DNA of 64,000 nucleotides from Eutreptiella sp. 'Long Island Sound 2002' (Eukaryota > Euglenozoa > Euglenophyceae > Eutreptiales > Eutreptiaceae): positions 41,975,228 through 42,039,227 of the forward strand of contig OZ038378.1 in assembly GCA_964036045.1 (NCBI GenBank), written 5' to 3'. Below, one piece after another: positions 1 to 64,000 of this stretch. Made by a program: the position numbers and the translations under genes. The notes under the pieces were generated by a model. It was not told where the DNA came from. It searched no databases and saw only the letters and a list, made by a program, of their open reading frames with translations. Every line of letters starts with the position of its first letter. Within the stretch, counting starts at the first letter, position 1.

Positions 1-517
1 ATTTGGAAAACAACCCCGATTTTTCACCCCAGGGGAAAATCAGTGCCGGATCTATACAATGCAGGCAACAAACTAGCAATCAAAAGCAGGCAATGGTGAC
101 ATTGCAGTGCAATTGATGCAGTGCAGGGAAGTCATTCTGGAGCAGCCAATATCAGATATATATGAAAAGGAAGAGCTGCAGAAAAGGATGTGAGTGTCTG
201 TGTTCTGAGCTGTGATGGTGGTAGCATTGTTTGTCGAGTGTGTGTAAAGAATGTTGACTTAGAGCTGTGGCGTGTGTTGCCGTGATGGAGTGTCTTGTTG
301 TGAACGTGTTCTGTGAAAGCAGGGTGTGTTTGATCTGGCTCCCCCAACATATACGAGTGAAATCTGAGCCAAGGGCAGCAATTATTGCACCTCTGAGAGG
401 TGTTTCGGCACCTTTCTTCGCAAAAACAATGCTTTGGTGACCAACTCAAATTTTTCATCAGTAAATCAGAACTTGAATCTGCACATGCATCAGTAAACAC
501 ACTCGTTGTATGTATGG

Positions 518-2050
518 TTATGATGTAACAAGGTCTTCTGACCAGTAAAAACTGTTGCTGTCGTCAATAGCCTTTAAGTGGCTGTTTGCAATTAGATATT
601 CTGTATAATCCTTCACGTACAAGATCTTTTGGATTTCCATCGTGGTGAGGCGACGAACGTCAGTAAATTGAGCTGCCTCGTTGTTGTTGCTGAGACAAAA
701 TTCACCAATAGCATTTACATACCACGATACTTTAATATCCTCCTTTGGTTGTACGGATAGCTTTGGCGTCGGCATTGTCTCGGTGGTCGTGCTTTGCGGC
801 ATCTGACTTTGATCATCAACAAGGGAAGTGTTGTTGTTGGTCGGCTTTTCTTTATGACTAGAATTCGAAGCTGTGACTTCCGGCAATGGCTTTACCTTCC
901 ATATATTTGACGGTGAACTCGCTGGTTGGTACTGGTGGACTCGGGGCGCACTTTGAAGCCGTGTTCTGCAATTCGGAGAACCTTTTTTGTACCCAAGTCG
1001 TCGTTCATACTTGGAGGTGCTTGATGGAGACCTTCGACTCGTTGGTTGGTGCTGCTGCTTCGCTGTTGGTAGCGTGCCTTGGTTCTGTGTAGCTTTTTCG
1101 CTCACTTGCGTGCCAGGCAGTGTGCTGACAGGCCCTTTGGTCGTGGTGGTTTGCCTTGCAGCACGGGTCAGCAGGGTGTTAAACACATTTCCGGTGTCGA
1201 ACTTTGAGCTCGGCAAGTAGCGTGCTGGTTGCGAGACAAGAGCTGTGTTGTACCCGTTCCCTGACGGCTTCGGCTTTTGACCAGCAACGTGTTGGCGAAG
1301 CGTTGGTGACGGCGTTTCCATTTCCGCTGATTTTTCTGGCGTCGAGTTTGAAATGTATTCATCATTGTCCTTTGGTTGCGACACAAGAGTGGCGCCGTAC
1401 CTTTTCTTGGATGGCTTCGGCTTTTGACGAGTATCTTGTTGGCGATGCGTTGGCGAAGGTGTCACGTCGTACGTGCTCCTGAACGGCTTTGGCTTGTGAC
1501 CAGCAACTGGTTGGCGATGTGTTGGAGACGGTGTTGCTATCTCCTCTGTTTCCGCTGGCGCTGGGTTTGAGCTTCATTCGTTATCATCCTCTGGTTGCGA
1601 GACAAAAGCTGCGTCGTACCTGTTCTTTGACGGCTTCGGCTTTTGACCAGCAGCTTGATGGCGGTGTGTTGGTGAAGGCAATACCTTTTTGGCTGACTTG
1701 GTTGGCGCTGAGTTTGAGGTGGACTCGTCATCGCTGTTTTTGTTCGAGTCATTGACAGGCACTGCAAAGGCATCAAAAGGGGAAGAGCATGGTTGAACGG
1801 CGGCTGTTGCAGTATTGCAGTTGTCTTGCAGCTTATTTTTTGGCGTTGAAAGTGGGCGTGGAAAACGTGACTGTTGTCGCAGGAGGCCTTGAAGTTGTAT
1901 TTCTTTTTCCAAAACTTCGAACAGAACCCAGTTTGACCACAGAGTTGTAACCACGACGTTCTGCAGGCTTTGAAGGACAGAAGCGGCAGGCGGCGGTACT
2001 GTCAGCTTCTGCTGCTCTGCAGGCGTTTTGATCGGTGGATCGTTCAGCAT
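518..2050 (-). pseudogene. Repeat protein with one in-frame TGA
   Basis: The frame is open from an ATG at 2050 to a TAA at 518-520, 511 codons, except for one TGA at 1574-1576. The middle holds four imperfect copies of a roughly 39-residue unit of the form PSPTHRxxxxxQKPKPSxxxY...VSQP. At the TGA the neighbouring copy has TAC, so the stop looks like a point change in a repeat. The C-terminal part (about 518-760) is not repetitive and includes a Trp-Tyr-Val-Asn patch. The protein is rich in Pro, Ser, Thr and Lys; I see no membrane segment or known domain. I do not recognise a function. A shorter product could start at the repeat at 1465. Confidence 0.55.
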
Positions 2051-3060
2051 TGATCGCAGGCGGAGCCTGGCCTGGATTTTGCGAAAACACTGCAGCCAGG
2101 TCTGCAGGTTGATCAGGCATTATAAAATGCTGTCATCGAAAAAAAATAGACACTCAGAAAGTGTGTCACTTCACTTCATTCCCTTTGCTTTCTGAAGAAA
2201 CCCATCAATTACTTTTGAACATGTGCCATTTATTCGAAACCGCTCAACGATGAAGACGATCCCAAAGTATGCAGAGAGGCGTTTGTCCAACAGCCTCTAA
2301 CTGCACTTTTGACGGAAAGGACATAAGCAAAACCCCTCCTGCCCCACCCATGCCCGAACCCCCCAGAACAACGGTTAAGAGCCCGCATGAACCCTCAGCA
2401 AGCCCCACCAGCCCCAAGCAATCCTCAACACCCCTCAATACCCCTGACTCCCTTTCTTGGACCGCTCTTGCCAAAATAGTCCAACTCTTGGCCAAACGAA
2501 CAAACGCACGAGAACCCAATACATAGAGAGGCAAGATGAACAGGTGCATTCCTCCACCACAGCTCCAACCGCAGGGGAATCACAAGCGTTTGCAGGCGCA
2601 TCCATTATCACGTAACGACAGGATCGTTCCACAGGCCTGCCCATCCTTGAGAGGTTGACGAAGGAGGATGCGGTTAGCATGTGCTGGATTATGGCTATGA
2701 TCACATGCTTCACAACTATTCATCTACGAAAATGCAAAATGTGTTCATTGTCCAATCCTTGCAGCCAGGCCAGCTAGCTAATGCCCATATTGACACTTTG
2801 CCGCCAACGCACTGCAGCTCTTGCCCTGAAGGCCAGCCACAGTGTGTGGTTGTGTGGGTGAAACCCATCAATTTTGGAAACCACAATCAGACTTTCCACA
2901 CTGCAGCAATGTTAGGGTACGCTCCACCGCATCCTTTCCGCTCTCTGTCACGGCACTCTTTTGTTTTCCACAACTCTCATTGTGCTCATCGTGCTTGAGC
3001 ACAACTCATTTGCACATTAACATGGGACCAAAGACCAATCTGCTGCTCCCTCCTGCCCTT
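2051..3060. other. Stretch with only doubtful exons
   Basis: Open frames of 60-105 codons occur on both strands (for example 2269-2526 plus and 2681-2998 plus). None has a recognisable domain, and the same DNA reads plausibly in opposite frames. I cannot choose a strand. The stretch may hold exons of a gene whose intron is the palindromic array that follows. Confidence 0.3.
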
Positions 3061-3064
3061 TCAC

Positions 3065-3304
3065 TGTGCACAATGCGTGCATGCAGTAGGCACAGTGTGT
3101 GCGTGCGTGAAACATGCACAGTGCGTGCGTGCGTGCAGCACGCACAATGCGTGCCTGCAATGTGCACAATGCAAACGCAATGCCAAAGGCACGTGCGTGC
3201 GGCGTGCACAATGCGTGCCTGCAGTGTGCACAGTGCGTGCGTGCAATTTGCACAGTTGGTGCGTGCGTGCAACATGGGATGTGCACGGGGCAAACGGTGC
3301 ATAC
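3065..3304. repeat. GTGCACAATGCGTGC palindromic array
   Basis: About ten degenerate copies of GCGTGC and GTGCAC words follow one another. On the minus strand the array begins at a good splice donor (GTATGCACC, first base at 3304) after a coding-like frame, so it resembles the motif-filled introns at 10-37 kb. No acceptor can be fixed. Confidence 0.6.
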
Positions 3305-3506
3305 CATCAAGAGCGAAGGCGTGATACGTCGCTTCTTCTTGTTTTATCTTGATGCGTTCCCCACAAGCTCCAACATCTCGGCGCTCAAGAACTCCAACGC
3401 ACCAGCCACATACACAGGTGCTCCCTTGCCAACCCTCGAAGAGTACCGCCAATTCGCGGGATAGACAACATTGCTTTGAGAAGAGGAGTGGAGCATCATG
3501 CATCAT
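3305..3506 (-). CDS. Possible exon upstream of the 3.1-kb array
   Basis: A minus-strand frame of about 67 codons runs to a canonical donor at 3304. It contains CVCGWCVG and a basic stretch. The opposite strand at 3345-3464 is also open and plausible, so this is only a candidate. Function unknown. Confidence 0.25.
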
Positions 3507-3849
3507 GCATCATGCATTGCAACCGCAGCAGAATCATCAACCAGCACAACGGCAAGCCAAACCACCAATTGAATGGAGAGATGGGGCAGGCGGGCAAAAA
3601 ATGACCGACACAACTGTGATGTGTCCTCTGTGATATTTCAAGTATGATATTTCAAGCATGGACCCACAAGCTCCCTAACGCTTGCTTCTGTCCTCCACCA
3701 CTGCGTTGACCTTAGCATTCCCATCCAATTCACCCAAAATACCATCAAAATGCAAATGCAAATGTGTATGCATGCATGGGGTTGTCTTGTTGGGTTCCAC
3801 AAATCACTCAGGTTGGTAACCACGACAAAATCACAACAAAATCACTCGA

Positions 3850-4190
3850 ATCCACATTTGTGAGTTCAAAAGTGGAAGTATGGCTATTTAGGGGCACGTT
3901 TTGCACCCTCCGGAAGATTATCCTGAGTAAAAGGCATGTGGGGTCACAATTTGTTGCTTGGCAGGCTTAACAGAGCTCTAGAGAAAACTTTCATTAATGC
4001 CAAATCACACCAAAGCACAACGACATCAATGAAATCAACCATTGTGTGTTCAAAAGTGCAAATACAGCTGTTTTGGAGATTGTTGGCACCCGCCCGATAA
4101 TTATCTTGAGTAAGAGGCATGTAGGGTCAGAGTTTGTTGCTTGGCAAGGCTCACCTAGCTCAAGGGACAAAGTTGATCAACGCCACGGGT
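3850..4190. repeat. Dispersed ~185-bp repeat, two tandem copies
   Basis: Two copies about 185 bp apart share the words GTTCAAAAGTG, GCAAATACAGCTGTTTTGG, and TTGTTGCTTGGCA. The same family recurs as two more copies at 30180-30425 with the same spacing. I see no open frame or promoter in it. Confidence 0.75.
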
Positions 4191-4198
4191 AGTCACAC

Positions 4199-4610
4199 GT
4201 CGCGCGCGCTGCGCCCTGTTGCCAGATGGGAATAAGAAGATAAGTAAAACGCGACGAAAAAATTTTCTAAATAGCTGAAAATAAAGCTAATTAGCATAAA
4301 AAGCGGCTAGGCAAAAAAGCGCGCTGCGAAACGCGTTAGAACGCGACGGAAAATTTTTCGTCCTTATATAGGTGAATAGTTAACGCTGTAAGCACCGTAG
4401 CAAACGCACGAGTAGAACGCCGTGCCCCTTGCCCTCTAACACGCCGTATACGGAAAGAAAGCCGCTCCGCGAGCAACGAGTAGAAACGGAAAAATATTTT
4501 ACTAAGACGCCACGCCCCTGAACTCGCGCCCTCTCTCTTTCTTTTCTTCTCCATGTACCTCCCCTTCCAGTCTCCGCCCCACCCTCGCCGTTTTTGCCCT
4601 CCGTCTGGCT
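4199..4610. repeat. Outer inverted repeat, left terminus
   Basis: This segment matches the reverse complement of 46130-46520. Both begin with GTCGCGCGCGCTG and share AATAGCTGAAAATAAAGC, TAATTAGCATAAAAA, GCGCGCTGCGAAACGCG and ATAGGTGAATAGTTA. Identity is interrupted by many small differences, so the two ends have diverged. The left copy has TATATAGG near 4369 and may carry an inward promoter. Confidence 0.85.
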
Positions 4611-4614
4611 GCAG

Positions 4615-4792
4615 GCAAACCAAGTCGATTCGAACTCGAGAAAAGACGACACCATCAACTCAAGCGACGACAAACAAGACGACTCCATCAAAGACAACGC
4701 CGCCGAGATCAGCAACAAAGCGACGAACGAAGAGACCAGTTTCCTCAACAACGTGAACCACCGACACAGAGACGGGGGCGGGGTAACACAGG
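4615..4792 (+). CDS. Possible small exon inside the left arm
   Basis: After a TCTGGCTGCAG acceptor, a frame rich in Asp, Ser, Asn and Lys runs about 59 codons to a possible donor (GTAATAAT). Its composition (repeated DD, KD, SD) is unlike the flanking arrays, which is the only reason to think it is coding. It lies 250 bp inside the inverted-repeat end, downstream of the TATATAGG word. No domain is visible. Confidence 0.3.
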
Positions 4793-4839
4793 GTAATAAT
4801 CAATGTTTTTTGTGCGTGCCGGCAGGGAGGGAAAGGGCA

Positions 4840-5262
4840 CCACAGCACACAAACGCCACCACTGGGCAAAAAACAGCACAGACAACCAACAGCACAACAC
4901 AGCACAGCACGGCGCCGCACGACAGGCCACAGGAGGGCAAAGCAAGCACAAACAGCACCGCAAAACGACAGCAGAGCACGACAGCACAGCACCACGCGAC
5001 AGCACAGCACCACAGAACACGACACAGGGAAGCAGGGCACCACAGCAAACCGCACCAACCACGGGGAGGCAGACCACGCCGCCAGACAGGGACACCGACA
5101 CCAAAACACGCCACCAGTAGACAACCACGGGCCACCAGACCCAGCACCGCACCAGAGAACACCAAAGAAAACAGCACAACACACAGCAGCGCACCACAGC
5201 AGTAGGCGCCAGCAACAGCACGCACCACACGAACAGCACAACGCAAGCGCACCAGCACAGCG
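4840..5262. repeat. CACAGCA-type array, outer part
   Basis: The stretch is made of short words such as CACAGCA, ACAGCACC and CAACAGCAC. It continues at 6659 after an insertion. Its reverse complement makes up 44.9-45.9 kb. Long open frames here are by-products of the composition. Confidence 0.8.
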
Positions 5263-6658
5263 AATCACAGGTAGGTAGGTAGGTGCACTCGGTCGTGGAG
5301 AGGCGCCCCATGGTTCCCCCTGGCGTCGCCCCTGTGACGAACAGGAAGAGGCTTCGCGCGTGAAGAGGGGAGGCAGCTTACTTCCCGCTTGACCTGACTG
5401 TTGGCCCCCAACAAAGCGGCCCCGGGCTACGCCGGGAGGGCTGATCGCCGCCAGCGTGATATACTTGTCTCGCCAGGAGGGTGGGCCCCTGTGCTTGCGC
5501 ACGTCCCCTCCTTTGGGCGGAACCCTAGGAGTTCACCGGACTTCCTGGCGTATCCCGTTCCCAAGGCGTGCATGCACGTTCTTGGTACTAGGGTTCCGAG
5601 GCGCTTGGGTGTCGCACGCTCCGCCTCGAGTCCCAAAGTAGCGCAGGCCTTAGGATGCAGCCTTACCCCCGGTCGCCGGATCTCGTTTGGCCGGGTCACC
5701 TGCATGGCACGGGCTGCCTCAGTGCCCGGGCTGTGGGCACTGGGTTTCCTACTGTTTTGTGGCGTTTGTGTTTGGGTCCGGTTGGCGGTTGGGTGCGGGT
5801 TTTGTTAACCCCGCCAGTCCTGGCTGGGGTCTTGGGTGGGTGTGTTTGGGCACGGTTTGTGGTGTTGTCCCTCTAGTGTCGGCTGTTTGTGGTGTTCGTG
5901 GTTGGGCTTCGGTTTCGGCCTGCTTTTGGGACGTGTGTGGTTTCGTGGGCGCCCCGCTTGCCCCCCGCCGTTTCCGGTTCTGGCGCGCGTTGTGGGCGTG
6001 TGTGCTGGGCCCGGGTCTCGCCTGTACCCAGCCCTTCTTGGCTGGGTTGTCGGGGTGTGTTTTTTGCGCTTTGGTTTTTTCTTTTCTTTTTTTTTTTTTT
6101 CGGGCTTTGTGGTCCCTGTCCCTCCATCCCCTTTCTTTCGGGCTGGGCTGGTGGCTCTCCCTATTTTTTTTTTTTCGTGTCCCTTTTCCCCGTGGTCCGC
6201 TGTTACTGGCTGGGTGTTGCCGGTTTTGGGTGGGTGGTCCCCCTGTGCCTCTGTGGGGGTCCTGTCTTCGGTGCCTTCTGGGGGGGGGGCTTGGCCGCCT
6301 GTGGTGGTGTTGGCGGGCAGTTTGGCGGCTGTGGGCTGTTTTTCGTGCCTTTTCCCCCCCCCCCCGCCCTTTTTTTATTTTTTTTTGGAGGGGGGCTTGC
6401 CTGTTCCTCCCTCTGCCTTCCCTGGGCTGGCGCACGCACTGGCCTGCATTCAGTGTTGTCTTCCGGGCTGCTGTCTTCAGTTGCGTTCTGTGTGGCCGCG
6501 TTCCGGCCCCATGGGTCGGGTGGGCTTTGTACACGGTGGGCTCGGCGCCCCTTCTTGCCGGGTTAGATCCTGGCTCTGCCGGCTGGGCAGCTGCGCCAGG
6601 CGGCTGCTTGTGGTTTTGGGTTAGGGGGCTGGGGTTGTTCGTGTCCAGCAAATCACAG
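5263..6658 (-). mobile_element. 1.38-kb insertion with 8-bp target duplication
   Basis: AATCACAG occurs at 5263-5270 and again at 6651-6658, and the CACAGCA array resumes exactly after the second copy. The right arm of the inverted repeat has no counterpart of the enclosed 1380 bp. Read on the minus strand the insert ends in three to four CTAC units, like the microsatellite tail of a non-LTR retrotransposon or SINE. A basic open frame (6666-5749, rich in Lys, Arg, Pro) covers most of it, but no reverse transcriptase is visible. A piece at 29.55-30.13 kb ends in the same CTAC tail. Confidence 0.65.
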
Positions 6659-7270
6659 CACCGCACAGAGCGGGAGAGACAGGGAACTCACAGCACGACA
6701 CCCCAGGACACACACAGCACACAGCACAGCGGCGAACAACAGCACGCACCAACAGGCCACGACAAAACACACACAGCACAGAGCACAGAGCGCGGGGGAA
6801 CACCGCAAAACACAGCGCCGCAAAGCACAGGGCCCGGGGGCGACAGGCAGCGCCAGAGGGCACGGCACAACAAGCAGCGGCACCAAACGAGCGCAACAAA
6901 ACAACACAGCGCACAACAGCACAACACCGGGCGGCACAACGCGCAGCAGCGCGGCGCAGCAGCGCACCCAGGGACACACAGCACAGCACAGCACACGGCA
7001 ACGCAGACGAAAACCAGACAGCAAACCACACCGCGGACAACCCAACCAGACGGCACGACAAGAGACACGGAACAACACGCAGCAGCAACCAACAGCACAG
7101 CAGAACACACAAACAGACGCCCCAACAAACACCGCACAGCGCGCAGCAGCCCACAAGACAGCAAGGCGAGGCACCGCAGCACGACACGCAGCGCAGAACA
7201 CGGCAACACTGCAGCGCAAAACACCCGACGGAAGGGCAGCGCAGCGCGGCAACACCAGACAGCACAAGGC
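6659..7270. repeat. CACAGCA-type array, inner part
   Basis: Continuation of the outer array after the 1.38-kb insertion, with the same CACAGCA, GCACAAC and AACACAC words. No gene is supported here. Confidence 0.75.
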
Positions 7271-8390
7271 ACCACGCACGCACCGGGGGGGGGGGGGGGG
7301 GCAGCAGACGGCGAGAACCGCCGACGAGCGCCAGCAAGCAGCGGAAGCAAAGCAGCAGAGGAAAAAAAAGGGGAAAAAAAAACGGCCCGAGCGGCAGCGA
7401 CGAAGACCGCGAGACACAGAAGGGGGGGGGGGGAGGAGGGGGGGCAGCAACCACAAGGAAGCAGCCAACGGCCAGGCGGGAAAAACAAAAGCAGCGAGAG
7501 CACACGGAGAGCCGAGCAGCGGGAGACCAACAAACCAAACAAGAGGAGGAAGGGGGGGGGGGGGGGGGCAGCAGACGGCGAGAACAGCGGACGAGCTCCA
7601 AGCCGGTAGGCCGGAGCAGAGCAGCGGAAGAAAAAAAAAAGGAGGGGGGGGGGCAGCACCCAGCGCCAGCGACAAAAACCGCGAGACACAGAAGGGGGGG
7701 GGGGGCAGCAACCACAACGGAGCAGCCAACGGCCGGACGGGAAACACAAAAGCAGCAAGAGCACACGGAGAGCCCAGCAGCGGGAGACCAGCAGAACAAA
7801 CAAGAGGGGGGGGGGGGCGGGGCAGCAGACGGCGAGAACCGCCAACGAGGGCCAAGCCAGCAGGCGGGAGCAGAGGCGCAAAAAAACAAAAAACAGGGCA
7901 GCGGGCAGCAGCGACGAAAACCGCGACACAAAAGCGGGGGGGGGGGGGGGGGGGCAGCAACCACCAGGGAGTAGCCAACGACCGGGCGGGAAACACAAAA
8001 GCAGCGAGAGCGCACGGAGAGCCGAGAAGCGGGAGACCAACAAAACAAACAACACACAGTGCCAAGGCCCAGGGCACCCGGGGCCGGCAAACAGAGAAAG
8101 CAAGAGACAGCGGGGGCGCAAGGAGAAGGAAAAAAAAACACAGGACAGGTCGGGGAGGAAGGGAAAACGAAGCGACAAGGCCCAATGCACCCGGGGCCGG
8201 AAGCCAGAGAAAGCCGGAGACAGCGGTGAGGCGCAAAGGGAACCAGGCAAGAAAAAGAAAAAAAAACCAACAAGCAGCAGCAAGCGGGCAAACAAAGCAA
8301 CAGGAAAGGGGCAACCCCAGCCTGGAGGGGGCCGAGCAAAGCAGAAAGACAAAGCGGGCAAAGCAAAGGTGAGGCGCACCAGAACGTGCC
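7270..8390. repeat. Poly-G and purine tandem repeats, about 250 bp unit
   Basis: Three copies of a block containing GCAGCAACCAC, CAGCCAACGGCC and GAAACACAAAAGCAG lie at about 7446, 7705 and 7952. They are separated by runs of 8 to 18 G and by AAGAAAAAAAA stretches. The pyrimidine-rich reverse complement is at 44.3-44.9 kb, without the long G runs. The long frame of 802 codons on the minus strand is a translation of this repeat. Confidence 0.7.
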
Positions 8391-8394
8391 CAGG

Positions 8395-9040
8395 CGGCCG
8401 GCCCGCCCGACCCGGCCAAGAGAGACGAGCACACGCACACACGCACGGGACCCGGGCGTGGCGTCCTCCGACCTGCAAGGGGAGATGTTGGCGTCCACAC
8501 GAAACAGCCCCGGTGCCCTGACCGAGTCCCCCGTCGAACGACGGACGGTACGGGAAACCGGGCGCGTCAGTGACTGGGTCCACACACGCAAACCACCGCA
8601 GCGCACGCAACCCAAGACCAACGCCGGAGGGACCCGCCAGGGACAACCCCATGGCGGGGCCCCGAACGGGTACGACGCGGAGCGAGCCCAGCAGGCCTGC
8701 CTCGGCGGGGGGCAGAGGCAGGCACAATGAGCCCGGTTCTCGGCTGGCCTCTGCGTGCCCCGCGCAGCCACCAAGCAAAGCCGGGGGCGCAAGCCCACGG
8801 GGTGGGGAAAGGCACCACGGCGTCGGGAGAGCCGACCGGAGCACCGAGAGCTACCGGACCGGGCGAGGCGCGGCGCACCACGCGGGGCCACGAGGCACAC
8901 CAGAGAGGCACGCTGCCGGCCACAACCAAGGCACACGGACAGGTGCCAAGCAACAACGTCCGCCGGGGGCCGCAAACCTGGAGAGCGCGCACAACACACA
9001 GCGAACCACGGTACGAGAGCAGGTGCCAACCAACACCAGC
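8395..9040. repeat. Shared ~650-bp block, left copy
   Basis: The sequence is non-repetitive within itself and matches 43625-44300 in reverse complement at high identity (for example GGACCCGGGCGTGGCGTCC and GGGGCCCCGAACGGGTACG against their counterparts). It is the best-conserved part of the inverted-repeat arms. Frames are open on several strands because of GC content; I find no recognisable protein. Confidence 0.8.
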
Positions 9041-9262
9041 CGCCGTCCGGACGGACGTGTGCGCGCCCGGCAGCGAACCCAGCCCCTGCCGGTTACGGAA
9101 CAGCCGCCGTCCGGATGGACGAGTGCGCGCCCGGAGGGTACCCAGCCCCTGCCGGCTACGAACAGCCGCCGTCCGGATGGACGAGTGCGCGCCCGGAGGG
9201 CACCAAGCCCCTACGCATACCAACAGCTGCCGTCCGGATGGACGAGTGTGCGCCCCGCAGCG
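9040..9262. repeat. 65-bp tandem repeats
   Basis: Four copies of a unit containing GCCGCCGTCCGGATGGACGA and GTGCGCGCCCGGAGGG are arranged head to tail. The copies differ by a few bases. Confidence 0.8.
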
Positions 9263-9420
9263 ACGCCCCGAACACGCAACACACACCACAACACACCGAG
9301 CGAGCACACTGGTGAACAGGAGCCAAGTGGCGCAGGACACCGCACACGCAACACAACACACAGAGCCGGCACACCGGTGAACAGGAGCGAAGTGGCCCGG
9401 GACACCGCACACGCAACACA
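9262..9420 (+). repeat. 63-bp satellite, left side of the 19-kb element
   Basis: About two and a half units of the CACCGGTGAACAGGAGCCAA satellite. The array stops at 9420 with CAACACA and resumes in the same orientation at 28447, so the intervening 19 kb interrupts it. Confidence 0.9.
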
Positions 9421-9654
9421 TGTACCCTTCGTGAACGGCCGTTAAGTGGCCGTTTGAAGAATTGGGTGAATTTCACGTGAATTTACCCAAATTTTGAGGT
9501 TTTTGGGGGAAAATGCCATATTCTTGGTTCATTGCGAGGGCTTTGAGGGGCCAAAATTCCTCCCCTAGCTTTGTTACGCATCATCCAATGAAAGTCCCGC
9601 CCCAAAAGTATGCATCATGGCCGCACCGTGCCCAAAACGAGAGGTGCCGGAACC

Positions 9655-9775
9655 CGGCAAGCCTGTAGCCGATTCACAGCCGTGAACTCACGTGAATTCG
9701 TCTGAAATTTGTACGAATTTCGTACGAACTTCGTACGAATTTCACGTGAATTCACGTGATTTTACACAAATGTTA
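9655..9775. repeat. Left subterminal TTCGTACGAA array
   Basis: Several overlapping palindromes of the forms TTCGTACGAA and TTCACGTGAA occur about 250-350 bp from the left end. They match arrays at 17.7 and 28.15 kb. Such repeats often bind the transposase; that role is inferred here. Confidence 0.75.
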
Positions 9776-9873
9776 CCCGTGTGCACCCCCTGATTTGTCC
9801 TCACACCCCTAGTAAGCCCCCCAGCATGTACCCCTGGTCACAGGCAACAATGATCTGGGTTCGTAAGGTCATC

Positions 9874-10711
9874 TCATGTCCGTCTCTTGCGGCACCGGAA
9901 CAGCCGCTGTAGAGTCTGAAGGTGCTGCATGTCGGTTAGAAGCCGTCTTCTTGTGCGGCTTGCATACGTTTGTACACTAATGGGTCCTTGCCCATGCTGA
10001 GCCCTTTTGGTCGCATCCCACCCATGCAACCAAAGGCTATCGTCAATGGTGTGGTTGTCCACAACCACTTGCACCCCTAGTCTCCCCCGGAGGAGGCTTA
10101 GGCCCCCGCTGTTGCGCAACATGCGCTTCAGCCTCCGGTGACTTCCCTCCATGGCAAAGCAGGAGAACTTTGACAAGATTCTCCACTTCTTTGCAAAATA
10201 ATACATGTGGTCAATCCAAAGATGCGTCCACAGAAGTTTGCCCCACTGGAGCTCATTGTGGGCAGCGCCCATGGCTATGCTATGGTTCTGGAGCCGCCCC
10301 AAGTCGGCCCCGGAGAACCATGCAGAACGCCACGCGTATTCCTTTGGCTACCATCTGTACGTTTCTGGCCGGAGGCGCGCTTTTGTGGCCCACGGTGTTG
10401 CACGTAAGGTTTTGAAAACGCGTAGAGCGCGCACAACGCGTACAACACGTACAGACCAAGTAACACGCACAGAACGCGTAGCACGCCGAACACGTGCCTC
10501 CAGCGGCACGTGCAGAATTGGAATACCGGACCGCGCAGAACGCGCAGAACGCGCAGCACGTCGCTTTGCACACGGGCGCACATCGAGGAGGGGCCGTGTC
10601 CTCACAGTTGGGTATCCAGCCTACGCGGTTGTCCCCCAGGGTTCGCACTGGTCCCATGGGTAGGGATAGCAGAGGCTCCGCCTCCATGATCGTCTCGTTC
10701 AAGTTCCCCAT
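9874..10711 (-). CDS. Transposase C-terminal part, two exons
   Basis: An ATG at 10711 opens a 46-codon exon ending at 10574. An intron (10573-10348) leads, in phase 0, to a 158-codon exon ending with a stop at 9874. The last exon contains FSCFAME-GSHRRLKRML, preceded by a Trp/His-rich stretch (LLWTHLWIDHMYYF). The same block ends the transposase at 35.8-37.7 kb (LLEGSNRVLKDIW), where the Glu is a likely catalytic acidic residue. The part that normally comes before this block is found 5.5 kb upstream at 16271-17566. The ATG is in the same frame as the PiggyBac-type gene, separated from it by one TAG and three codons, so a read-through product is conceivable. I take it as half of a split transposase gene. 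Confidence 0.6.
10348..10573 (-). other. Motif-rich intron, 226 nt
   Basis: Donor GTGTGCAAAG, acceptor GATGGTAG, phase 0. Inside are repeated CGCGTTCTGCGCG words and one GCCGCTGGAGG, the signature of the introns at 12.3-16.3 kb. The reading frame continues across it. Confidence 0.6.
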
Positions 10712-10720
10712 TCCACCACA

Positions 10721-12298
10721 CTACTCCTCATCCTCCTCATCCTCCTCATCCTCCTCGTCCTCCTCATCCTCCTCGTCCTCCTCGCCTTCCTCGTCCTCAT
10801 CGCCTTCCTCGTCCTCCTCGTCCTCCTCGTCCTCCTCGTCCTCCTCGTCCTCCCCGTCCTCTTCGTCCTCCTCATGGTCCTCCTCCCACACCTCCTCGTT
10901 CTCCTCATCTACCTCCATGTCCCGTGTGCCTTGCACACCTCCATAGCCATGTCCCGGTGCAAAGCACAACACGTGGAATGCCTTTCCACAACCGGTACAT
11001 TCATAGCCGGTTCTTCCCCTCTTGCAAAAGTGGCACACACGCCGCCGTTGTGTCGCCACCGGCACGTGTACCTCTTGTCGTAGGGGGTGGGCAAAGTACC
11101 GCCGCCGCAACACTTGCCATTGCCATTCCCACATACTAGTGGTCTCCTTGCAAAGTTCCAATTGCCGACGAGTTGCGAACACATTCACAACCGCGTACCG
11201 GAGCACGAACGCACGCACCGCGTGGGCCCATGTCATCTGGCGGCCCACCTGCCTCATCTGCAGGGCCATCTGGTTCACACCATCAACATCGCGCGACAGT
11301 GTGCGGTACGCCGCCACCACGGGGTGCACTTCCCGCCCGCTTCGCCGGTGAGGTGGTCCCTTTCGGGCAAACCACACATTCGTCAACATCGGCACAACGC
11401 CGGGGGGTTTGTGCCCGACCTTCGGATTCTTGTACGTGCACAGACTGTACTTGAAATCCGCAACAGTGCACACCGCCGTCTGCCCCTCCTGCACCTGCTC
11501 CCCGGCCCATGTCACGCCGTACGTGGACCTCTTCGTCATCATGGGGAATGGCTGCTTGTTGGCAGCCAATTTTTGTGCAAGGCCTTGGGACCCGAAAAAG
11601 GAGTCGGTACATAGCACCGTCCCCTCGGGCAGCAATGATGCCCACAACTTCATGATGTTTTTGGCATCGAAGTTTCCCGCCGCAGTACCGTAGCGGCGTA
11701 GCCGGCCACGTACATCGGTGTACAAATACATGTCCACCACGTACCCCCATGCTGCATCGGCCAGGCAATACAACTTTATCCCGGTTGGGTGCGGTTTCTG
11801 GGCTATGAACGTTTTCAAGGGGCCCGCTAGGATTCCCTTGTGGGGCACCACGGACTCATCGCCGCAGGCCCCGCCCCCCATGCACCACGCCCCCGCCCAT
11901 TGGCCATTGCAGTCGTCCAGTAGCGAGACGACATCGGTACGTAGCAACCATTGCAGCAAGTAGTATTGGCGACGCGTCAGCATGTTTGCCATATAGGGAT
12001 TGTATAATAGGCCCTTGCGGTCCCAAACCCCGTCCACCTGCATTGGTCGCACCATCCCCAATAGAATTAGAAATGCATTGTACCTAGGTACTAGAGGTAG
12101 CAGGTCTGGCCTTCCGTGGTACCGTAGGGCTTGGCATTGTGGATTCTCTATGGGGGCCATGATATGGTCCCACACCTCGTCCTCAGTATAGCCGATGAGC
12201 CAGGATTCCCCGGGCCGGATACCGTACTGGATATCGGCCGCACAGTCCTCCCGTGGGAGCCTATGGTCGTACAGCGGTGGTTGAAATTTTGATGGCAT
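10721..12298 (-). CDS. PiggyBac-type transposase with acidic tail
   Basis: The 525-residue protein starts at the ATG at 12298; upstream sequence in the same frame is intron. The DDE_Tnp_1_7 fold is recognisable: YCLADAAWGYVVDMYLYTD (Asp181), VLCTDSFFGSQ (Asp232) and RDVDGVNQM (Asp339) match the three catalytic aspartates of PiggyBac transposases. WAHAVRAFVLRYAVVNVFA follows, as in the family. Residues 422-450 are a cysteine-rich zinc motif (CHFC, CTGC, H, C, H), the usual C-terminal DNA-binding domain. The last ~65 residues are almost only Glu and Asp, which is unusual. The gene ends with TAG, but the next gene is in the same frame. The element's TIRs and 7-bp duplication are not PiggyBac-like (no TTAA), so this gene may be cargo or a domesticated copy. 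It has no internal stop and looks intact. Confidence 0.88.
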   Translation of the reverse strand: MPSKFQPPLYDHRLPREDCAADIQYGIRPGESWLIGYTEDEVWDHIMAPIENPQCQALRYHGRPDLLPLVPRYNAFLILLGMVRPMQVDGVWDRKGLLYNPYMANMLTRRQYYLLQWLLRTDVVSLLDDCNGQWAGAWCMGGGACGDESVVPHKGILAGPLKTFIAQKPHPTGIKLYCLADAAWGYVVDMYLYTDVRGRLRRYGTAAGNFDAKNIMKLWASLLPEGTVLCTDSFFGSQGLAQKLAANKQPFPMMTKRSTYGVTWAGEQVQEGQTAVCTVADFKYSLCTYKNPKVGHKPPGVVPMLTNVWFARKGPPHRRSGREVHPVVAAYRTLSRDVDGVNQMALQMRQVGRQMTWAHAVRAFVLRYAVVNVFATRRQLELCKETTSMWEWQWQVLRRRYFAHPLRQEVHVPVATQRRRVCHFCKRGRTGYECTGCGKAFHVLCFAPGHGYGGVQGTRDMEVDEENEEVWEEDHEEDEEDGEDEEDEEDEEDEEDEEGDEDEEGEEDEEDEEDEEDEEDEEDEE

Positions 12299-12865
12299 CA
12301 CAAACAAAAATTGTTGAGAAATGAGACTCTGTAGAACACACAACACACCAGTGGCAGTTCCAGAGGCAACAGCAGAGGCAGCAAAAGCGGAACGTGCAGA
12401 ACGCGCAGCACACGCGGAACGCGTAACACGACCTCCAGAGGCAGACAAAGAAGCAGACGCGTAGAGCGCGTATCACACCAAACACACACAGGACAGGGGG
12501 TTGGGCAATGGGGGCGGCAACACGAACAAGTCAATTGTTGCTTTCTTGAAACGATGTCCGTGCACCCTACATGGTCCACGCAGAGCAGCGGCCGCAGCCG
12601 CCTCCATTCATCCGAACGTCGAAAAAGTATTCACAACACAATAAATACCGGCGTCGGTGCCCCAATGGAAGCGCCGCCTACCGATGCCACCACTGTGGGG
12701 TTGGCTGTGAATGTGCTTGCTGGGCCAACGGCACTGGCCTGGAAAAGAAGAGGGGTTGTGAGGTGTGTCTGCCGCGGACCTCATCGGGGTCGGGCCATTC
12801 ATCCCCCTCCTGTGTGTTTGAAAAAATGCTGCCTGGACTGCTCCAACTTAGGTCGGCCCGATTTA
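12299..12865 (-). other. Spacer with one motif-rich intron
   Basis: Between the stop at 12866 and the PiggyBac start lies about 570 bp. It contains an intron-like segment (12329 to about 12488) with acceptor TTCTACAG, GCCTCTGG repeats and CGCGTTCTGC words, so the PiggyBac transcript probably has a spliced 5' leader. A Cys-rich frame on the plus strand here looks accidental. Confidence 0.5.
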
Positions 12866-13054
12866 CTAAATCTGCACTATCTCGTCCTTCTCCTCCATCT
12901 CCTCTCCCGCCGCTGCGGCTTCCTCCGGGGGCTCCTCTCCCATTTCCGCATCGCTCTTCGGTGCCCCAGCGCTCTCTTCCTTGGCTGCCTCCGGCTCTTG
13001 CGGTGGATCCATTGGCGCGGTCGACTCCTCCTCTGGCTCCGTTTTGATTGGGTG

Positions 13055-13235
13055 CTGCAGAACACGGAACACGCGTGAAACATGCAACCCACCTCTAGAG
13101 GCAATCCGAGAGGCACAAAAAAGGAAACGTGTGGAACGCGCAGAACGCGGAGAACACGGGGCTCGCATCCAGAGGCACACCCGGAGGCTACGCGCAAATC
13201 CCCTAGAACGCATAGTACCAATGTGCAACGCGCAC
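13055..13235 (-). other. Motif-rich intron, 181 nt
   Basis: Phase 0. GTGCGCGTTG at the donor and GTGTTCTGCAG at the acceptor. Contains GCCTCTGGATG, GCCTCTAGAGG and CGCGTTCTGCGCG. Confidence 0.75.
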
Positions 13236-13607
13236 CTGTGCACCTTCCGTGTGCAAGGCTCCCGTCTCCGGCCCCATCTCCGGCCTGCCTTGCTGCCCCC
13301 TGGACGGTGGCGGTGGTGGCGGACGCCCCTGCGGCATTGGCTGGGGTGGTGGGAGTATTGGCGCTGGTGGGTCATCCGGCGGTGGCGGTGGCTGCAGCAT
13401 TCCTTGCGGTGGAGGATACGTGGGTGGCGGCGGATAATCCGGGGGCTGGTACTTGTACGGGTCGGACCCATACGGGAGACTCCCGGAGCTCGAAGGCATG
13501 TCCGGATCCGTCCTCATCCGCTGGTACTCGTACCGCGGCTCATACTCGTATCGCGGCTCATACGGATACCCATGCTGCTGCGGATACCCATACTCCTCCC
13601 AGGTTGT

Positions 13608-13761
13608 CTGCAGAACATGCAGAGCGCGCAAAGCAGTTAAGACATGGGAAGGCAAATCCAGAGGCAGTCACAGAATCGAACGTGCAGACCACGTAGAACG
13701 CGTGGGAAGCCCAAAGCATACAGGAGGCAACTCCAGAGGCAAGTGAAAAGACCCGTGCCAC
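13608..13761 (-). other. Motif-rich intron, 154 nt
   Basis: Phase 0. GTGGCACGGG at the donor and ATGTTCTGCAG at the acceptor. Contains TTGCCTCTGGAG, TGCCTCTGGAT and CACGCGTTCTACG. Confidence 0.75.
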
Positions 13762-13914
13762 GACGTCCCGCACAGGAATGCACACCCGCTGCCTCTTTGC
13801 ATCCTTTGTTCTCACGAGTGTCCATGCCCCTGTGTCGGGGAGGTCCACACCTCGGTCCTTCGTTAAGGCGTAGGCCATGAGACCAGCCATGCGGACTGTG
13901 CGCGACAGCTTCTC

Positions 13915-14074
13915 CTGTACAGACCACGCAAAGCGCGTGCAACACCGGAAGGCACCCCCAGAGGCAACGAAGAGGCGAAACGTCGGGAACACATAGCACG
14001 CGCAGAACGCTGAAGACGCGCTACACGCTGCACTGGAGGCGTTACAGAGAAAACACGCAACACATGCAGTACAC
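13915..14074 (-). other. Motif-rich intron, 160 nt
   Basis: Phase 0. GTGTACTGCATG at the donor and GGTCTGTACAG at the acceptor. Contains TTGCCTCTGGGG and GCGTTCTGCGCGTGC. Confidence 0.75.
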
Positions 14075-15027
14075 CTGCAAAGTGTCAGTGGGCATGTCGA
14101 CAATGTCCTCCGCACCAAACGCACTCAGCTGGTCCATGGTGCGCCGTGGTCGGTATCCAGACCACAGGGGCTCCCCTTCAATTTCGCCAACGGCAGGCCT
14201 GCAGCTGCGGGGTCACCAAATTCTGTAGGCCAGTCCGGGGCTCCGACACAGTTCGTGCACACCGACACCCCCTTGATCAACCATGTTGCGACTTGGCGGG
14301 GTGAGCTGCTGGGGTATCGCTCCTCAAACAGTTCTCTGGCAGCGGCTGTGCTTTGTGCATTCTTCGTGCCACAGCGGAGGACCATCTGCACACTGTACGC
14401 CCGCACGTCCGTCACCAGAAGCAGCGCCAGGCCCAATTCGCGGCGCGCTTGTGTTTCCCCGGCCAAACACACTTTGTAGTGTTGGCATACTCGTCCGAGT
14501 GACACTTCATATTCCGACTCCAGGGTGCGCTGCATGACCTGCACATGGTTGTCGTAGGCGGCCCCGGCTTGGTACTTCTCCCCTCGGGTTGCACGTGTGC
14601 GCATCGACCTGTGCGGTTCGCCTTCCACTGCGTAACGCACATGCTTGGGCTTCTCCTCCACCTTCTTCTTGCCCTTGCTCTTCTTCTTGGGTGGACTCTT
14701 CGTCTTTTCTTTCTTGTTCTTGGACAGCTCCTCCGGCTCTGGCCTTGCCTCTGGCTTTGCTTCTGGCTTCGCCTTGACAGGGGTCCCCTTTGATTGTGCG
14801 GCCATGCGGGCAACCTCCAGGTGGGTGCTGCGGGGGGCGCGTTGGGCGAGGGAGGGCTCGTCCTCGTCCTTCACACTGGCAGCATCACTGCCCTCCTCGT
14901 CCTCCTCCTCCTCCGTCTCCTCTGCCTCCTCCGGCTCCTCTTCCGACTCCTCTTCCGACTCATCCTCATCCGAACTCTCCGTGGTTCCCTCATCTTGGAT
15001 CGACGTCCACAGCCGGTCGCGCGGAAT

Positions 15028-15195
15028 CTGTAGAACATGCAGAACATGCAAGACACATGGAGACAACCCCAGAGGCAACACCAGAGGAAGCGCGCAGAGC
15101 GCCGAGAACGCGCAAAACGCATAGCACACAATGAGAGGTAGCTGCAGAGGCAACGAAAAAAGGAGCGTATTAAACGCGCAGAACGCACAGAACAC
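15028..15195 (-). other. Motif-rich intron, 168 nt
   Basis: Phase 0. GTGTTCTGTGCG at the donor and ATGTTCTACAG at the acceptor. Contains TTGCCTCTGCAG, TTGCCTCTGGGG and repeated GCGTTTTGCGCGTTC words. Confidence 0.75.
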
Positions 15196-15282
15196 CTTTT
15201 TGTATTTCAAGAAGCCATCCTTCTTGTTGCGGACGTCTTGCACCACGTGTGCCACATCTGGCTTGCCCTTCGGGGCCTTCAC

Positions 15283-15542
15283 CTGTAATAAAAGGGTGCA
15301 AGAGGCGGTAGTGGACAACGGGAAGCGCAAAATAGTGCTCACATGAACCACAAACCCGTGAACGTGGTACACCTGATACGTTGTGAGGTTCGTCAACCAA
15401 AATTCTTTGTCCTGCTTGTCCTTGGCCCCTTTCTTCTTCCGATTGACCCATCCGGCATGCCACCCCGCTGCGAGACAAGGGGGTGAGGAGGACAGCGGTG
15501 CAAGGCGAGAAGCGAGACGAAAACGGAGACACACACACATAC
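15283..15542 (-). other. Two ordinary short introns in the acidic gene
   Basis: The introns 15542-15468 (75 nt, GTATGTGTG donor, TCTCGCAG acceptor, phase 1) and 15342-15283 (60 nt, GTGAGC donor, ATTACAG acceptor, phase 0) lack the repeated motif. They show what a normal intron looks like in this gene. The exon 15467-15343 lies between them. Confidence 0.65.
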
Positions 15543-15725
15543 TTGTGGCTTGTTTAATTTGAAAGACAACGAAGGCGTCGTGCTTCAGTTTCTCCGGATG
15601 CTTCCACTCTCCCAGCTTCCCACTCTTCTGCAACCATTGACAATGTGTGGCGGGGTACAGGGGTGCAGGCATGGCTCCTGCACCATAAAAGCAAAGTGGC
15701 CTATGAATGTTGGGACAAAAACATG

Positions 15726-15871
15726 CTGCAGAGCACGTAGCACGCGTAGAAGGGCTCCAGAGGCAACGTCAGAAACGAAAAACGACAACACACATAACAC
15801 CCAACACAAGTGGGCAATGTAGCACCAAGGCAAACGCATAGGCAGAAGGCAATTGTCGTTGGAATACGCAC
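15726..15871 (-). other. Motif-rich intron, 146 nt
   Basis: Phase 1. GTGCGTATTCC at the donor and CGTGCTCTGCAG at the acceptor. Contains TTGCCTCTGGAG and TACGCGTGCTACG. Confidence 0.65.
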
Positions 15872-15980
15872 GTTTCAGTTCCATTGGGAACCAGTGCAGG
15901 ATTGTGGCAGAGTACACGGGTGAGGGCACCGCAAACAAAAAAAATCGGGGGTGGTATGATAGGTGTGAAGCGCTTAGCCT

Positions 15981-16270
15981 CTGCAGAACGCGTAGAACGC
16001 GTAGGAAGACTTCCAGAGGCAGACTCAGAGGCACTGGACCGAAACACGCAGGACGCGCAACACACGCAGCACGCGTAGCACCAAGACAGAGGCAGAGGCA
16101 GGAGGCAATTGTGCTTCTCTCCTCGAAAATGGTTGAATTGAGCTAAACGGATACTTCCATTGCGTCGGGCACCCTCGAAAACCCCCCGAAAGCACAAAAC
16201 AATCATAAAAGCAAAAACGCGAGAAAAATTCGTGCTATGCGTTCTACGCGTGGTAGCCAAAGCAGTATAC
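15981..16270 (-). other. Motif-rich intron after the transposase exon, 290 nt
   Basis: GTATACTGC at the donor and CGCGTTCTGCAG at the acceptor, phase 0 on both sides. Contains TGCCTCTGCCTCTG, TGCCTCTGGAAG and TACGCGTTCTACGCG. If the donor is not used, the upstream exon reads on to a TAG at 16244. Confidence 0.55.
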
Positions 16271-17566
16271 ACACATGCTTGCAAAATTCTCCCACCACGT
16301 TTTGCACACCGACTCCCAACTTTTTCCCCCTACTTGATGCTGCCTGACACTAGGCTGCTCTAGGCAAGCATCTATTATCTTCTCCCAACCCTTATTGCGC
16401 ATGAAATGGATGGCAGCAGCACACTCCATCCTCACCTTCCCCTTGCTATTTGCCTGGTCATTATTTAATGAGGCACGGGTGCAAGTTCGTGCAGCAAGCC
16501 GTGCCTCATCTAAAACCGGTTGCAGCATGGTGCGTGCCACAGTGGCCGGTGCCTTCCCTGTCAATTGTACAACTAGGTCCCGTGTCCCGTTGACTGCACA
16601 CAACAGGACACGAAGGACCCCATGGAGGCCATAATCAGGCACTCGCCTATCACTCATAATGGTCCTATATATAGCACTTATGGCAACGGCTGGTTCCCAG
16701 TTGCCGTCTATCGCACTTGCTGTGCCAATGGTAGCAAGGCACAGAGCACGGTTACGCATGCAGACCCAACACACAGTGGCACCAGGGGATTCTGCCTTCC
16801 AGTTTTGGCAGCCCGCCATGAGCACCTGTGCCTTACCATCTGCACACAGAAAAAAAAGGGACTGCCTATCGTTCCCTGCCGTATCCTTAAAACTTACGGT
16901 TGCGGCCTTGCGCAACTCATCATCAAAATCAATTTCCTGGGAGGCCGCGTAGAGGGTCTCCCAGTTTTCACTGCCCCCTAGTAGCCACCAACTAGATAGT
17001 TGGTTGGGGCTGGCGATGCCACCAAGCGTGCAATGGACGTACGAGGCCTCATGCCTCGATGTACCGTCCACCGCAATAGGCAACCAATGCAGCCGTCGGT
17101 CCCCGGGCTGCATGATGGCCGAGGGTGGTGGTGGTCGACACTTGAATAGGTGGGCGATGCGGTCAGGTAGGTAGCAGGCTGCACCTTTGATGGCGGTGTC
17201 GTCACCCGTATAGGCAGTGAACGCCCGGGACTCCGGCAGCGCTAGCTGCCGAAGCATGCCGTACACCTGGTCCCATACCACACCGTACGTCATGCTCCCC
17301 ACTAGGTACCGGGACTCTGTCCTAGAGAGGTGCAATGACCGGATCCTCCACACGGCCATAATCAACCTCTCCTCCTGGGTGGGCTCGGGCTGGACGGTGG
17401 CTACAATTCTTGTTTCGGGGGTAAGCACTATTTGCCCCGTGTCGGACAGGTACTTGACGGTGTAGGGTGCTGCAAGCTCCTTGGTAACAACCTCCTGGAG
17501 CTCTTGTAGGCGCCGCCGTCGTGTACGATCCGCTACCAGATGGAATGGCTCCTTGGGCCGTGGCAT
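16271..17566 (-). CDS. Transposase N-terminal and central part
   Basis: The exon of 432 codons starts at an ATG at 17566. It contains LCADGKAQVLMAGCQN followed by CWVCMRNRALC and then PDYGLHGVLRVLL. The ADGK and CWVC blocks align with GDGKVMMSG and CWICNLK of the damaged transposase at 20.6-22.2 kb, so the two are paralogues. The end (SWESVCKTWWENF) matches ETWCLLKVWEDL of the transposase at 35.8-37.7 kb, just before the place where that protein continues to its Glu motif. Here that continuation is missing and appears at 9874-10711. I infer a DDE-type transposase with the first Asp in ADGK. The family could be KDZ-like; it is not PiggyBac. No internal stop is present. Confidence 0.6.
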
Positions 17567-17667
17567 GGTGTGAGATACAGGACCTGTTGAATGGGCAGGC
17601 AGTCATCGCAAAGTTTCTACCATCCCCCTCCCGCAGACAACTCTCTCTACTGTGATTCGCATGCAAT

Positions 17668-17835
17668 TAAAAGAAATTCACATAGATTCGCACGAAATTT
17701 GTACGAAATTCGTACGAATTTCGTACGAATTTCGTGCGAATTTCACGTGAATAGAAATGTGTGAATATTCTGAAAATGTGAAATTTGTACGAAATTCGTA
17801 CGAATTTCGTACGAATTTCACATGACTGTCACGGA
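17668..17835. repeat. Internal TTCGTACGAA array
   Basis: Two clusters of TTCGTACGAA palindromes, separated by about 40 bp of unrelated sequence, lie 100-270 bp upstream of the ATG at 17566. Position suggests a promoter or transposase-binding region. The same palindromes lie near both ends of the element. Confidence 0.7.
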
Positions 17836-17948
17836 GTTTCTGCCAAAGCCTCATCCTTCTGCCCTCGTTGACCCTCACAAAGCAAGCTCAGGATGGTGCT
17901 CATGGGCTATCACACACCCAGTCCAGTGGCTGTCATTCCGGCTGTCAC

Positions 17949-19484
17949 TCAGCCAGCAGTGTAACACGTCAGGGGGCATAGCATACCCCAAATAAAATAC
18001 AAACAGTTCCGCAGAAAAAATCGCAAACAGGTCAGGGGGCACACCGTAATCCAATCAATGTACAAACAGTGCTGCAGAAAATTTCGCACAGTTGGGGGGT
18101 AGTACCCCACATATCGGTCAAACTGCCCATGCTTGGGGGGGGGGGGGATAACATTCGTCGTGGTTAGAAAGGACAGGTGCTCCGGAGGGTACCTACGCAC
18201 CCCCCCCCAGGGAGCAGAGCTCCGGCTAGCGGTGCCCTGGGAGCTCTGCTCTGCCACCGCCTCCACAAAGGAGGGGTCCATGGCCGCCGACGTGAGGCGG
18301 TGGGGGGGGTACTGCCGGCGCACTTCCTCCATTGCGGCAGTCACCTTGGGGGCGTCAGGGGCCACGCTGTCCACATCGACCTGCTGGCCACTGGCCATCA
18401 TGGCCATCCGCAGGCCGGTGGACACTGCGGACATCTGGCCGGCGCATGCCTCGGCCTGGGCATGCCAGGCCTGTGCGCCGGCTAGCAGGTACCGGACACC
18501 GGCAGCACCTGCCCCCCCCCTGTCACCCGGGGGGGCGGGGGCCTCGGCACCCTCAGCCCTCTCCACTGCCTCTGCTGGTTGTGCCGCTGGCTTTGCCTTG
18601 CGCAACGTCGCCACGTCGCGCTCAAAAGTCCTCACCTTGGTGGCCAGCCGGTCACGCTCCTTGGTGACGTCCGCCAACCGCAACTCGCAGTCCCGCCTGG
18701 ACTCGTGGACCCTGGACAGACGAGCCTCGAGGTCGCGGTTGGCGGCCTCCGCCCTGATGGCGCGTGCCTCCCAGGCCCCCGCCCGCTGCTGGTCCACCCA
18801 CTCCTGCACCACCCCCCTCTGCCCCCGCCCCCCCACCGGCTCCGCCTGCTCCGCTCCCACTGCCCGCTCCGCCGGGGTGGCCGTACGCGGGGCTTTGGGG
18901 GGGTGGGTGGGGCCCGTGTCCCCTTTGGGGCGCCCTTTCTGCTTGCGCGTGGGGGGGGGTTCGTCCTCCTCGACGTCAATGACGTCAACCACCACCCCCC
19001 TCTTCCGCTGCCTCCCCACATGGACGCGCATGGCAAGCCATGCCACGTCCACCCACTCCGGCCTCCGCTGCTCCCAACCTGTGAGCACATTCAGCCCACA
19101 AATCCCAGCCGTCGTTACCGTCCCCGCCTCCCCGATCCGCGACACCCCCGTCTGCACCCGCCAGTGCCCACTCACAAGCCGGTAGGCAAACATGCCCACC
19201 AGCTCCTGCCCCGCAGGCAGGTTGGACCCCCCCCCGGAGCACAATGGGGCAGGGGAAGAAGATGCGGAGGGTGCCCTGCACCCCCCGCGACTCCAACTCC
19301 ATGTCCCACACGGCACCGAGGTGCCGCTGCCGCCCATCGGGCCCGGGCGGCACCTGCTCGGTCCAGGCCGGATCCGGCTGCCTGGCGGCCAGGGTGACCC
19401 AATGTAGCCGTTCCCATCAACAAATTTGAGGGGCGGCTGAGAGGGGCCAACCCTGTCGGGGGCCGGGTCAGGGCTGCCCGTCAC
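17949..19484 (-). CDS. Coiled-coil protein, paralogue of the one at 23.7-25.9 kb
   Basis: The minus-strand frame is open for 511 codons. A globular part (FAYRLVSGHWRVQTG, then WVDVAWLAMRVHVG) is followed by a short acidic-basic linker and a long coiled coil rich in Arg, Glu, Ala and Leu (about 18560-18790), then an Ala-rich tail. The globular part resembles FNVRASGALYNIRLPIRVV in the gene at 23.7 kb, and the order globular part then coiled coil is the same. The N-terminal ~80 residues are in doubt: a better frame (DMELESRGVQGTLRIFFPC) switches to this one at a run of nine G near 19235. Function unknown; the coiled coil suggests an oligomer. Confidence 0.6.
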   Translation of the reverse strand: MTGSPDPAPDRVGPSQPPLKFVDGNGYIGSPWPPGSRIRPGPSRCRPGPMGGSGTSVPCGTWSWSRGGCRAPSASSSPAPLCSGGGSNLPAGQELVGMFAYRLVSGHWRVQTGVSRIGEAGTVTTAGICGLNVLTGWEQRRPEWVDVAWLAMRVHVGRQRKRGVVVDVIDVEEDEPPPTRKQKGRPKGDTGPTHPPKAPRTATPAERAVGAEQAEPVGGRGQRGVVQEWVDQQRAGAWEARAIRAEAANRDLEARLSRVHESRRDCELRLADVTKERDRLATKVRTFERDVATLRKAKPAAQPAEAVERAEGAEAPAPPGDRGGAGAAGVRYLLAGAQAWHAQAEACAGQMSAVSTGLRMAMMASGQQVDVDSVAPDAPKVTAAMEEVRRQYPPHRLTSAAMDPSFVEAVAEQSSQGTASRSSAPWGGVRRYPPEHLSFLTTTNVIPPPPKHGQFDRYVGYYPPTVRNFLQHCLYIDWITVCPLTCLRFFLRNCLYFIWGMLCPLTCYTAG

Positions 19485-20101
19485 CCCATGAGGGGGGTCG
19501 GGAGGGGTTCGGTGCAGAGGGGGGGTTCACACAAAATGAAGGGGGGGGCGCATGAGGCACCACGGTACCATTGCAAAGAAGTTGTGCTATAGAAGGTGGG
19601 GTGGGTGACGTCAGGGACGTGCACCTGGGGGGGGATGGTGGGATGGGAAGGGGCGGCGCCCAAATCATCCCACCACCGGGGGTTGGCAAGATGCCAAGAA
19701 AAGGGGAAAAAAGAGTGGTCTGCTGGTGCACTTGCAGCAAGATCTTGCAGGCACACCATATCGCAGTGGGGGGGGGTGTGGACGAGGTTAGTGGTGGGGT
19801 ACACCTGGACGTGGGCGTCCTTAGGCTTCCCCACAGGGTTATTCCTCATCGAGTTGAGGAGCTGGTCAACACTGGAGGGAAGAGGGGTTAGATGGAGAAA
19901 TTTGAGGGTGGGGAGTTGGTGGCGCAGTTCCCTCCACAGGGTTGTGGCCCATCCCCTCCCCCCGAGGTAGCTGTTGCGGGTGGGGCTGCGCATGTCGATG
20001 TGGATGACATCGGGGGAGGGGTCGAGGGAGGCTGCCCAGCCCACGATGTCATCCACCCCCAGTGCCTCCGACTCGTACGTTGCCTCTATGGTGAGCATAA
20101 C
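19481..20101 (-). CDS. Exon of unknown protein after a palindrome intron
   Basis: A 207-codon frame begins at the acceptor GGTATGCCAG (20102) and reads VMLTIEATYESEALGVDDIVGW, then LWRELRHQLPTLKFLHLTPLP. The composition is protein-like, with no repeats until the last 60 residues, which are Pro-rich. No family is recognised. The last bases overlap the start of the coiled-coil frame. It is probably the upstream exon of that gene, with a frame change at a G or C run. Confidence 0.45.
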   Translation of the reverse strand, partial: VMLTIEATYESEALGVDDIVGWAASLDPSPDVIHIDMRSPTRNSYLGGRGWATTLWRELRHQLPTLKFLHLTPLPSSVDQLLNSMRNNPVGKPKDAHVQVYPTTNLVHTPPHCDMVCLQDLAASAPADHSFFPFSWHLANPRWWDDLGAAPSHPTIPPQVHVPDVTHPTFYSTTSLQWYRGASCAPPFILCEPPLCTEPLPTPLMG

Positions 20102-20606
20102 CTGGCATACCAAGAATACCCCCCGAAAACAGCCATTTGCCCATGGGATAGAAAAAAATGAGTTTAGCACCCTGAAAATAGGGGGGGGGGGTCAAAACAC
20201 CGGAAAGCCAATTCCATACACCCACACCTGTGTGTGGCAATCTACACTTTTTGAGGTATTTGTCAGTATACTCTAAGTATTTGAGAAGTATTCTTGCCGT
20301 ATACTTCGGAGTATACGGCCGTATACTCAGAAGTATACGGCCGTATACTTGGAGTATACGGGGACTTTCTACCTTCCACCCATGCCACCATTCTCATCAC
20401 CTACCCCTCCCCCTTGCATTTACTCATGACCCTGCAACCCCCAAACACATTGTACACACAAAAGAGCACCATATGAGCAAAGCAGAACACCACAAGAAGC
20501 AACCTTGTTTGATGTCCCATCCGAAATGTCAAATGTGATCCACTTCCCCGTGTTATATATACCTAATATACACACTTACGCATATTGCACATCACATGAT
20601 ATATAC
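20102..20606 (-). other. Palindrome intron, 505 nt
   Basis: Donor GTATATATC just after the transposase frame, acceptor GGTATGCCAG. Three to four copies of GTATACGGCCGTATAC lie at about 20297-20360. The acceptor end resembles, on the opposite strand, the donor end of the intron at 27458-27965 (GTGAGCATAACCTGGCATAC). Confidence 0.65.
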
Positions 20607-22196
20607 CTACATGTGCTTTGGTGCACGATGCTTCTTCCACATGCGTTGCATGCCAAACTTGATCCCCTCTCTACCCAAACCCTTTTCCCCAAACCACAAC
20701 CGGATGCCGCAATCAAGGGCATCCAGGTGCAGAGCATGCCTTAGTCCCCATCGGGTGACATAAGGCTTGCTCAGCTTCCACCCTTGAAAACAATGGCGGA
20801 TGTCCATTTTAAAACGTTTGTTCCTCCATGCGGTGGGAATGGAGGAAAAATTAATAAAATTCCCCCACCTTTGGAGGTGTGCCCCACTGTGGCACACCAC
20901 CCAATGCATCCAAACCGGAACACTCCACCCCAATGCCCTCCATGCCTTGCTGAATTGTGTAACCATGGATGCATAACGTTGGCGTTGATCCATGCGAACA
21001 GGACCCACATGGCGCCAAATCTTTTGCATATAGTAACAGGCCTGCAACATGAGGTGCAGGACGGCACTGGCTTTGAGCCACCTGTTGCCCTCCCACTTCA
21101 CAACATGGGTACAATACATTGCAACAATGCGCACCAACTCGGCGTGCAACTCAGGTGTTTCGAAAAAAAGACGGGAGGCGTTAATGTCGAGAGTGTGTTG
21201 CTTCTCTTTCGAGGGAGCACGCATCACTCTCTCAGCCACAGGGATGTGCTTTGCTTCTTGCCGGAGGTTAGAAATGAAATGGGACACGGCCCTTAGAGAC
21301 GTTTCCCAATGCCTGTCCCCACCCTTGCACAACAATGTGCCACATATCCAACATTGCAGACAGGAGGGATGCAAGACATAAGGGACCCAATGCGAGGAAG
21401 CACTGGAAAATCTGCAATTGCAAACAAATGGGCTTGAAACTGGTCATACTTGAGATTGCAAATCCAACATTTCCCACACGAACCTGACATCATGACTTTC
21501 CCATCCCCACTTTTGAAACACAATAATTTTTTGGTAGTACCCCAAAATTTCTATGCCGCCCTCGGCTTCAAGTTTTTTGACTTGGTCATTCAATTTCCCC
21601 ACGGAATCCATCCTTTGCAGATGGGCCATATCGTCCCCCCCATCAAACACCCACCATGAGGCCCATGCCTGACCATCATGGTGTGCCCCCCCATCCTCCC
21701 ATAGGTCCAGAAACACGTCACAACGTGTGGCACTGGCATTATGAAAAACAGTGGCATCAGAACAGATTACAACAGCCAAATATGTATTCTCCTCATACTT
21801 CCGAATGCTGTCTTCGGCATGGGCACATGCAACCATGGTGGTGACAATATCATGCAATTCCACCACCCCACATGTCCGGGTACCCCCTTTAGTGGCCACC
21901 TCCAGAACCCTCCCCTTGGACAGGTAAGGTGTGAGGGTCTTACGCATTGCCATCACATGGTCCCAAGTGCATGTGGTCCTCATGCAACCCTTCAATGCCC
22001 GGATGGAAAGGTGGTGCCGCCGCATCCATCGGAGTAGGTTATTTGCCTCCTTGTCGGCCACATCCACCTCACCATCTTTTGAAATAATCATGAGGCCTTG
22101 GGCATGGGGTCGCAAAAGTACATCGTCACCAAGCAATGCTGATGCTACCGATTGCATCCACAAACGTCTTTGCCGTTGCCCTCTTTCCCCGCAATC
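20607..22196 (-). pseudogene. Damaged transposase with altered Glu position
   Basis: The gene reads in one frame from an acceptor at 22197 to about 21530, shifts for the block KSGDGKVMMSG and CGKCWICNLK, and shifts back near 21310 at a GGGTGGGG run. The last part contains RWGNFINFSSIPTAWRNKRFK, which aligns without gaps to the FSCFAMEGSHRRLK end of the copy at 9.9 kb; the likely catalytic Glu is Ala here. An upstream piece at about 22205-22370 has CSMC and CFTC, a possible zinc finger. The frame changes make this copy dead unless they are sequencing errors in G runs. It follows the dioxygenase-like exon at 22.6 kb and a palindrome intron. Confidence 0.6.
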
Positions 22197-22349
22197 CTAT
22201 TGTAAAAAAAACAGGGTGGACCATAACATGTGAAACAAAATAGGGTGCTAGCGTTGACGTTTGTGGATGCAGAGCACATACTGCATAGGGGGTCAAATGC
22301 CGGCGTTTTGATTCCCTCACAAAAATCTTGAATGCTCTCCAAACAAAGC

Positions 22350-22598
22350 CCCTTCTCCTTCTGATGGGCATTTGCAAACATATTGCTTACAATAATTGCT
22401 GTGGAGAGATGTGCCAGGCATATGTGGGCCAGTTGCCCAGTGAAACCGTGCGCACAGGCGCATGCAACAGGCGCACAGCATGTACGATTCAGCACAAATC
22501 TTTCGCCGTATACTTCGAGTATACGGCCGTATACTTCCAGGTATACGGCCGTATACTCGGAGGTATACGGCCGTATACTGGTAGTATACGGTGCTCAC
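22350..22598 (-). other. Palindrome intron after the dioxygenase exon
   Basis: Donor GTGAGCACC at 22598. Four GTATACGGCCGTATAC copies at about 22505-22595. The acceptor is not certain; CATCAG near 22360 is possible. Confidence 0.6.
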
Positions 22599-22934
22599 TA
22601 GTGGCCCCAAGGACGAAAGCCATAGGCCAATAACTCATCAACAGACTCATCCGGGAGGTAATCCGTGTTGCACCCATTGTAGAAAACAATGGCATAGCGC
22701 TCCCCCCTCCATGGGGCAGGCCCGTGGTCCGCTTTGGAGTTGAAAAGCACACCCGGCCAGCCCTTGTAGGCCTTCGCATCCACAACACCACCTCCATGTT
22801 CATCCAACCGCATCGGGGTCCCTTGCATGGGACTATGGAGCACTCCACCTGTTTCAACACAGACCTCCCCACCACTGTGCGCCCCGACAACGCAGATGGC
22901 AGAAAGCGGAAAAGGATCCCTCATGTTCCTTTGT
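22599..22934 (-). CDS. TET/JBP-like dioxygenase C-terminal exon
   Basis: The exon starts after an acceptor (TTTTGTAG) and ends at a GTGAGC donor. It reads AICVVGAHSGGEVCVETGG, then KGWPGVLFNSKADHGPAPW and RGERYAIVFYN. This is the C-terminal half of a 2-oxoglutarate/Fe(II) dioxygenase barrel: the GGE strand, a Trp-x-x-x-Phe strand, the distal iron-binding His of the ADHGPAPW block, and the Arg of GERY that binds 2-oxoglutarate. The pattern is that of TET/JBP-type enzymes, which oxidise methylated bases and are known to travel with KDZ transposons in fungi. The first half with the HxD motif should lie upstream and I could not place it. It precedes a transposase, in keeping with that linkage. 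Another dioxygenase family is possible. Confidence 0.6.
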
Positions 22935-22935
22935 C

Positions 22936-23330
22936 TACAAAAGCGGCATCTTTGGGCCTCCGCTCCCGCCTCTGCTCCGTACGTTATCCCCGTAAGCTAG
23001 GAGAACGCGCACAACGACAATAACACTCCGCAACGCTCCGGAACGCAGAAAACGCGGAGAACGCGGAAAACGCTTCCAGAAGCACGACCAGAAGAAGAAA
23101 ACCGGAACGCGGATAACGCGGATAACGCGAAAAACGAGGGAACCGCTTCCAGAAGCACCACCAGAAGCACAGAAGCGGAACGTAGAAAACGCGGCCAACA
23201 AACGAACCCCATACGATGCTAAGAACGGTGGAAGCAAAGCGGGAGGCAACATGCAAAGTGCGTTTCTCCTTGAAAGTGCGCGAGTGCGTCGGGCTACCTC
23301 AAAAACTCCCAGAAGCGCTGTAAAAACAAG
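22936..23330 (-). other. Intron-like stretch with TTCTGGAAGCG repeats
   Basis: The stretch before the dioxygenase exon contains GCTTCTGGAAGCG three times and TCCGCGTTCTCCGCGTTTTC words. It is a variant of the GCCTCTGG/GCGTTCTGCGCG motif of the introns at 12-16 kb. The donor is not fixed. Confidence 0.55.
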
Positions 23331-23682
23331 GGTGTTTTTCCTGACCCCTAGAAGCGCCCATTTCGTCATCTACGTCGTAGACAAAGGAATATGGCGATGG
23401 CCCGGCATTCTTTGTGAAGTATCGTATTGTACCACTTGAATGGTGGTCCAATGCAACCACCTTGGAAAATTCGCATGCGCATGTGCATTTGAAAGGCAAA
23501 TTAGCTCCCTTTGCCTTTCATTGCCGCTGCACAAGCGCGCACGGCGCCAATCCTTCCCCTGCCTGCGTGTCCCTGTAGCCCCAAACTGCACATTGTGCAC
23601 TTGTACACCCAAGATGTGCAGCTTGCGGTACACCAACTCTCGGCATAAAGCTGCAAGGGCGGGGTTGCATGGATGGGGGTAG
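23331..23682 (-). CDS. Possible exon between coiled-coil and dioxygenase
   Basis: A frame reads NPALAALCRELVYRKLHILG and VQVHNVQFGATGTRRQGKDW. It is protein-like and ends in a stop at 23370. It may be the N-terminal part of the dioxygenase at 22.6 kb, but I see no HxD motif in a consistent frame. Confidence 0.35.
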
Positions 23683-25905
23683 TCATTGCGACTTTGCGGG
23701 GAGGCCACGTGCTGGGCCGGCGGCCTGACTGCCCTGACACCCACTGCCCCGACTCCCAGACCCTTGGGGTGGGGGTGCACTCCGTGTGATACTATGGGCC
23801 ACAATGGACCTCGCCCACTCCTCGTCGGCCTTGGCCGCTTGGAGTTGCGTCTCCAACTCCTTGGCCTTGAGGTGCCAGTCATGGGCACTTGTGGTGGCAT
23901 CGGCCAACTTGGTCTCCAGGTCCGCAATCCTCTTGTCCTTGGCGTCACCCTCAGCATGGGCAACCTTCAGCTCCTCCTTGAGGGAGGCATTGGCCTCCCT
24001 CAAGGAGGTCAGGGAAGTCCGGCTGAACTCCCCGATCTCTCGGGAGATGTTCAGCCGGGACTTCCCCAAGCCCGCGACAACACCGCTGACAATGTCAGCG
24101 GTGCTGGGCACATCGAGGTCCCCCAGGGCCTCGCATGTGCCACGGCGGGCAGCTGCTTCAATCCCCCCCACCCCCCCAAAACCCCTCAAGCCCCCCCGAG
24201 ACAACAGCAACAGCAGCAGCAGCAGACCCGGAAGGCTTGGGGGCCTTCCGGGTGGGGGTGGGTGCAGGGGTGGCCCTTGGGTCAGCGGGCTCATCATGAG
24301 CCCGCTTCAGCCCCCTCCCCCCAAGCTGTTTCCCCGCCCTCGAGGCTAACTCGGCCTGGAGGGCGAGGGAGTGCTCCCAGGGGACAGGCTCCCCCCCAAA
24401 ACTTTTGAGCACCATAATGAAGTCCGAAATGCTCCATTTTTCCCCCCTGGTGCTCAAAAGAAACGCGCACCTTCCCGGAGCTCTTGCTCCACACCGCAGC
24501 CCCCAAAAATGGCCTCCACAACCCCCCCCCCCTTTGCGACATTCGCCACAACCCTAATGGGCAGGCGAATGTTGTAAAGTGCACCACTGGCACGGACATT
24601 GAAACGGGAATAGTATCCCGTGTCCTTCCCGGTGGTGCACGCCAGGTCCGAGGGCGCACTGGCAACATCCCCATGACCCACAGGAATGGGGTCCACGTAC
24701 TCCCGACCGGAGATCACTTGTCCTGCGGCAGCCTTTGGCGCCACCAACTCCGACACCTCGGGCTCGGCCACCTCGTAATCGGTGATGCTCCGCAGTGGCC
24801 AGGGATCATACTGGACCTGAATGGGAGGAAAGGGTGGAATTCTAACAAGGAACTAGGCAAAAAGGATTGAAATTGGCAACAAATACTATGAGTATACGGC
24901 CGTATACCTCCGAGTATACGGCCGTATACCTCGGAGTATACGGCCGTATACTCAAAATGGCTGGGCAGGTATACGGCCGTATACTCGCGGTATACGGCCG
25001 TATACTGGGAGTATACGGCCGTATACCGTGGGTATACGGCCGTATACACAAGGTATACGGCCGTATTCCAAGACCATGGCACTGGGTGGGTGAGAGGTAT
25101 GCATGCTACACTTGAAAACGAAACGTTCCTGGTTCAAACCCCACTGCCCTCAAACATGCAAAAACATGTGTAGGCCATTGAAGAATCCTGGGAAGAAGTT
25201 GAAGAGGTTAATGATCAATTCAATTCAACTCAACCTGAAGAACTGTAACCATATAGGGAGGCGCTGAAGACAGGCCAAACAAAAAAACCCACCAGTGACC
25301 TCACCTTTTGAGATAAACGGGACTTAATGAATAACAACAACACAGTTCAACCCATGCCCGGATCCCACAAATACCTGATTGCAGATGCACCACAGCTCTT
25401 GCTTCTCCTCTTCCTCCTCCTCCACGTCCTCATCTTCTTCTCCGGCCTTCTCCTTGCCCTTCCTTGACTTCGCCTTGGGCTTCGGCTTCGACTTCTTCTT
25501 CCTCGAAACCGTCTAGAATGGCCACCACTTCACCCAACCATAGCTCTCCGCCAGTGCAACATTCATGAGGTGGTGCTTGTGCCCAAGTGCAAACCAATGC
25601 AAAACCCCGCCAATTGTGGTATCGGTGGAAGCCAAAGCAACACCACCAATCAAACCCCGCGAAACCACCAATGAACCGGGGGGACAAGCAAGGAAAGTGC
25701 CATCCGAGCCCACAGAAGGCAAGGGGTTAGCATGCATTTGCCGCAGTGGGCACTCCTCATATGAAGGCTGACCCTCAACCCCAACTCGAAGGGGGCTAGG
25801 GGACAAATGTTCATGAATTGCAAAAAAAATAGCCCCATCAACGGGCATGTAGAACTGAAGTGGGGCCGGACAACGACCCCATGCAACACCACTGTGTTGT
25901 GTCAT
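23683..25905 (-). pseudogene. Acidic/CICN-motif and coiled-coil protein, several lesions
   Basis: From the ATG at 25905 the frame reads through FFAIHEHLSP and GGVLHWFALGHKHH to a TAG at 25513. It continues in the same frame through a Lys-rich then Glu-rich stretch to ELWCICNQ at 25375. LWCIC resembles the start of a PHD finger, but the remaining cysteines are not there. A 558-nt palindrome intron follows, in phase 0. The next exon begins VQYDPWPLRSITDYEV and contains FNVRASGALYNIRLPIRVV. It then changes frame at G runs near 24530, 24400 and 24175, and ends in a coiled coil (SLREANASLKEELKVAHAEG) with a TGA at 23683. The layout matches the paralogue at 18-19.5 kb. The stop at 25513 (TTCTAG) could instead be a splice acceptor. 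Function unknown. Confidence 0.5.
24817..25374 (-). other. Palindrome intron, 558 nt, frame-preserving
   Basis: Donor GTATTTGTGG after CICNQ, acceptor CCCATTCAG before VQYDPW, phase 0. Eight copies of GTATACGGCCGTATAC, or one-base variants, lie at 24893-25070. This is the clearest proof that the palindromes sit inside an intron. Confidence 0.75.
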
Positions 25906-25914
25906 TGTCTCACC

Positions 25915-27438
25915 CTAATTCCAAGCGCCCTCCTCACAGGCACCACACTGCCCCTCCAGGGCGTCGGTGGCACACAATGGCACGTTACCGCATGTAACAC
26001 AAAAAACTGTGGTAGCATCACTCACATCCAACAACACCTCACAACCAACTGCACCACAAGTGGCATGAGGGCCTTGAGACCCTTCGGGGGATGCAGCCGC
26101 TTTGCCGGGCCAAGGGGGAACAACAACAGGGCAAGTGTTGTTGTAGTCGAACCTGGAGGTACCAACCGAAATGAAACCAAAAACACGGGGCCGATGGGGG
26201 TTTGTGGTAGGGCAAATACCTCCGCGATGCACAGTCAGTGCATTGCCCAACCACACATCCCCAATGTCCAATGGGGCCATTGGGGCCACCACCCAAGGGT
26301 CCGGAAGGCCCGTGTGGGATGCAACCACAAAATCTCCAGCACAACCATCATCGGGTGTGGGGGAGAACATCGGAAACAAGCAAATAACATGGTGTTGGTC
26401 CGGGCCGGCAACATAGCTCAGGTTAATGTCACGGTGCCAACACTGTTTTTTTTCCACATCCACTGTACCGGCCTTCACGACAATAAAGGTGGTAACATTC
26501 ACGACCGGACACTTCCAGCACAAACGAGTCTCCAAGTGAGGTATGAGGACCTCCCTTGCGAAACTGTACATTGCACCCCCCTCCAGTGGAGTCATTGTGC
26601 GGCGGGTGTCACTGTCCCCTGCACGAGTCTCGGCGGGCCAATCCTCATTCAAAATATTGAGCCCCGCATCTGCCCTAAGTTCCCCATACTCATCCTGAAG
26701 CTTGTCCATCCAACTGACAGAAATGAAGCCAGATTGGAAAGCATGGCCCCATTGCTTGAAATCCTTGAGGTCGTCGACATGACGATGATCGACGACGTCA
26801 ACGGGGATGGAGACACAATGGTGTTCAACACCAAAAGGGGGGGTGGTGGTGAGGGGAAAGAAAAGGGAGGGGTGCATCTCAGTACCCTTGTACCAGGTGG
26901 GTAGGGTGTGGCCCTCCAAATCGGCATGCCAGGACCATGGCGATTGGGAGTGGAGGGAGTAGAGGGGGGCGGTGTCCTTCCAATGCCCCCGCTGCACTTG
27001 CTGGGCCTTGCACTCCCATTTGCGCCAGCCAGCAGCCACGTCCCCCGAGACATGAATCCCCGGAGAGCCATCGTGCATCTCCCGTTCCCTCAAATACAAA
27101 CTCATCCCCCTATTGGGCCCCCCACAGCTTTTTTTAACATGCTCCACGACAGCGCGGGCATCCGAATCATGGAGCTGCAACACAATAGCTTGCAGATTAG
27201 GGTTGTTGTCAAACAACGACAACAAAGGGTCAGTGAGGCTGTGGGGTTGGACAACGCCCGGGTGCGTTAGCTTCACCAGGGCCACAGGGGTGTCCAAGGT
27301 GGACCAAGCACAATTCTCAAGAGAAGACCAAGACACGGTGCGTGTGCTGTCGGGGCTGTAAACACCTCTGTGCACTGTGCGGAGAGCTACGGCATCAGCC
27401 CACTTCTTCAACAAGGCATGAGTGCCGGCATCAGTCAT
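25915..27438 (-). CDS. 2-oxoglutarate/Fe(II) dioxygenase-like protein
   Basis: The 507-residue protein starts at the ATG at 27438 and has no internal stop or frame change. Near residue 335, QCWHRDINLS gives the HxD iron-binding pair. LDIGDVWLGNALTVHRGG near residue 404 gives the second iron His. HRPRVFGFISVG near residue 416 gives the Arg that binds 2-oxoglutarate. Order and spacing fit the double-stranded beta-helix dioxygenases. The C-terminus (last ~45 residues) has paired cysteines (FCVTCGNVPLC, GQCGAC) like a zinc ribbon. The N-terminal 130 residues are related to the fragment at 30.85-31.18 kb (both have VNP/NNP, LQLH/LLHTEDVDAVVE). A TET/JBP-type activity on modified DNA bases is possible because transposases are close by, but a phytanoyl-CoA-dioxygenase-like role on another substrate fits the motifs as well. 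Confidence 0.65.
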   Translation of the reverse strand: MTDAGTHALLKKWADAVALRTVHRGVYSPDSTRTVSWSSLENCAWSTLDTPVALVKLTHPGVVQPHSLTDPLLSLFDNNPNLQAIVLQLHDSDARAVVEHVKKSCGGPNRGMSLYLREREMHDGSPGIHVSGDVAAGWRKWECKAQQVQRGHWKDTAPLYSLHSQSPWSWHADLEGHTLPTWYKGTEMHPSLFFPLTTTPPFGVEHHCVSIPVDVVDHRHVDDLKDFKQWGHAFQSGFISVSWMDKLQDEYGELRADAGLNILNEDWPAETRAGDSDTRRTMTPLEGGAMYSFAREVLIPHLETRLCWKCPVVNVTTFIVVKAGTVDVEKKQCWHRDINLSYVAGPDQHHVICLFPMFSPTPDDGCAGDFVVASHTGLPDPWVVAPMAPLDIGDVWLGNALTVHRGGICPTTNPHRPRVFGFISVGTSRFDYNNTCPVVVPPWPGKAAASPEGSQGPHATCGAVGCEVLLDVSDATTVFCVTCGNVPLCATDALEGQCGACEEGAWN

Positions 27439-27457
27439 GGTGGCAGAAAAGAAGGGC

Positions 27458-27965
27458 CTGGGAGAGCAAGAAGCAACATAATATGGATTGGAATGGACAC
27501 ATATGGAGACATACATTGCAATCTTGAATGAAGTATGAGCCTACATTGGTTTCAAGTGGTGTGCAATTGTTGGGCAAAGGCAAAGCATGCAACAAGATGG
27601 GCACAAAAGGCACAACAATGGAATTTTTCAACTTGAAACAACCACATGGTGCAAACAAATACCCCCAGTATACGGCCGTGTACTCAAAGTATACGGCCGT
27701 ATACTCCAGAGTATACGGCTGTATACTGAGGTATTGGAGCCTTGAGTATACGGCCGTATACCCCAAGAGCCCAAAATGGGGTAGTTTCAAACACAACATT
27801 GACCATCACAATTGGCAAACTAGAGGTATTCCCCAACCCACCTATGCATGCATTGTGCATTATACATTCGTACCCACCTGTACATGCCACATACCCCTTT
27901 CTCCCAAAACCCCCTTTTTTACCCGTATACTCCCAGGTATTCCTGGTATGCCAGGTTATGCTCAC
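27458..27965 (-). other. Palindrome intron, 508 nt, in the dioxygenase leader
   Basis: Donor GTGAGCATAACC, acceptor CTCTCCCAG. Five GTATACGGCCGTATAC-type copies lie at about 27667-27760, with one half-site at 27925. Joining the exon at 27966-28082 to the next one shifts the frame by one base, so the first exon may be a leader with its own short frame, or the splice sites are slightly different. Confidence 0.6.
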
Positions 27966-28082
27966 CATATCCTCCAATTGATGGTGGGCAACGGGGAGGG
28001 CTTGGTAGTGGGCGAGAGTGTCGGCTGCGGGGTCGGGGCGCGAGGCGAGGCTTGCGAGTTGAGACATAGTCTGCTGCGACAT
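27966..28082 (-). CDS. First exon of the rightmost gene
   Basis: An ATG at 28082 opens 39 codons rich in Ser, Ala, Gln and Leu and ends exactly at a GTGAGC donor. Upstream, GCTCTCAAAGC and CTTTCGCTTGG are shared with the gene start at 31175. It should belong to the dioxygenase gene, but the frame does not connect. Confidence 0.45.
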
Positions 28083-28099
28083 TGTTAAAAGAGAAGAAC

Positions 28100-28140
28100 G
28101 CGAGGGCTTTGAGAGCTTTAACCAAGCGAAAGAGTGGAAA
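28100..28140 (-). promoter_or_regulatory. Upstream block shared by two gene starts
   Basis: The block AGCTCTCAAAGC preceded by TTTCGCTT lies 20-55 bp upstream of the ATG at 28082. A near-identical block lies 15-40 bp upstream of the ATG at 31175. Shared position in two related genes suggests a promoter or leader element. Confidence 0.45.
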
Positions 28141-28262
28141 GGAGGGTAAATTCGTACGAAATTCGTACGAAATTCGTGACACTCGTGAATCTGTGAATCT
28201 AGCGTGAATTTCTGCGTGAATTTAGGTGCGTGAATTTCACATTCACGTGAATCTCACCAAAA
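28140..28262. repeat. Right subterminal TTCGTACGAA array
   Basis: TTCGTACGAA twice, then spaced GTGAAT and TTCACGTGAA words, about 180-300 bp from the right end. It mirrors the left subterminal array. Confidence 0.75.
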
Positions 28263-28446
28263 GTGTTAAACCATGCGGGGACGTTAAACCTCTACATTGC
28301 ACCTATTAGTTGCATCTTACTTTGGGCGGAGATAGCACGACAAAAGCACACGATAGCACCAAGTTACGAGCAAAACACAGCAAAATTGGGTGAAATTCAC
28401 GGTACCGTGAGTCTCGGATTCAAACAGCCGGTTCACGAAGGGTACA

Positions 28447-29540
28447 CAACACACAGAGCGGGCACACCGGTGTACAGGAGCCGAGTGGCCCAGTACACCG
28501 CACAAGCAAAGCAAAGGACGGAGCGGGCACACCGGTGAACAGGAGCCAGGTGGCCTAGGACACCGCACACGCAACACAACACAAGGAGGTGGCACACCGG
28601 TGAACAGGAGCCAAGTGGCCCAAGACACCGCGCAAACATAGCAACACACCGAGCGGGCACACCGGTGAACAGGAGCGAAGTGGCCCAGGACACCGCACAG
28701 GCAAAGCAAAGGATGGAGCGGGCACACCGGTGAACAGGAGCCAAGTGGCCCAGGACACCGCACCAACAAAGCAACGCACCGAGCGGGCGCACCGGTGAAC
28801 ACGAGCCAAGTGGCCCAGGACACCGCACACGCAACACAACAAACCACGCGGGCACACCGGTAAAAGGGAGCCAAGTGGCCCAGTACACCGCACACGCAAA
28901 GCAACGCACCGAGCAGGCACACTGGTGAACGGGAGCCAAGTGGCCCAGGACACCGCAGACGCAACATAACACACCGAGCAGGCACACCGATGAACAGGAG
29001 CCAGGAGGCCGAGGACACCGCACACGCAACACAACAAACCACGCGGGCACACCGGTGAACAGGAGCCAAGTGGCCCAGGACACCGCACACGCAAAGCACC
29101 GCACCCAGCGGGCGCACCGGTGAACAGGAGCCAAGTTACCCAGGACACCGCACACGCGAAGCAACGCATCGAGCGGGCACACCGGTGAACAGGAGTCTAG
29201 TGGCCCAGGACACCGCAGACGCAACACAACACACCGAGCAGGCACACCAGTGAACAGGAGCCCAGTGGCCCAGGGCAACGCACAAGCAAAGCAACGCACC
29301 GAGCGGGCGAACTGGTGAACAGGAGCCAAGTGGCCCAGGACACCGTAGACTCAACGCAACAAACCACGCGGGCACACCGGTGAACAGGAGCCAAGAGGCC
29401 CAGGACACCGCACACGCAAAGCAACGCACCCAGCGGGCACACCGGTGGACAGGAGCCAAGTGGCCCAGGACACCGCACACGCAACACAACGCACCGAGCG
29501 GGCACACCGGTGAACAGGAGCTAAGTGGCCCAGGAGACTG
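28447..29540 (+). repeat. 63-bp satellite, right side of the 19-kb element
   Basis: About 17 head-to-tail units containing GCACACCGGTGAACAGGAGC, AAGTGGCCCAGGACACCGC and ACGCAACACAAC. The first unit begins with CAACACA, the target duplication. The long minus-strand frames of Cys, Ala, Val and Leu are translations of the unit, whose length is a multiple of three. Confidence 0.95.
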
Positions 29541-29549
29541 CACACACGC

Positions 29550-30128
29550 GCACACGTAGGGCGGCCGAGGGATAGGAAAGAACCAACACCCCATGGGTCG
29601 GACGAACTGGGGCGTTCCAGCCGACCCACCGGGCCAGCAGCAGGGGCGGTACCCCAAGGCCACTGGTCCGAGCCCGGCCAGGCTGCATCGGGGACCATGG
29701 CAAACGTCATCCGGAGCCATGGAAGCAACCGGTGACAGGCAAGCCGGTACACAGCCCAGGAGGGGGTCGACTGCCAGGCAGAGGGGCCCCGCAACTCAAG
29801 CCACAGGGGTGAGGCGGTCGTACCGTAGACTAGCGGGAGCAATACCCCTTGTGGTGAGAGATATTCCACACAGCTGGGCAGCCCCAAGAGCTGCCGCCCA
29901 AAGGAGGGGGCATGTGGCCCTACCCATGGACACATGTGGGGACACCCTCCCAACTGGGACACCTGGACCGCTAGGCCGGGACACTGCCTTCCCAAGCACC
30001 TGCGGGAGCGGCTAAGGAGGCACCTAAACTAGGGCAGTGGGAGGGACAGGACGTCCCCTTGGTAAGACCTTCTTCCTGCATTGTCAAAGGAGGCATCCCG
30101 AGCTCCTGAAGATACCTACCTACCTACC
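29550..30128 (+). mobile_element. Possible retroelement 3' end with CTAC tail
   Basis: Unique GC-rich sequence ends in CTTCTTCCTGCATTGTC, a short stretch and four CTAC units. The 1.38-kb insertion at 5.3 kb (read on the minus strand) ends in a similar way. Frames are open but show no known domain. The left boundary and any target duplication cannot be seen. Confidence 0.4.
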
Positions 30129-30179
30129 TTGATCAACTTGAGATCACACGAACGCGTGATGGTATCACTTTAACCAACA

Positions 30180-30425
30180 TCCATGTGTTCAAAGGTGCAA
30201 ATACAGCTGTTTTGGGCCTTTTTTGGCACCCTCCGGGTTATTATCTGGCGTAAAGGGCATGCACCGTCACAAATTGTTGCTTGCCAAGCCTCACGTAGCA
30301 CTGAGGACAACGTTCATCAATCTGAAATCACACGAAAGCGCGACCGTATCACTTTAATCAACATTTATGTGTTCAAAACTGCAAATATAGTTGTTTTGGG
30401 CCTTTTGTGGGCGAAGAATGGTGTT
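30180..30425. repeat. Dispersed ~185-bp repeat, second site
   Basis: Two copies of the family seen at 3.85-4.19 kb (GTTCAAA-GTGCAAATACAG, TTGTTGCTTGCCA). No coding capacity. Confidence 0.7.
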
Positions 30426-30849
30426 GTTTTGTCCTGGCGCCCCCGAATCACTTGTTCAATGGCTTCGATGGCATGCAACACATCTGCTTTGGAGTCCAGC
30501 ACCCTCAAAACTATGGAGGGGGCAAAATCTCACCATCCAGCCCTGAAATTCCTGGTTTTAGCACTTTGTGGGATGCAGCGTTCTAGGGCGTGGTGCGGAA
30601 CCCCTAGTTAGAACGCAATTTCTGGAACACCCACCTACCCTCAATTTTGGGGCGAACCACCTAAAAAAATGGATTCAGCACCCTCAAAAACCCCCCATCC
30701 CCTTTCCTTTCCCCACATAACCCTCATTGTAGGGGTGGTTTTTTTTGGGGGGGGGGGGTCAAAGAGTTGGAGCACAGTTAGAACAGAGTTAGAACGCAGT
30801 TAGAGCACCTTGCTCTAACTAGTTATCGCGCTAGTTATCGCGCGATAAC

Positions 30850-31175
30850 TTCCCGGCATGAGCGGTGACGGACTCCACCACCGCGTCCACATCCTCCGTA
30901 TGAAGCAGGATCAAAAATCCAGCAACCCCTGGATTTACCTCTAGCAACTGGAAGATGTAGTTGCTGAGAACCAGGGGGTCTCGCTTGTCCGCCATGAAGG
31001 GGGACTTATGGACAAGGAGTCCAAATTTAAAGTCCGCACCATGTTCAAAGCGGGTCGTCACAGGGCGCCTCACATTGGCATCACCCATCGTAAACCCCTC
31101 AGGACCGCCAAGGCGACGGACCCCAAGGAGCTTTTGATGGTGCTCGCACCAAGCCTGGGCAGCAGCAAGGGCCAT
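30850..31175 (-). pseudogene. N-terminal fragment of a second dioxygenase gene
   Basis: From an ATG at 31175 the frame reads ALAAAQAWCEHHQKLLG, then VNPGVAGFLILLHTEDVDAVVE. It ends at a GTTATC donor made of the local palindrome. The order and spacing match the N-terminal part of the dioxygenase at 25.9-27.4 kb (DPLLSLFDNNPNLQAIVLQL, DSDARAVVEHV). The catalytic part is absent. The upstream block (GCTCTCAAAGC) is the same as at 28.1 kb. Confidence 0.55.
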
Positions 31176-31239
31176 TACGAAGAATATGAAAGCTTTGAGA
31201 GCTAAAGCGAAAAGGGGAAACATAAAATGAAGCGCGATA

Positions 31240-31345
31240 ACCTACGCGATAACTCGCGCGATAACTAGTTATCACGCGGTAACCCCCGCGATAACCCCCG
31301 CGATAACTAGGTTATCGCGCGATAACCCACGCGATAACTAGTGCT
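31240..31345. repeat. GTTATCGCGCGATAAC palindrome cluster
   Basis: At least six overlapping palindromes built from TAGTTATC, GCGCGATAAC and CCCGCGATAAC lie upstream of the fragment; two more lie at its 3' end (30820-30850). Confidence 0.8.
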
Positions 31346-31734
31346 CTAACCCCGTTCTAACCCCGTTCTAACTAGTTAGAGCACACAAAGATCAAATCGC
31401 AAAAAGTGCAAAACGGGCAATATCGAGCAAACGAAACATGGAAGGCACATTGTTGCATCATAGTGCACCCATGTAAAATGTGAAATTCCGGGTTCCAACC
31501 AAATTAACAACACCCAAAACTGGGGGGGTTCCGCACCACGCCCTAGAACGCTGCATCCCATGTGAGCACATTTAAGGTCATCCATGGTGTGTTTCGGCCT
31601 ATGAGGTGCTAAAAATGGACTTAGAGGGCTGCCACCATGAAGTAAGAGGTTGATTTCCTTTGCAAGTGTCCAATGGTGCCTCCATGCAACATATGACGCT
31701 GATTTCAAGGGTTCAAGAGGCAATCCGACAAATG

Positions 31735-31886
31735 CTTACAATACCATCCTAAGCCCCAAACACGTGTGTGGACGGCGATAGGTGATCAAAACCCTACCTA
31801 TGAACCATATGGATATGGAGCGCAAAAGATGCAAAAACGGGCCAAAAACACCTCAAATCTGCATCGTTCATCACATTCTTATGCCC
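31735..31886. repeat. ~190-bp satellite, one unit left of the 5.9-kb element
   Basis: The unit contains GTGTGTGGACGGCGATAGGT, CCTACCTATGAACCATATGG and CATCGTTCATC. It is cut at about 31887 and the family resumes at about 37795. Confidence 0.8.
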
Positions 31887-33288
31887 GTACCCTGCGTTCG
31901 CGCAATGTTGCATTTTTTCCATAGTGCGCGCAAATTTTCAAAAATACGACGTTTATAGCGCGCCTATTGCGCGTGCTCTACCGCGCCATATTGTCCCGTT
32001 TTTCAAATTTTTCAAAACCGGAAAATGTCTCAAAAACATGCTTTTTCCAGTGTCCTGCATTTCTCAAACACCCCTTGCTTTTCAAAAATATTCCCTGTTG
32101 CTCATTCAACCCAAGACACATGCAAAAACACTGTCTGAAAGGTCTGAAAAGTGTGCAACAGTACAGGTCCTCACGGACGAAAACAGTGTAGCGCGCGCAA
32201 CATATTTACAGCGCGCGCTAGGAGCCTTATGGCGCGCGCTATACCAGGTATAGCGCGCGCTGTCATTCAGTGATATCACCAATGGTTTGGACCACCACTT
32301 CGGCCTCCCACTCCTTCTCCCATTCGGGTCTGTGGTCTTCTGCCCCAGTGGCAGCTGGGGCTGCATCCCCTTCTTTGTGGTCTTCTGCCCGAGTGGCAGC
32401 TGGGGCTGCATCCCCTTCTTCTTGTGGGCTTGGGTCGCCTTCTGGGGTTGCTCCTTCTGGTGCCTCTTCTTCTTCCGGGGCTGCTCCTTCTCCTTCTTGT
32501 GGCGTGGCCGCTGGTGCCTCTTCCTCTTGTGGTGGGGCTGGTGCGTCGTCTTCTTGTGCTGCTGCTGCTGCTGGGGCTGGTGCCTCTTCTTCTTGTGCAG
32601 CTGCTGCTGGTGCTTCTGCTGGTGCTGCAGCTTCGGCAGGTCCCTTGTCTCCTTGTGGGGGGGCTGGTGGCTCGGCTGGTGGGTCTCCTTGGGGCTTCTT
32701 CTTCTTTGGGGTTGGTGGCTTGGACGGGGACATCCTCATGGTCTTTGGGTCGGGGCAGAGGTCCTCAATCTCATCGGCCTCGTACGTCTCCCACCACGAC
32801 TGCCACTTGTTTAACTCCTCATACGCTTTGCTTTTGGCGGAGAACACCTGGCAGCTGGGCGTGAACTCCGACCAGTCGTCCTCTTCCTCCTCTTCCTCCC
32901 CTTGTTGGCTGAGGCTCCACTGATCGTTGGGAATGATGACGGCCACGTGGTCCTGAGGGGCCCTCCTGGCGCCTGCTGGCTTGATTTCGGCTCCCTCCAC
33001 AATCATCGGCGCGATCGCAGTGGTGCAGTAGATGATCCACCGAGGCTTGTAGCCGTCTTTGTAGGACCAATCTCGGCGCTGCATGAGCTCATCTCTTGCC
33101 TCCCTGTCCGCGTCGGCTCTGCTCTGCTGCTTGGCCTTGGGAGCCGTACTGGGTGGGGTGGAACCGCACGGACCTCCTTGTTCTTGTGGCTGGTCTGGGA
33201 CTGGGACAGGCTGCTTCCGTGCTGGCTTTGGTGCTTGCTTTGATACGAGCTGCGGCTGGGGTGCCTGCTGCGGTGCCGTCTTGCTTGC

Positions 33289-33403
33289 CTGGAAAGAGTA
33301 GCGCGGAGGCATAGCACAGGCATAGAACGCGCAATACGAAACATAGCACGCGCGACGAGATGCATAGCACGTGCAATGAGGACGATAGCGCGCGCTGCAT
33401 TAC
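33289..33403 (-). other. GCGCGC intron, 115 nt
   Basis: GTAATGCAGCGCGCGC at the donor, CTCTTTCCAG at the acceptor, phase 0. Contains repeats of the type TTGCACGTGCTATGC and GCGCGTGCTATG. Confidence 0.8.
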
Positions 33404-33982
33404 CTTTTCTGCTTTCTCCTCTTCTGCTTTCCTCCGTCTCTTCTCGTCCTCTTCCTTCTCCTTCTTCTCCCTCTCCTTTCTCTTCCTCTTTTCCTCCTCA
33501 TCCTTCTCCTTCTTCTTCCTCTTTTCGTACTCTTCCTTCTTCTTCTTCTTTGCTTCGTCCTCTTTCTTCTTGGCCTGTTCCGACTGACGTTGGACTCAGT
33601 GTGCCGCCTGTGCCATCAGCTGCTGGTCGGCAGTCTTCTGGGCAAGGACCTTTCCAGGCGGGTGGGGGGGCTTAGCGGTGTGGGAGGCGGAGATGGCTGG
33701 TGGTAGGTGGCTGGTGGCTGCTGGCTCCTCGGTACGCTTCTTCTTGGGCCTTGGGACTGTCACGGATTCCGTCTCCGGCACGGCAAAGGCGTCGGCCCAG
33801 TCCACCTCCAGCTCCTCCAGCTGCCGCTTACCCCGGGCCAGCACCGGGGAGGGGCCTTGCTCCTTCCGTCCGTCTAGCCAGTCGGCCTCATGCTTGGACT
33901 GCCCGGCAATGTCCGCGGGCACGCTGATCATCAACGGCCCTCTGCGGGATCCCAGGCACAGAAGCTGCTCGAAGCTGCCCAC

Positions 33983-34107
33983 CTACGTGACAATGGGACA
34001 GAAGGTAGGGCCGTAGCGCGCGCAAACAATCAAATCGCGCGTGCTACAACAAATGAAGCGCGCGCAACAATGTCGAAAGCGCGCGCAATGGCAAACATAG
34101 CGAGTAC
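33983..34107 (-). other. GCGCGC intron, 125 nt
   Basis: GTACTCGCTATG at the donor, GTCACGTAG at the acceptor, phase 0. Contains ATTGCGCGCGCTTTCG, GTTGCGCGCGCTTC and TTTGCGCGCGCTACG. Confidence 0.8.
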
Positions 34108-35205
34108 CTGTGGCTGTGCCAGTTGTTGTTGTTGTTGCTGCTGTTGCTGGGCCATCTGCACCCGCTGCTGCTGCTGGAGCAGCTGCAGTGTTGCCTGCTG
34201 CACGGCTGCCTGCTGTTGGAGCTGCTGCTGCTGCACTTGCTGCTGCTGCGGCTGCTCCTCGTCCTTGACCGCCGTGGTTTTGACTTTGGTGCCGGTTGCA
34301 ATTGCCCTTGCGGCACTGGCTCCTCTTTTGGCTGACCCCCGCATCAAACTGGCACCCGCACTTCTCACCGAGGCGCACTCGTTCTTGAAGGCCATTGCCC
34401 CCGCGTCGGTCGCGTTGATGAAGCTCGGTGGGTCCTTGTTGAAGTAGAAGTGGTGGACAATCTTTGCGGTGGCACCCGGAGGCGTGTGGGTCCGAACGTG
34501 ACCCCACCCATAACTTGCCCAGCACGAGAACAGCAGCTCGTACTCCTCCACCTTGCAGTGTCTACAGGCAGCTTGTCCTTCTTGGGTTGGCACGGAGGGG
34601 TTCAACAGGTTGTGGAGACTGCACCAGGTGCCAGTAATGCTCTCGTCATACCAGCAGGGTTTCACGGCTCCGTCTGGGATCTTGGCAATGGCCGTGGCCC
34701 CTTGGCGCCGGAACTTGTAGAAGGCCACCTCGAAGAGGTAGGCTGGTGTCACGTCCTTCACCCATGCCCATTCGGGCCCTTGGGCGCAGATGGTGCTGTT
34801 TTGGTTGGGCCAGATTCGGTTCTTGATGTCGCTGCTGAAGGCGAAGCCCTGACGTGGCCCTGGTGGGGGAGACTGAAGCTGTGCTTGCACTTGGGGTTGC
34901 TGCTGTCTTGGTTGGACCTGCTGCTGCTGCTGCTGCTGCTGCTGTTCTGGGCTGCCGACTTGCTGGGCCGCAGCCTGCACTTGCTGCTGCTGCATTTGCT
35001 GCTGCTGCTGCACTGGCAGTGGGCCGAAGAGCACTTGTTGCACTTGGCCCACTGGAAGACTGCCGCGCACTAGGGAGCCCAAGGTGGGCCACCCACCGGG
35101 GAACAGCATGGGAGACAGCTGCTGTGAGGCACCTCGTAACGGGGACTGCGGCGCGGGCCACAGAGGCTGAGTTGGGGGAAACTGGGTCAGCTGCTGGGAC
35201 AGCGT

Positions 35206-35348
35206 CTGCGGAAAACAGGGCAAAGCACGCGCAACCAGGACGTGCGTAGTGCGCACAAGGAGACAGCTAGCACGCACAATAAGAGCGTAGCACGCGCAAC
35301 GGAAACAGTAGTGCGCGCAACGGAAACAGTAGTGCGCACGGCAAGTAC
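35206..35348 (-). other. GCGCGC intron, 143 nt
   Basis: GTACTTGCCGTGC at the donor, GTTTTCCGCAG at the acceptor, phase 0. Contains two identical GTTTCCGTTGCGCGCACTAC-type units, then GCGCGTGCTACG. Confidence 0.8.
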
Positions 35349-35803
35349 CTGTGGCTGCATGCTCCACGGCGTCGTTGACGGCTGCTGCAGTCCCGGTTGT
35401 ACAGCTGCATGTGCCGGTGGTTGCGGTGTCGCACCTGCTCCTGTGGCCCCTGCAGCAGTTGTTGGCGGTGCTGCAGGAGGCGGATACCCCCAGCCCACGG
35501 GCTGCATGGGCAAGAGGGTTACATTAAAGTACTCCTGTTCCAGCAGTAATACAAAATGGAAAATGCAGTAACTAAAAAATCAAAAGCACCAAAACAAACG
35601 GACGAAAAGGAACAAATCAATGCAATCCAAATTCCAATCAATGCATTCCAAACGCTTTAAGTGCGTAGTCATAGCACGCTACTTCCGACTATATATCGCG
35701 ATTTCAAGGGTGCCGGCGCTTGAAAACAGCATAGCGCGCGCGATAGTGATCATTCCGCGCACTAGATAACATGTAGCGCGCGCTAAAAAACAAATAGCGC
35801 GCG

Positions 35804-37710
35804 CTACCAGAGTTCCTCATCCGCAAAATATGCCCGAACCTCGTCAGCCAATTTTTGTGCATTGCACAGGTTGCTTCTGGAGTTGCCATTCCACCTTGGT
35901 ACTTCAAAGTACAGGAACAGACGCTCATTAACCTGCCTGAGCATCTTCATGCGGAGCGACACCAGGGTTCCTGCCCCCCCACCTCTATCACAAAAGGAGG
36001 ACCAAATGTCCTTCAGCACCCTGTTGCTCCCTTCCAAAAGATCACCCCAAAACATTCCTAGGCCATAGGGCCTTATGGCCTAAAAAGTGACTGTTGCATC
36101 GTGCAACATCCAGTTTATATAAGGTGATCTTATTGCTGGACAAACCCACCTCTGGAAAGCATGGGCAACCTTCGGAGCCTGCAGTGCACCGTCTTCAAAC
36201 ATTGTGCCATACATGTCCCCCAGTAGTATGTACATGGTAACCACTGCTGTGTGCATTCTCATGTCACCCCCAAGGAGGGGGGCCAGGTCCTCCCAAACCT
36301 TTAGAAGGCACCAAGTCTCTTCCCCATCTGGCTCTGCCGTCCCCTGTAGTGCTATGTGACAACCAGACCTGTGAAGAATAGCCTGAACAGAGACCTTAGT
36401 ACTGGGATGCACAGACTTGGCCAATCTGCGTACCAAGGCAGTGACCTGCCTCCCTACAAAAATCAGAAGGTGCAGAACACATGGTATAAGGTGACGACGC
36501 CTCAGAGGCACCTTCAACAACCTGCTCTGGACAACACCAAATATATCCATGGGCCTGCACTTGGCCCCAGGTGCAATCAGCCCTAGCAACTGCTCATCTC
36601 GCTCGGTGGTTCTATCCACATCCTGTTGCAACCACGTTGCACTGGACTTGCACCACGTCATGTAAGTGAACAGACTACCTGCCATCCAATGTGTAGTGAC
36701 ACCCGACAACCGACGCAGCCAAGGGCTATCCCCACCGCAGAAAATCCTACAGCGTCTGGATGCACCCCGGATGGGAAGCACACCAGTGTCAAGGGCCCTC
36801 TGCAGAAAAGCAAGATTGTTAGCCCAGACCTGGGACAACACAGAGGTGGACTTCTCACCACAAAGGGCGACGTTAACAGTCCAGTGGTAGGACAACGTCC
36901 TTGCCAAGTGACCATGGTTGGCAAAGGAAATGGACATCTGGCACCACGATTCCCCCCCACAAGGCAACCCATCCCCCCTCACAATGATCCACAGCTCTCC
37001 TTGGCACTCCCTGGGGTATTGGAGGTTAGAAACAATGGAGTCAAAGGAAAATATATTGTCAGGAACGTGCTGCAGGGTCCACTGCGAAAAGACTGTGACC
37101 CCATCTGTGTGCACGGCAACCTCTAAATGCTGCCTACTTGCAAGGTGGTTCCATTCTGTGGCGAAACTAGCATAGGAGGGGAGAGAAAAAAGGTGTGTGG
37201 GGACCTTACTTCTCGTCCAAGTAATCAAATCTTTGTACCTGAGGAAAATAGCGCGCGCAACATGGGGACGTAGCGCGCGCAGAAGTCAACGAAGCGCGTG
37301 CTATGAGCGGAAGTGCGCGCAATGTCACATGCAAAGCGCGCGCAATATAACCTTCTTCTTGGAATCTTCAGGAGCAGGACCAAGTCCACCACCGACAGGG
37401 GTGTGACGGCGTTGGCAGCCTCGGTCCTGCGACGCTTCTTCTCTGCTTCAGACACGGGGACCCTTTTTTCCAACCTGGCCCACAAAGACAGTTGGACGGC
37501 AGACCCTGAGCAAAAGAACTCAACTAGGTCCGCCAAAAGGTCCTCGTTCTTCCACAGGGACCACTCATAGTGGGGGCCCGAATGTTTGCAATCTTCCCTG
37601 ACACTAACAGCGTCAGATGCGGTGCCGGAAGAATCTGAAACTTTAGAAAAATAGGCGTTTTTGCCCTGCTTATTAGGACATGGGGTTACAAACCCAAGAC
37701 CCCCAGCCAT
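35804..37710 (-). pseudogene. Transposase of the 5.9-kb element, one in-frame TAG
   Basis: Exon 1 (37710-37352, 119 codons plus 2 bases) joins exon 2 (37238-35804) across a 113-nt intron, giving 597 residues. A TAG at 36080-36082 interrupts the frame. It continues to GDLLEGSNRVLKDIW, which aligns with AMEGSHRRLKRML of the 9.9-kb copy. VAVHTDGVTVFSQWTL, GAKCRPMDIFG and LIPCVLHLLIF align with parts of the copy at 16.3-17.6 kb. The stop lies in a small inverted repeat (GGCCATA and TATGGCC) that may be an insertion. Alternatively GTTTGT at about 36145 and TTTTTAG could be a 66-nt intron that removes the stop in frame. The likely catalytic Glu is present. I infer a DDE-type transposase. Confidence 0.6.
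37239..37351 (-). other. GCGCGC intron in the transposase, 113 nt
   Basis: GTTATATTGCGCGCGC at the donor, TTTTCCTCAG at the acceptor, phase 2. Contains five GCGCGC or GCGCACTT words. The frame continues across it (KIPRRRYKDLI). Confidence 0.8.
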
Positions 37711-37794
37711 AGCGCGCGCTATGCTGCGCGCTATAGTTTTGTAGTGCGCACTGAGCCATCCCGCGGCAATACCCTGTAGCGCGCACACAGGGTA

Positions 37795-38665
37795 GTATCA
37801 CAGGTCATGTAGTTATTATCATTCAAATGCATACAATACCAACCCAAGCCCCCCACATGTGTGTGGACGGTGATAGGTGATCAAAACCCTACCTATGAAC
37901 CATTTGGATATTGGACCACAAACGGTGCAGAATAGGGGCAAAAACACCTCCAATCTTCATCGTTCATCCCATTCTTATGCACATACTATCATATCATATG
38001 TAGCACCTATCATACAAATATTTACAATAACAACCGAAGCCCAAAACATGTGTGTGTAGGGTGATAGGCACGCAAAAACCTACCTATGAACCATGTGGAA
38101 ATGGACCACAAACGGTGCAAAATAGGGCCAAAACCACCTACAATGTTCATCGTTCATCCCAATTTTTATGCACATAGTATCATATTTTATGTAGTTCGTA
38201 TCATTCCAATGCATACAATACCAACCCAAGCCCGAAACATGTGTGTGGACGGTGATAGGTAATCAAAACCCTACCTATGAACCATATGGATATTGGACCA
38301 CATACGGTGCAGAATAGGGCCAAAAACACCTCAAATCTTCATCGTTCATCCCTTCCGTATGCACATACTATCATATTATATGTAGCACCTATCATACAAA
38401 TGCTTACAATAACAGCCTAAGCCCCAAACATGTGTGCGTACGGCGAGAGGCACTCAAAAACGTACCTATGAACCATATGGAAAGGGACCACAAACGGTGC
38501 AAAATAGGGCCATCGTCATGGGTCATCCCATTCTTAGGCTCATACTATCATATTTTATGTAGTTCTTATCACTCAAATGCATACAATACCAACCCAAGCC
38601 CCAAACATCTGTCTGGACGGTGATAGGTGATCAAAGACCTAACTATGAACCATATGGATATTGGG
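37795..38665. repeat. ~190-bp satellite, about five units
   Basis: Units begin near 37823, 38022, 38212, 38403 and 38582 with ATACAATACCAACCCAAGCC or TACAATAACAGCC. They alternate between two subtypes. No coding potential. Confidence 0.85.
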
Positions 38666-40450
38666 CCCCGTAGTGCATGAGAAAGGGATGACTAGCCTGG
38701 AATAAAGGCAAACCATCGCTTGTCATGTAGGCTTCTACCAATGGTGATGACGATTGGCTCATGTATCACCTCTATACAACCTCTTACAGCCCTGTAAGGC
38801 CCTCTACATGGCCTCCATAGACCCTAGAACCATGGAACAAAGTGGCTTTTGGCTAGAAAAGTGTGAATTTCTCAAAGTCTGTGCCTGCCAATCTGGATTT
38901 TTTTAGGTCAGCAGCAAGATATTGATCTCGGGAACACGGTCATGCCTTCACCTATGATTTTAGCAGCTGTTTTTTCCCAAAATTCAAAAAGTCGACAAAA
39001 AGGGGTTTTTCGCGAGAAATGACCTATTTTTTTGGTTTCTACGGCCCCAAAATAGGGGGGGGGGTCCTCTTACCCGAATTTTGTCCAAAAATATCAAAAA
39101 CCCTGAAATTTGGCCTATTTTGGGGTATTTTTGCCTGCTCTGGGCTGGTCCCGCAGAACAGTGCTGCACACCAGTGTACCTGCCTATAGAGGATTTTCGA
39201 CAGAAATTCCAATTTTCTTTGGATTCTCTGGCCCCAAAATAGGGATGGGGGGGTTCCTCCCACCCGAGCTTTCTCCCAAACTATCAAAAACCCTGGAATT
39301 CGGCCTATTTTGGAGTATTTTTGTCTGCTCTGGGGTGGTGCAGCAGAACAGTGCTGCACACCAGTGTACCTGTATAGTATAGTATAGGCACGAAAAAACC
39401 ATGAAAATAGGTTTTGTACCCAAAAAGACCAAAAGTAACCTTTTGTTTTAATTATACACCCCCCAAATAGCAGGGGGGGGGGGGTTCCTCCTACCCCATT
39501 GTTCCCCAAAAATAACAACCTAAGCCTCAAACATGTGTGTGTACGGTGATAGGCACGGAAAAGCCTACCTATGAACCATATGGAAATGGACCACAAACGG
39601 TGCAAAATAGGGCCAAAAACACCTCAAATCTTCATCGTTCATCCCATTCTTATGCACATACTATCATATTTTATGTAGTTCTTTGGCGTATTTCGCTTTT
39701 TTGCAACGAGCACCCTCCAATCGGGAGGGGGGGTGGTTCAGCTGCTTCTTTCAGGCTAAAAAAAACAAACAATTTTTGATAAAAAAAATGGCTATTTTTC
39801 GCCGATTTTGTTGAAAAATGGCAGATTTTGGGGCATAAGAATGCTGTAAATTGTGTTTGGGCAATCGGTGTGTCCACACAGCATGCTTTTTTGCATCCAG
39901 CACCCTCAAAGTGGGGGGGGGGCTCTGCAACTGCCTGTCTGAGGCCAAAAGACTCAATTTTTGACCAAGAAACGGTTCCAACTGTGCAAAAAAGTGGACT
40001 TTTTGGCAATTTTCTATTGCGCACGGCGCTCCGGAATCTGAAACTCGCGCACGCGGCAGTTGTTGACAGTTTATCTGCGGCTCCAGCTCCAGCGACAGCA
40101 TAATTTTGTTAAAAATTTGAGAAAACGCAAAAACAAAAGTACTACTGTGTATAATTTGATGTCAGGGTTCTGAAAATGCATGAATTTGAATCTTGGGAAA
40201 GAACAGCTGCTAAAATCGTAGGTGTATGAAGATGCATGCCACATTAAATGCTGGGAATCCGAGAAACATATGAAAGCAGAAAAGAGGAAAAGAGGAAGCA
40301 AGGTGGTAAGGGTAACCCTGAGTGGGGAGGCCCTAACCCGGGGACATCCCTTGGTAAGGGCAACCCTTTTGGACGACCAAGGACCTCAGCCCCTACCAAG
40401 GGGGGAGGAGGGCAGTGAAGCCCTGTTCCCCCATAGGTTTGAGGTTTGAG
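38666..40450. repeat. Mixed repeat block copied at 46.5-48.8 kb
   Basis: 38666-38980 and 40005-40375 recur in the same order and orientation at 47080-47395 and 47417-47790. The part between, 39005-39380, consists of two tandem copies containing CAGCAGAACAGTGCTGCACA-type words and recurs inverted at 48465-48770. One ~190-bp satellite unit lies at 39515-39690. I find no gene. Confidence 0.75.
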
Positions 40451-41330
40451 GTTTGATTTTGCGGGTACTAGACGCCTTCCGGCCCCGAGGGGCCACATGG
40501 TCGGGCCAGGTGATATCCTCCCTACCGGGTCCTAGTGGGGGGCCCTTCATGACGCACGGACCGTGTGGAACGGCCCTACCAGCGCCCAGCACGGAGACCG
40601 TGCGAGGTGCGCGCACCACACCAACCCGGGGAGGGGGGGGGGCGCGGACGCTGCGAGAGCGCGAGCGCAGACATACACAAAGGACACGCGGCGAAAACCA
40701 GAAGGGCAACCGGACCGAGCCCGCGGAACGCACAGACCGCATGGAATGGCGTGCCAGCGAGCGAGGATAAGGGACACCCAGACGGGACGGCCCGCCACAC
40801 ACAGCGCAGGAAACGCGGGGCGGGAAGGGGAAAACGGGGAAGACACAACACCCGGCACCGGCCCCAACCCCCCCGAACCAGCCGCGAGCGCCGCGCACAC
40901 ACGACCACGGCACTGCACCTGCGAAGGTGGTAGTGGCGCACTGCGCCACGCACCAGCCCCACGGCTAGGCAGCCTCCGCGCCAGCCCACAGGGGTTCCAC
41001 TGGCGACAAGCCAGTAGCACGGGCCCAGCGGCACCGGCACCCCGGGCGACCACGCATTGAGGAGGGAATGCGGTGGGTAAGCGCCGGCAGCTACGGCTCC
41101 TAAGCGATGCACTGACCGGGGAGTGGCGCAATGGGGAAGCCGGGGAGGGACGGGGATCCGAGCCCTGTGAACCCGGGGGACTCTGCCACCAGGCAGGAGG
41201 TGCCCCTCCGCGTGTCCTGCCTCGGTCCCGTACTCCGTTTGGCTTGCTTTGTGGGGGGGGCAGCCCGGTCCCGTTTCATCCTACTTGGCTTGGGGCTGCG
41301 CGCCCCCCGTGGGGTGGGTGCGGGCGTGGG
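40450..41330. other. GC-rich stretch without a recognisable gene
   Basis: Frames are open on both strands but the translations are Arg, Ala, Pro and Gly-rich with no domain. A pentameric ACGCGG-type composition suggests decayed satellite. Confidence 0.4.
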
Positions 41331-43620
41331 GACCCGTCACCGACCCCGCCGTGCGCGCTCTTGCGAGCTGGCTTTGCGCGCTGTGGGGGCGGCACGAGGG
41401 TGCCCGGGGGGGGGCGCTTCTTGCCTGGTTGTGGGGCGTCCGGGGTCGGGCGCTCTCCCACCCCGGACCACTTGTCCTTGCGGGCGTGCGGCCGGGGCCC
41501 ACTACCCACTGGCTGTGGGTGCGGGGAGTGCGGTTGTGGGGACCCGCCACCAACCCCACAGCGCGCTCTTGCGAGCTGGCTTTGCGCGCTTTGGGGGCGG
41601 CACGAGGGCGCCCGGGGGGGGGCACCTCTTGCCTGGGTGTGGGGCGTCCGGGGTCGGGTGATCTCCCACCCCCGACCACTCGTACTTTCGGGCGTGCGGC
41701 CGGGGCCCACTACCCACTGACTGTGGGTGCGGGGGGTGCGGGCGTGGGGACCCGTCACCAACCCCACGGCGCGCGCTCTTGCGAGCTGGCTTTGCGTGCT
41801 GTGCGGGCGGCATGAGGGTGCCCGGGGGGGGGGCGCCTCTTGTCTGGGCATCCGGGATCGGGCACTCTCCGACCCCCGACCGCCCGTCCTTTGGGGCGTG
41901 CGGCCGGGGCCCACTACGCAGTGGCTGTGGGTGCGGATGCTGCGGGCATGGGGACCCGTCACCAACCCCACAGCGCGCGCCCTTGCGAGCTGGAATGGCG
42001 CGCTGCGGAGGCGGCACGAGGGCGCCCTGGGGGGGCGCCTTTCGCGTGGGTGTGGTGTGTCCGGGGTCGGGCGCTCTCCCACCCCCGACCGGCCGTCCTT
42101 TCGGGCGTGCTGCCGGGGCCCACTACCCACTGGCTGTGGTTGTGGGGGGTGCGGGCGTGGGTACCCGTCACCAACGCCACAGCGCGCACTCTTGCATGCT
42201 GGCTTGGCGCGCTGTGCGGGCGGCACAAGTGCGCCCGGGGGGGGCGCCTCTTGCCTGGGTGTGGAGCGTCCGGGGTCTGGCGCTCTCCGAGCCCCGACCA
42301 CTCGTCCTTTCGGGCGTGCGGCCAGGGCCCACTACCCACTGGCTGTGGGTGCGGGGGGTGCGGGCGTGCAGACCTGTCACGGACCCCACAGCGCGCGCTC
42401 CTGCGAGCTGGCTTTGCGCGTTGTGGGGGCGGCATGAGGGTGCCCCGGGGGGGCACCTCTGGCCTGGGTGTGGGGCGTCCGGGGTCGGGCGCTCTCCCAC
42501 CCCGAACCACTGGTCCTTTCGGGTGTGCGGCCGGGGCCCACTACCCACTGGCTGTGGTTGCGGGGGGTGCGGGCGTGGGGACCTGTTACCATCCCCCAGC
42601 GCGCGCTCTTGCCAGGTTCCTTTGCGCGCTGAGGGGGCGGCACGAGGGCGCCCTGGGGGGGGCGCCTCTTGCCTGGGTGTGGGGTGCCCGGGGTCAGGCG
42701 CTCTCCCACCCTCGACCACTGGTCTTTTCGGGCGTGCGGCCAGGGCCCACGACCCACTGCCTGCCGGTGCAGGGGGTGCGGCCGTGGGGACCCGTCACCA
42801 ACCCCACTGCGCGCGCTTATGCGAGCTGGCTTTGCGTGCTGTGGGGGCGGCATGAGGGTGCCCGGGGGGGGGCGCCTCTTGCCTAGGCGTCCAGGGTCGG
42901 GCGCTCCCCCAACCCCGACCGCCCGTCCTTTGGGGCGTGCGGCCAGGGCCAATCATCCACCAGTTGTGGGTGCGGGGGGTGCGGGCGTGGGGACCCGTCA
43001 GCAACCCCACAGCGCGCGCTCTTGCGTGCTGGCTTGGCGCGCTGTGGGGGCGGCACGAGGGCGCCCGGGGGAGGGCGCCTCTTGCATGGGTGCGGGGCGT
43101 CCGGGGTCCGGCGCTCTCCCACCCTCGACCACCTGTCTTTTCGGGCGTGCGGCTGGGGCCCACTACCCACTGGCTGTGGGGGCGAGGGGTGCGGGCATGG
43201 GGACCCGTCACCAACCCCGCAGCGCGCGCTCTTGCGAGCTGGCTTTGCGCGTTGTGGGGGCGGCATGAGGGTGCTCGGGGGGGGTGCCTCTTGCCTGGGT
43301 GTGGGGCATCTGTGGTCGGGCGCTTTCCCACCCCCGATCACTCGTCCTTTCGGGCGTGCGGCCGGGGCCCACTACCCACTGGCTCTGGGTGCGGGGGGTG
43401 CGGGCGTGGGGACCCGTCACCAACCCCACAGCGCGCGCTGTTGCGAGTTGGCTGTGCGGTTGGGGGCGGCACAAGGGCGCCCGGGGCAGGCGCCTCTTGC
43501 CTGGGTGTCGGGCGTCCGGGGATGGGCGCTCTCCCACCCCCGACCTCTCGTCCTTTCGGGCGTGCGGCCAGGGCCCGCTTCCCATTGGGCGTGGGTGCGG
43601 TGTGCGGGCGTGGGGGCCCG
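41330..43620. repeat. ~208-bp GC-rich satellite, about eleven units
   Basis: CCCACTACCCACTGGCTGTG or a near variant recurs about every 208 bp (41500, 41710, 41910, 42120, 42330, 42540, 42750 and on to 43575). Each unit also has GCGCGCTCTTGCGAGCTGGC. The frames of 180-700 codons on both strands are translations of it. Confidence 0.95.
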
Positions 43621-43624
43621 GCTG

Positions 43625-44300
43625 TCCTTGGCACCTTCTCCCGTGCGGCGGTTCGTCGTGTGTTGTGCGCGCTTCCCGGGTTCGCGGCACCCGCTGGCTG
43701 TTGTGGCTCCACACCTGCCATCGTGCCGTGGTTGTGGCCGGCGGCGTGCCGTTCTGGCGTGCCTCGTGGCCCCGCGTTGGTGCGCCGCGCCTCGTCTGAT
43801 TCGGTCAGTCTCGGTGCTCCGGTCGGCTTTCCCGTCGCCGTGGTGCCTTCCCCCACCCCGGGGGCTGCCGCCCCTGGCTTTACTTGGTGGCTGCGCGAGG
43901 CACGCGGAGGCCGGCCGAGAACCGGCCTCATTGTGCCTGCCTCTGCCCCCCGCCGAGGCAGGGGTGCTGGGCTCGCTCCGCATCGTATCCGTTCAGGGCC
44001 CCGCGATGGGGTTGTCCCTGGCTGGTCCTTCCGGCGTCGATCTTGGGCTGTGTGCGCTGCGGTGGTTTGGCGTGTGTGGACCCGGTCACTGACGCGTCCG
44101 GTTTCCCGTACCGTCCGTCGTTCGACGGGGGACTCGGCCCGTGCACCAGGGCTGTTTCGTGTGGACGCCGACACCTCCCCTTTCTGGTCGGAGGACGCCA
44201 CGCCCGGGTCCCGCGCGTTTGTGTGCGCGTGCTCCTCTTGGCCAGGTCGGACGGGCCGGCCTCCCGGGCGCGTTCTGGTGCGCCTCACCTTTTTCTGTGG
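43625..44300. repeat. Shared ~650-bp block, right copy
   Basis: Reverse complement of 8395-9040. It directly adjoins the 208-bp satellite, whereas the left copy adjoins the 65-bp repeat. Confidence 0.8.
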
Positions 44301-45905
44301 CCGTCTTGTCCTTCTTCCTTGTTTGGCCCCCAACGGGCTGGGGTTGCAAGCGCTTTGGGGGTTTTTTTTCCGCTTCTTTTCCGTTCTCTTTCCTCTTTCA
44401 TCCCTCGCCCCTCTGGCGCCCCTGCTGTCTCTGGCTCTTTGTGCTTCCCGACCCCGGGTGCCCTGGGCCCTGGCGCTCTTTGTTTTTGCTCCGTTCTCCC
44501 CCCCCCTTTTTTTTTCCGGTTGTGTTCCCCCTCCTACACCATCCCCGCGGTCCTTTGTGTTGTTGCTTTTGGGGCCCTGGGCCTTGGCGCTTTTTTGTGC
44601 GCCCCCCCCCCTTTTCCGTCCCCGTTTCCCTTTCCTTTTGTTGTTTTTTTCCCGTTGTGTTCTCCCTTTTTTGTGCCCCCTCTTCGCGCCTCCCTTGTTC
44701 CAGCATTTCCGTTGTCTCCGGCCATGGGTGCCCTGGGCCTTGGCGCTCTGTCTCCCGTCTCTCGCTCTTGTTTCTTTTTTTTGTTTTTTTTCCGTTTTCC
44801 CGTTGTTGTTTTGCCCTCCCGCTTTTCTTGGTTCCGGGCGCTCTTGGTGCTCTTGGCCTCTGGTCCGCCTGGCTGGGTTCCCTTTTCCTTCTCCGTGTGC
44901 GGCCGTGCCTGTGGTGCGTGCGCTGTGTGCCGGGGCTGCCGTCCGCGTCGTTCCTTGCTGGTGCTGCCCTGTTGCTTCGTTCGCGCTGGCCGGTGCCGTG
45001 TGTTGTTGCCTGTGGTTGCGGGGTGGTCGCTGTTGGGTGTGATTTGCTGTCTGTTGTTTTCCGCTGTCGTGCTTTGGCGTGGGTGGTCCTGCCTGGCCGC
45101 GTGGCTCGCCGCCCTGCTGTGTGCTTTGGGTCGTTGTGGCGTCCTGCTCCCCTGTGCTGTGTCCTGTGTGCTGTGGCTCTGTGTTGCCGTGTGGCGGCAT
45201 GCTGTGGTGCCCCGCTGTCCGTTCTGCTTTGTTTCGTGGTCGGTGTGGCGCAGTGTTGCTCCTTGGCGCTGTCTGTGGTGCGTTGTGCTTGTCTTTGGGT
45301 GGTGTTCTCTGTCCCCGCCGTGTGCCCCCGGCTGTTGTTTACTGGGTCTGGTTGCCTGCTTGCCGTGTTGTTTCGTTCGCGCTGGCTGGTGCTGCGTGTT
45401 GTTGCCTGTGGTTGCCGGCTGTTCGTTGCTGGGTCTGGTTGCCTGCTGTTGTTTTCCTCTGGTGTGTGTTGTCTCGGCTGCTCCTGCCTGGCCGCGTGGC
45501 TTTTTGCTTTGCTGTGTGCTGTGGTTCGTTGTGGTGCCGTGTTCCCCTGCGCCGTGTCCCGTGTTCTGTGGTGCTGTGTTGCCGTGAGGTGCCGTGCCGT
45601 GGCGCGCTGCTGTCCGGCTTCGTTGGCTGGTGATGTTGTTTTGTGTCCTTCCCCGGTGTGTGCGGTGCCGTGTTGCGCTGCGTGTCGTGTTGTTCGGTGC
45701 TGGTTTGGTCTGTGCTGTCGTCGGTGCCTCGCGCTGTGGTGTGTCGCTGTGTGTTGTGGTGCCTCCCTTGGCGTTCTGTGGTGTGGTGGTGCTGCTCTGG
45801 TGCGTTGTGGCGTCTTGCTGTGCCGTGGTGTGTTCTGTGGTGCTGTGTCGCCTTGTGGTGCCGTGCTGCTGGGCTGTGCTGTGCATTTGGCTTTGCTGCG
45901 GGTGT
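44300..45905. repeat. Pyrimidine-rich and TGCTGTG arrays, right arm
   Basis: 44300-44900 is T/C-rich and corresponds to the purine block at 7.3-8.4 kb. 44900-45905 is made of TGCTGTG, GTGGTGCCGTG and similar words, the reverse complement of the CACAGCA arrays. Confidence 0.75.
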
Positions 45906-46129
45906 TCGTTTTTCCTCTAAAAACCATTTTGCGGTTTTTGAAAATAAAAATAAAATAAAATAAAACAAAAAAAAATTATACTCTACCAAACTCACGCACG
46001 CAGGCAGGCAGCAATACCAAGGTCATTTTGCTGACTTACGTGTGGCCGGGCGATGTCGAGGAGGGTGTTCTTGTTTGCAAGGGGTTAACCGCGTTTCCCC
46101 CAGGGCCGGTTGCCTAAGCTGACGGAAAA

Positions 46130-46520
46130 GGTTGAGGGGGGGCACGAGGGAGGGGAGGTAGGTGCATGGAGAAGGAAAGAAAATGAAAGGAAGCAGGGCG
46201 AAGGGACGCAGCGGCTTAGAAAATACTTTCGAGTTTTACGCGCCGCTCGCGACGCGTTTTTCTTTGCGCCTATGGCTAGCTAGACGACGAGAGGGACGGC
46301 GTTAGGGTCCTACGAGCGTTGCGGTGCGTACGGTGCTAACTATTCACCTATTTCACGTCGAAAAATTTTTCGTCGCGTTTTTACGCGTTTCGCAGCGCGC
46401 TTCTCGGCCTAAGCGTTTTTTATGCTAATTAGCTTTATTTTCAGCTATTCAAAACGTTTTTTTGTCGTGTTTTACCTATCTTTTTTTTTCGTCTTGGGAC
46501 AGGACCCCAGCGCGCGCGAC
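46130..46520. repeat. Outer inverted repeat, right terminus
   Basis: Reverse complement of 4199-4610, ending in CAGCGCGCGCGAC. Just inside, 45905-46130 has no matching left sequence and no gene. Confidence 0.85.
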
Positions 46521-46524
46521 AAGT

Positions 46525-47100
46525 GTGGAAATGGACCACAAACGGTGCAAAATAGGGCCAAAACCACCTACAATGTTCATCGTTCATCCCATTTTTATGC
46601 ACGTAGTATCATATTTTATGTAATTCGTATCATTCAAATGCATACAATACCACCCCAAGCCCGAAACATGTGTGTTGACGGTGATAGGTGATCAAAACCC
46701 TACCTATGAACCATATGGATATTGGACCACATACGGTGCAGAATAGGGCCAAAAACACCTCAAATCTTCATCGTTCATTTCTTCCGTATGCACATACTAT
46801 CATATTATAGGTAGCACCTATCATACAAATGCTTACAATAACAGCCTAAGCCCGAAACATGTGTGCGTACGGTGTTAGGCACTCAAAAGCGTACCTATGA
46901 ACCATATGGAAATGGACCACAAACGGTGCAAAATAGGGCCATCGTCATGGTTCATCCCATTCTTAGGCGCATACTATCATATTTTGTTTAGTTCTTATCA
47001 CTCGAATGCATACAATACCAACCCAAGCCCCAAACATCTGTCTGGACGGTGATAGGTGATCAAAGACCTAACTATCAACCATACCGATATTGGGCCCCGT
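46525..47100. repeat. ~190-bp satellite, about three units
   Basis: Same family as 37.8-38.7 kb; begins within 5 bp of the outer inverted repeat. Confidence 0.85.
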
Positions 47101-47850
47101 GGTGCATGAGAAAGGGATGACTAGCCTGGAATAAAGGCAAACCATCGCTTGTCATGTAGGCTTCCACCAATGGTGATGACAAATGGCTCATGTATCACCT
47201 CTATACCACCTCTTACAGCCCTTTGAGGCCCTCTACATGGCCTCCATAGACCCTAGAACCATGAAACAAAGTGGCTTTTGGCTAGAAAAGTGGGAATTTC
47301 TCAAAGTCTGTGCCTGCCAATCTGGATTTCTTTTACGTCAGCAGCAAGGTATTGATCTCGGGAACACGGTCATGCCTTTACGTTGCTTCCAACTGTGCAA
47401 AAAAGTGGACTTTTTGGCGGTTTTCTATTGCGCACCGCGGTCTGGAATCTGAAACTCGTGTACGCGGCAGTTGTTGACAGTTTATCTGCGGCTCCAGCTC
47501 CAGCGACAGCATAATTTTGTTAAAAATTTGAGAAAACGCAAAAACAAAAGTACTACTGTGTATAATTTGATGTCAGGGTTCTGAAAATGCATGAATTTGA
47601 ATCTTGGGAAAGAACAGCTGCTAAAATCGTAGGTGTATGAAGATGCATGCCACATTAAATGCTGGGAATCCGAGAAACATATGAAAGCAGAAAAGAGGAA
47701 AAGAGGAAGCAAGGTGGTAAGGGTAACCCTGAGTGGGGAGGCCCTAACCCGGGGACATCCCTTGGTAAGGGCAACCCTTTTGGATGACGAAGGACCTCAA
47801 CCCCTACCACGGGTGGAGGAGGGCAGTGAAGCCCTGCCCCCCCATAGAGT
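47080..47850. repeat. Direct copy of parts of 38.7-40.4 kb
   Basis: 47467-47790 is nearly identical to 40053-40375 over more than 300 bp, which implies a recent duplication. The 1-kb stretch between the two matching parts at 39-40 kb is absent here. Confidence 0.8.
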
Positions 47851-48044
47851 TAGCAACAAGATGAGAAGCGAGCTGCACCCACCACCACTCCCACTGTTGG
47901 CGGCTCTGAGAAGGGCAAAAACGCCAAGAACGGGAAGCTCAAAAGGCACCATAAGTGCCTGCAGGCTACAGGGGTGGGAGTGAAGTTCTCTCAAGAGGGG
48001 TAAGGGGTGCAGCTCCGAGGATGTGCATTTGGTTTATTAGATCA

Positions 48045-48480
48045 CCGCAACAATTGGCGATCAGGTTTACAAAGCGGTCTTGGACACGGGCGCCACGCTA
48101 TCAATCGCTGCCCGCAGATTGCTGAAACAAGCCAAGATCTGAAAAATCAAAAACCATGGCGAAAAGGGTGAGGGATGGCATGACCATCCCGTCCTTGGGG
48201 GGGGGGGGTACCGTGTTTCTGGGCGATGAACAGGCAAGTCTGCACTGCAGAGTGCCGACACAAACGCCTTTGACATTGTCATTGGCAAAGATTTCCTGTG
48301 CCGCAACTCTCAAGTAAAACTTTTGTCTTTCCAACGTCCCTATGCCCTACACTGCGACTTCATCAATGGCCTTTCCGAAATCCCTCTGCAGATGTTAGGA
48401 CGAAAAGAATCCGTTGTAGGTTACGTGAACCGGTGTTATCAAACTCAGAGATATGAGCTTTTTCGACAGAAAGGCCGAAT
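48045..48480 (+). pseudogene. Decayed retropepsin-like fragment
   Basis: IGDQVYKAVLDTGATLSIAA followed by RRLLKQAK is a retroviral-type aspartic protease core (DTGA). A TGA at about 48140 and frame changes follow, then FDIVIGKDFLCRNSQVKLL, the C-terminal protease strand. It ends where the inverted 39.0-39.4 kb repeat begins (48465). It is a dead pol remnant, different from the one at 56.3 kb. Confidence 0.65.
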
Positions 48481-48770
48481 TCCAGGGTTTTTGATGGTTT
48501 GGGAGAAAGCTCCATTGGGAAGAACCCCCCAATCCCTATTTTGGGGGCAGAGAATCCAAAGAAAAGGAGAATTTCTTGCGAAAGTCCTCTTTTGGCAGGT
48601 ACACTGGTGTGCAGCACTGTTCTGCACGACCAGCCCAGAGCAGGCAAAAATACCCAAAAATAGGCCAAATTTCAGGGTTTTTTCATATTTTTGGACCAAA
48701 CTCGGGTAGGAGGAACCCCCCCCCCGTATTTTGGGGCCGTAGAAACCAAAAAAATAGATCATTTCCTTCT
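48465..48770. repeat. Inverted copy of the 39.0-39.4 kb repeat
   Basis: Contains CACTGGTGTGCAGCACTGTT and TTTTGGGGCCGTAGAAACC in the opposite orientation to 39005-39380. It interrupts the decayed retropepsin fragment, so it inserted there. Confidence 0.7.
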
Positions 48771-48779
48771 TCCGCTACC

Positions 48780-50700
48780 TTTTTTTGAATCTTGGGAAAA
48801 AACAGCTGCTAAAATCATAGGTGAATGCATACGGTTGCCGCAGTACTGGCACGTAACTGTGCAACGGAAATGGTCCGGGTCTTTTACCTCCTGACCATCT
48901 TTCGTCTTTTGCTTGAGCTGAAGTTGGGTGAGATAAGAGGCTCACCCATCACATTCATGGCCGTGGCAGGGTCCTCCATTGTCGTCCCACAAACGACAGT
49001 AAACAGATTGGGAGCTGCTTTGCCATTGGAAGGGGGAGGGGTCTCATGCACGTTCCTCAACTGCCCTCCTGGACGATTGTCAGGGTTAGTGTTAGGTTGA
49101 GAAGACCTCCCTCCAGGACTCCTCTCACCAGCGGTTTCCCCTGGCAGATGCTTGCGCAGTTACTAATCTGGGGGGGGAGCAATCTCCCTTTCCATGGCTC
49201 ATTCACTCAGGAGATCGAATAGCTAATCATATGAGTGCGTCTGAGATTTCCCCTGGGACGTCTCTCTCTAGTTCTCCCAACTTTTGGGAGGCATGTTTCC
49301 CACCAGCCACAAATGGGGCCTAGTAGGCTTGTAGGATGTGGGGGTCATCCGCCCCCTCATCTCCTCAAGCTGCGTCAGAAACTGAGAAACACGGGCAGCT
49401 CTGGGAAATTAGGGGAGTGCAGGAAACTCCTCGATCTCTGTACGGTTGCTCAGCTCTGTCTCTTAGACGAGAAACATTTGCTCCAGTCTTTTCAAGAAGT
49501 CGCCGCAGTTGGATCTCCTCCATAATGGTGGTCTACACTAGCCGCCGAAGAAACCATTTTTGCACGACTTGTGGGTAAGCTGGCATCTTGTCTTTACATC
49601 GGCGTGTTGCTTACCTATGAGGAGTAGGAGTGAGGAAAAGTCCTGAGCCCATTCCCTATGTCCTGATTCAGATCAGGTACCCATGAATTCCTCACGTGAA
49701 AAGGAGGTTCAACCAGGTCAAACCGTGCACTTTCATTACGGCTTCCCCACGGTGGAACCCCTATCACGGTACACGAGCACATCATTAGGTTAACCTCAAA
49801 ACTGCTATCTGTCGGCCCTCCAAGAGATGCTACAGCACCTAGAAAGACTGTTTTTGAACAACATTGCACCTGATCGGTGTAACACATTGAAGACCTCTTT
49901 GTCTGGGATCGTTTTCCACGGCGATGGCGGCCACGGCGCCGGCAGCAGCGGCCATACTGGTGAAACTATCACTATCATTATCCCCTTTTCTTTAGTAGCG
50001 TGGACGGACACCGGTGCGTCCGGTTTCAATTCCCTTCAGGACTTTGTACCTTTTTTAGTTAACAGCAAACACATTCAAGCCTGCCCTTGCTCGCCGGAGG
50101 CTTTTTCCCCACAGATTGCAAAAAAAGTAACCACCTGTCCAAGACAGTTCAAATACTCGACAGAGGCGCAGTTCAACGGGCTTCACCTATTCACCTGCCG
50201 TTGCGCGAACCAATACACAAAAAGATATCTTCAACTTTGGGAAGCCAAACGTGACCAGTAGGTTCTGAATCGCCATAGGTAGACATCCCCAGGAAATACC
50301 TGTGTACCGTACCAGCATAATGCGCTGTTGAGACTACGGCATAGGCACGTGGGGCCTAAGAGTGTTAAGCATGACCCCACATTGAGGATCAGCAATGTGT
50401 CCCCATAATAAATCACGCCGCCAACGGATCCATTCAGCCAAACAAGGACAATTTGCACGACGCTGAAGCCGGTTCGGACCCCCGTGGCCATCTTGGGGTC
50501 ACTTGGGGTGTGTATCTATGTGCCGGCAAGCCGCCATTGGCTGATATCATACTCTCCCATCCACCTGACCTAACCCGATGTGATAGTGTGATAGGTTTGG
50601 CCATTGCGGCTATGAGCGGCCAGATTCAGTACCGAGGCGCCGCCAGCGGAGATTTATATATCGGAATATCAGGAATCAACAGGGTTTTATTATCATAATG
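48780..50700. other. Region with decayed gag-pol-like pieces
   Basis: On the minus strand near 48830-48930 a frame reads KQKTKDGQEVKDPDHF and CTVTCQYCGNRMH, like a gag zinc motif. On the plus strand 49827-50261 is open for 144 codons and contains WTDTGASGFNSL, a second aspartic-protease-like motif. The rest has no recognisable frame. These look like old retroelement parts. Confidence 0.4.
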
Positions 50701-52734
50701 TTTCCGTAATTTTTCAGCCTTTCGTTCTGATGGTCAATGTATCGGCGACTGTCAGTTGGATCGCGATTTTGCGTTGACCGATTGGTTAACTGTTATTTCC
50801 AGATATTTTGGCAGATACTCTGTTGAAGGGTCAGATTTCATCAGCAAGGGGTTCGTTGCTTCCGCAGTTTTCTAAATAAGCACTCGAAATTTTAATCTGA
50901 ATTTTTCGCGATGTCGAAATCGGATTTTCGACTTCGACATCGCCGCACTTGATTTGGACTTCTTCGAGTGGTCATACTCTTTTCCCTATGCCCGAATCAG
51001 GTTTCCCTTACACTTGCCACCCATTTGACTTGGAGATATAAGGGAAACAAAAGTGAATCGTGGGACCACTTTGAAGGGCCATATCTACGCGCGAGTGTGA
51101 GGAAGGAGAATAAAGAAGGTTGCGTTGCAAGCGCATTTGTCTCAAGTTAATTTGGGATGCATCAAACGCCTTCGATGTGTACACATGCCCGATGTAGCAA
51201 GGGATAATGGTCAGGAGGGTATAAAGTGATATATAACTCTTGGACCGTGCAACCGAAGATTTTAATGCGACTTTCGAGTGTACCGCATAAGTGTTGGGGT
51301 TGCATAGATACTTTCCTTGGGTTCCTACGCATTTTTAACGTGAAGTTATGTCCATGGAGGGACATGGTATATCATGGTGGGAGCCACTTTTGAGGGTATG
51401 TTTTATATGCATGGTATATGTCTTGATATGCTCACGCCCATGTTATATATCTTCGTGTGGCCGAAGAGATGGGAAGCCACACGTGACGAGGGCTTTGCCC
51501 ATGTCCCAATTGTGGGATTCAAAGCGCTAGACTAAGTCTACCGCATATGTATTGCTCATGGTATGTTTGGCAAAGAGATCCATGAGTGCACTCCCATTTT
51601 CATGGGGCATGTAGATACGAGTGGCGAAGGTATCTCCATATGTCTGATTGGGGATCCAAGTGGGGGAATTGTTCGCAAATGGTTCCAATCATTTGTGTAT
51701 TGAACCATCAGTGGATATCATGGGTGAGCATAGAGATATATTATCATGACAACTTTGTATTTGGTCATATTTTCATGTTTTTGACCTCATTTTATGCTCA
51801 TTTTTGTGTTTTGTGTACTTACCTGGTCGGCAAACAGCAAGAAGCCTATGGTAAGTCGAACCATGGTATGTTGTTCATATGTTGGCATATGCTTTGGAGT
51901 TGAACTCCACCATATGCCGGATCGCGTACTCCATTTGGCTTTGCGCACGAAGGATTACAAGAATTGGTCTCAAGATCATGGGCTGACTTGGGCAGTGCGT
52001 GGCGCCCATATCCGAAATGGTTTCGAGGGTAAAGTGGGGATGTACATGGGCATTGACCATTGGTCTATATCCTCCATGAATATTAGACTTCCATTCCATG
52101 CATGCTTTGAGCCTTCGGATAAGTGGTAACTTCAATTTTGAGCATATATGTGATATATGGCCAATATGGTGTGAATTGGCAGTTTTTTGGCATGTTATGA
52201 GTTCAAACTCATAGGTCATTTCTCTAAGCCCATTCGATTTCAAGTCCAACCAAGGTTATGTCAGGGTAGGGCATGGTCTTCAGTGCCACTCTAGGCCATG
52301 ACACGCCACCCCCCCCCTTTGGCTAGGATTTGGAGGCTTGGGAGTGAACACATTTTTGGGGTTTGTGTAATGACTTGTGACACATGGCATTCAGCCATCT
52401 CATTTGACCTGGTTCAGGGCAATATGTTGGTGAGTCAAGGGAAGGTCTTGAGTCCAGGGAATGAGGGGTTAATGGCTGTGAATGTGTATGTTTACCTCTT
52501 TCCCCAACTTTGCTTTGTTTGTGTTCATATGCCAATTTCAGGGCTTTCTTCCTTGGTGCAATTCTTGTACATGCCCGCCACCGTGGGAAGACCGGTGTGC
52601 CGAACGAAAGCCCGCAGCCTGATTTGGATTGTGAATTGGGTTATTGCTGTATTTGTGGGGTCTGGTTGCCATTTGGGGTTGAAGGAGGATTTTATTTTCT
52701 ATATTTTTGGATTTGGAACCTTGGATTTTGAGCA
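50701..52734. other. AT-richer stretch before gag
   Basis: No domain, tRNA or long frame is supported. A 5' LTR and leader of the gypsy-type element could lie here, but I found no matching repeat downstream of pol. Confidence 0.4.
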
Positions 52735-55674
52735 ATGCAATCGTTGATCAGGAGCAAATCGGCAGGGGTTACAGGCGGAAGGGGCACAGCGGGGGCCGGT
52801 CCTGGTAGGGACCTTCTTTATGGTAGCAGAGGCTTACCTGCTGCCCCTACCTACCGCCGACCCGGGGACTTGGGCCCCTATGAGCCCTGCCCAAGTACGC
52901 CCCGGGTGCGTATTGTGGACTCGGTGGAGACCACGCCGGAGATTGGAGCCATAGAAGGACCGAGACGTTCAAGAGCATGGCGAACTCCGGAAGTTGAAGC
53001 CCGAAGAGAAGTACAACATTCGGGAAGAGGAGGACGTGACATGGAGGACCTGGTCTCCATGTGTGAGCGTCGCTGCCGAAAGGCATGCAACCTCCGCTCC
53101 GCCGCGGAGGACTCTGATGAGGCTTGCCATTCAGGCAGCAGTGGAGGACGGGCCCGGCGCTACCGGAAGCGCGGGTCACCCAAGTCCGCGGCAAGGGACG
53201 CCGGGGCTATGGACACGGACCCCAGCCCAGTCAGGCTGTGGGAATCTGAGGGGCACTCCGAGGGCTATCGGACAGCCTACGAGCCACCTTCGGAGCCGGA
53301 GATGTCCGCGCCGATCGCCAGGGCGCATACGGCCCCCGAGCCCGCCCTGAGGCACGACGCCGAGGGCTTGGAGAGGCCGGCCAGGGCCCGGACGGCACCT
53401 GTGCCCCGGCACACGGGACCAGAGACGGACGCCATAGGCGATACGCCCATGGGCGATGAGTCTGAGGTGCCGGGAACCGCGGGATGTGCTGAATCCGGCG
53501 GAAAGCACGCTGCGTGCCACTGCGAGCACGTCTCCTTCCTCATGGGCAAGTACCCGAAAATGGGGATGGACGCCATCGTGCATCGTCTTGACCGCCTGGA
53601 CAACGCCAAGGATGGTCTAGAGGAGGACGTCGCGGGGATCCTGGACGACCAGTCGGCCGCGGAGAAAGACATAGAGGAGCTGCGAGCGGAACAGGATCGG
53701 TACCGGGAGAATCTGGAGCTGGCCCTGGAGAAGCAGCAGCGAGTGGTGGACAGCCTCCTCCACCTGGTGGAGGACATGTCGGGACGCCTGAAAAGGCTAG
53801 AGGAGCTACAGCCCCTCGCCTCTGGTCCGGAGCTCCAGGCAAAGCCGGCCGCGGTAGAGCTGGTGGAGCGGGTTGAGACCCTCAGGAGCGCCATGGAGAA
53901 ACCCATGGGCGGCCCTGCAGAGGCACCATACGCGCCTCCGCGTGTTGACCCGGGTGCGCTGCCGTTTGTTCCCATGTTCAGCGAATCCACAATGCTCGGG
54001 GAACACACGGCACCGGCTGGGTCCATGCGGGAAGGGCACGTAACCACAGACCCGAGGAGCCTGACGGTACAGATGTCCCATGCCCCCCAGGATGTACCGA
54101 TCACGACGAATATGGTAGTCTATGCAGAAGAGAAGATCGAGATCCAGAACCAGACCATGCAGGGGCGAAGCATGGGAAGCGCCGACGGACATGGTCGAGG
54201 CCATCCAAGCGGAAACCTGTGGGCGAAGGAACCCAATACGGGGATATGGACGGCCGATGGAGCAAGTCCTTCCCGCATTCCAAACCCCATGGGTTCAGGC
54301 CCAACTGGACCGCACTCCATGGAGGAGAGGGATGTACGGGGAGTGTACTCACACCCCCCGGCCACAGGTGGTATCCGTCTCGGTGGAGTGGTGGCTGGAG
54401 ACGTCGGAGACGCCATCAGGATTGACGACCTCGGGGGAATCAAAATCCCCTATTACGACGGGAACCCGTCCAACCTGGATGACTTCATCCTGGACTGGGA
54501 GGACTTCGCCGAGGAGGTCGTTGGCGAGATGCGGGGAGCGCCGCGGGACAAGTGGGTACGCCCGACATTCCCACACCGGCTGGCGCAGGACCTGAAGGAG
54601 GAGCTGCGGGATCAGATCCGGGAAGGACTGATCCGTACGGAGCAGGCCTGCCTCCAGTGGTTGGAGGATGAGGAGCGGGTGGACGCTCCGAATCAGAAGC
54701 TGGAGGACCTGTGGTCCATCCCACTGCCGCTGGACCGCGGTGAGTTGCGGGTCCGGGACCGGAACCGGTATCTGCGGAAGTACCGCAGATGCCTCAAGCT
54801 GGTGGAAGACTGGAACGAGGCCAGTGAGATCCGCCACTTGCTGAGGGACGTCCTCCCCGGCAACTGGAAGAGGAGAGTGGAGGACGAGGAGAAGAAGCGC
54901 GCCAAGAAGCGGGTGGCGGTGAGGATCATGGCGGCGGAGGATACCCATGCGGGTATCATGGAGTTCTTCAGCAGGAACCTGGGCGAACCCAACCGGATGT
55001 TGGGCCTGAAGAACGCCGTGTATGTGGAGGTATTTGGGGACTCCATGGGGCGAAGGTTGTTGCGCCTCAACAACGTGGAGTGGAGGCGCGGGGAGCCGCT
55101 GAGGATGCAAGTCATCTTCGCCCGCATGAGCCTGGACGGGATGGTGAAGTACATCACGGTGGAGCTGAAGCTCAATGCGAAGAAACAGGCCCACGTGCAG
55201 GATCGGCATGGTCATGGACAACGAGAACACCGAGAAGACCGCCATCATCGGGAGATCCAGGAGGACACGGCCAACTCCGCGGAGGATGGAAGTGGAAGTG
55301 GCCAAGACCACTGGACCGGGTCCCGGGAGGATCACGAGGAGGCCCACTTCTTCGCGTTTGTGGCGCACAACGTGAGGAATCATGGGCAGGATCGGTCCAG
55401 ATGGAGCCAGGTGGGACCCAATGAGAGCAGAGCGCCCGGGAGGATCGGGAACCCACCGCTCTCGTTCCGGGAGTACAGGTCTCAGCAGGACGGGTGCTGG
55501 GTCTGTTATGGCAAGGGAAACAACCATGCACACGACCACCGTCAGTGCAAGGTTTATGAGGCGGACAAGAAGGCCTACTTCGCCGCCCACCCCGAGAAGA
55601 AGCCCAAGGAGCAGCGGATTTCTGATTGGAAGGCGAAGGGCGGAGACGGGGGAAAAGGCCAAGGCAAAGGCTAA
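52735..55674 (+). CDS. gag: Ty3/gypsy-type Gag
   Basis: The 979-residue protein starts at an ATG at 52735. Residues 1-300 are low in order and Arg/Pro-rich, with several RARTAP-type repeats. Residues 310-370 form a coiled coil (EKDIEELRAEQDRY, LEKQQRVVDSLL). The capsid-like part follows (KIPYYDGNPSNLDDFILDWE, LRKYRRCLKLVEDWNEAS). Near the end, CWVCYGKGNNHAHDHRQC is a C-x2-C...H...C zinc motif, followed by a Lys/Gly tail. A TAA ends it, but the same frame stays open for 58 more codons to a TAG at 55849 (GKGGGRGYGGGPGQDRR). Pol is in the same frame. Gag packages the RNA and forms the particle. The frame is undamaged. Confidence 0.85.
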   Translation: MQSLIRSKSAGVTGGRGTAGAGPGRDLLYGSRGLPAAPTYRRPGDLGPYEPCPSTPRVRIVDSVETTPEIGAIEGPRRSRAWRTPEVEARREVQHSGRGGRDMEDLVSMCERRCRKACNLRSAAEDSDEACHSGSSGGRARRYRKRGSPKSAARDAGAMDTDPSPVRLWESEGHSEGYRTAYEPPSEPEMSAPIARAHTAPEPALRHDAEGLERPARARTAPVPRHTGPETDAIGDTPMGDESEVPGTAGCAESGGKHAACHCEHVSFLMGKYPKMGMDAIVHRLDRLDNAKDGLEEDVAGILDDQSAAEKDIEELRAEQDRYRENLELALEKQQRVVDSLLHLVEDMSGRLKRLEELQPLASGPELQAKPAAVELVERVETLRSAMEKPMGGPAEAPYAPPRVDPGALPFVPMFSESTMLGEHTAPAGSMREGHVTTDPRSLTVQMSHAPQDVPITTNMVVYAEEKIEIQNQTMQGRSMGSADGHGRGHPSGNLWAKEPNTGIWTADGASPSRIPNPMGSGPTGPHSMEERDVRGVYSHPPATGGIRLGGVVAGDVGDAIRIDDLGGIKIPYYDGNPSNLDDFILDWEDFAEEVVGEMRGAPRDKWVRPTFPHRLAQDLKEELRDQIREGLIRTEQACLQWLEDEERVDAPNQKLEDLWSIPLPLDRGELRVRDRNRYLRKYRRCLKLVEDWNEASEIRHLLRDVLPGNWKRRVEDEEKKRAKKRVAVRIMAAEDTHAGIMEFFSRNLGEPNRMLGLKNAVYVEVFGDSMGRRLLRLNNVEWRRGEPLRMQVIFARMSLDGMVKYITVELKLNAKKQAHVQDRHGHGQREHREDRHHREIQEDTANSAEDGSGSGQDHWTGSREDHEEAHFFAFVAHNVRNHGQDRSRWSQVGPNESRAPGRIGNPPLSFREYRSQQDGCWVCYGKGNNHAHDHRQCKVYEADKKAYFAAHPEKKPKEQRISDWKAKGGDGGKGQGKG

Positions 55675-55851
55675 GGAAAAGGCGGAGGAAGAGGCTATGG
55701 TGGTGGACCTGGCCAAGACCGACGAGTGAGGTCGATCGAGGAGGTTGCTGAGGACATGTTGAGGACGTTGGAGGAACTCAAAACCGAGCAACGTGGTGGA
55801 CAAAGTCCTGGCGGATCGCAGCCGGAAGGGGCTGCGGGAAGCCAGATCTAG
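55675..55851 (+). other. In-frame gap between gag and pol
   Basis: Fifty-eight sense codons lie between the gag TAA (55672-55674) and a TAG (55849-55851), in the gag and pol frame. The gap reads as a Gly-rich then Glu-rich peptide, so it was probably coding in an ancestor. Confidence 0.6.
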
Positions 55852-58800
55852 AGGAGCCCCCACGGGAGTGGGACCTCGGAGGTCTCTCCTCCGAAAATCA
55901 GTGGAATCCCAGAGAAAGCGAAGGCACATTGGGTGCTGAAGAAGGCTCCAGAAGAGCCAAAACCACTGAGTTTCGCCACTCCCAACCCCTGGAGCGCCCT
56001 GCCAAGGGAAGTACATGTGGGTACGGGACATGGCAAGAAGGAAGGAGCGACCACGGAGAGCCCCGTGGATGGGCATGACCAACCCAAGATATACACCATC
56101 CGTGACCATACCCTTGAAGTCCTGATGCACCCGGACGTGCTAGAGTTGCATGCCGTGAGAGTCGTCCATACACCGCATGGCGACGAGCGGCAGTTGCACT
56201 TGAAGGTGCGTGTACGGTGCGGACAAGAGAAGTTGGTGGTGGATGTGTTGGTGGATACGGGTGCCCAGGTGAGCCTGGTCCGGAGAGGGTTGTTCAAGGA
56301 GGAATTCCTGCAGCCCAGCCGGAGATCGGTCCGCCTGAAGGTCGCCAATGGAGAGATCATGTGTGGTGGTACCCATGAGGCCACTATCAGTATGGAATTC
56401 TGGGAACACGAGCGCTTGAGCCGCCCTGATCAGGCGAAGAGAAGCACTCTCTCCGGGAACTTCTATGTGGCCGACATCACCGATTGGGATATGATCATGG
56501 GGTATGACTTCATGGTGGCAAACGCCATTGGAGCCCTTCCCCATCGCGCAACGCAGGTCGGAGAGGATGATGAATGCCTCACATGGCTGTCCACGGATTA
56601 TGCATGTGGATCATCCCAATGGAATGCTGAGGAAGAGGATCGGATCGTCCAAGCGGGGCAAGCTGTGGGTGCCAAGTCCAGAGGAGACCGCGGAGTTCAG
56701 CTCACGGAGTATGGAATGGCGCCGCAGGTGTACGACAGGATGATCCAGACGCGGGGAGCCGAAGCGCCCGAGACGGACGTCTTCGCTTCCCGGGATGCCC
56801 CACTTTTGCGGAAGTGTAGGAGGCATTGGCATCGAGGGGACTCAGCCTGGCACAGGCATTGGGGTATGAAGGAGTGGGGGCCCATGTATTGGCATGGCTC
56901 CCTGGATAACACCAGACGTACGGTGGAGAAGATCGTCGCGGATAGGGCGAAGGGGATCCTGGTCATAACCGGCATAGGATCCACCCCATGTCCGCTGGAG
57001 GGTCTCAAGTCGACGCTGGACTCCATCACCCTGAACGAGATGTCATTCGGGCCAGAGGAGGAGTTGTTCATCGACGCCAAGGGTGTATCAATGCCCTCCC
57101 CGGGTCAAGCGTGGGGTACCAAGGCTTTCCTGGTGGATGGGGCGCAAGCCCAGCCCACGGGTGATGAAGCATTCATCCGTAGAGTGGAGGCGGTGCCCAT
57201 GAAGGTCATGTTTGAGCCCAAGGAGGGGACGGATCAGCCTATTGATGGCATTGACGTCCTGTCCCACGCCGAGATCGACGACGTCGTCAACTATATGAGG
57301 ATGGGGATGCACGACCGTGTGGCAGCCAAGAAGAGGCGGGCCATGGTCACATCTCCGCATTGGTGGGATGACAAGATGTTGGTCACCGGCAAGTATGAGA
57401 AGGACGATTTCGTGGCGAGGGTCATGGATCACATCGCGGACCAATATGATGGTCCGGTTGGTTCGGATCCACCAACATGGGATTTTCCAAGAATGGGTGC
57501 CGATAGCGACAGTAACCAGCCCGATGCCGCAAATTTCCGGAGATTATCGGTGGGAGGAGCTCCCCACGACGATGAGGACGGCATATCGGACGAGGAGAAG
57601 TCGGAATCGGACCCGGAAGAGGCCTATACCGCAGTGCGGTCGGTTGTATCTATACCGAAGCAAGCGGCTGAAGAGGCCCAGGAGAACCCGAAGGTCGCCG
57701 AGCTGAAGGAGAGGCTGATCAAGGCCTATCCGCGGCTATTCAGTGGCGTCGCCAACAAGAACCCTCCAGATCGTGGGAGGTTTGGTACAGCGAAGATCAA
57801 GCTGACGCCGAACCCGAAGATCTATCGTCATCGGGAGTACCCACTGCAGGGCGATCGGGCCGAGGCCATGAAGAAGCTGTTGACCGAGTTCATTGAGCGG
57901 GCATGGATCGAACCCTCCGACAGTGAGTGGGCCAGCCCAGCCTTCATCGTGCCCAAGAAGGAGAAGGGCGAGTGGAGGTTGGTGGCTGATTACAGAGGTT
58001 TGAACGAGCAGACCAAGCACGACTCGTACTCGCTTCCCCTGATCGACTCCATCCTCCAAAAGCAACAGAAAAAGCGGATCTTCACGGTGTTGGACCTGAA
58101 ACAGGGTTACCACCAGATGCCGCTACACCCGGACTCCAGGGCCTGCACAGCGATGTCGACGCCGCTGGGGCCCATGCAGTGGAAAGTGGTGCCTATGGGT
58201 GCCAAGAATGGCAACCCCGCTTTCCAGCGCATGATGGACGACCTACTCGGTCCTGTCCGGGACTGTGCCGATCCCTTCGTGGATGACATTATCATCGGGT
58301 CCGGCACGGAGAACATGACTGAGGACGAGCTCATCGACGCGCATGAGAAGGATCTGCGCCGAGTGCTCAGCGGGTTGGACAAGCACAAAATGGTGTGCAA
58401 GCCCACCAAAGCCTCACTCTTCGTGAAGGAAGTGGAGTTCGCGGGTCACGTGGTTGGACACGGGCAACGCCGTCCCATGCCTGGGAAAATGGCGTCCCTG
58501 CACCACTGGGAGAAGCCCCAGACCATCAGCGAACTCCGGTCCTTCATGGGGTTCTGCAATTACTATTCGGGCTACGTCCGGATGTATGCAGAACTCTCGG
58601 GGCCGCTGCACAAGATGCTGCGGGTGGGGAAGTTCGATGGCCGGAAGGGGAGCAAGAAGAAGCTTGCCTGGACCCCTGAGGCTGAAGATGCGTTCAACAG
58701 CCTGAAGGAGCGACTCCTGGGGCAGTTGGGGCTGTTCCTGGTGGACCCGGACAAGGGATTCGTGCTACGGACAGACGCCTTGGACTATGCCGTGGGGGCA

Positions 58801-59787
58801 GTCCTCGAGCAAGTCTGGGACGACGGGACTCATGGTCCTGTGGCGTTTTGGAGCAGGATCCTGGCCGAGGGCCAACGCCGAACATGGACCGCGAGGGAGA
58901 AGGAGACATACGCCATTGTATGTGCGCTCAGGAAGTGGTCTGGCCACATCGGACTGCAGCCGGTGGTGGTTTGCACGGACCACCAGTCCCTACAGAGCTG
59001 GCACAAGGAGCATGTCGACACCCCCTCAGGACCAGCGGCTAGGAGGGCCCGATGGCACGAGACGTTCGCCAAGTTTGACCTCAGCGTCGTGTACGTCCCG
59101 GGGAAGGACAACACTGTGGCAGATTGCCTCAGTCGCTGGGCCTACCCCGCGGGCAAGGCTTGGATGGATATATCCAGCCATGGGGACGCCGAGGAGACCG
59201 AAGAGGCCAAGCGCATCATCGAGATGGAGAAGGTTATGGAGCAAGAGGGGGTCAAGTGCTTTGTGGTGATGGCAAACCGTACGGACCTGGCCAAGTTCCG
59301 GGGTGCCCGCGTCCAAGTTATTCGAGAGGAAACCCTCGAGCAATGGATGGTGGCCCCTGTAGAGCTAGTCAGGTCGGTGCTCACGGAGGACTGGTCGGAT
59401 GACTACGCGGCATCCGAGGACTGGAGCAGGTACTGGAATGCCGTGAGCGCCCCGTCGGACGACGAGTGGCCTGAGGGCACTGGTAAAAGGTCTCTCCCGA
59501 ACAATCACCCAAGGTCATTTCCTCCGTACGGGGACTATCGTCTTTTGGGTGAGTATGTACAAGCATCAGATGATTACTCACCCCATGGACAATTGCGAGC
59601 ACAGTGCAGGGCGGGTTGTGATGTGTGTGTCCACGCGCCGGACGAGGTGCGGATCTCTCCTTGTTGGCACTGCAACTTGCACATGGTGATGCCATTGAAC
59701 AGGAATTCCCCCCCCGCAACTGGCTACGGTACTGATCTCCGTCCCGCTCCCGCCACTGCTACCCCCTCATTCCCTTCACGCATGTGA
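55852..59787 (+). CDS. pol: Ty3/gypsy-type Pol without integrase
   Basis: The frame is open from 55852; the first ATG is only at 56125, so expression as a Gag-Pol fusion or from a non-ATG start is likely. In order: aspartic protease (VLVDTGAQVSLV, about 56245); reverse transcriptase (FTVLDLKQGYHQMPLHPDSR at 58081, then PFVDDIIIGS at 58273, the FVDD form of YxDD); connection; RNase H (VLRTDALDYAVGAVLEQ at 58762, then REKETYAIVCALRKW); VYVPGKDNTVADCLSRW closes it. After about residue 1180 the sequence (GTGKRSLPNNHPRSF and on) has no HHCC or DDE integrase. A full element should continue there, so pol is truncated or rearranged near 59480. No stop or shift occurs in the enzyme domains. The element cannot integrate on its own. 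Confidence 0.9.
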   Translation, partial: RSPHGSGTSEVSPPKISGIPEKAKAHWVLKKAPEEPKPLSFATPNPWSALPREVHVGTGHGKKEGATTESPVDGHDQPKIYTIRDHTLEVLMHPDVLELHAVRVVHTPHGDERQLHLKVRVRCGQEKLVVDVLVDTGAQVSLVRRGLFKEEFLQPSRRSVRLKVANGEIMCGGTHEATISMEFWEHERLSRPDQAKRSTLSGNFYVADITDWDMIMGYDFMVANAIGALPHRATQVGEDDECLTWLSTDYACGSSQWNAEEEDRIVQAGQAVGAKSRGDRGVQLTEYGMAPQVYDRMIQTRGAEAPETDVFASRDAPLLRKCRRHWHRGDSAWHRHWGMKEWGPMYWHGSLDNTRRTVEKIVADRAKGILVITGIGSTPCPLEGLKSTLDSITLNEMSFGPEEELFIDAKGVSMPSPGQAWGTKAFLVDGAQAQPTGDEAFIRRVEAVPMKVMFEPKEGTDQPIDGIDVLSHAEIDDVVNYMRMGMHDRVAAKKRRAMVTSPHWWDDKMLVTGKYEKDDFVARVMDHIADQYDGPVGSDPPTWDFPRMGADSDSNQPDAANFRRLSVGGAPHDDEDGISDEEKSESDPEEAYTAVRSVVSIPKQAAEEAQENPKVAELKERLIKAYPRLFSGVANKNPPDRGRFGTAKIKLTPNPKIYRHREYPLQGDRAEAMKKLLTEFIERAWIEPSDSEWASPAFIVPKKEKGEWRLVADYRGLNEQTKHDSYSLPLIDSILQKQQKKRIFTVLDLKQGYHQMPLHPDSRACTAMSTPLGPMQWKVVPMGAKNGNPAFQRMMDDLLGPVRDCADPFVDDIIIGSGTENMTEDELIDAHEKDLRRVLSGLDKHKMVCKPTKASLFVKEVEFAGHVVGHGQRRPMPGKMASLHHWEKPQTISELRSFMGFCNYYSGYVRMYAELSGPLHKMLRVGKFDGRKGSKKKLAWTPEAEDAFNSLKERLLGQLGLFLVDPDKGFVLRTDALDYAVGAVLEQVWDDGTHGPVAFWSRILAEGQRRTWTAREKETYAIVCALRKWSGHIGLQPVVVCTDHQSLQSWHKEHVDTPSGPAARRARWHETFAKFDLSVVYVPGKDNTVADCLSRWAYPAGKAWMDISSHGDAEETEEAKRIIEMEKVMEQEGVKCFVVMANRTDLAKFRGARVQVIREETLEQWMVAPVELVRSVLTEDWSDDYAASEDWSRYWNAVSAPSDDEWPEGTGKRSLPNNHPRSFPPYGDYRLLGEYVQASDDYSPHGQLRAQCRAGCDVCVHAPDEVRISPCWHCNLHMVMPLNRNSPPATGYGTDLRPAPATATPSFPSRM

Positions 59788-62700
59788 ATACAGGAGAGGG
59801 CAAAAATTTCATACGCTTTTAGCTTTGGCACCTTGCCATTTTTGCACATTTCAGCACCAAAATTTCAGACCGCATAGCTCTCAAATTGCCAGTTTTGACA
59901 CTAAAACTTCATTTGAGGCCTCTTTTCAGACAGAAGGCTCGTAGCTCAGTTTGGACGAAAAAAAGAATTTCCCAAACTGTTACCAAAACCTTTCAACAGC
60001 TTTCTGTTTCTTTTGGAAAATACTTTCTACTTCTCACAACTATTTGCCATGTTTCCTTCCTTGGGCAAGTGTTTTGAATTCTTGTTGCTTGCCAAAATGG
60101 TTTGCACCCTTCTTCCTTATCACTTGCCGAAACGTTTTGAACTCCACCACGTTTGGCATTACAATGCAAGACCCCCTAGTTTTCCTTTGTAAAAGGCAAA
60201 ACATTTTTTTCAATTGTTGCTTTTCATCTGCCTCTGCAGTCACCCTGGAACCCTTGCACACTTGCACAAAGACTAACTGCAGTACTCCTTTCTTTTTTGA
60301 AACATAGAATCGTAGTCGGCATGCAAGAAAAAAAACAAGGTCCTGCCCGGGCTCAGACTGAAGCGGTACCCAGAACCTATGGCCCATGGCCTGGAGGCCT
60401 GTGAGCCGTCACACCCGTGCGGAAGCCGTTGACACCGGCTGTCAGCGGGATATCCCTGTTCTCTAACCCACGAAATCTGGAATCCGATTTCTAACCAATA
60501 AATCGATTTAGAATTACCATAACTTTTTTGTCTTAGGGGACTTTCAGTCGGAAATCGGTAAAATACCCGATTTCTACTGTGATTTCTAATTGTCGTGAAA
60601 TCGCCGCCTGGTGTCGCCTGTTCGCGCGCTTTCGTCCCTTCTTTGTGGCGAGTTTTGTGAGGGATTTTTCTCGAGTACCTTTGAGGTTCTAAGAGAACTT
60701 AAGGGCTGAATCTAGAGGGTTTTCAATGTACTTTCATCTGATGTGTTCACCAGAATTCTTCGCCGTTGCGTCTTCGAGAAAATCAACGCGCAAGCTTTTC
60801 CGTCGATCGCTCGAACTCATGGTTCTCAAGGACCATGAGTTCGGACGGAACCCTACATTCCCCCCCTATGCCTTTCATCCATGGCCCTCTCACGCGGGCA
60901 TATCATTTTGTATAGGGAAGCGGGCAATGGCGATGTTTTAGGCAGCCTATGGGTCTCGCAAACCCAAGACGTTTGCGTGCGCAAACGCTAACTTTGTGGC
61001 CTTGTGAGCATGAACGTTAACAACCGAACACAATGCTCACAAGACCAAAAGCCGTAAGTCATTTTCGTTTTTCGAGCCAACTCAACGATGGCTTCACGCA
61101 ATTCAATGCGTACCAAAACTCTTTTTTCGAGAGAGGGCAAGTTTTGGGCGAAAATTAGGCCAAAATGGCCAAACCCCCGAGGCTCGTACCCGAAGTCTTT
61201 GGGAGAGTTGAGCCTCGAATTAAGACAATATGTGAAGTAGAGACCACGAAGGACATCGTGGATGGCTTGGTTGATTTTTACAACCTTGTCTTCCATTTTC
61301 TATAATTTCGCCTTGTGACCACGCGTGCCATACTGCCTCTTTGCACACGCGCTCATATGCAAGCACTAACGACACGAGTGGGCGGAGACAATCTAACGGT
61401 AATGGGCATATTTTGAGGCACCTACTATGGGCCTACTCCAAAAGTGTTTGCTCCTATTTTTGTTCCTCAATGACCCAAAGATATGTTCATTCCAATATCG
61501 CCGATATATGCACTTTTTCCCATAAATAGTGTGCTTCAAGGATTGAGGTGTTAAAAATGTTTCCATTATGCTTTGAACCTCAACCCTTGTTGCAAAAGGG
61601 AAGCAAAGCTTCGGTTTGCATCCATGCAAAAGCTGGAGGCTCCTTTCTCTTGTGATACGGAGATACGATTTTTGGAGGGACCGCTTTTGGGCGAATTTTG
61701 GCCGTTTTGCCCGGAATGGACACAAACCCCATCTCCCCCTGATTTCGCCCCCGAGGTTGCGTGCGCCACTTGACCAAGGGTAAGGGCAATTCGGAGAGGG
61801 CACATGAACCCGCATCGAATGGGGTGTTTCCTCATGTGGCCTCTCCTCTCGAAGGGAGAGTTCTGAGTCACCCAATTTGGGGTATGTTGCCATTCTGCCC
61901 CATTTGTGTGTTACTTTTCCTTTAATGGGGAAAATGGCTAGAGGCGACCATGAGGGTTGGCAAGTGGCATATATTGGGATCTAAGTCCCATATGTCCCTA
62001 GCATCTTTGATTGAAGAGATCCTCGCCGTGGCCATGGAGATATGGAATCATGAGTGCGGGCCATTTTGGCCAACTTTCGCTGTTTTTGCCATTGTATGCC
62101 ATATTGGAATTACCATATCTCCATGGGGCACGAGATCTAGCCAGGTAGAAAAGGCGAATATTGTAGCATATGACCGAGGGCTGAACGCCATTGAATTTCG
62201 TATTTGCTCCTCAGGCTCATCTGGAGTTATTCAACTTTTGGTGCAATCCATGATCTCCCCCTTTGCACCGCATGCTGCTTTCTGCCCCATCCGCGTGTTC
62301 ATCCCCTCGATGAACAGCAAGCAGCCAGTGTGACAGCAAGCCATAACCCAGGGCATGGGACCAGAGGGGATATCAAGGGTTGTGAATCAAGGCTTGGCGC
62401 GTCAATATCGCCAAGGTTTTCTACCCTGGACGGTCGCCCGAGACTGTCCATTTTGCCATTTTGGCAATTGTGACCCCACTTGACGAACCCGTGGTGCCCT
62501 GATGCCGGGACCTCAGAGGGAAGCAGGTTGGGTGAGGGCTCCAGGGAGTTCCTGAGCAAAGAGCATAGGGTCAGTTGCCTCGTCCCCACGTCTGGCGGGT
62601 CCGGACGAGGGGTCAATTTTGGAGACTTTTGAGCTAATATCAGTTTAGGCTGAAACAGCCCATTTTCAGCTACCAACTCCTAGGGGATAATGGCGGGGCC

Positions 62701-63340
62701 TTTCCTCCGGCTCAGAGAGGAGTTCGGACCTGCTGTTAAGGGGGCATAGGGATTGACGGTCGGTTGGCCTCGGAGTTTCTTGGTTCCCAGGAACTCGCCT
62801 GTGGCTGGGCGGGACACCTCCCCTATTGGCAGGGTTTCAGGGTCCGGACTGAGTAGGGCATGGGTTGTGTTTGAGCCCCCTCCCCTGCCAGCCACTGAGA
62901 GGGTCGGACCTGGGATTCGGATATGAGTTGCGACTGAGTGTCTATTGTCCTGTGATGCCCTTACCCCAGTCCAGTCTCAACCCCATGTGTACATATCCAG
63001 ATGTGTTGCTGTACATACTTTTGTTCCCTCGTTGCAGAGTGGCAAGGATCCTGAAACGCTTTGTCACATGACACGAGCGTATTGATGCCCCTGTGAGCGC
63101 AGTGCTTTGCCTGCCTGCTTGCTTGTGCGTGTCACCGCAGCGTCCCGCGGCCAGGCCCCCCACAAGAACGCGTCAAAAGCGTTTCACCGCCGCGGGGTTA
63201 CCCAGCCCCCGCGTACCACCCGGGGCCTTCGAGGGGTACGAGCAGCACCCCAACCCCGAGGACTCCAAGACAATCACGGAGCCCGCGCGCGGCCGCCTAG
63301 AGCATCGCCCTGAGCGACCACGGAAGCGCCGCGACTGTGA
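59788..63340. other. Stretch without a supported gene
   Basis: All frames are short and show no domain. Base composition is closer to 50% GC than elsewhere. A 3' LTR was looked for by eye against 50.7-52.7 kb and not found. Two short words, GTTCGGACGGAACC and the inverted GGTTCTCAAGGACCATGAG near 60.82 kb, form a local hairpin. Confidence 0.4.
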
Positions 63341-64000
63341 AGGAGGTGGACTGACCAGGACTCCCTCATCATCGAGTTCCATCGGCCGACCAGCAAGGCC
63401 GCACACCCAGCTTCAGCAGCCGCGTCACCCACCTCCACAACCACACCGGAGCAACCGCTTCAACAACCACCACCAAGAACCTCAAGACCAAGTACGCCCC
63501 CCGCTGCCATGGTAAACTGGCAAGAAGCGGGCAAGACGTGGCCGCGGCCCCACCCCCATGCGGTGCGCCTACTGCGTGGGTTGGTGTGGGACCAGCACTA
63601 TCGCCACAGCCATCCCCAGTGCGAAGGCGGCATGCCCGGGAGCTTCGGGCTCCGCGAAGATATGGGCCCCGACCCCCTGCAGGCAGTCGAAGACTGGCTG
63701 CAGGTGGAAGGGTTTGCCTTCTGCTTCCGCCAGAGGCCCTGGAGGGTCTGGACCCGGCCAGACAGGCCCGGCGAAGGGCTGCGCCCCGACGGGATTGAGG
63801 AGGACCAGAACTCCAACGAGTACCCGTCGGGCGCCACGATCAACGTCTTCATGTGGGAGATGATGGAAAGGAAGTTCCCGGAGCCGGGGACCGAGCGCAC
63901 GCTGCAGGGAAGCAGCAGCAGCGCGTCTCCTGGTAAGGAGATGCGGTCTGCCGGGGACAGGAGGCGGGACAAGAAGTGGCGGGAGTACCAGGAATCCCTG
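63341..64000 (+). CDS. Start of another gag-like gene, cut by the window
   Basis: The frame is open from just after a TGA (63338-63340) to the window end, with the first ATG at 63509 (164 codons to the edge). Before the ATG it reads DSLIIEFHRPTSKAAHPA. After it come VRLLRGLVWDQHYRHSHPQC, DPLQAVEDWLQVEGFAFCF and a basic stretch at the edge (DRRRDKKWREYQ). It has protein-like composition and no stop, whereas the other two frames are Pro/Arg-rich shadows. It resembles the N-terminal part of a retroelement Gag only in style; the family is not established. Confidence 0.55.

Follow-up and report, generated by a model that had tools for sequence, protein, structure and literature searches.

Arrays of family-specific short words in the non-coding DNA of partly nested DNA transposons of Eutreptiella sp.

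Each of several transposon families in this part of the genome of Eutreptiella sp. 'Long Island Sound 2002' loads much of its non-coding DNA, including its ends, the gaps between its genes and its introns, with a short word of its own. A sequence-only reading of the window (the whole 64,000-nucleotide stretch of DNA that was analysed) had noticed a repeated motif which is uniform in the introns of a gene module and differs between modules; these modules correspond to distinct families of DNA transposons, some of them nested in others. We consider it probable that the arrays of own words in subterminal, gene-boundary and intron DNA represent clustered, putative binding sites for a protein of the same element, thereby marking that element as 'self'.

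The elements and their features are listed in Table 1. The outer element, K, lies in a 65-bp satellite with a probable 2-bp duplication (CA, read by eye), and additional K copies (L050 and L051) have K1 whole and the A insertion site uninterrupted. The A transposase matched the Pfam family DDE_Tnp_1_7 (E 2e-18, 67.2 bits against a cut-off of 22.4), which makes A piggyBac-like, and its target duplication, as read from the single insertion in K1, is 4 bp, GTAT on the plus strand (ATAC). The 4-bp target duplication of piggyBac is classically TTAA. B, the ends of which begin with TAT, has a 2-bp duplication, GA on the minus strand here and CT in a second B copy (L005), which is 96-98% identical and has the B1 intron too, and the K4 site is uninterrupted by B in a further locus (L018). 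This uninterrupted site ruled out AT as the B duplication and, together with the assignment of the exon at 28.0 kb to K, ruled out the B array at 27.7 kb as an intron. The C element was inserted in a 191-bp satellite and its ORF had at least 103 matches in the genome. The S derivative has kept S arrays at both ends. Scans for tRNA genes and Rfam families gave no matches.

Table 1. Transposon features of the window, with positions in the window (., no strand assigned).
Feature	Position	Strand	Basis or remarks
K element, outer, contains A and B	9421-28446	.	sequence; ends TGTACCC...GGGTACA
K array (TTCGTACGAA), subterminal, 3' of transposase gene	9682-9765	.	
A element, piggyBac-like, inside K (in K1)	10340-16264	-	ends TCCTTTGGCTACCA/TGGTAGCCAAAGCA
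A left end, family word	10348-10690	-	4 copies, all minus strand
A transposase ORF (DDE_Tnp_1_7)	10721-12298	-	Pfam
A intron ahead of piggyBac start codon, family word	12329-12487	-	frame check, word count
A2 intron 6, family word	13055-13235	-	frame check, word count
A2 intron 5, family word	13608-13785	-	frame check, word count
A2 intron 4, family word	13915-14074	-	frame check, word count
A2 intron 3, family word	15028-15195	-	frame check, word count
A2 intron 2, without family word	15283-15372	-	frame check, word count
A2 intron 1, without family word	15468-15542	-	frame check, word count
A right end, family word	15700-16264	-	word count over 15700-16273
K1 transposase, 5' part	16269-17566	-	108 homologues; 3' part 9874-10339, A in between
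K array (TTCGTACGAA), between K1 and K4	17686-17819	.	
B element, inside K gene K4	20087-27969	-	ends TATGGTGAGCATAACC/GGTTATGCTCACCATA
B array, subterminal	20296-20361	.	word mapping
B2 transposase-like ORFs	20607-22196	-	D, D, C(2)C, H(4)H, E by eye in L005
B array, intergenic	22505-22591	.	word mapping
A-prime, 464-bp insertion with own variant words AACGCGGA, CCAGAAGC	22925-23388	.	missing from L005
B1 intron	24817-25374	-	8 GTATACGGCCGTATAC sites, at most 1 base off, at 24892-25068
B1 gene, first large exon, 2OG-oxygenase-like (by motif)	25525-27458	-	26 homologues
B array, subterminal, non-intronic	27666-27763	.	word mapping
K array (TTCGTACGAA), subterminal, upstream of K4	28148-28177	.	
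Short S-family derivative	30569-31560	.	36-bp perfect inverted repeats; words GTTATCGC and GTTAGAAC
C element	about 31890-37792	-	ends CCCTGCG/CACAGGG, TA flanks (by eye, tentative)
C array, left end	32188-32262	.	enriched 8-mers, word count
C2 intron 3, family word	33289-33403	-	frame check, word count
C2 intron 2, family word	33983-34107	-	frame check, word count
C2 intron 1, family word	35206-35348	-	frame check, word count
C array, intergenic	35731-35806	.	enriched 8-mers, word count
C1 intron 1, family word	37239-37351	-	frame check, word count
C array, right end, reaching C1 start codon	37709-37785	.	enriched 8-mers, word count

Low-complexity repeats aside, the words quoted in the sequence-only reading are the top enriched 8-mers of their own modules, with GTATACGGCCGTATAC present in 14 exact copies, GCGTTCTGCGCG in five, all on the minus strand, and GCGCGCGCTA confined to 32.2-37.7 kb. 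The claimed difference between modules was upheld by a nearly diagonal matrix of words by families, in which own words numbered 6-82 and foreign words 0-3 per element sample, the near-empty off-diagonal being the informative part since the words were chosen from these same families. Exact forward-strand counts across the genome, covering four families, amounted to 4078 for the B word (1 for the reversed control), 3285 for K, 124 for K' and 5029 for S (0 for each reversed control), and a neighbour lies at most 40 bases away for 48 of the 50 distinct B sites listed among the 4078. The words are mostly CpG-containing palindromes, those of B, S, K and K' being palindromic. Arrays advance in steps of 11 bp in K and K' and mostly 21-22 bp in B and C, near one or two helical turns, whereas steps of about 12 bp for S words and about 9 for A words do not fit helical spacing. 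Counting A, A-prime, B, C, K, K' and S, this one genome has at least seven family words.

Twelve GT-AG introns were predicted by reading frame, seven in A, four in C and one in B, and in all twelve the reading frame of the expected protein stays open through 90 nt on either side of the joined border, a check that is weak for A2 intron 6 and C2 intron 3, which are open in all three frames, and for A2 intron 2, the B1 intron and C2 introns 1 and 2, which are open in two. A2 also contains one frame change within the exon between introns 3 and 4. The module's own motif, which the earlier reading had placed in the introns generally, was found in five of the seven predicted A introns, all four C introns and the B intron; a search of A2 introns 1 and 2 for the family word returned none. 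Enrichment of introns over exons was borne out, with 13.8 (A) and 46.4 (C) words per kb as against 0.3 and 0.2 in exons (0-1 family words per element), but the ends are comparable, at 11.7 and 15.7 per kb in A and 24.5 and 61.7 in C (exon and end limits were set by us). C intergenic DNA holds 24.0 words per kb, the A intergenic stretch 12500-12865 holds 0, two of the four B arrays are subterminal, and the A right end may include 5' UTR introns. As element ends and some intergenic DNA are equally dense, the family word is not a property of introns, and on this point the earlier reading was not confirmed.

Introner spread, gene conversion and selection for a DNA signal had all been proposed for the uniform introns, and the last of these appears to fit the sequences best. 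It is very improbable that the motif-bearing introns arose from a mobile intron copied to many places in each gene: word-bearing A introns are similar from end to end (64-70% identity; z 4.7-8.6 relative to dinucleotide shuffles), and so are C introns (61-70%, z 1.9-5.7), but such identity is low for recent copies, near-identical copies were not found, and the same words occur at the ends and in intergenic DNA. Furthermore, B1 and S1 are homologues (25% identity in 590 aligned columns, E 1e-20; exon 1, E 4e-24) and their introns occupy the same alignment column and phase, that of B1 having 558 nt and eight B-type sites and that of S1 having 242 nt and 12 S words. The shared position and phase, with different length and word, rule out an introner origin for this intron and favour a DNA signal; an introner origin beyond it is unlikely, and common ancestry of some A introns is possible. 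That the words act as intronic splicing or processing signals of transposon transcripts is also quite improbable. The sense-strand bias (26 of 28 A words; 18 of 23 words in C introns), the several A acceptors terminating in TTCTGCAG or TTCTACAG and the scarcity of AG in seven of nine A and C motif introns (all except A2 introns 4 and 6) would suit such a role, but the palindromic words of B, S, K and K', the presence of words in subterminal and intergenic DNA, and the different words of families under one spliceosome would not.

The K and K' transposases are 55-59% identical, yet their words are different palindromes, two bases apart in a ten-base core. Among 30 K' loci found by protein (24 of them non-redundant), TTCGCGCGAA was present in 30 and TTCGTACGAA in none, and in 25 of the 30 exact words flank the transposase on both sides, in the same two places as in K. 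We regard as improbable a neutral turnover, in which slippage and gene conversion would homogenise the tandem repeats of each element to no function. It would account for K' arrays that, in 24 copies, vary in length by whole units of 11 bp and that diverge at non-CpG positions (0.047) as much as other non-coding DNA (0.050), but not for arrays about 2 kb apart which share a word and switch jointly to another between K and K', nor for terminal repeats that differ as well (TTCGTGAA in K, TTTGCGAA in K'). Gene conversion, with unequal exchange, may alter the number of units within an array, as the 11-bp steps of K' suggest, but alone it leaves the same word about 2 kb apart unexplained.

CpG decay, as a proxy for hypomethylation of the arrays, gave mixed results, and our main conclusion is not based on it. 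Motif CpGs of B differed from the window copy in 10 of 99 cases, the figures for ORFs and for other non-coding DNA being 140 of 547 (p 4e-4) and 32 of 130 (p 0.006), counts in which window-copy mutations enter repeatedly and from which one exact site per locus was dropped because the loci were chosen by word, a residual bias being possible. In S, for which loci were not chosen by word, 8 of 142 array CpGs had changed. The corresponding figures were 35 of 329 for exons (p 0.12) and 12 of 58 for the remaining non-coding DNA (p 0.003), and non-CpG change was higher in the arrays. K' arrays, likewise not chosen by word, displayed no CpG protection, transitions reaching 9.8% as against 7.3% in non-coding DNA and 4.7% in the transposase.

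If the arrays are indeed bound as proposed, the binder would be the transposase or an accessory protein of the B1, S1, K4 or A2 type encoded by the same element, and the 'self' mark may allow the element to be transposed, expressed or spared silencing. Arrays would sit in introns because an element so compact has few other stretches that escape coding constraint. Several points speak against the proposal: the A word is non-palindromic and kept on one strand, unlike transposase sites, which are usually inverted; the word is missing from two introns and one intergenic stretch of A; and in K', divergence of the arrays keeps pace with that of other non-coding DNA. The domain scans made returned no candidate DNA-binding domain. 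Should the arrays be self-recognition sites, the contrast of K and K' would offer a direct test of co-evolution between transposon proteins and their targets, and a class of oddly uniform introns would be explained without introners. A bolder version, which we think rather unlikely, is that several unrelated superfamilies of this genome each evolved a VANC-like self-tag of CpG-bearing word arrays to which a protein of the element binds, with word and protein co-diverging as families split and, in B and S, a link to a 2OG-oxygenase that could strip DNA methylation locally.

Among known systems, the TET/JBP-bearing DNA transposons of fungi (CMCT clade) have a transposase with D, D, C(2)C, H(4)H and E, in the part of the source drawn on here (PMC12730594). 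By that definition, visual inspection placed C(2)C and H(3-4)H between the second D and the last E both in the K1 family and in B2 of L005, and our elements share with this clade a 2OG-oxygenase-like gene and short duplications (2 bp in two B insertions; CA in K, by eye) as in PlavakaA or ESTA; word arrays do not figure in the description covered. Homology of K, K' and B to known transposases was not found in Pfam, NCBIfam or the K1 fold search: no Pfam family matched K1 at E<=1 or P0027 at E<=5, NCBIfam gave none, the K1 model (mean pLDDT 54) was unusable, and the best fold match, Hermes transposase, was non-significant (E 0.12). Profile searches of the PDB with the K1 and B1 families gave no convincing match, one scan of viral_contigs found no K1 relatives, and the B1 model (mean pLDDT 33) was unusable. 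Unlike the CMCT proteins, S1 matched PhyH only below the cut-off (E 0.011) and gave no TET/JBP match; in the PDB profile search, a segment of S1 weakly matched a 2OG dioxygenase (E 0.26). A better score (E 6e-4) went to a match between this segment and a short stretch of a chain of 3566 residues that bears the name "RanBP2-type zinc finger".

Introners likewise produce similar introns within genes, as far as the section of PMC9860276 drawn on here describes them, but our words also lie outside introns, and a homologous intron keeps its place and changes its word. Subterminal repeats of CACTA/EnSpm elements are bound by TNPA-like proteins, with a motif that varies by subfamily and conserved ends, and C(2)C and H(4)H occur in the transposase (PMC2613891, in part); here, the arrays are also intergenic and intronic and the ends are not CACTA. 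In the portions of PMC5735166 and PMC10398659 drawn on here, VANDAL/VANC elements of Arabidopsis have family-specific short words dense in non-coding DNA, inside introns of VANC21 and of VANB21 as well as upstream of VANA21, with tandem-repeat turnover and relatives bearing different words. Family-specific word arrays in non-coding DNA were likewise found here, though no VANC relative was identified in these elements, the words are mostly CpG palindromes and the hosts are piggyBac-like and other DDE elements; if our reading is correct, such arrays, a feature of VANDAL and in part of CACTA, would be extended to piggyBac-like and other elements.

The gene modules distinguished by the sequence-only reading of the window (C1:41975228-42039227; genome 2.28 Gb, 2205 contigs) are distinct DNA transposons, several of them nested. 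The frame of K1, the K transposase gene, stops at 16.27 kb and restarts at 10.34 kb on either side of A, whose encoded transposase is of the piggyBac type (Pfam 2e-18), and K copies L050 and L051 are uninterrupted at the insertion point. The uninterrupted site of another K gene, K4, was found in L018, and B is thus read as starting TATGGTGAGC with a 2-bp duplication, which is CT in its second copy, L005; among the fetched loci, GGTGAGCATAACC was preceded by TAT at 8 of 8 B ends. The target duplication of K was read by eye. At L051:1-2398 the K copy has, by eye, B sequence as its outer flank, and K would there have gone into a B copy, the opposite nesting to the B-in-K of the window.

Features of the window and their positions
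Feature	Position	Strand	Remarks
Low-complexity stretch	5300-9300		long G runs
249-bp repeat	7285-8052		within low-complexity stretch
65-bp satellite	9279-9420; 28447-29545		about 2 and about 17 copies; split by K insertion
K element	9421-28446		ends TGTACCC...GGGTACA; host 65-bp satellite
A element	10340-16264		inside K1; 4-bp duplication, GTAT on plus strand
B element	20087-27969		inside K4; 2-bp duplication, GA on minus strand
A-prime	22925-23388		464-bp insertion within B; missing from L005
S-family short derivative	30569-31560		perfect 36-bp inverted repeats
C element	about 31890-37792		host 191-bp satellite; ends tentative, by eye
191-bp satellite	37817-38664; 46526-46941		also borders C insertion
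Retroelement polyprotein	55852-59787	+	Pfam matches to reverse transcriptase (5e-26) and RNase H (1e-22)

The claim that a repeated motif differs from module to module was borne out, as the enriched 8-mers of each interval differ by family. Low complexity aside, these include CAGAGGCA and CGTTCTGC in A, CCGTATAC and ACGGCCGT in B, GCGATAAC and GTTAGAAC in S and GCGCGCTA in C; those of K include CGAATTTC and AAATTCGT, listed for interval 9421-17950, which contains both K and A. In a matrix of 7 family words against 12 sequence samples, the words being picked once the families had been seen, own-family counts were 18 for A, 8 for A-prime, 36 and 38 for B, 29 and 11 for S, 8, 9 and 6 for K, 31 for C and 82 over 24 loci for K', a family related to K, while off-diagonal counts inside elements ranged from 0 to 3. 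The 35.6 kb of the window outside elements held A 6, B 2 and none of A-prime, S, K, K' and C (shuffle values: A 2.9, A-prime 4.0, B 0.3, S 0.4, K 0, K' 0, C 1.8). Exact genome-wide counts, which cover the B, K, K' and S words, were 4078 for B (reversed control 1), 3285 forward and 3244 reverse for the K 21-mer, 124 and 108 for the K' 21-mer, and 5029 for S (reversed controls 0 for K, K' and S); A and C word positions were taken from the window copy only. A GC-rich tandem array at 41309-43620 (11 copies of a 209-bp unit) has a consensus containing GCGCGCGCTC, similar to the C word.

The further claim that the motif belongs to introns stood only in part. GT-AG borders were assigned to twelve predicted introns, namely A2-i1 to i6, one upstream of the piggyBac start codon, that of B1, C1-i1 and C2-i1 to i3, and joining the borders left the predicted frame open for 90 nt on each side in 12/12, a check that is weak where all three frames (2/12) or two frames (4/12) are open; the A2 frame shifts once, in the exon that separates intron 3 from intron 4. 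Family words occur in 5/7 introns of A, 1/1 of B and 4/4 of C, and in exons, as we delimited them, at 1 per 3537 bp in A, 1 per 4323 in C, 0 per 4821 in B and 0 per 3786 in K. Words are as dense at element ends and in parts of the intergenic DNA as they are in introns (A intergenic stretch 12500-12865 has 0), and the K arrays lie at both ends and between genes, with none inside any intron identified in K; the placement rule is therefore one of non-coding slots rather than introns. Array units follow each other at 11 bp in K and K'; in B the step is mostly 21-22 bp (also 33 and 35), and C has steps of 19-24 bp and a single one of 42. A step of about 12 in S and of about 9 in A does not match the helical turn. 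Upstream of A2, the translation of 15850-15960, VPSPVYSATILHWFP, is similar to A2 exon 1, MPAPLYPATHCQWLQ, and may perhaps represent a duplicated first exon.

Word and family diverge together between K and K'. P0066, the K' transposase, shares 55% identity with K1 pairwise and 59% in the multiple alignment, and K' loci were located via the protein rather than the word, as the best 30 among 93 scored out of 6477 candidates, 24 being left once near-identical copies were removed. TTCGCGCGAA was present in 30/30 fetched K' loci and TTCGTACGAA in 0/30; exact words flank the transposase on both sides in 25/30, matching the two places in K, and copies differ in array length by whole 11-bp units. The terminal repeats, TGTACCCTTCGTGAACGG in K and TGTACCCTTTGCGAATTG in K', change in step with the words, which is suggestive as a single comparison. 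The 0.8 kb of flanking sequence inspected by eye next to P0092, a further relative that is 46% identical to K1, contains TCGCGCGA-type words.

B1 and its homologue S1, borne by an S copy that looks autonomous (L007 into L019), give the best individual argument that a family-specific signal was, apparently, set into an already existing intron. The two align over exon 1 (E 4e-24) and weakly over exon 2 (E 0.02-0.04), and their introns, both in phase 0, fall at one column of the joint alignment, the preceding residues being ...LWCICNQ (B1) and ...MCPCHQ (S1); identity of position is rated only likely because few residues align by the border and B1 carries a 36-residue insert. The B1 intron measures 558 nt in the window, where it holds 8 B-type sites, and 582 nt in L005; the S1 intron (242 nt) holds 12 S words.

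B1 and S1 have in common an HRD...VHRG...R pattern, and both are putatively 2OG-oxygenase-like. In S1, PhyH was matched at E 0.011 and 2OG-FeII_Oxy_3 at E 0.068, both sub-threshold. A similar small ORF of the S and B elements (L019:1183-1791 and window 22598-22924; GEFWVESGG...FNTRALHAPLPWEGERWSVIFY) looks by eye like an oxygenase C-terminus and had no match in Pfam. K1 matched no family in Pfam or NCBIfam; by eye (P0027 and L005), D, D, C(2)C, H(4)H and E occur in order in K1 and in the transposase-like B2, whose last motif is A in the window copy versus E in L005. C(2)C with H(3-4)H is common to EnSpm, Transib, Plavaka and ESTA, according to PMC12730594.

The arrays are probably binding sites for a protein encoded by the same element, which would let each family recognise itself. 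CpG decay was compared in order to tell a CACTA-like from a VANDAL-like role, and the outcome was mixed: decay was lower in B arrays, with bias possible, lower in S arrays than in non-coding DNA and not clearly lower than in exons, and no protection was found in K' arrays. The same arrangement in piggyBac-like or K/B/S-like elements was not found in the literature searched, which covered few subscription papers. CACTA subterminal motifs vary among subfamilies and are proposed targets of TNPA-like proteins (PMC2613891), and in VANDAL21, VANC21 binds YAGTATTAY words that are dense in non-coding parts, including the VANC21 and VANB21 introns, and show fast turnover (PMC5735166). The present arrays have their architecture in common with both CACTA and VANDAL21, a likeness of architecture that need not mean membership of either.
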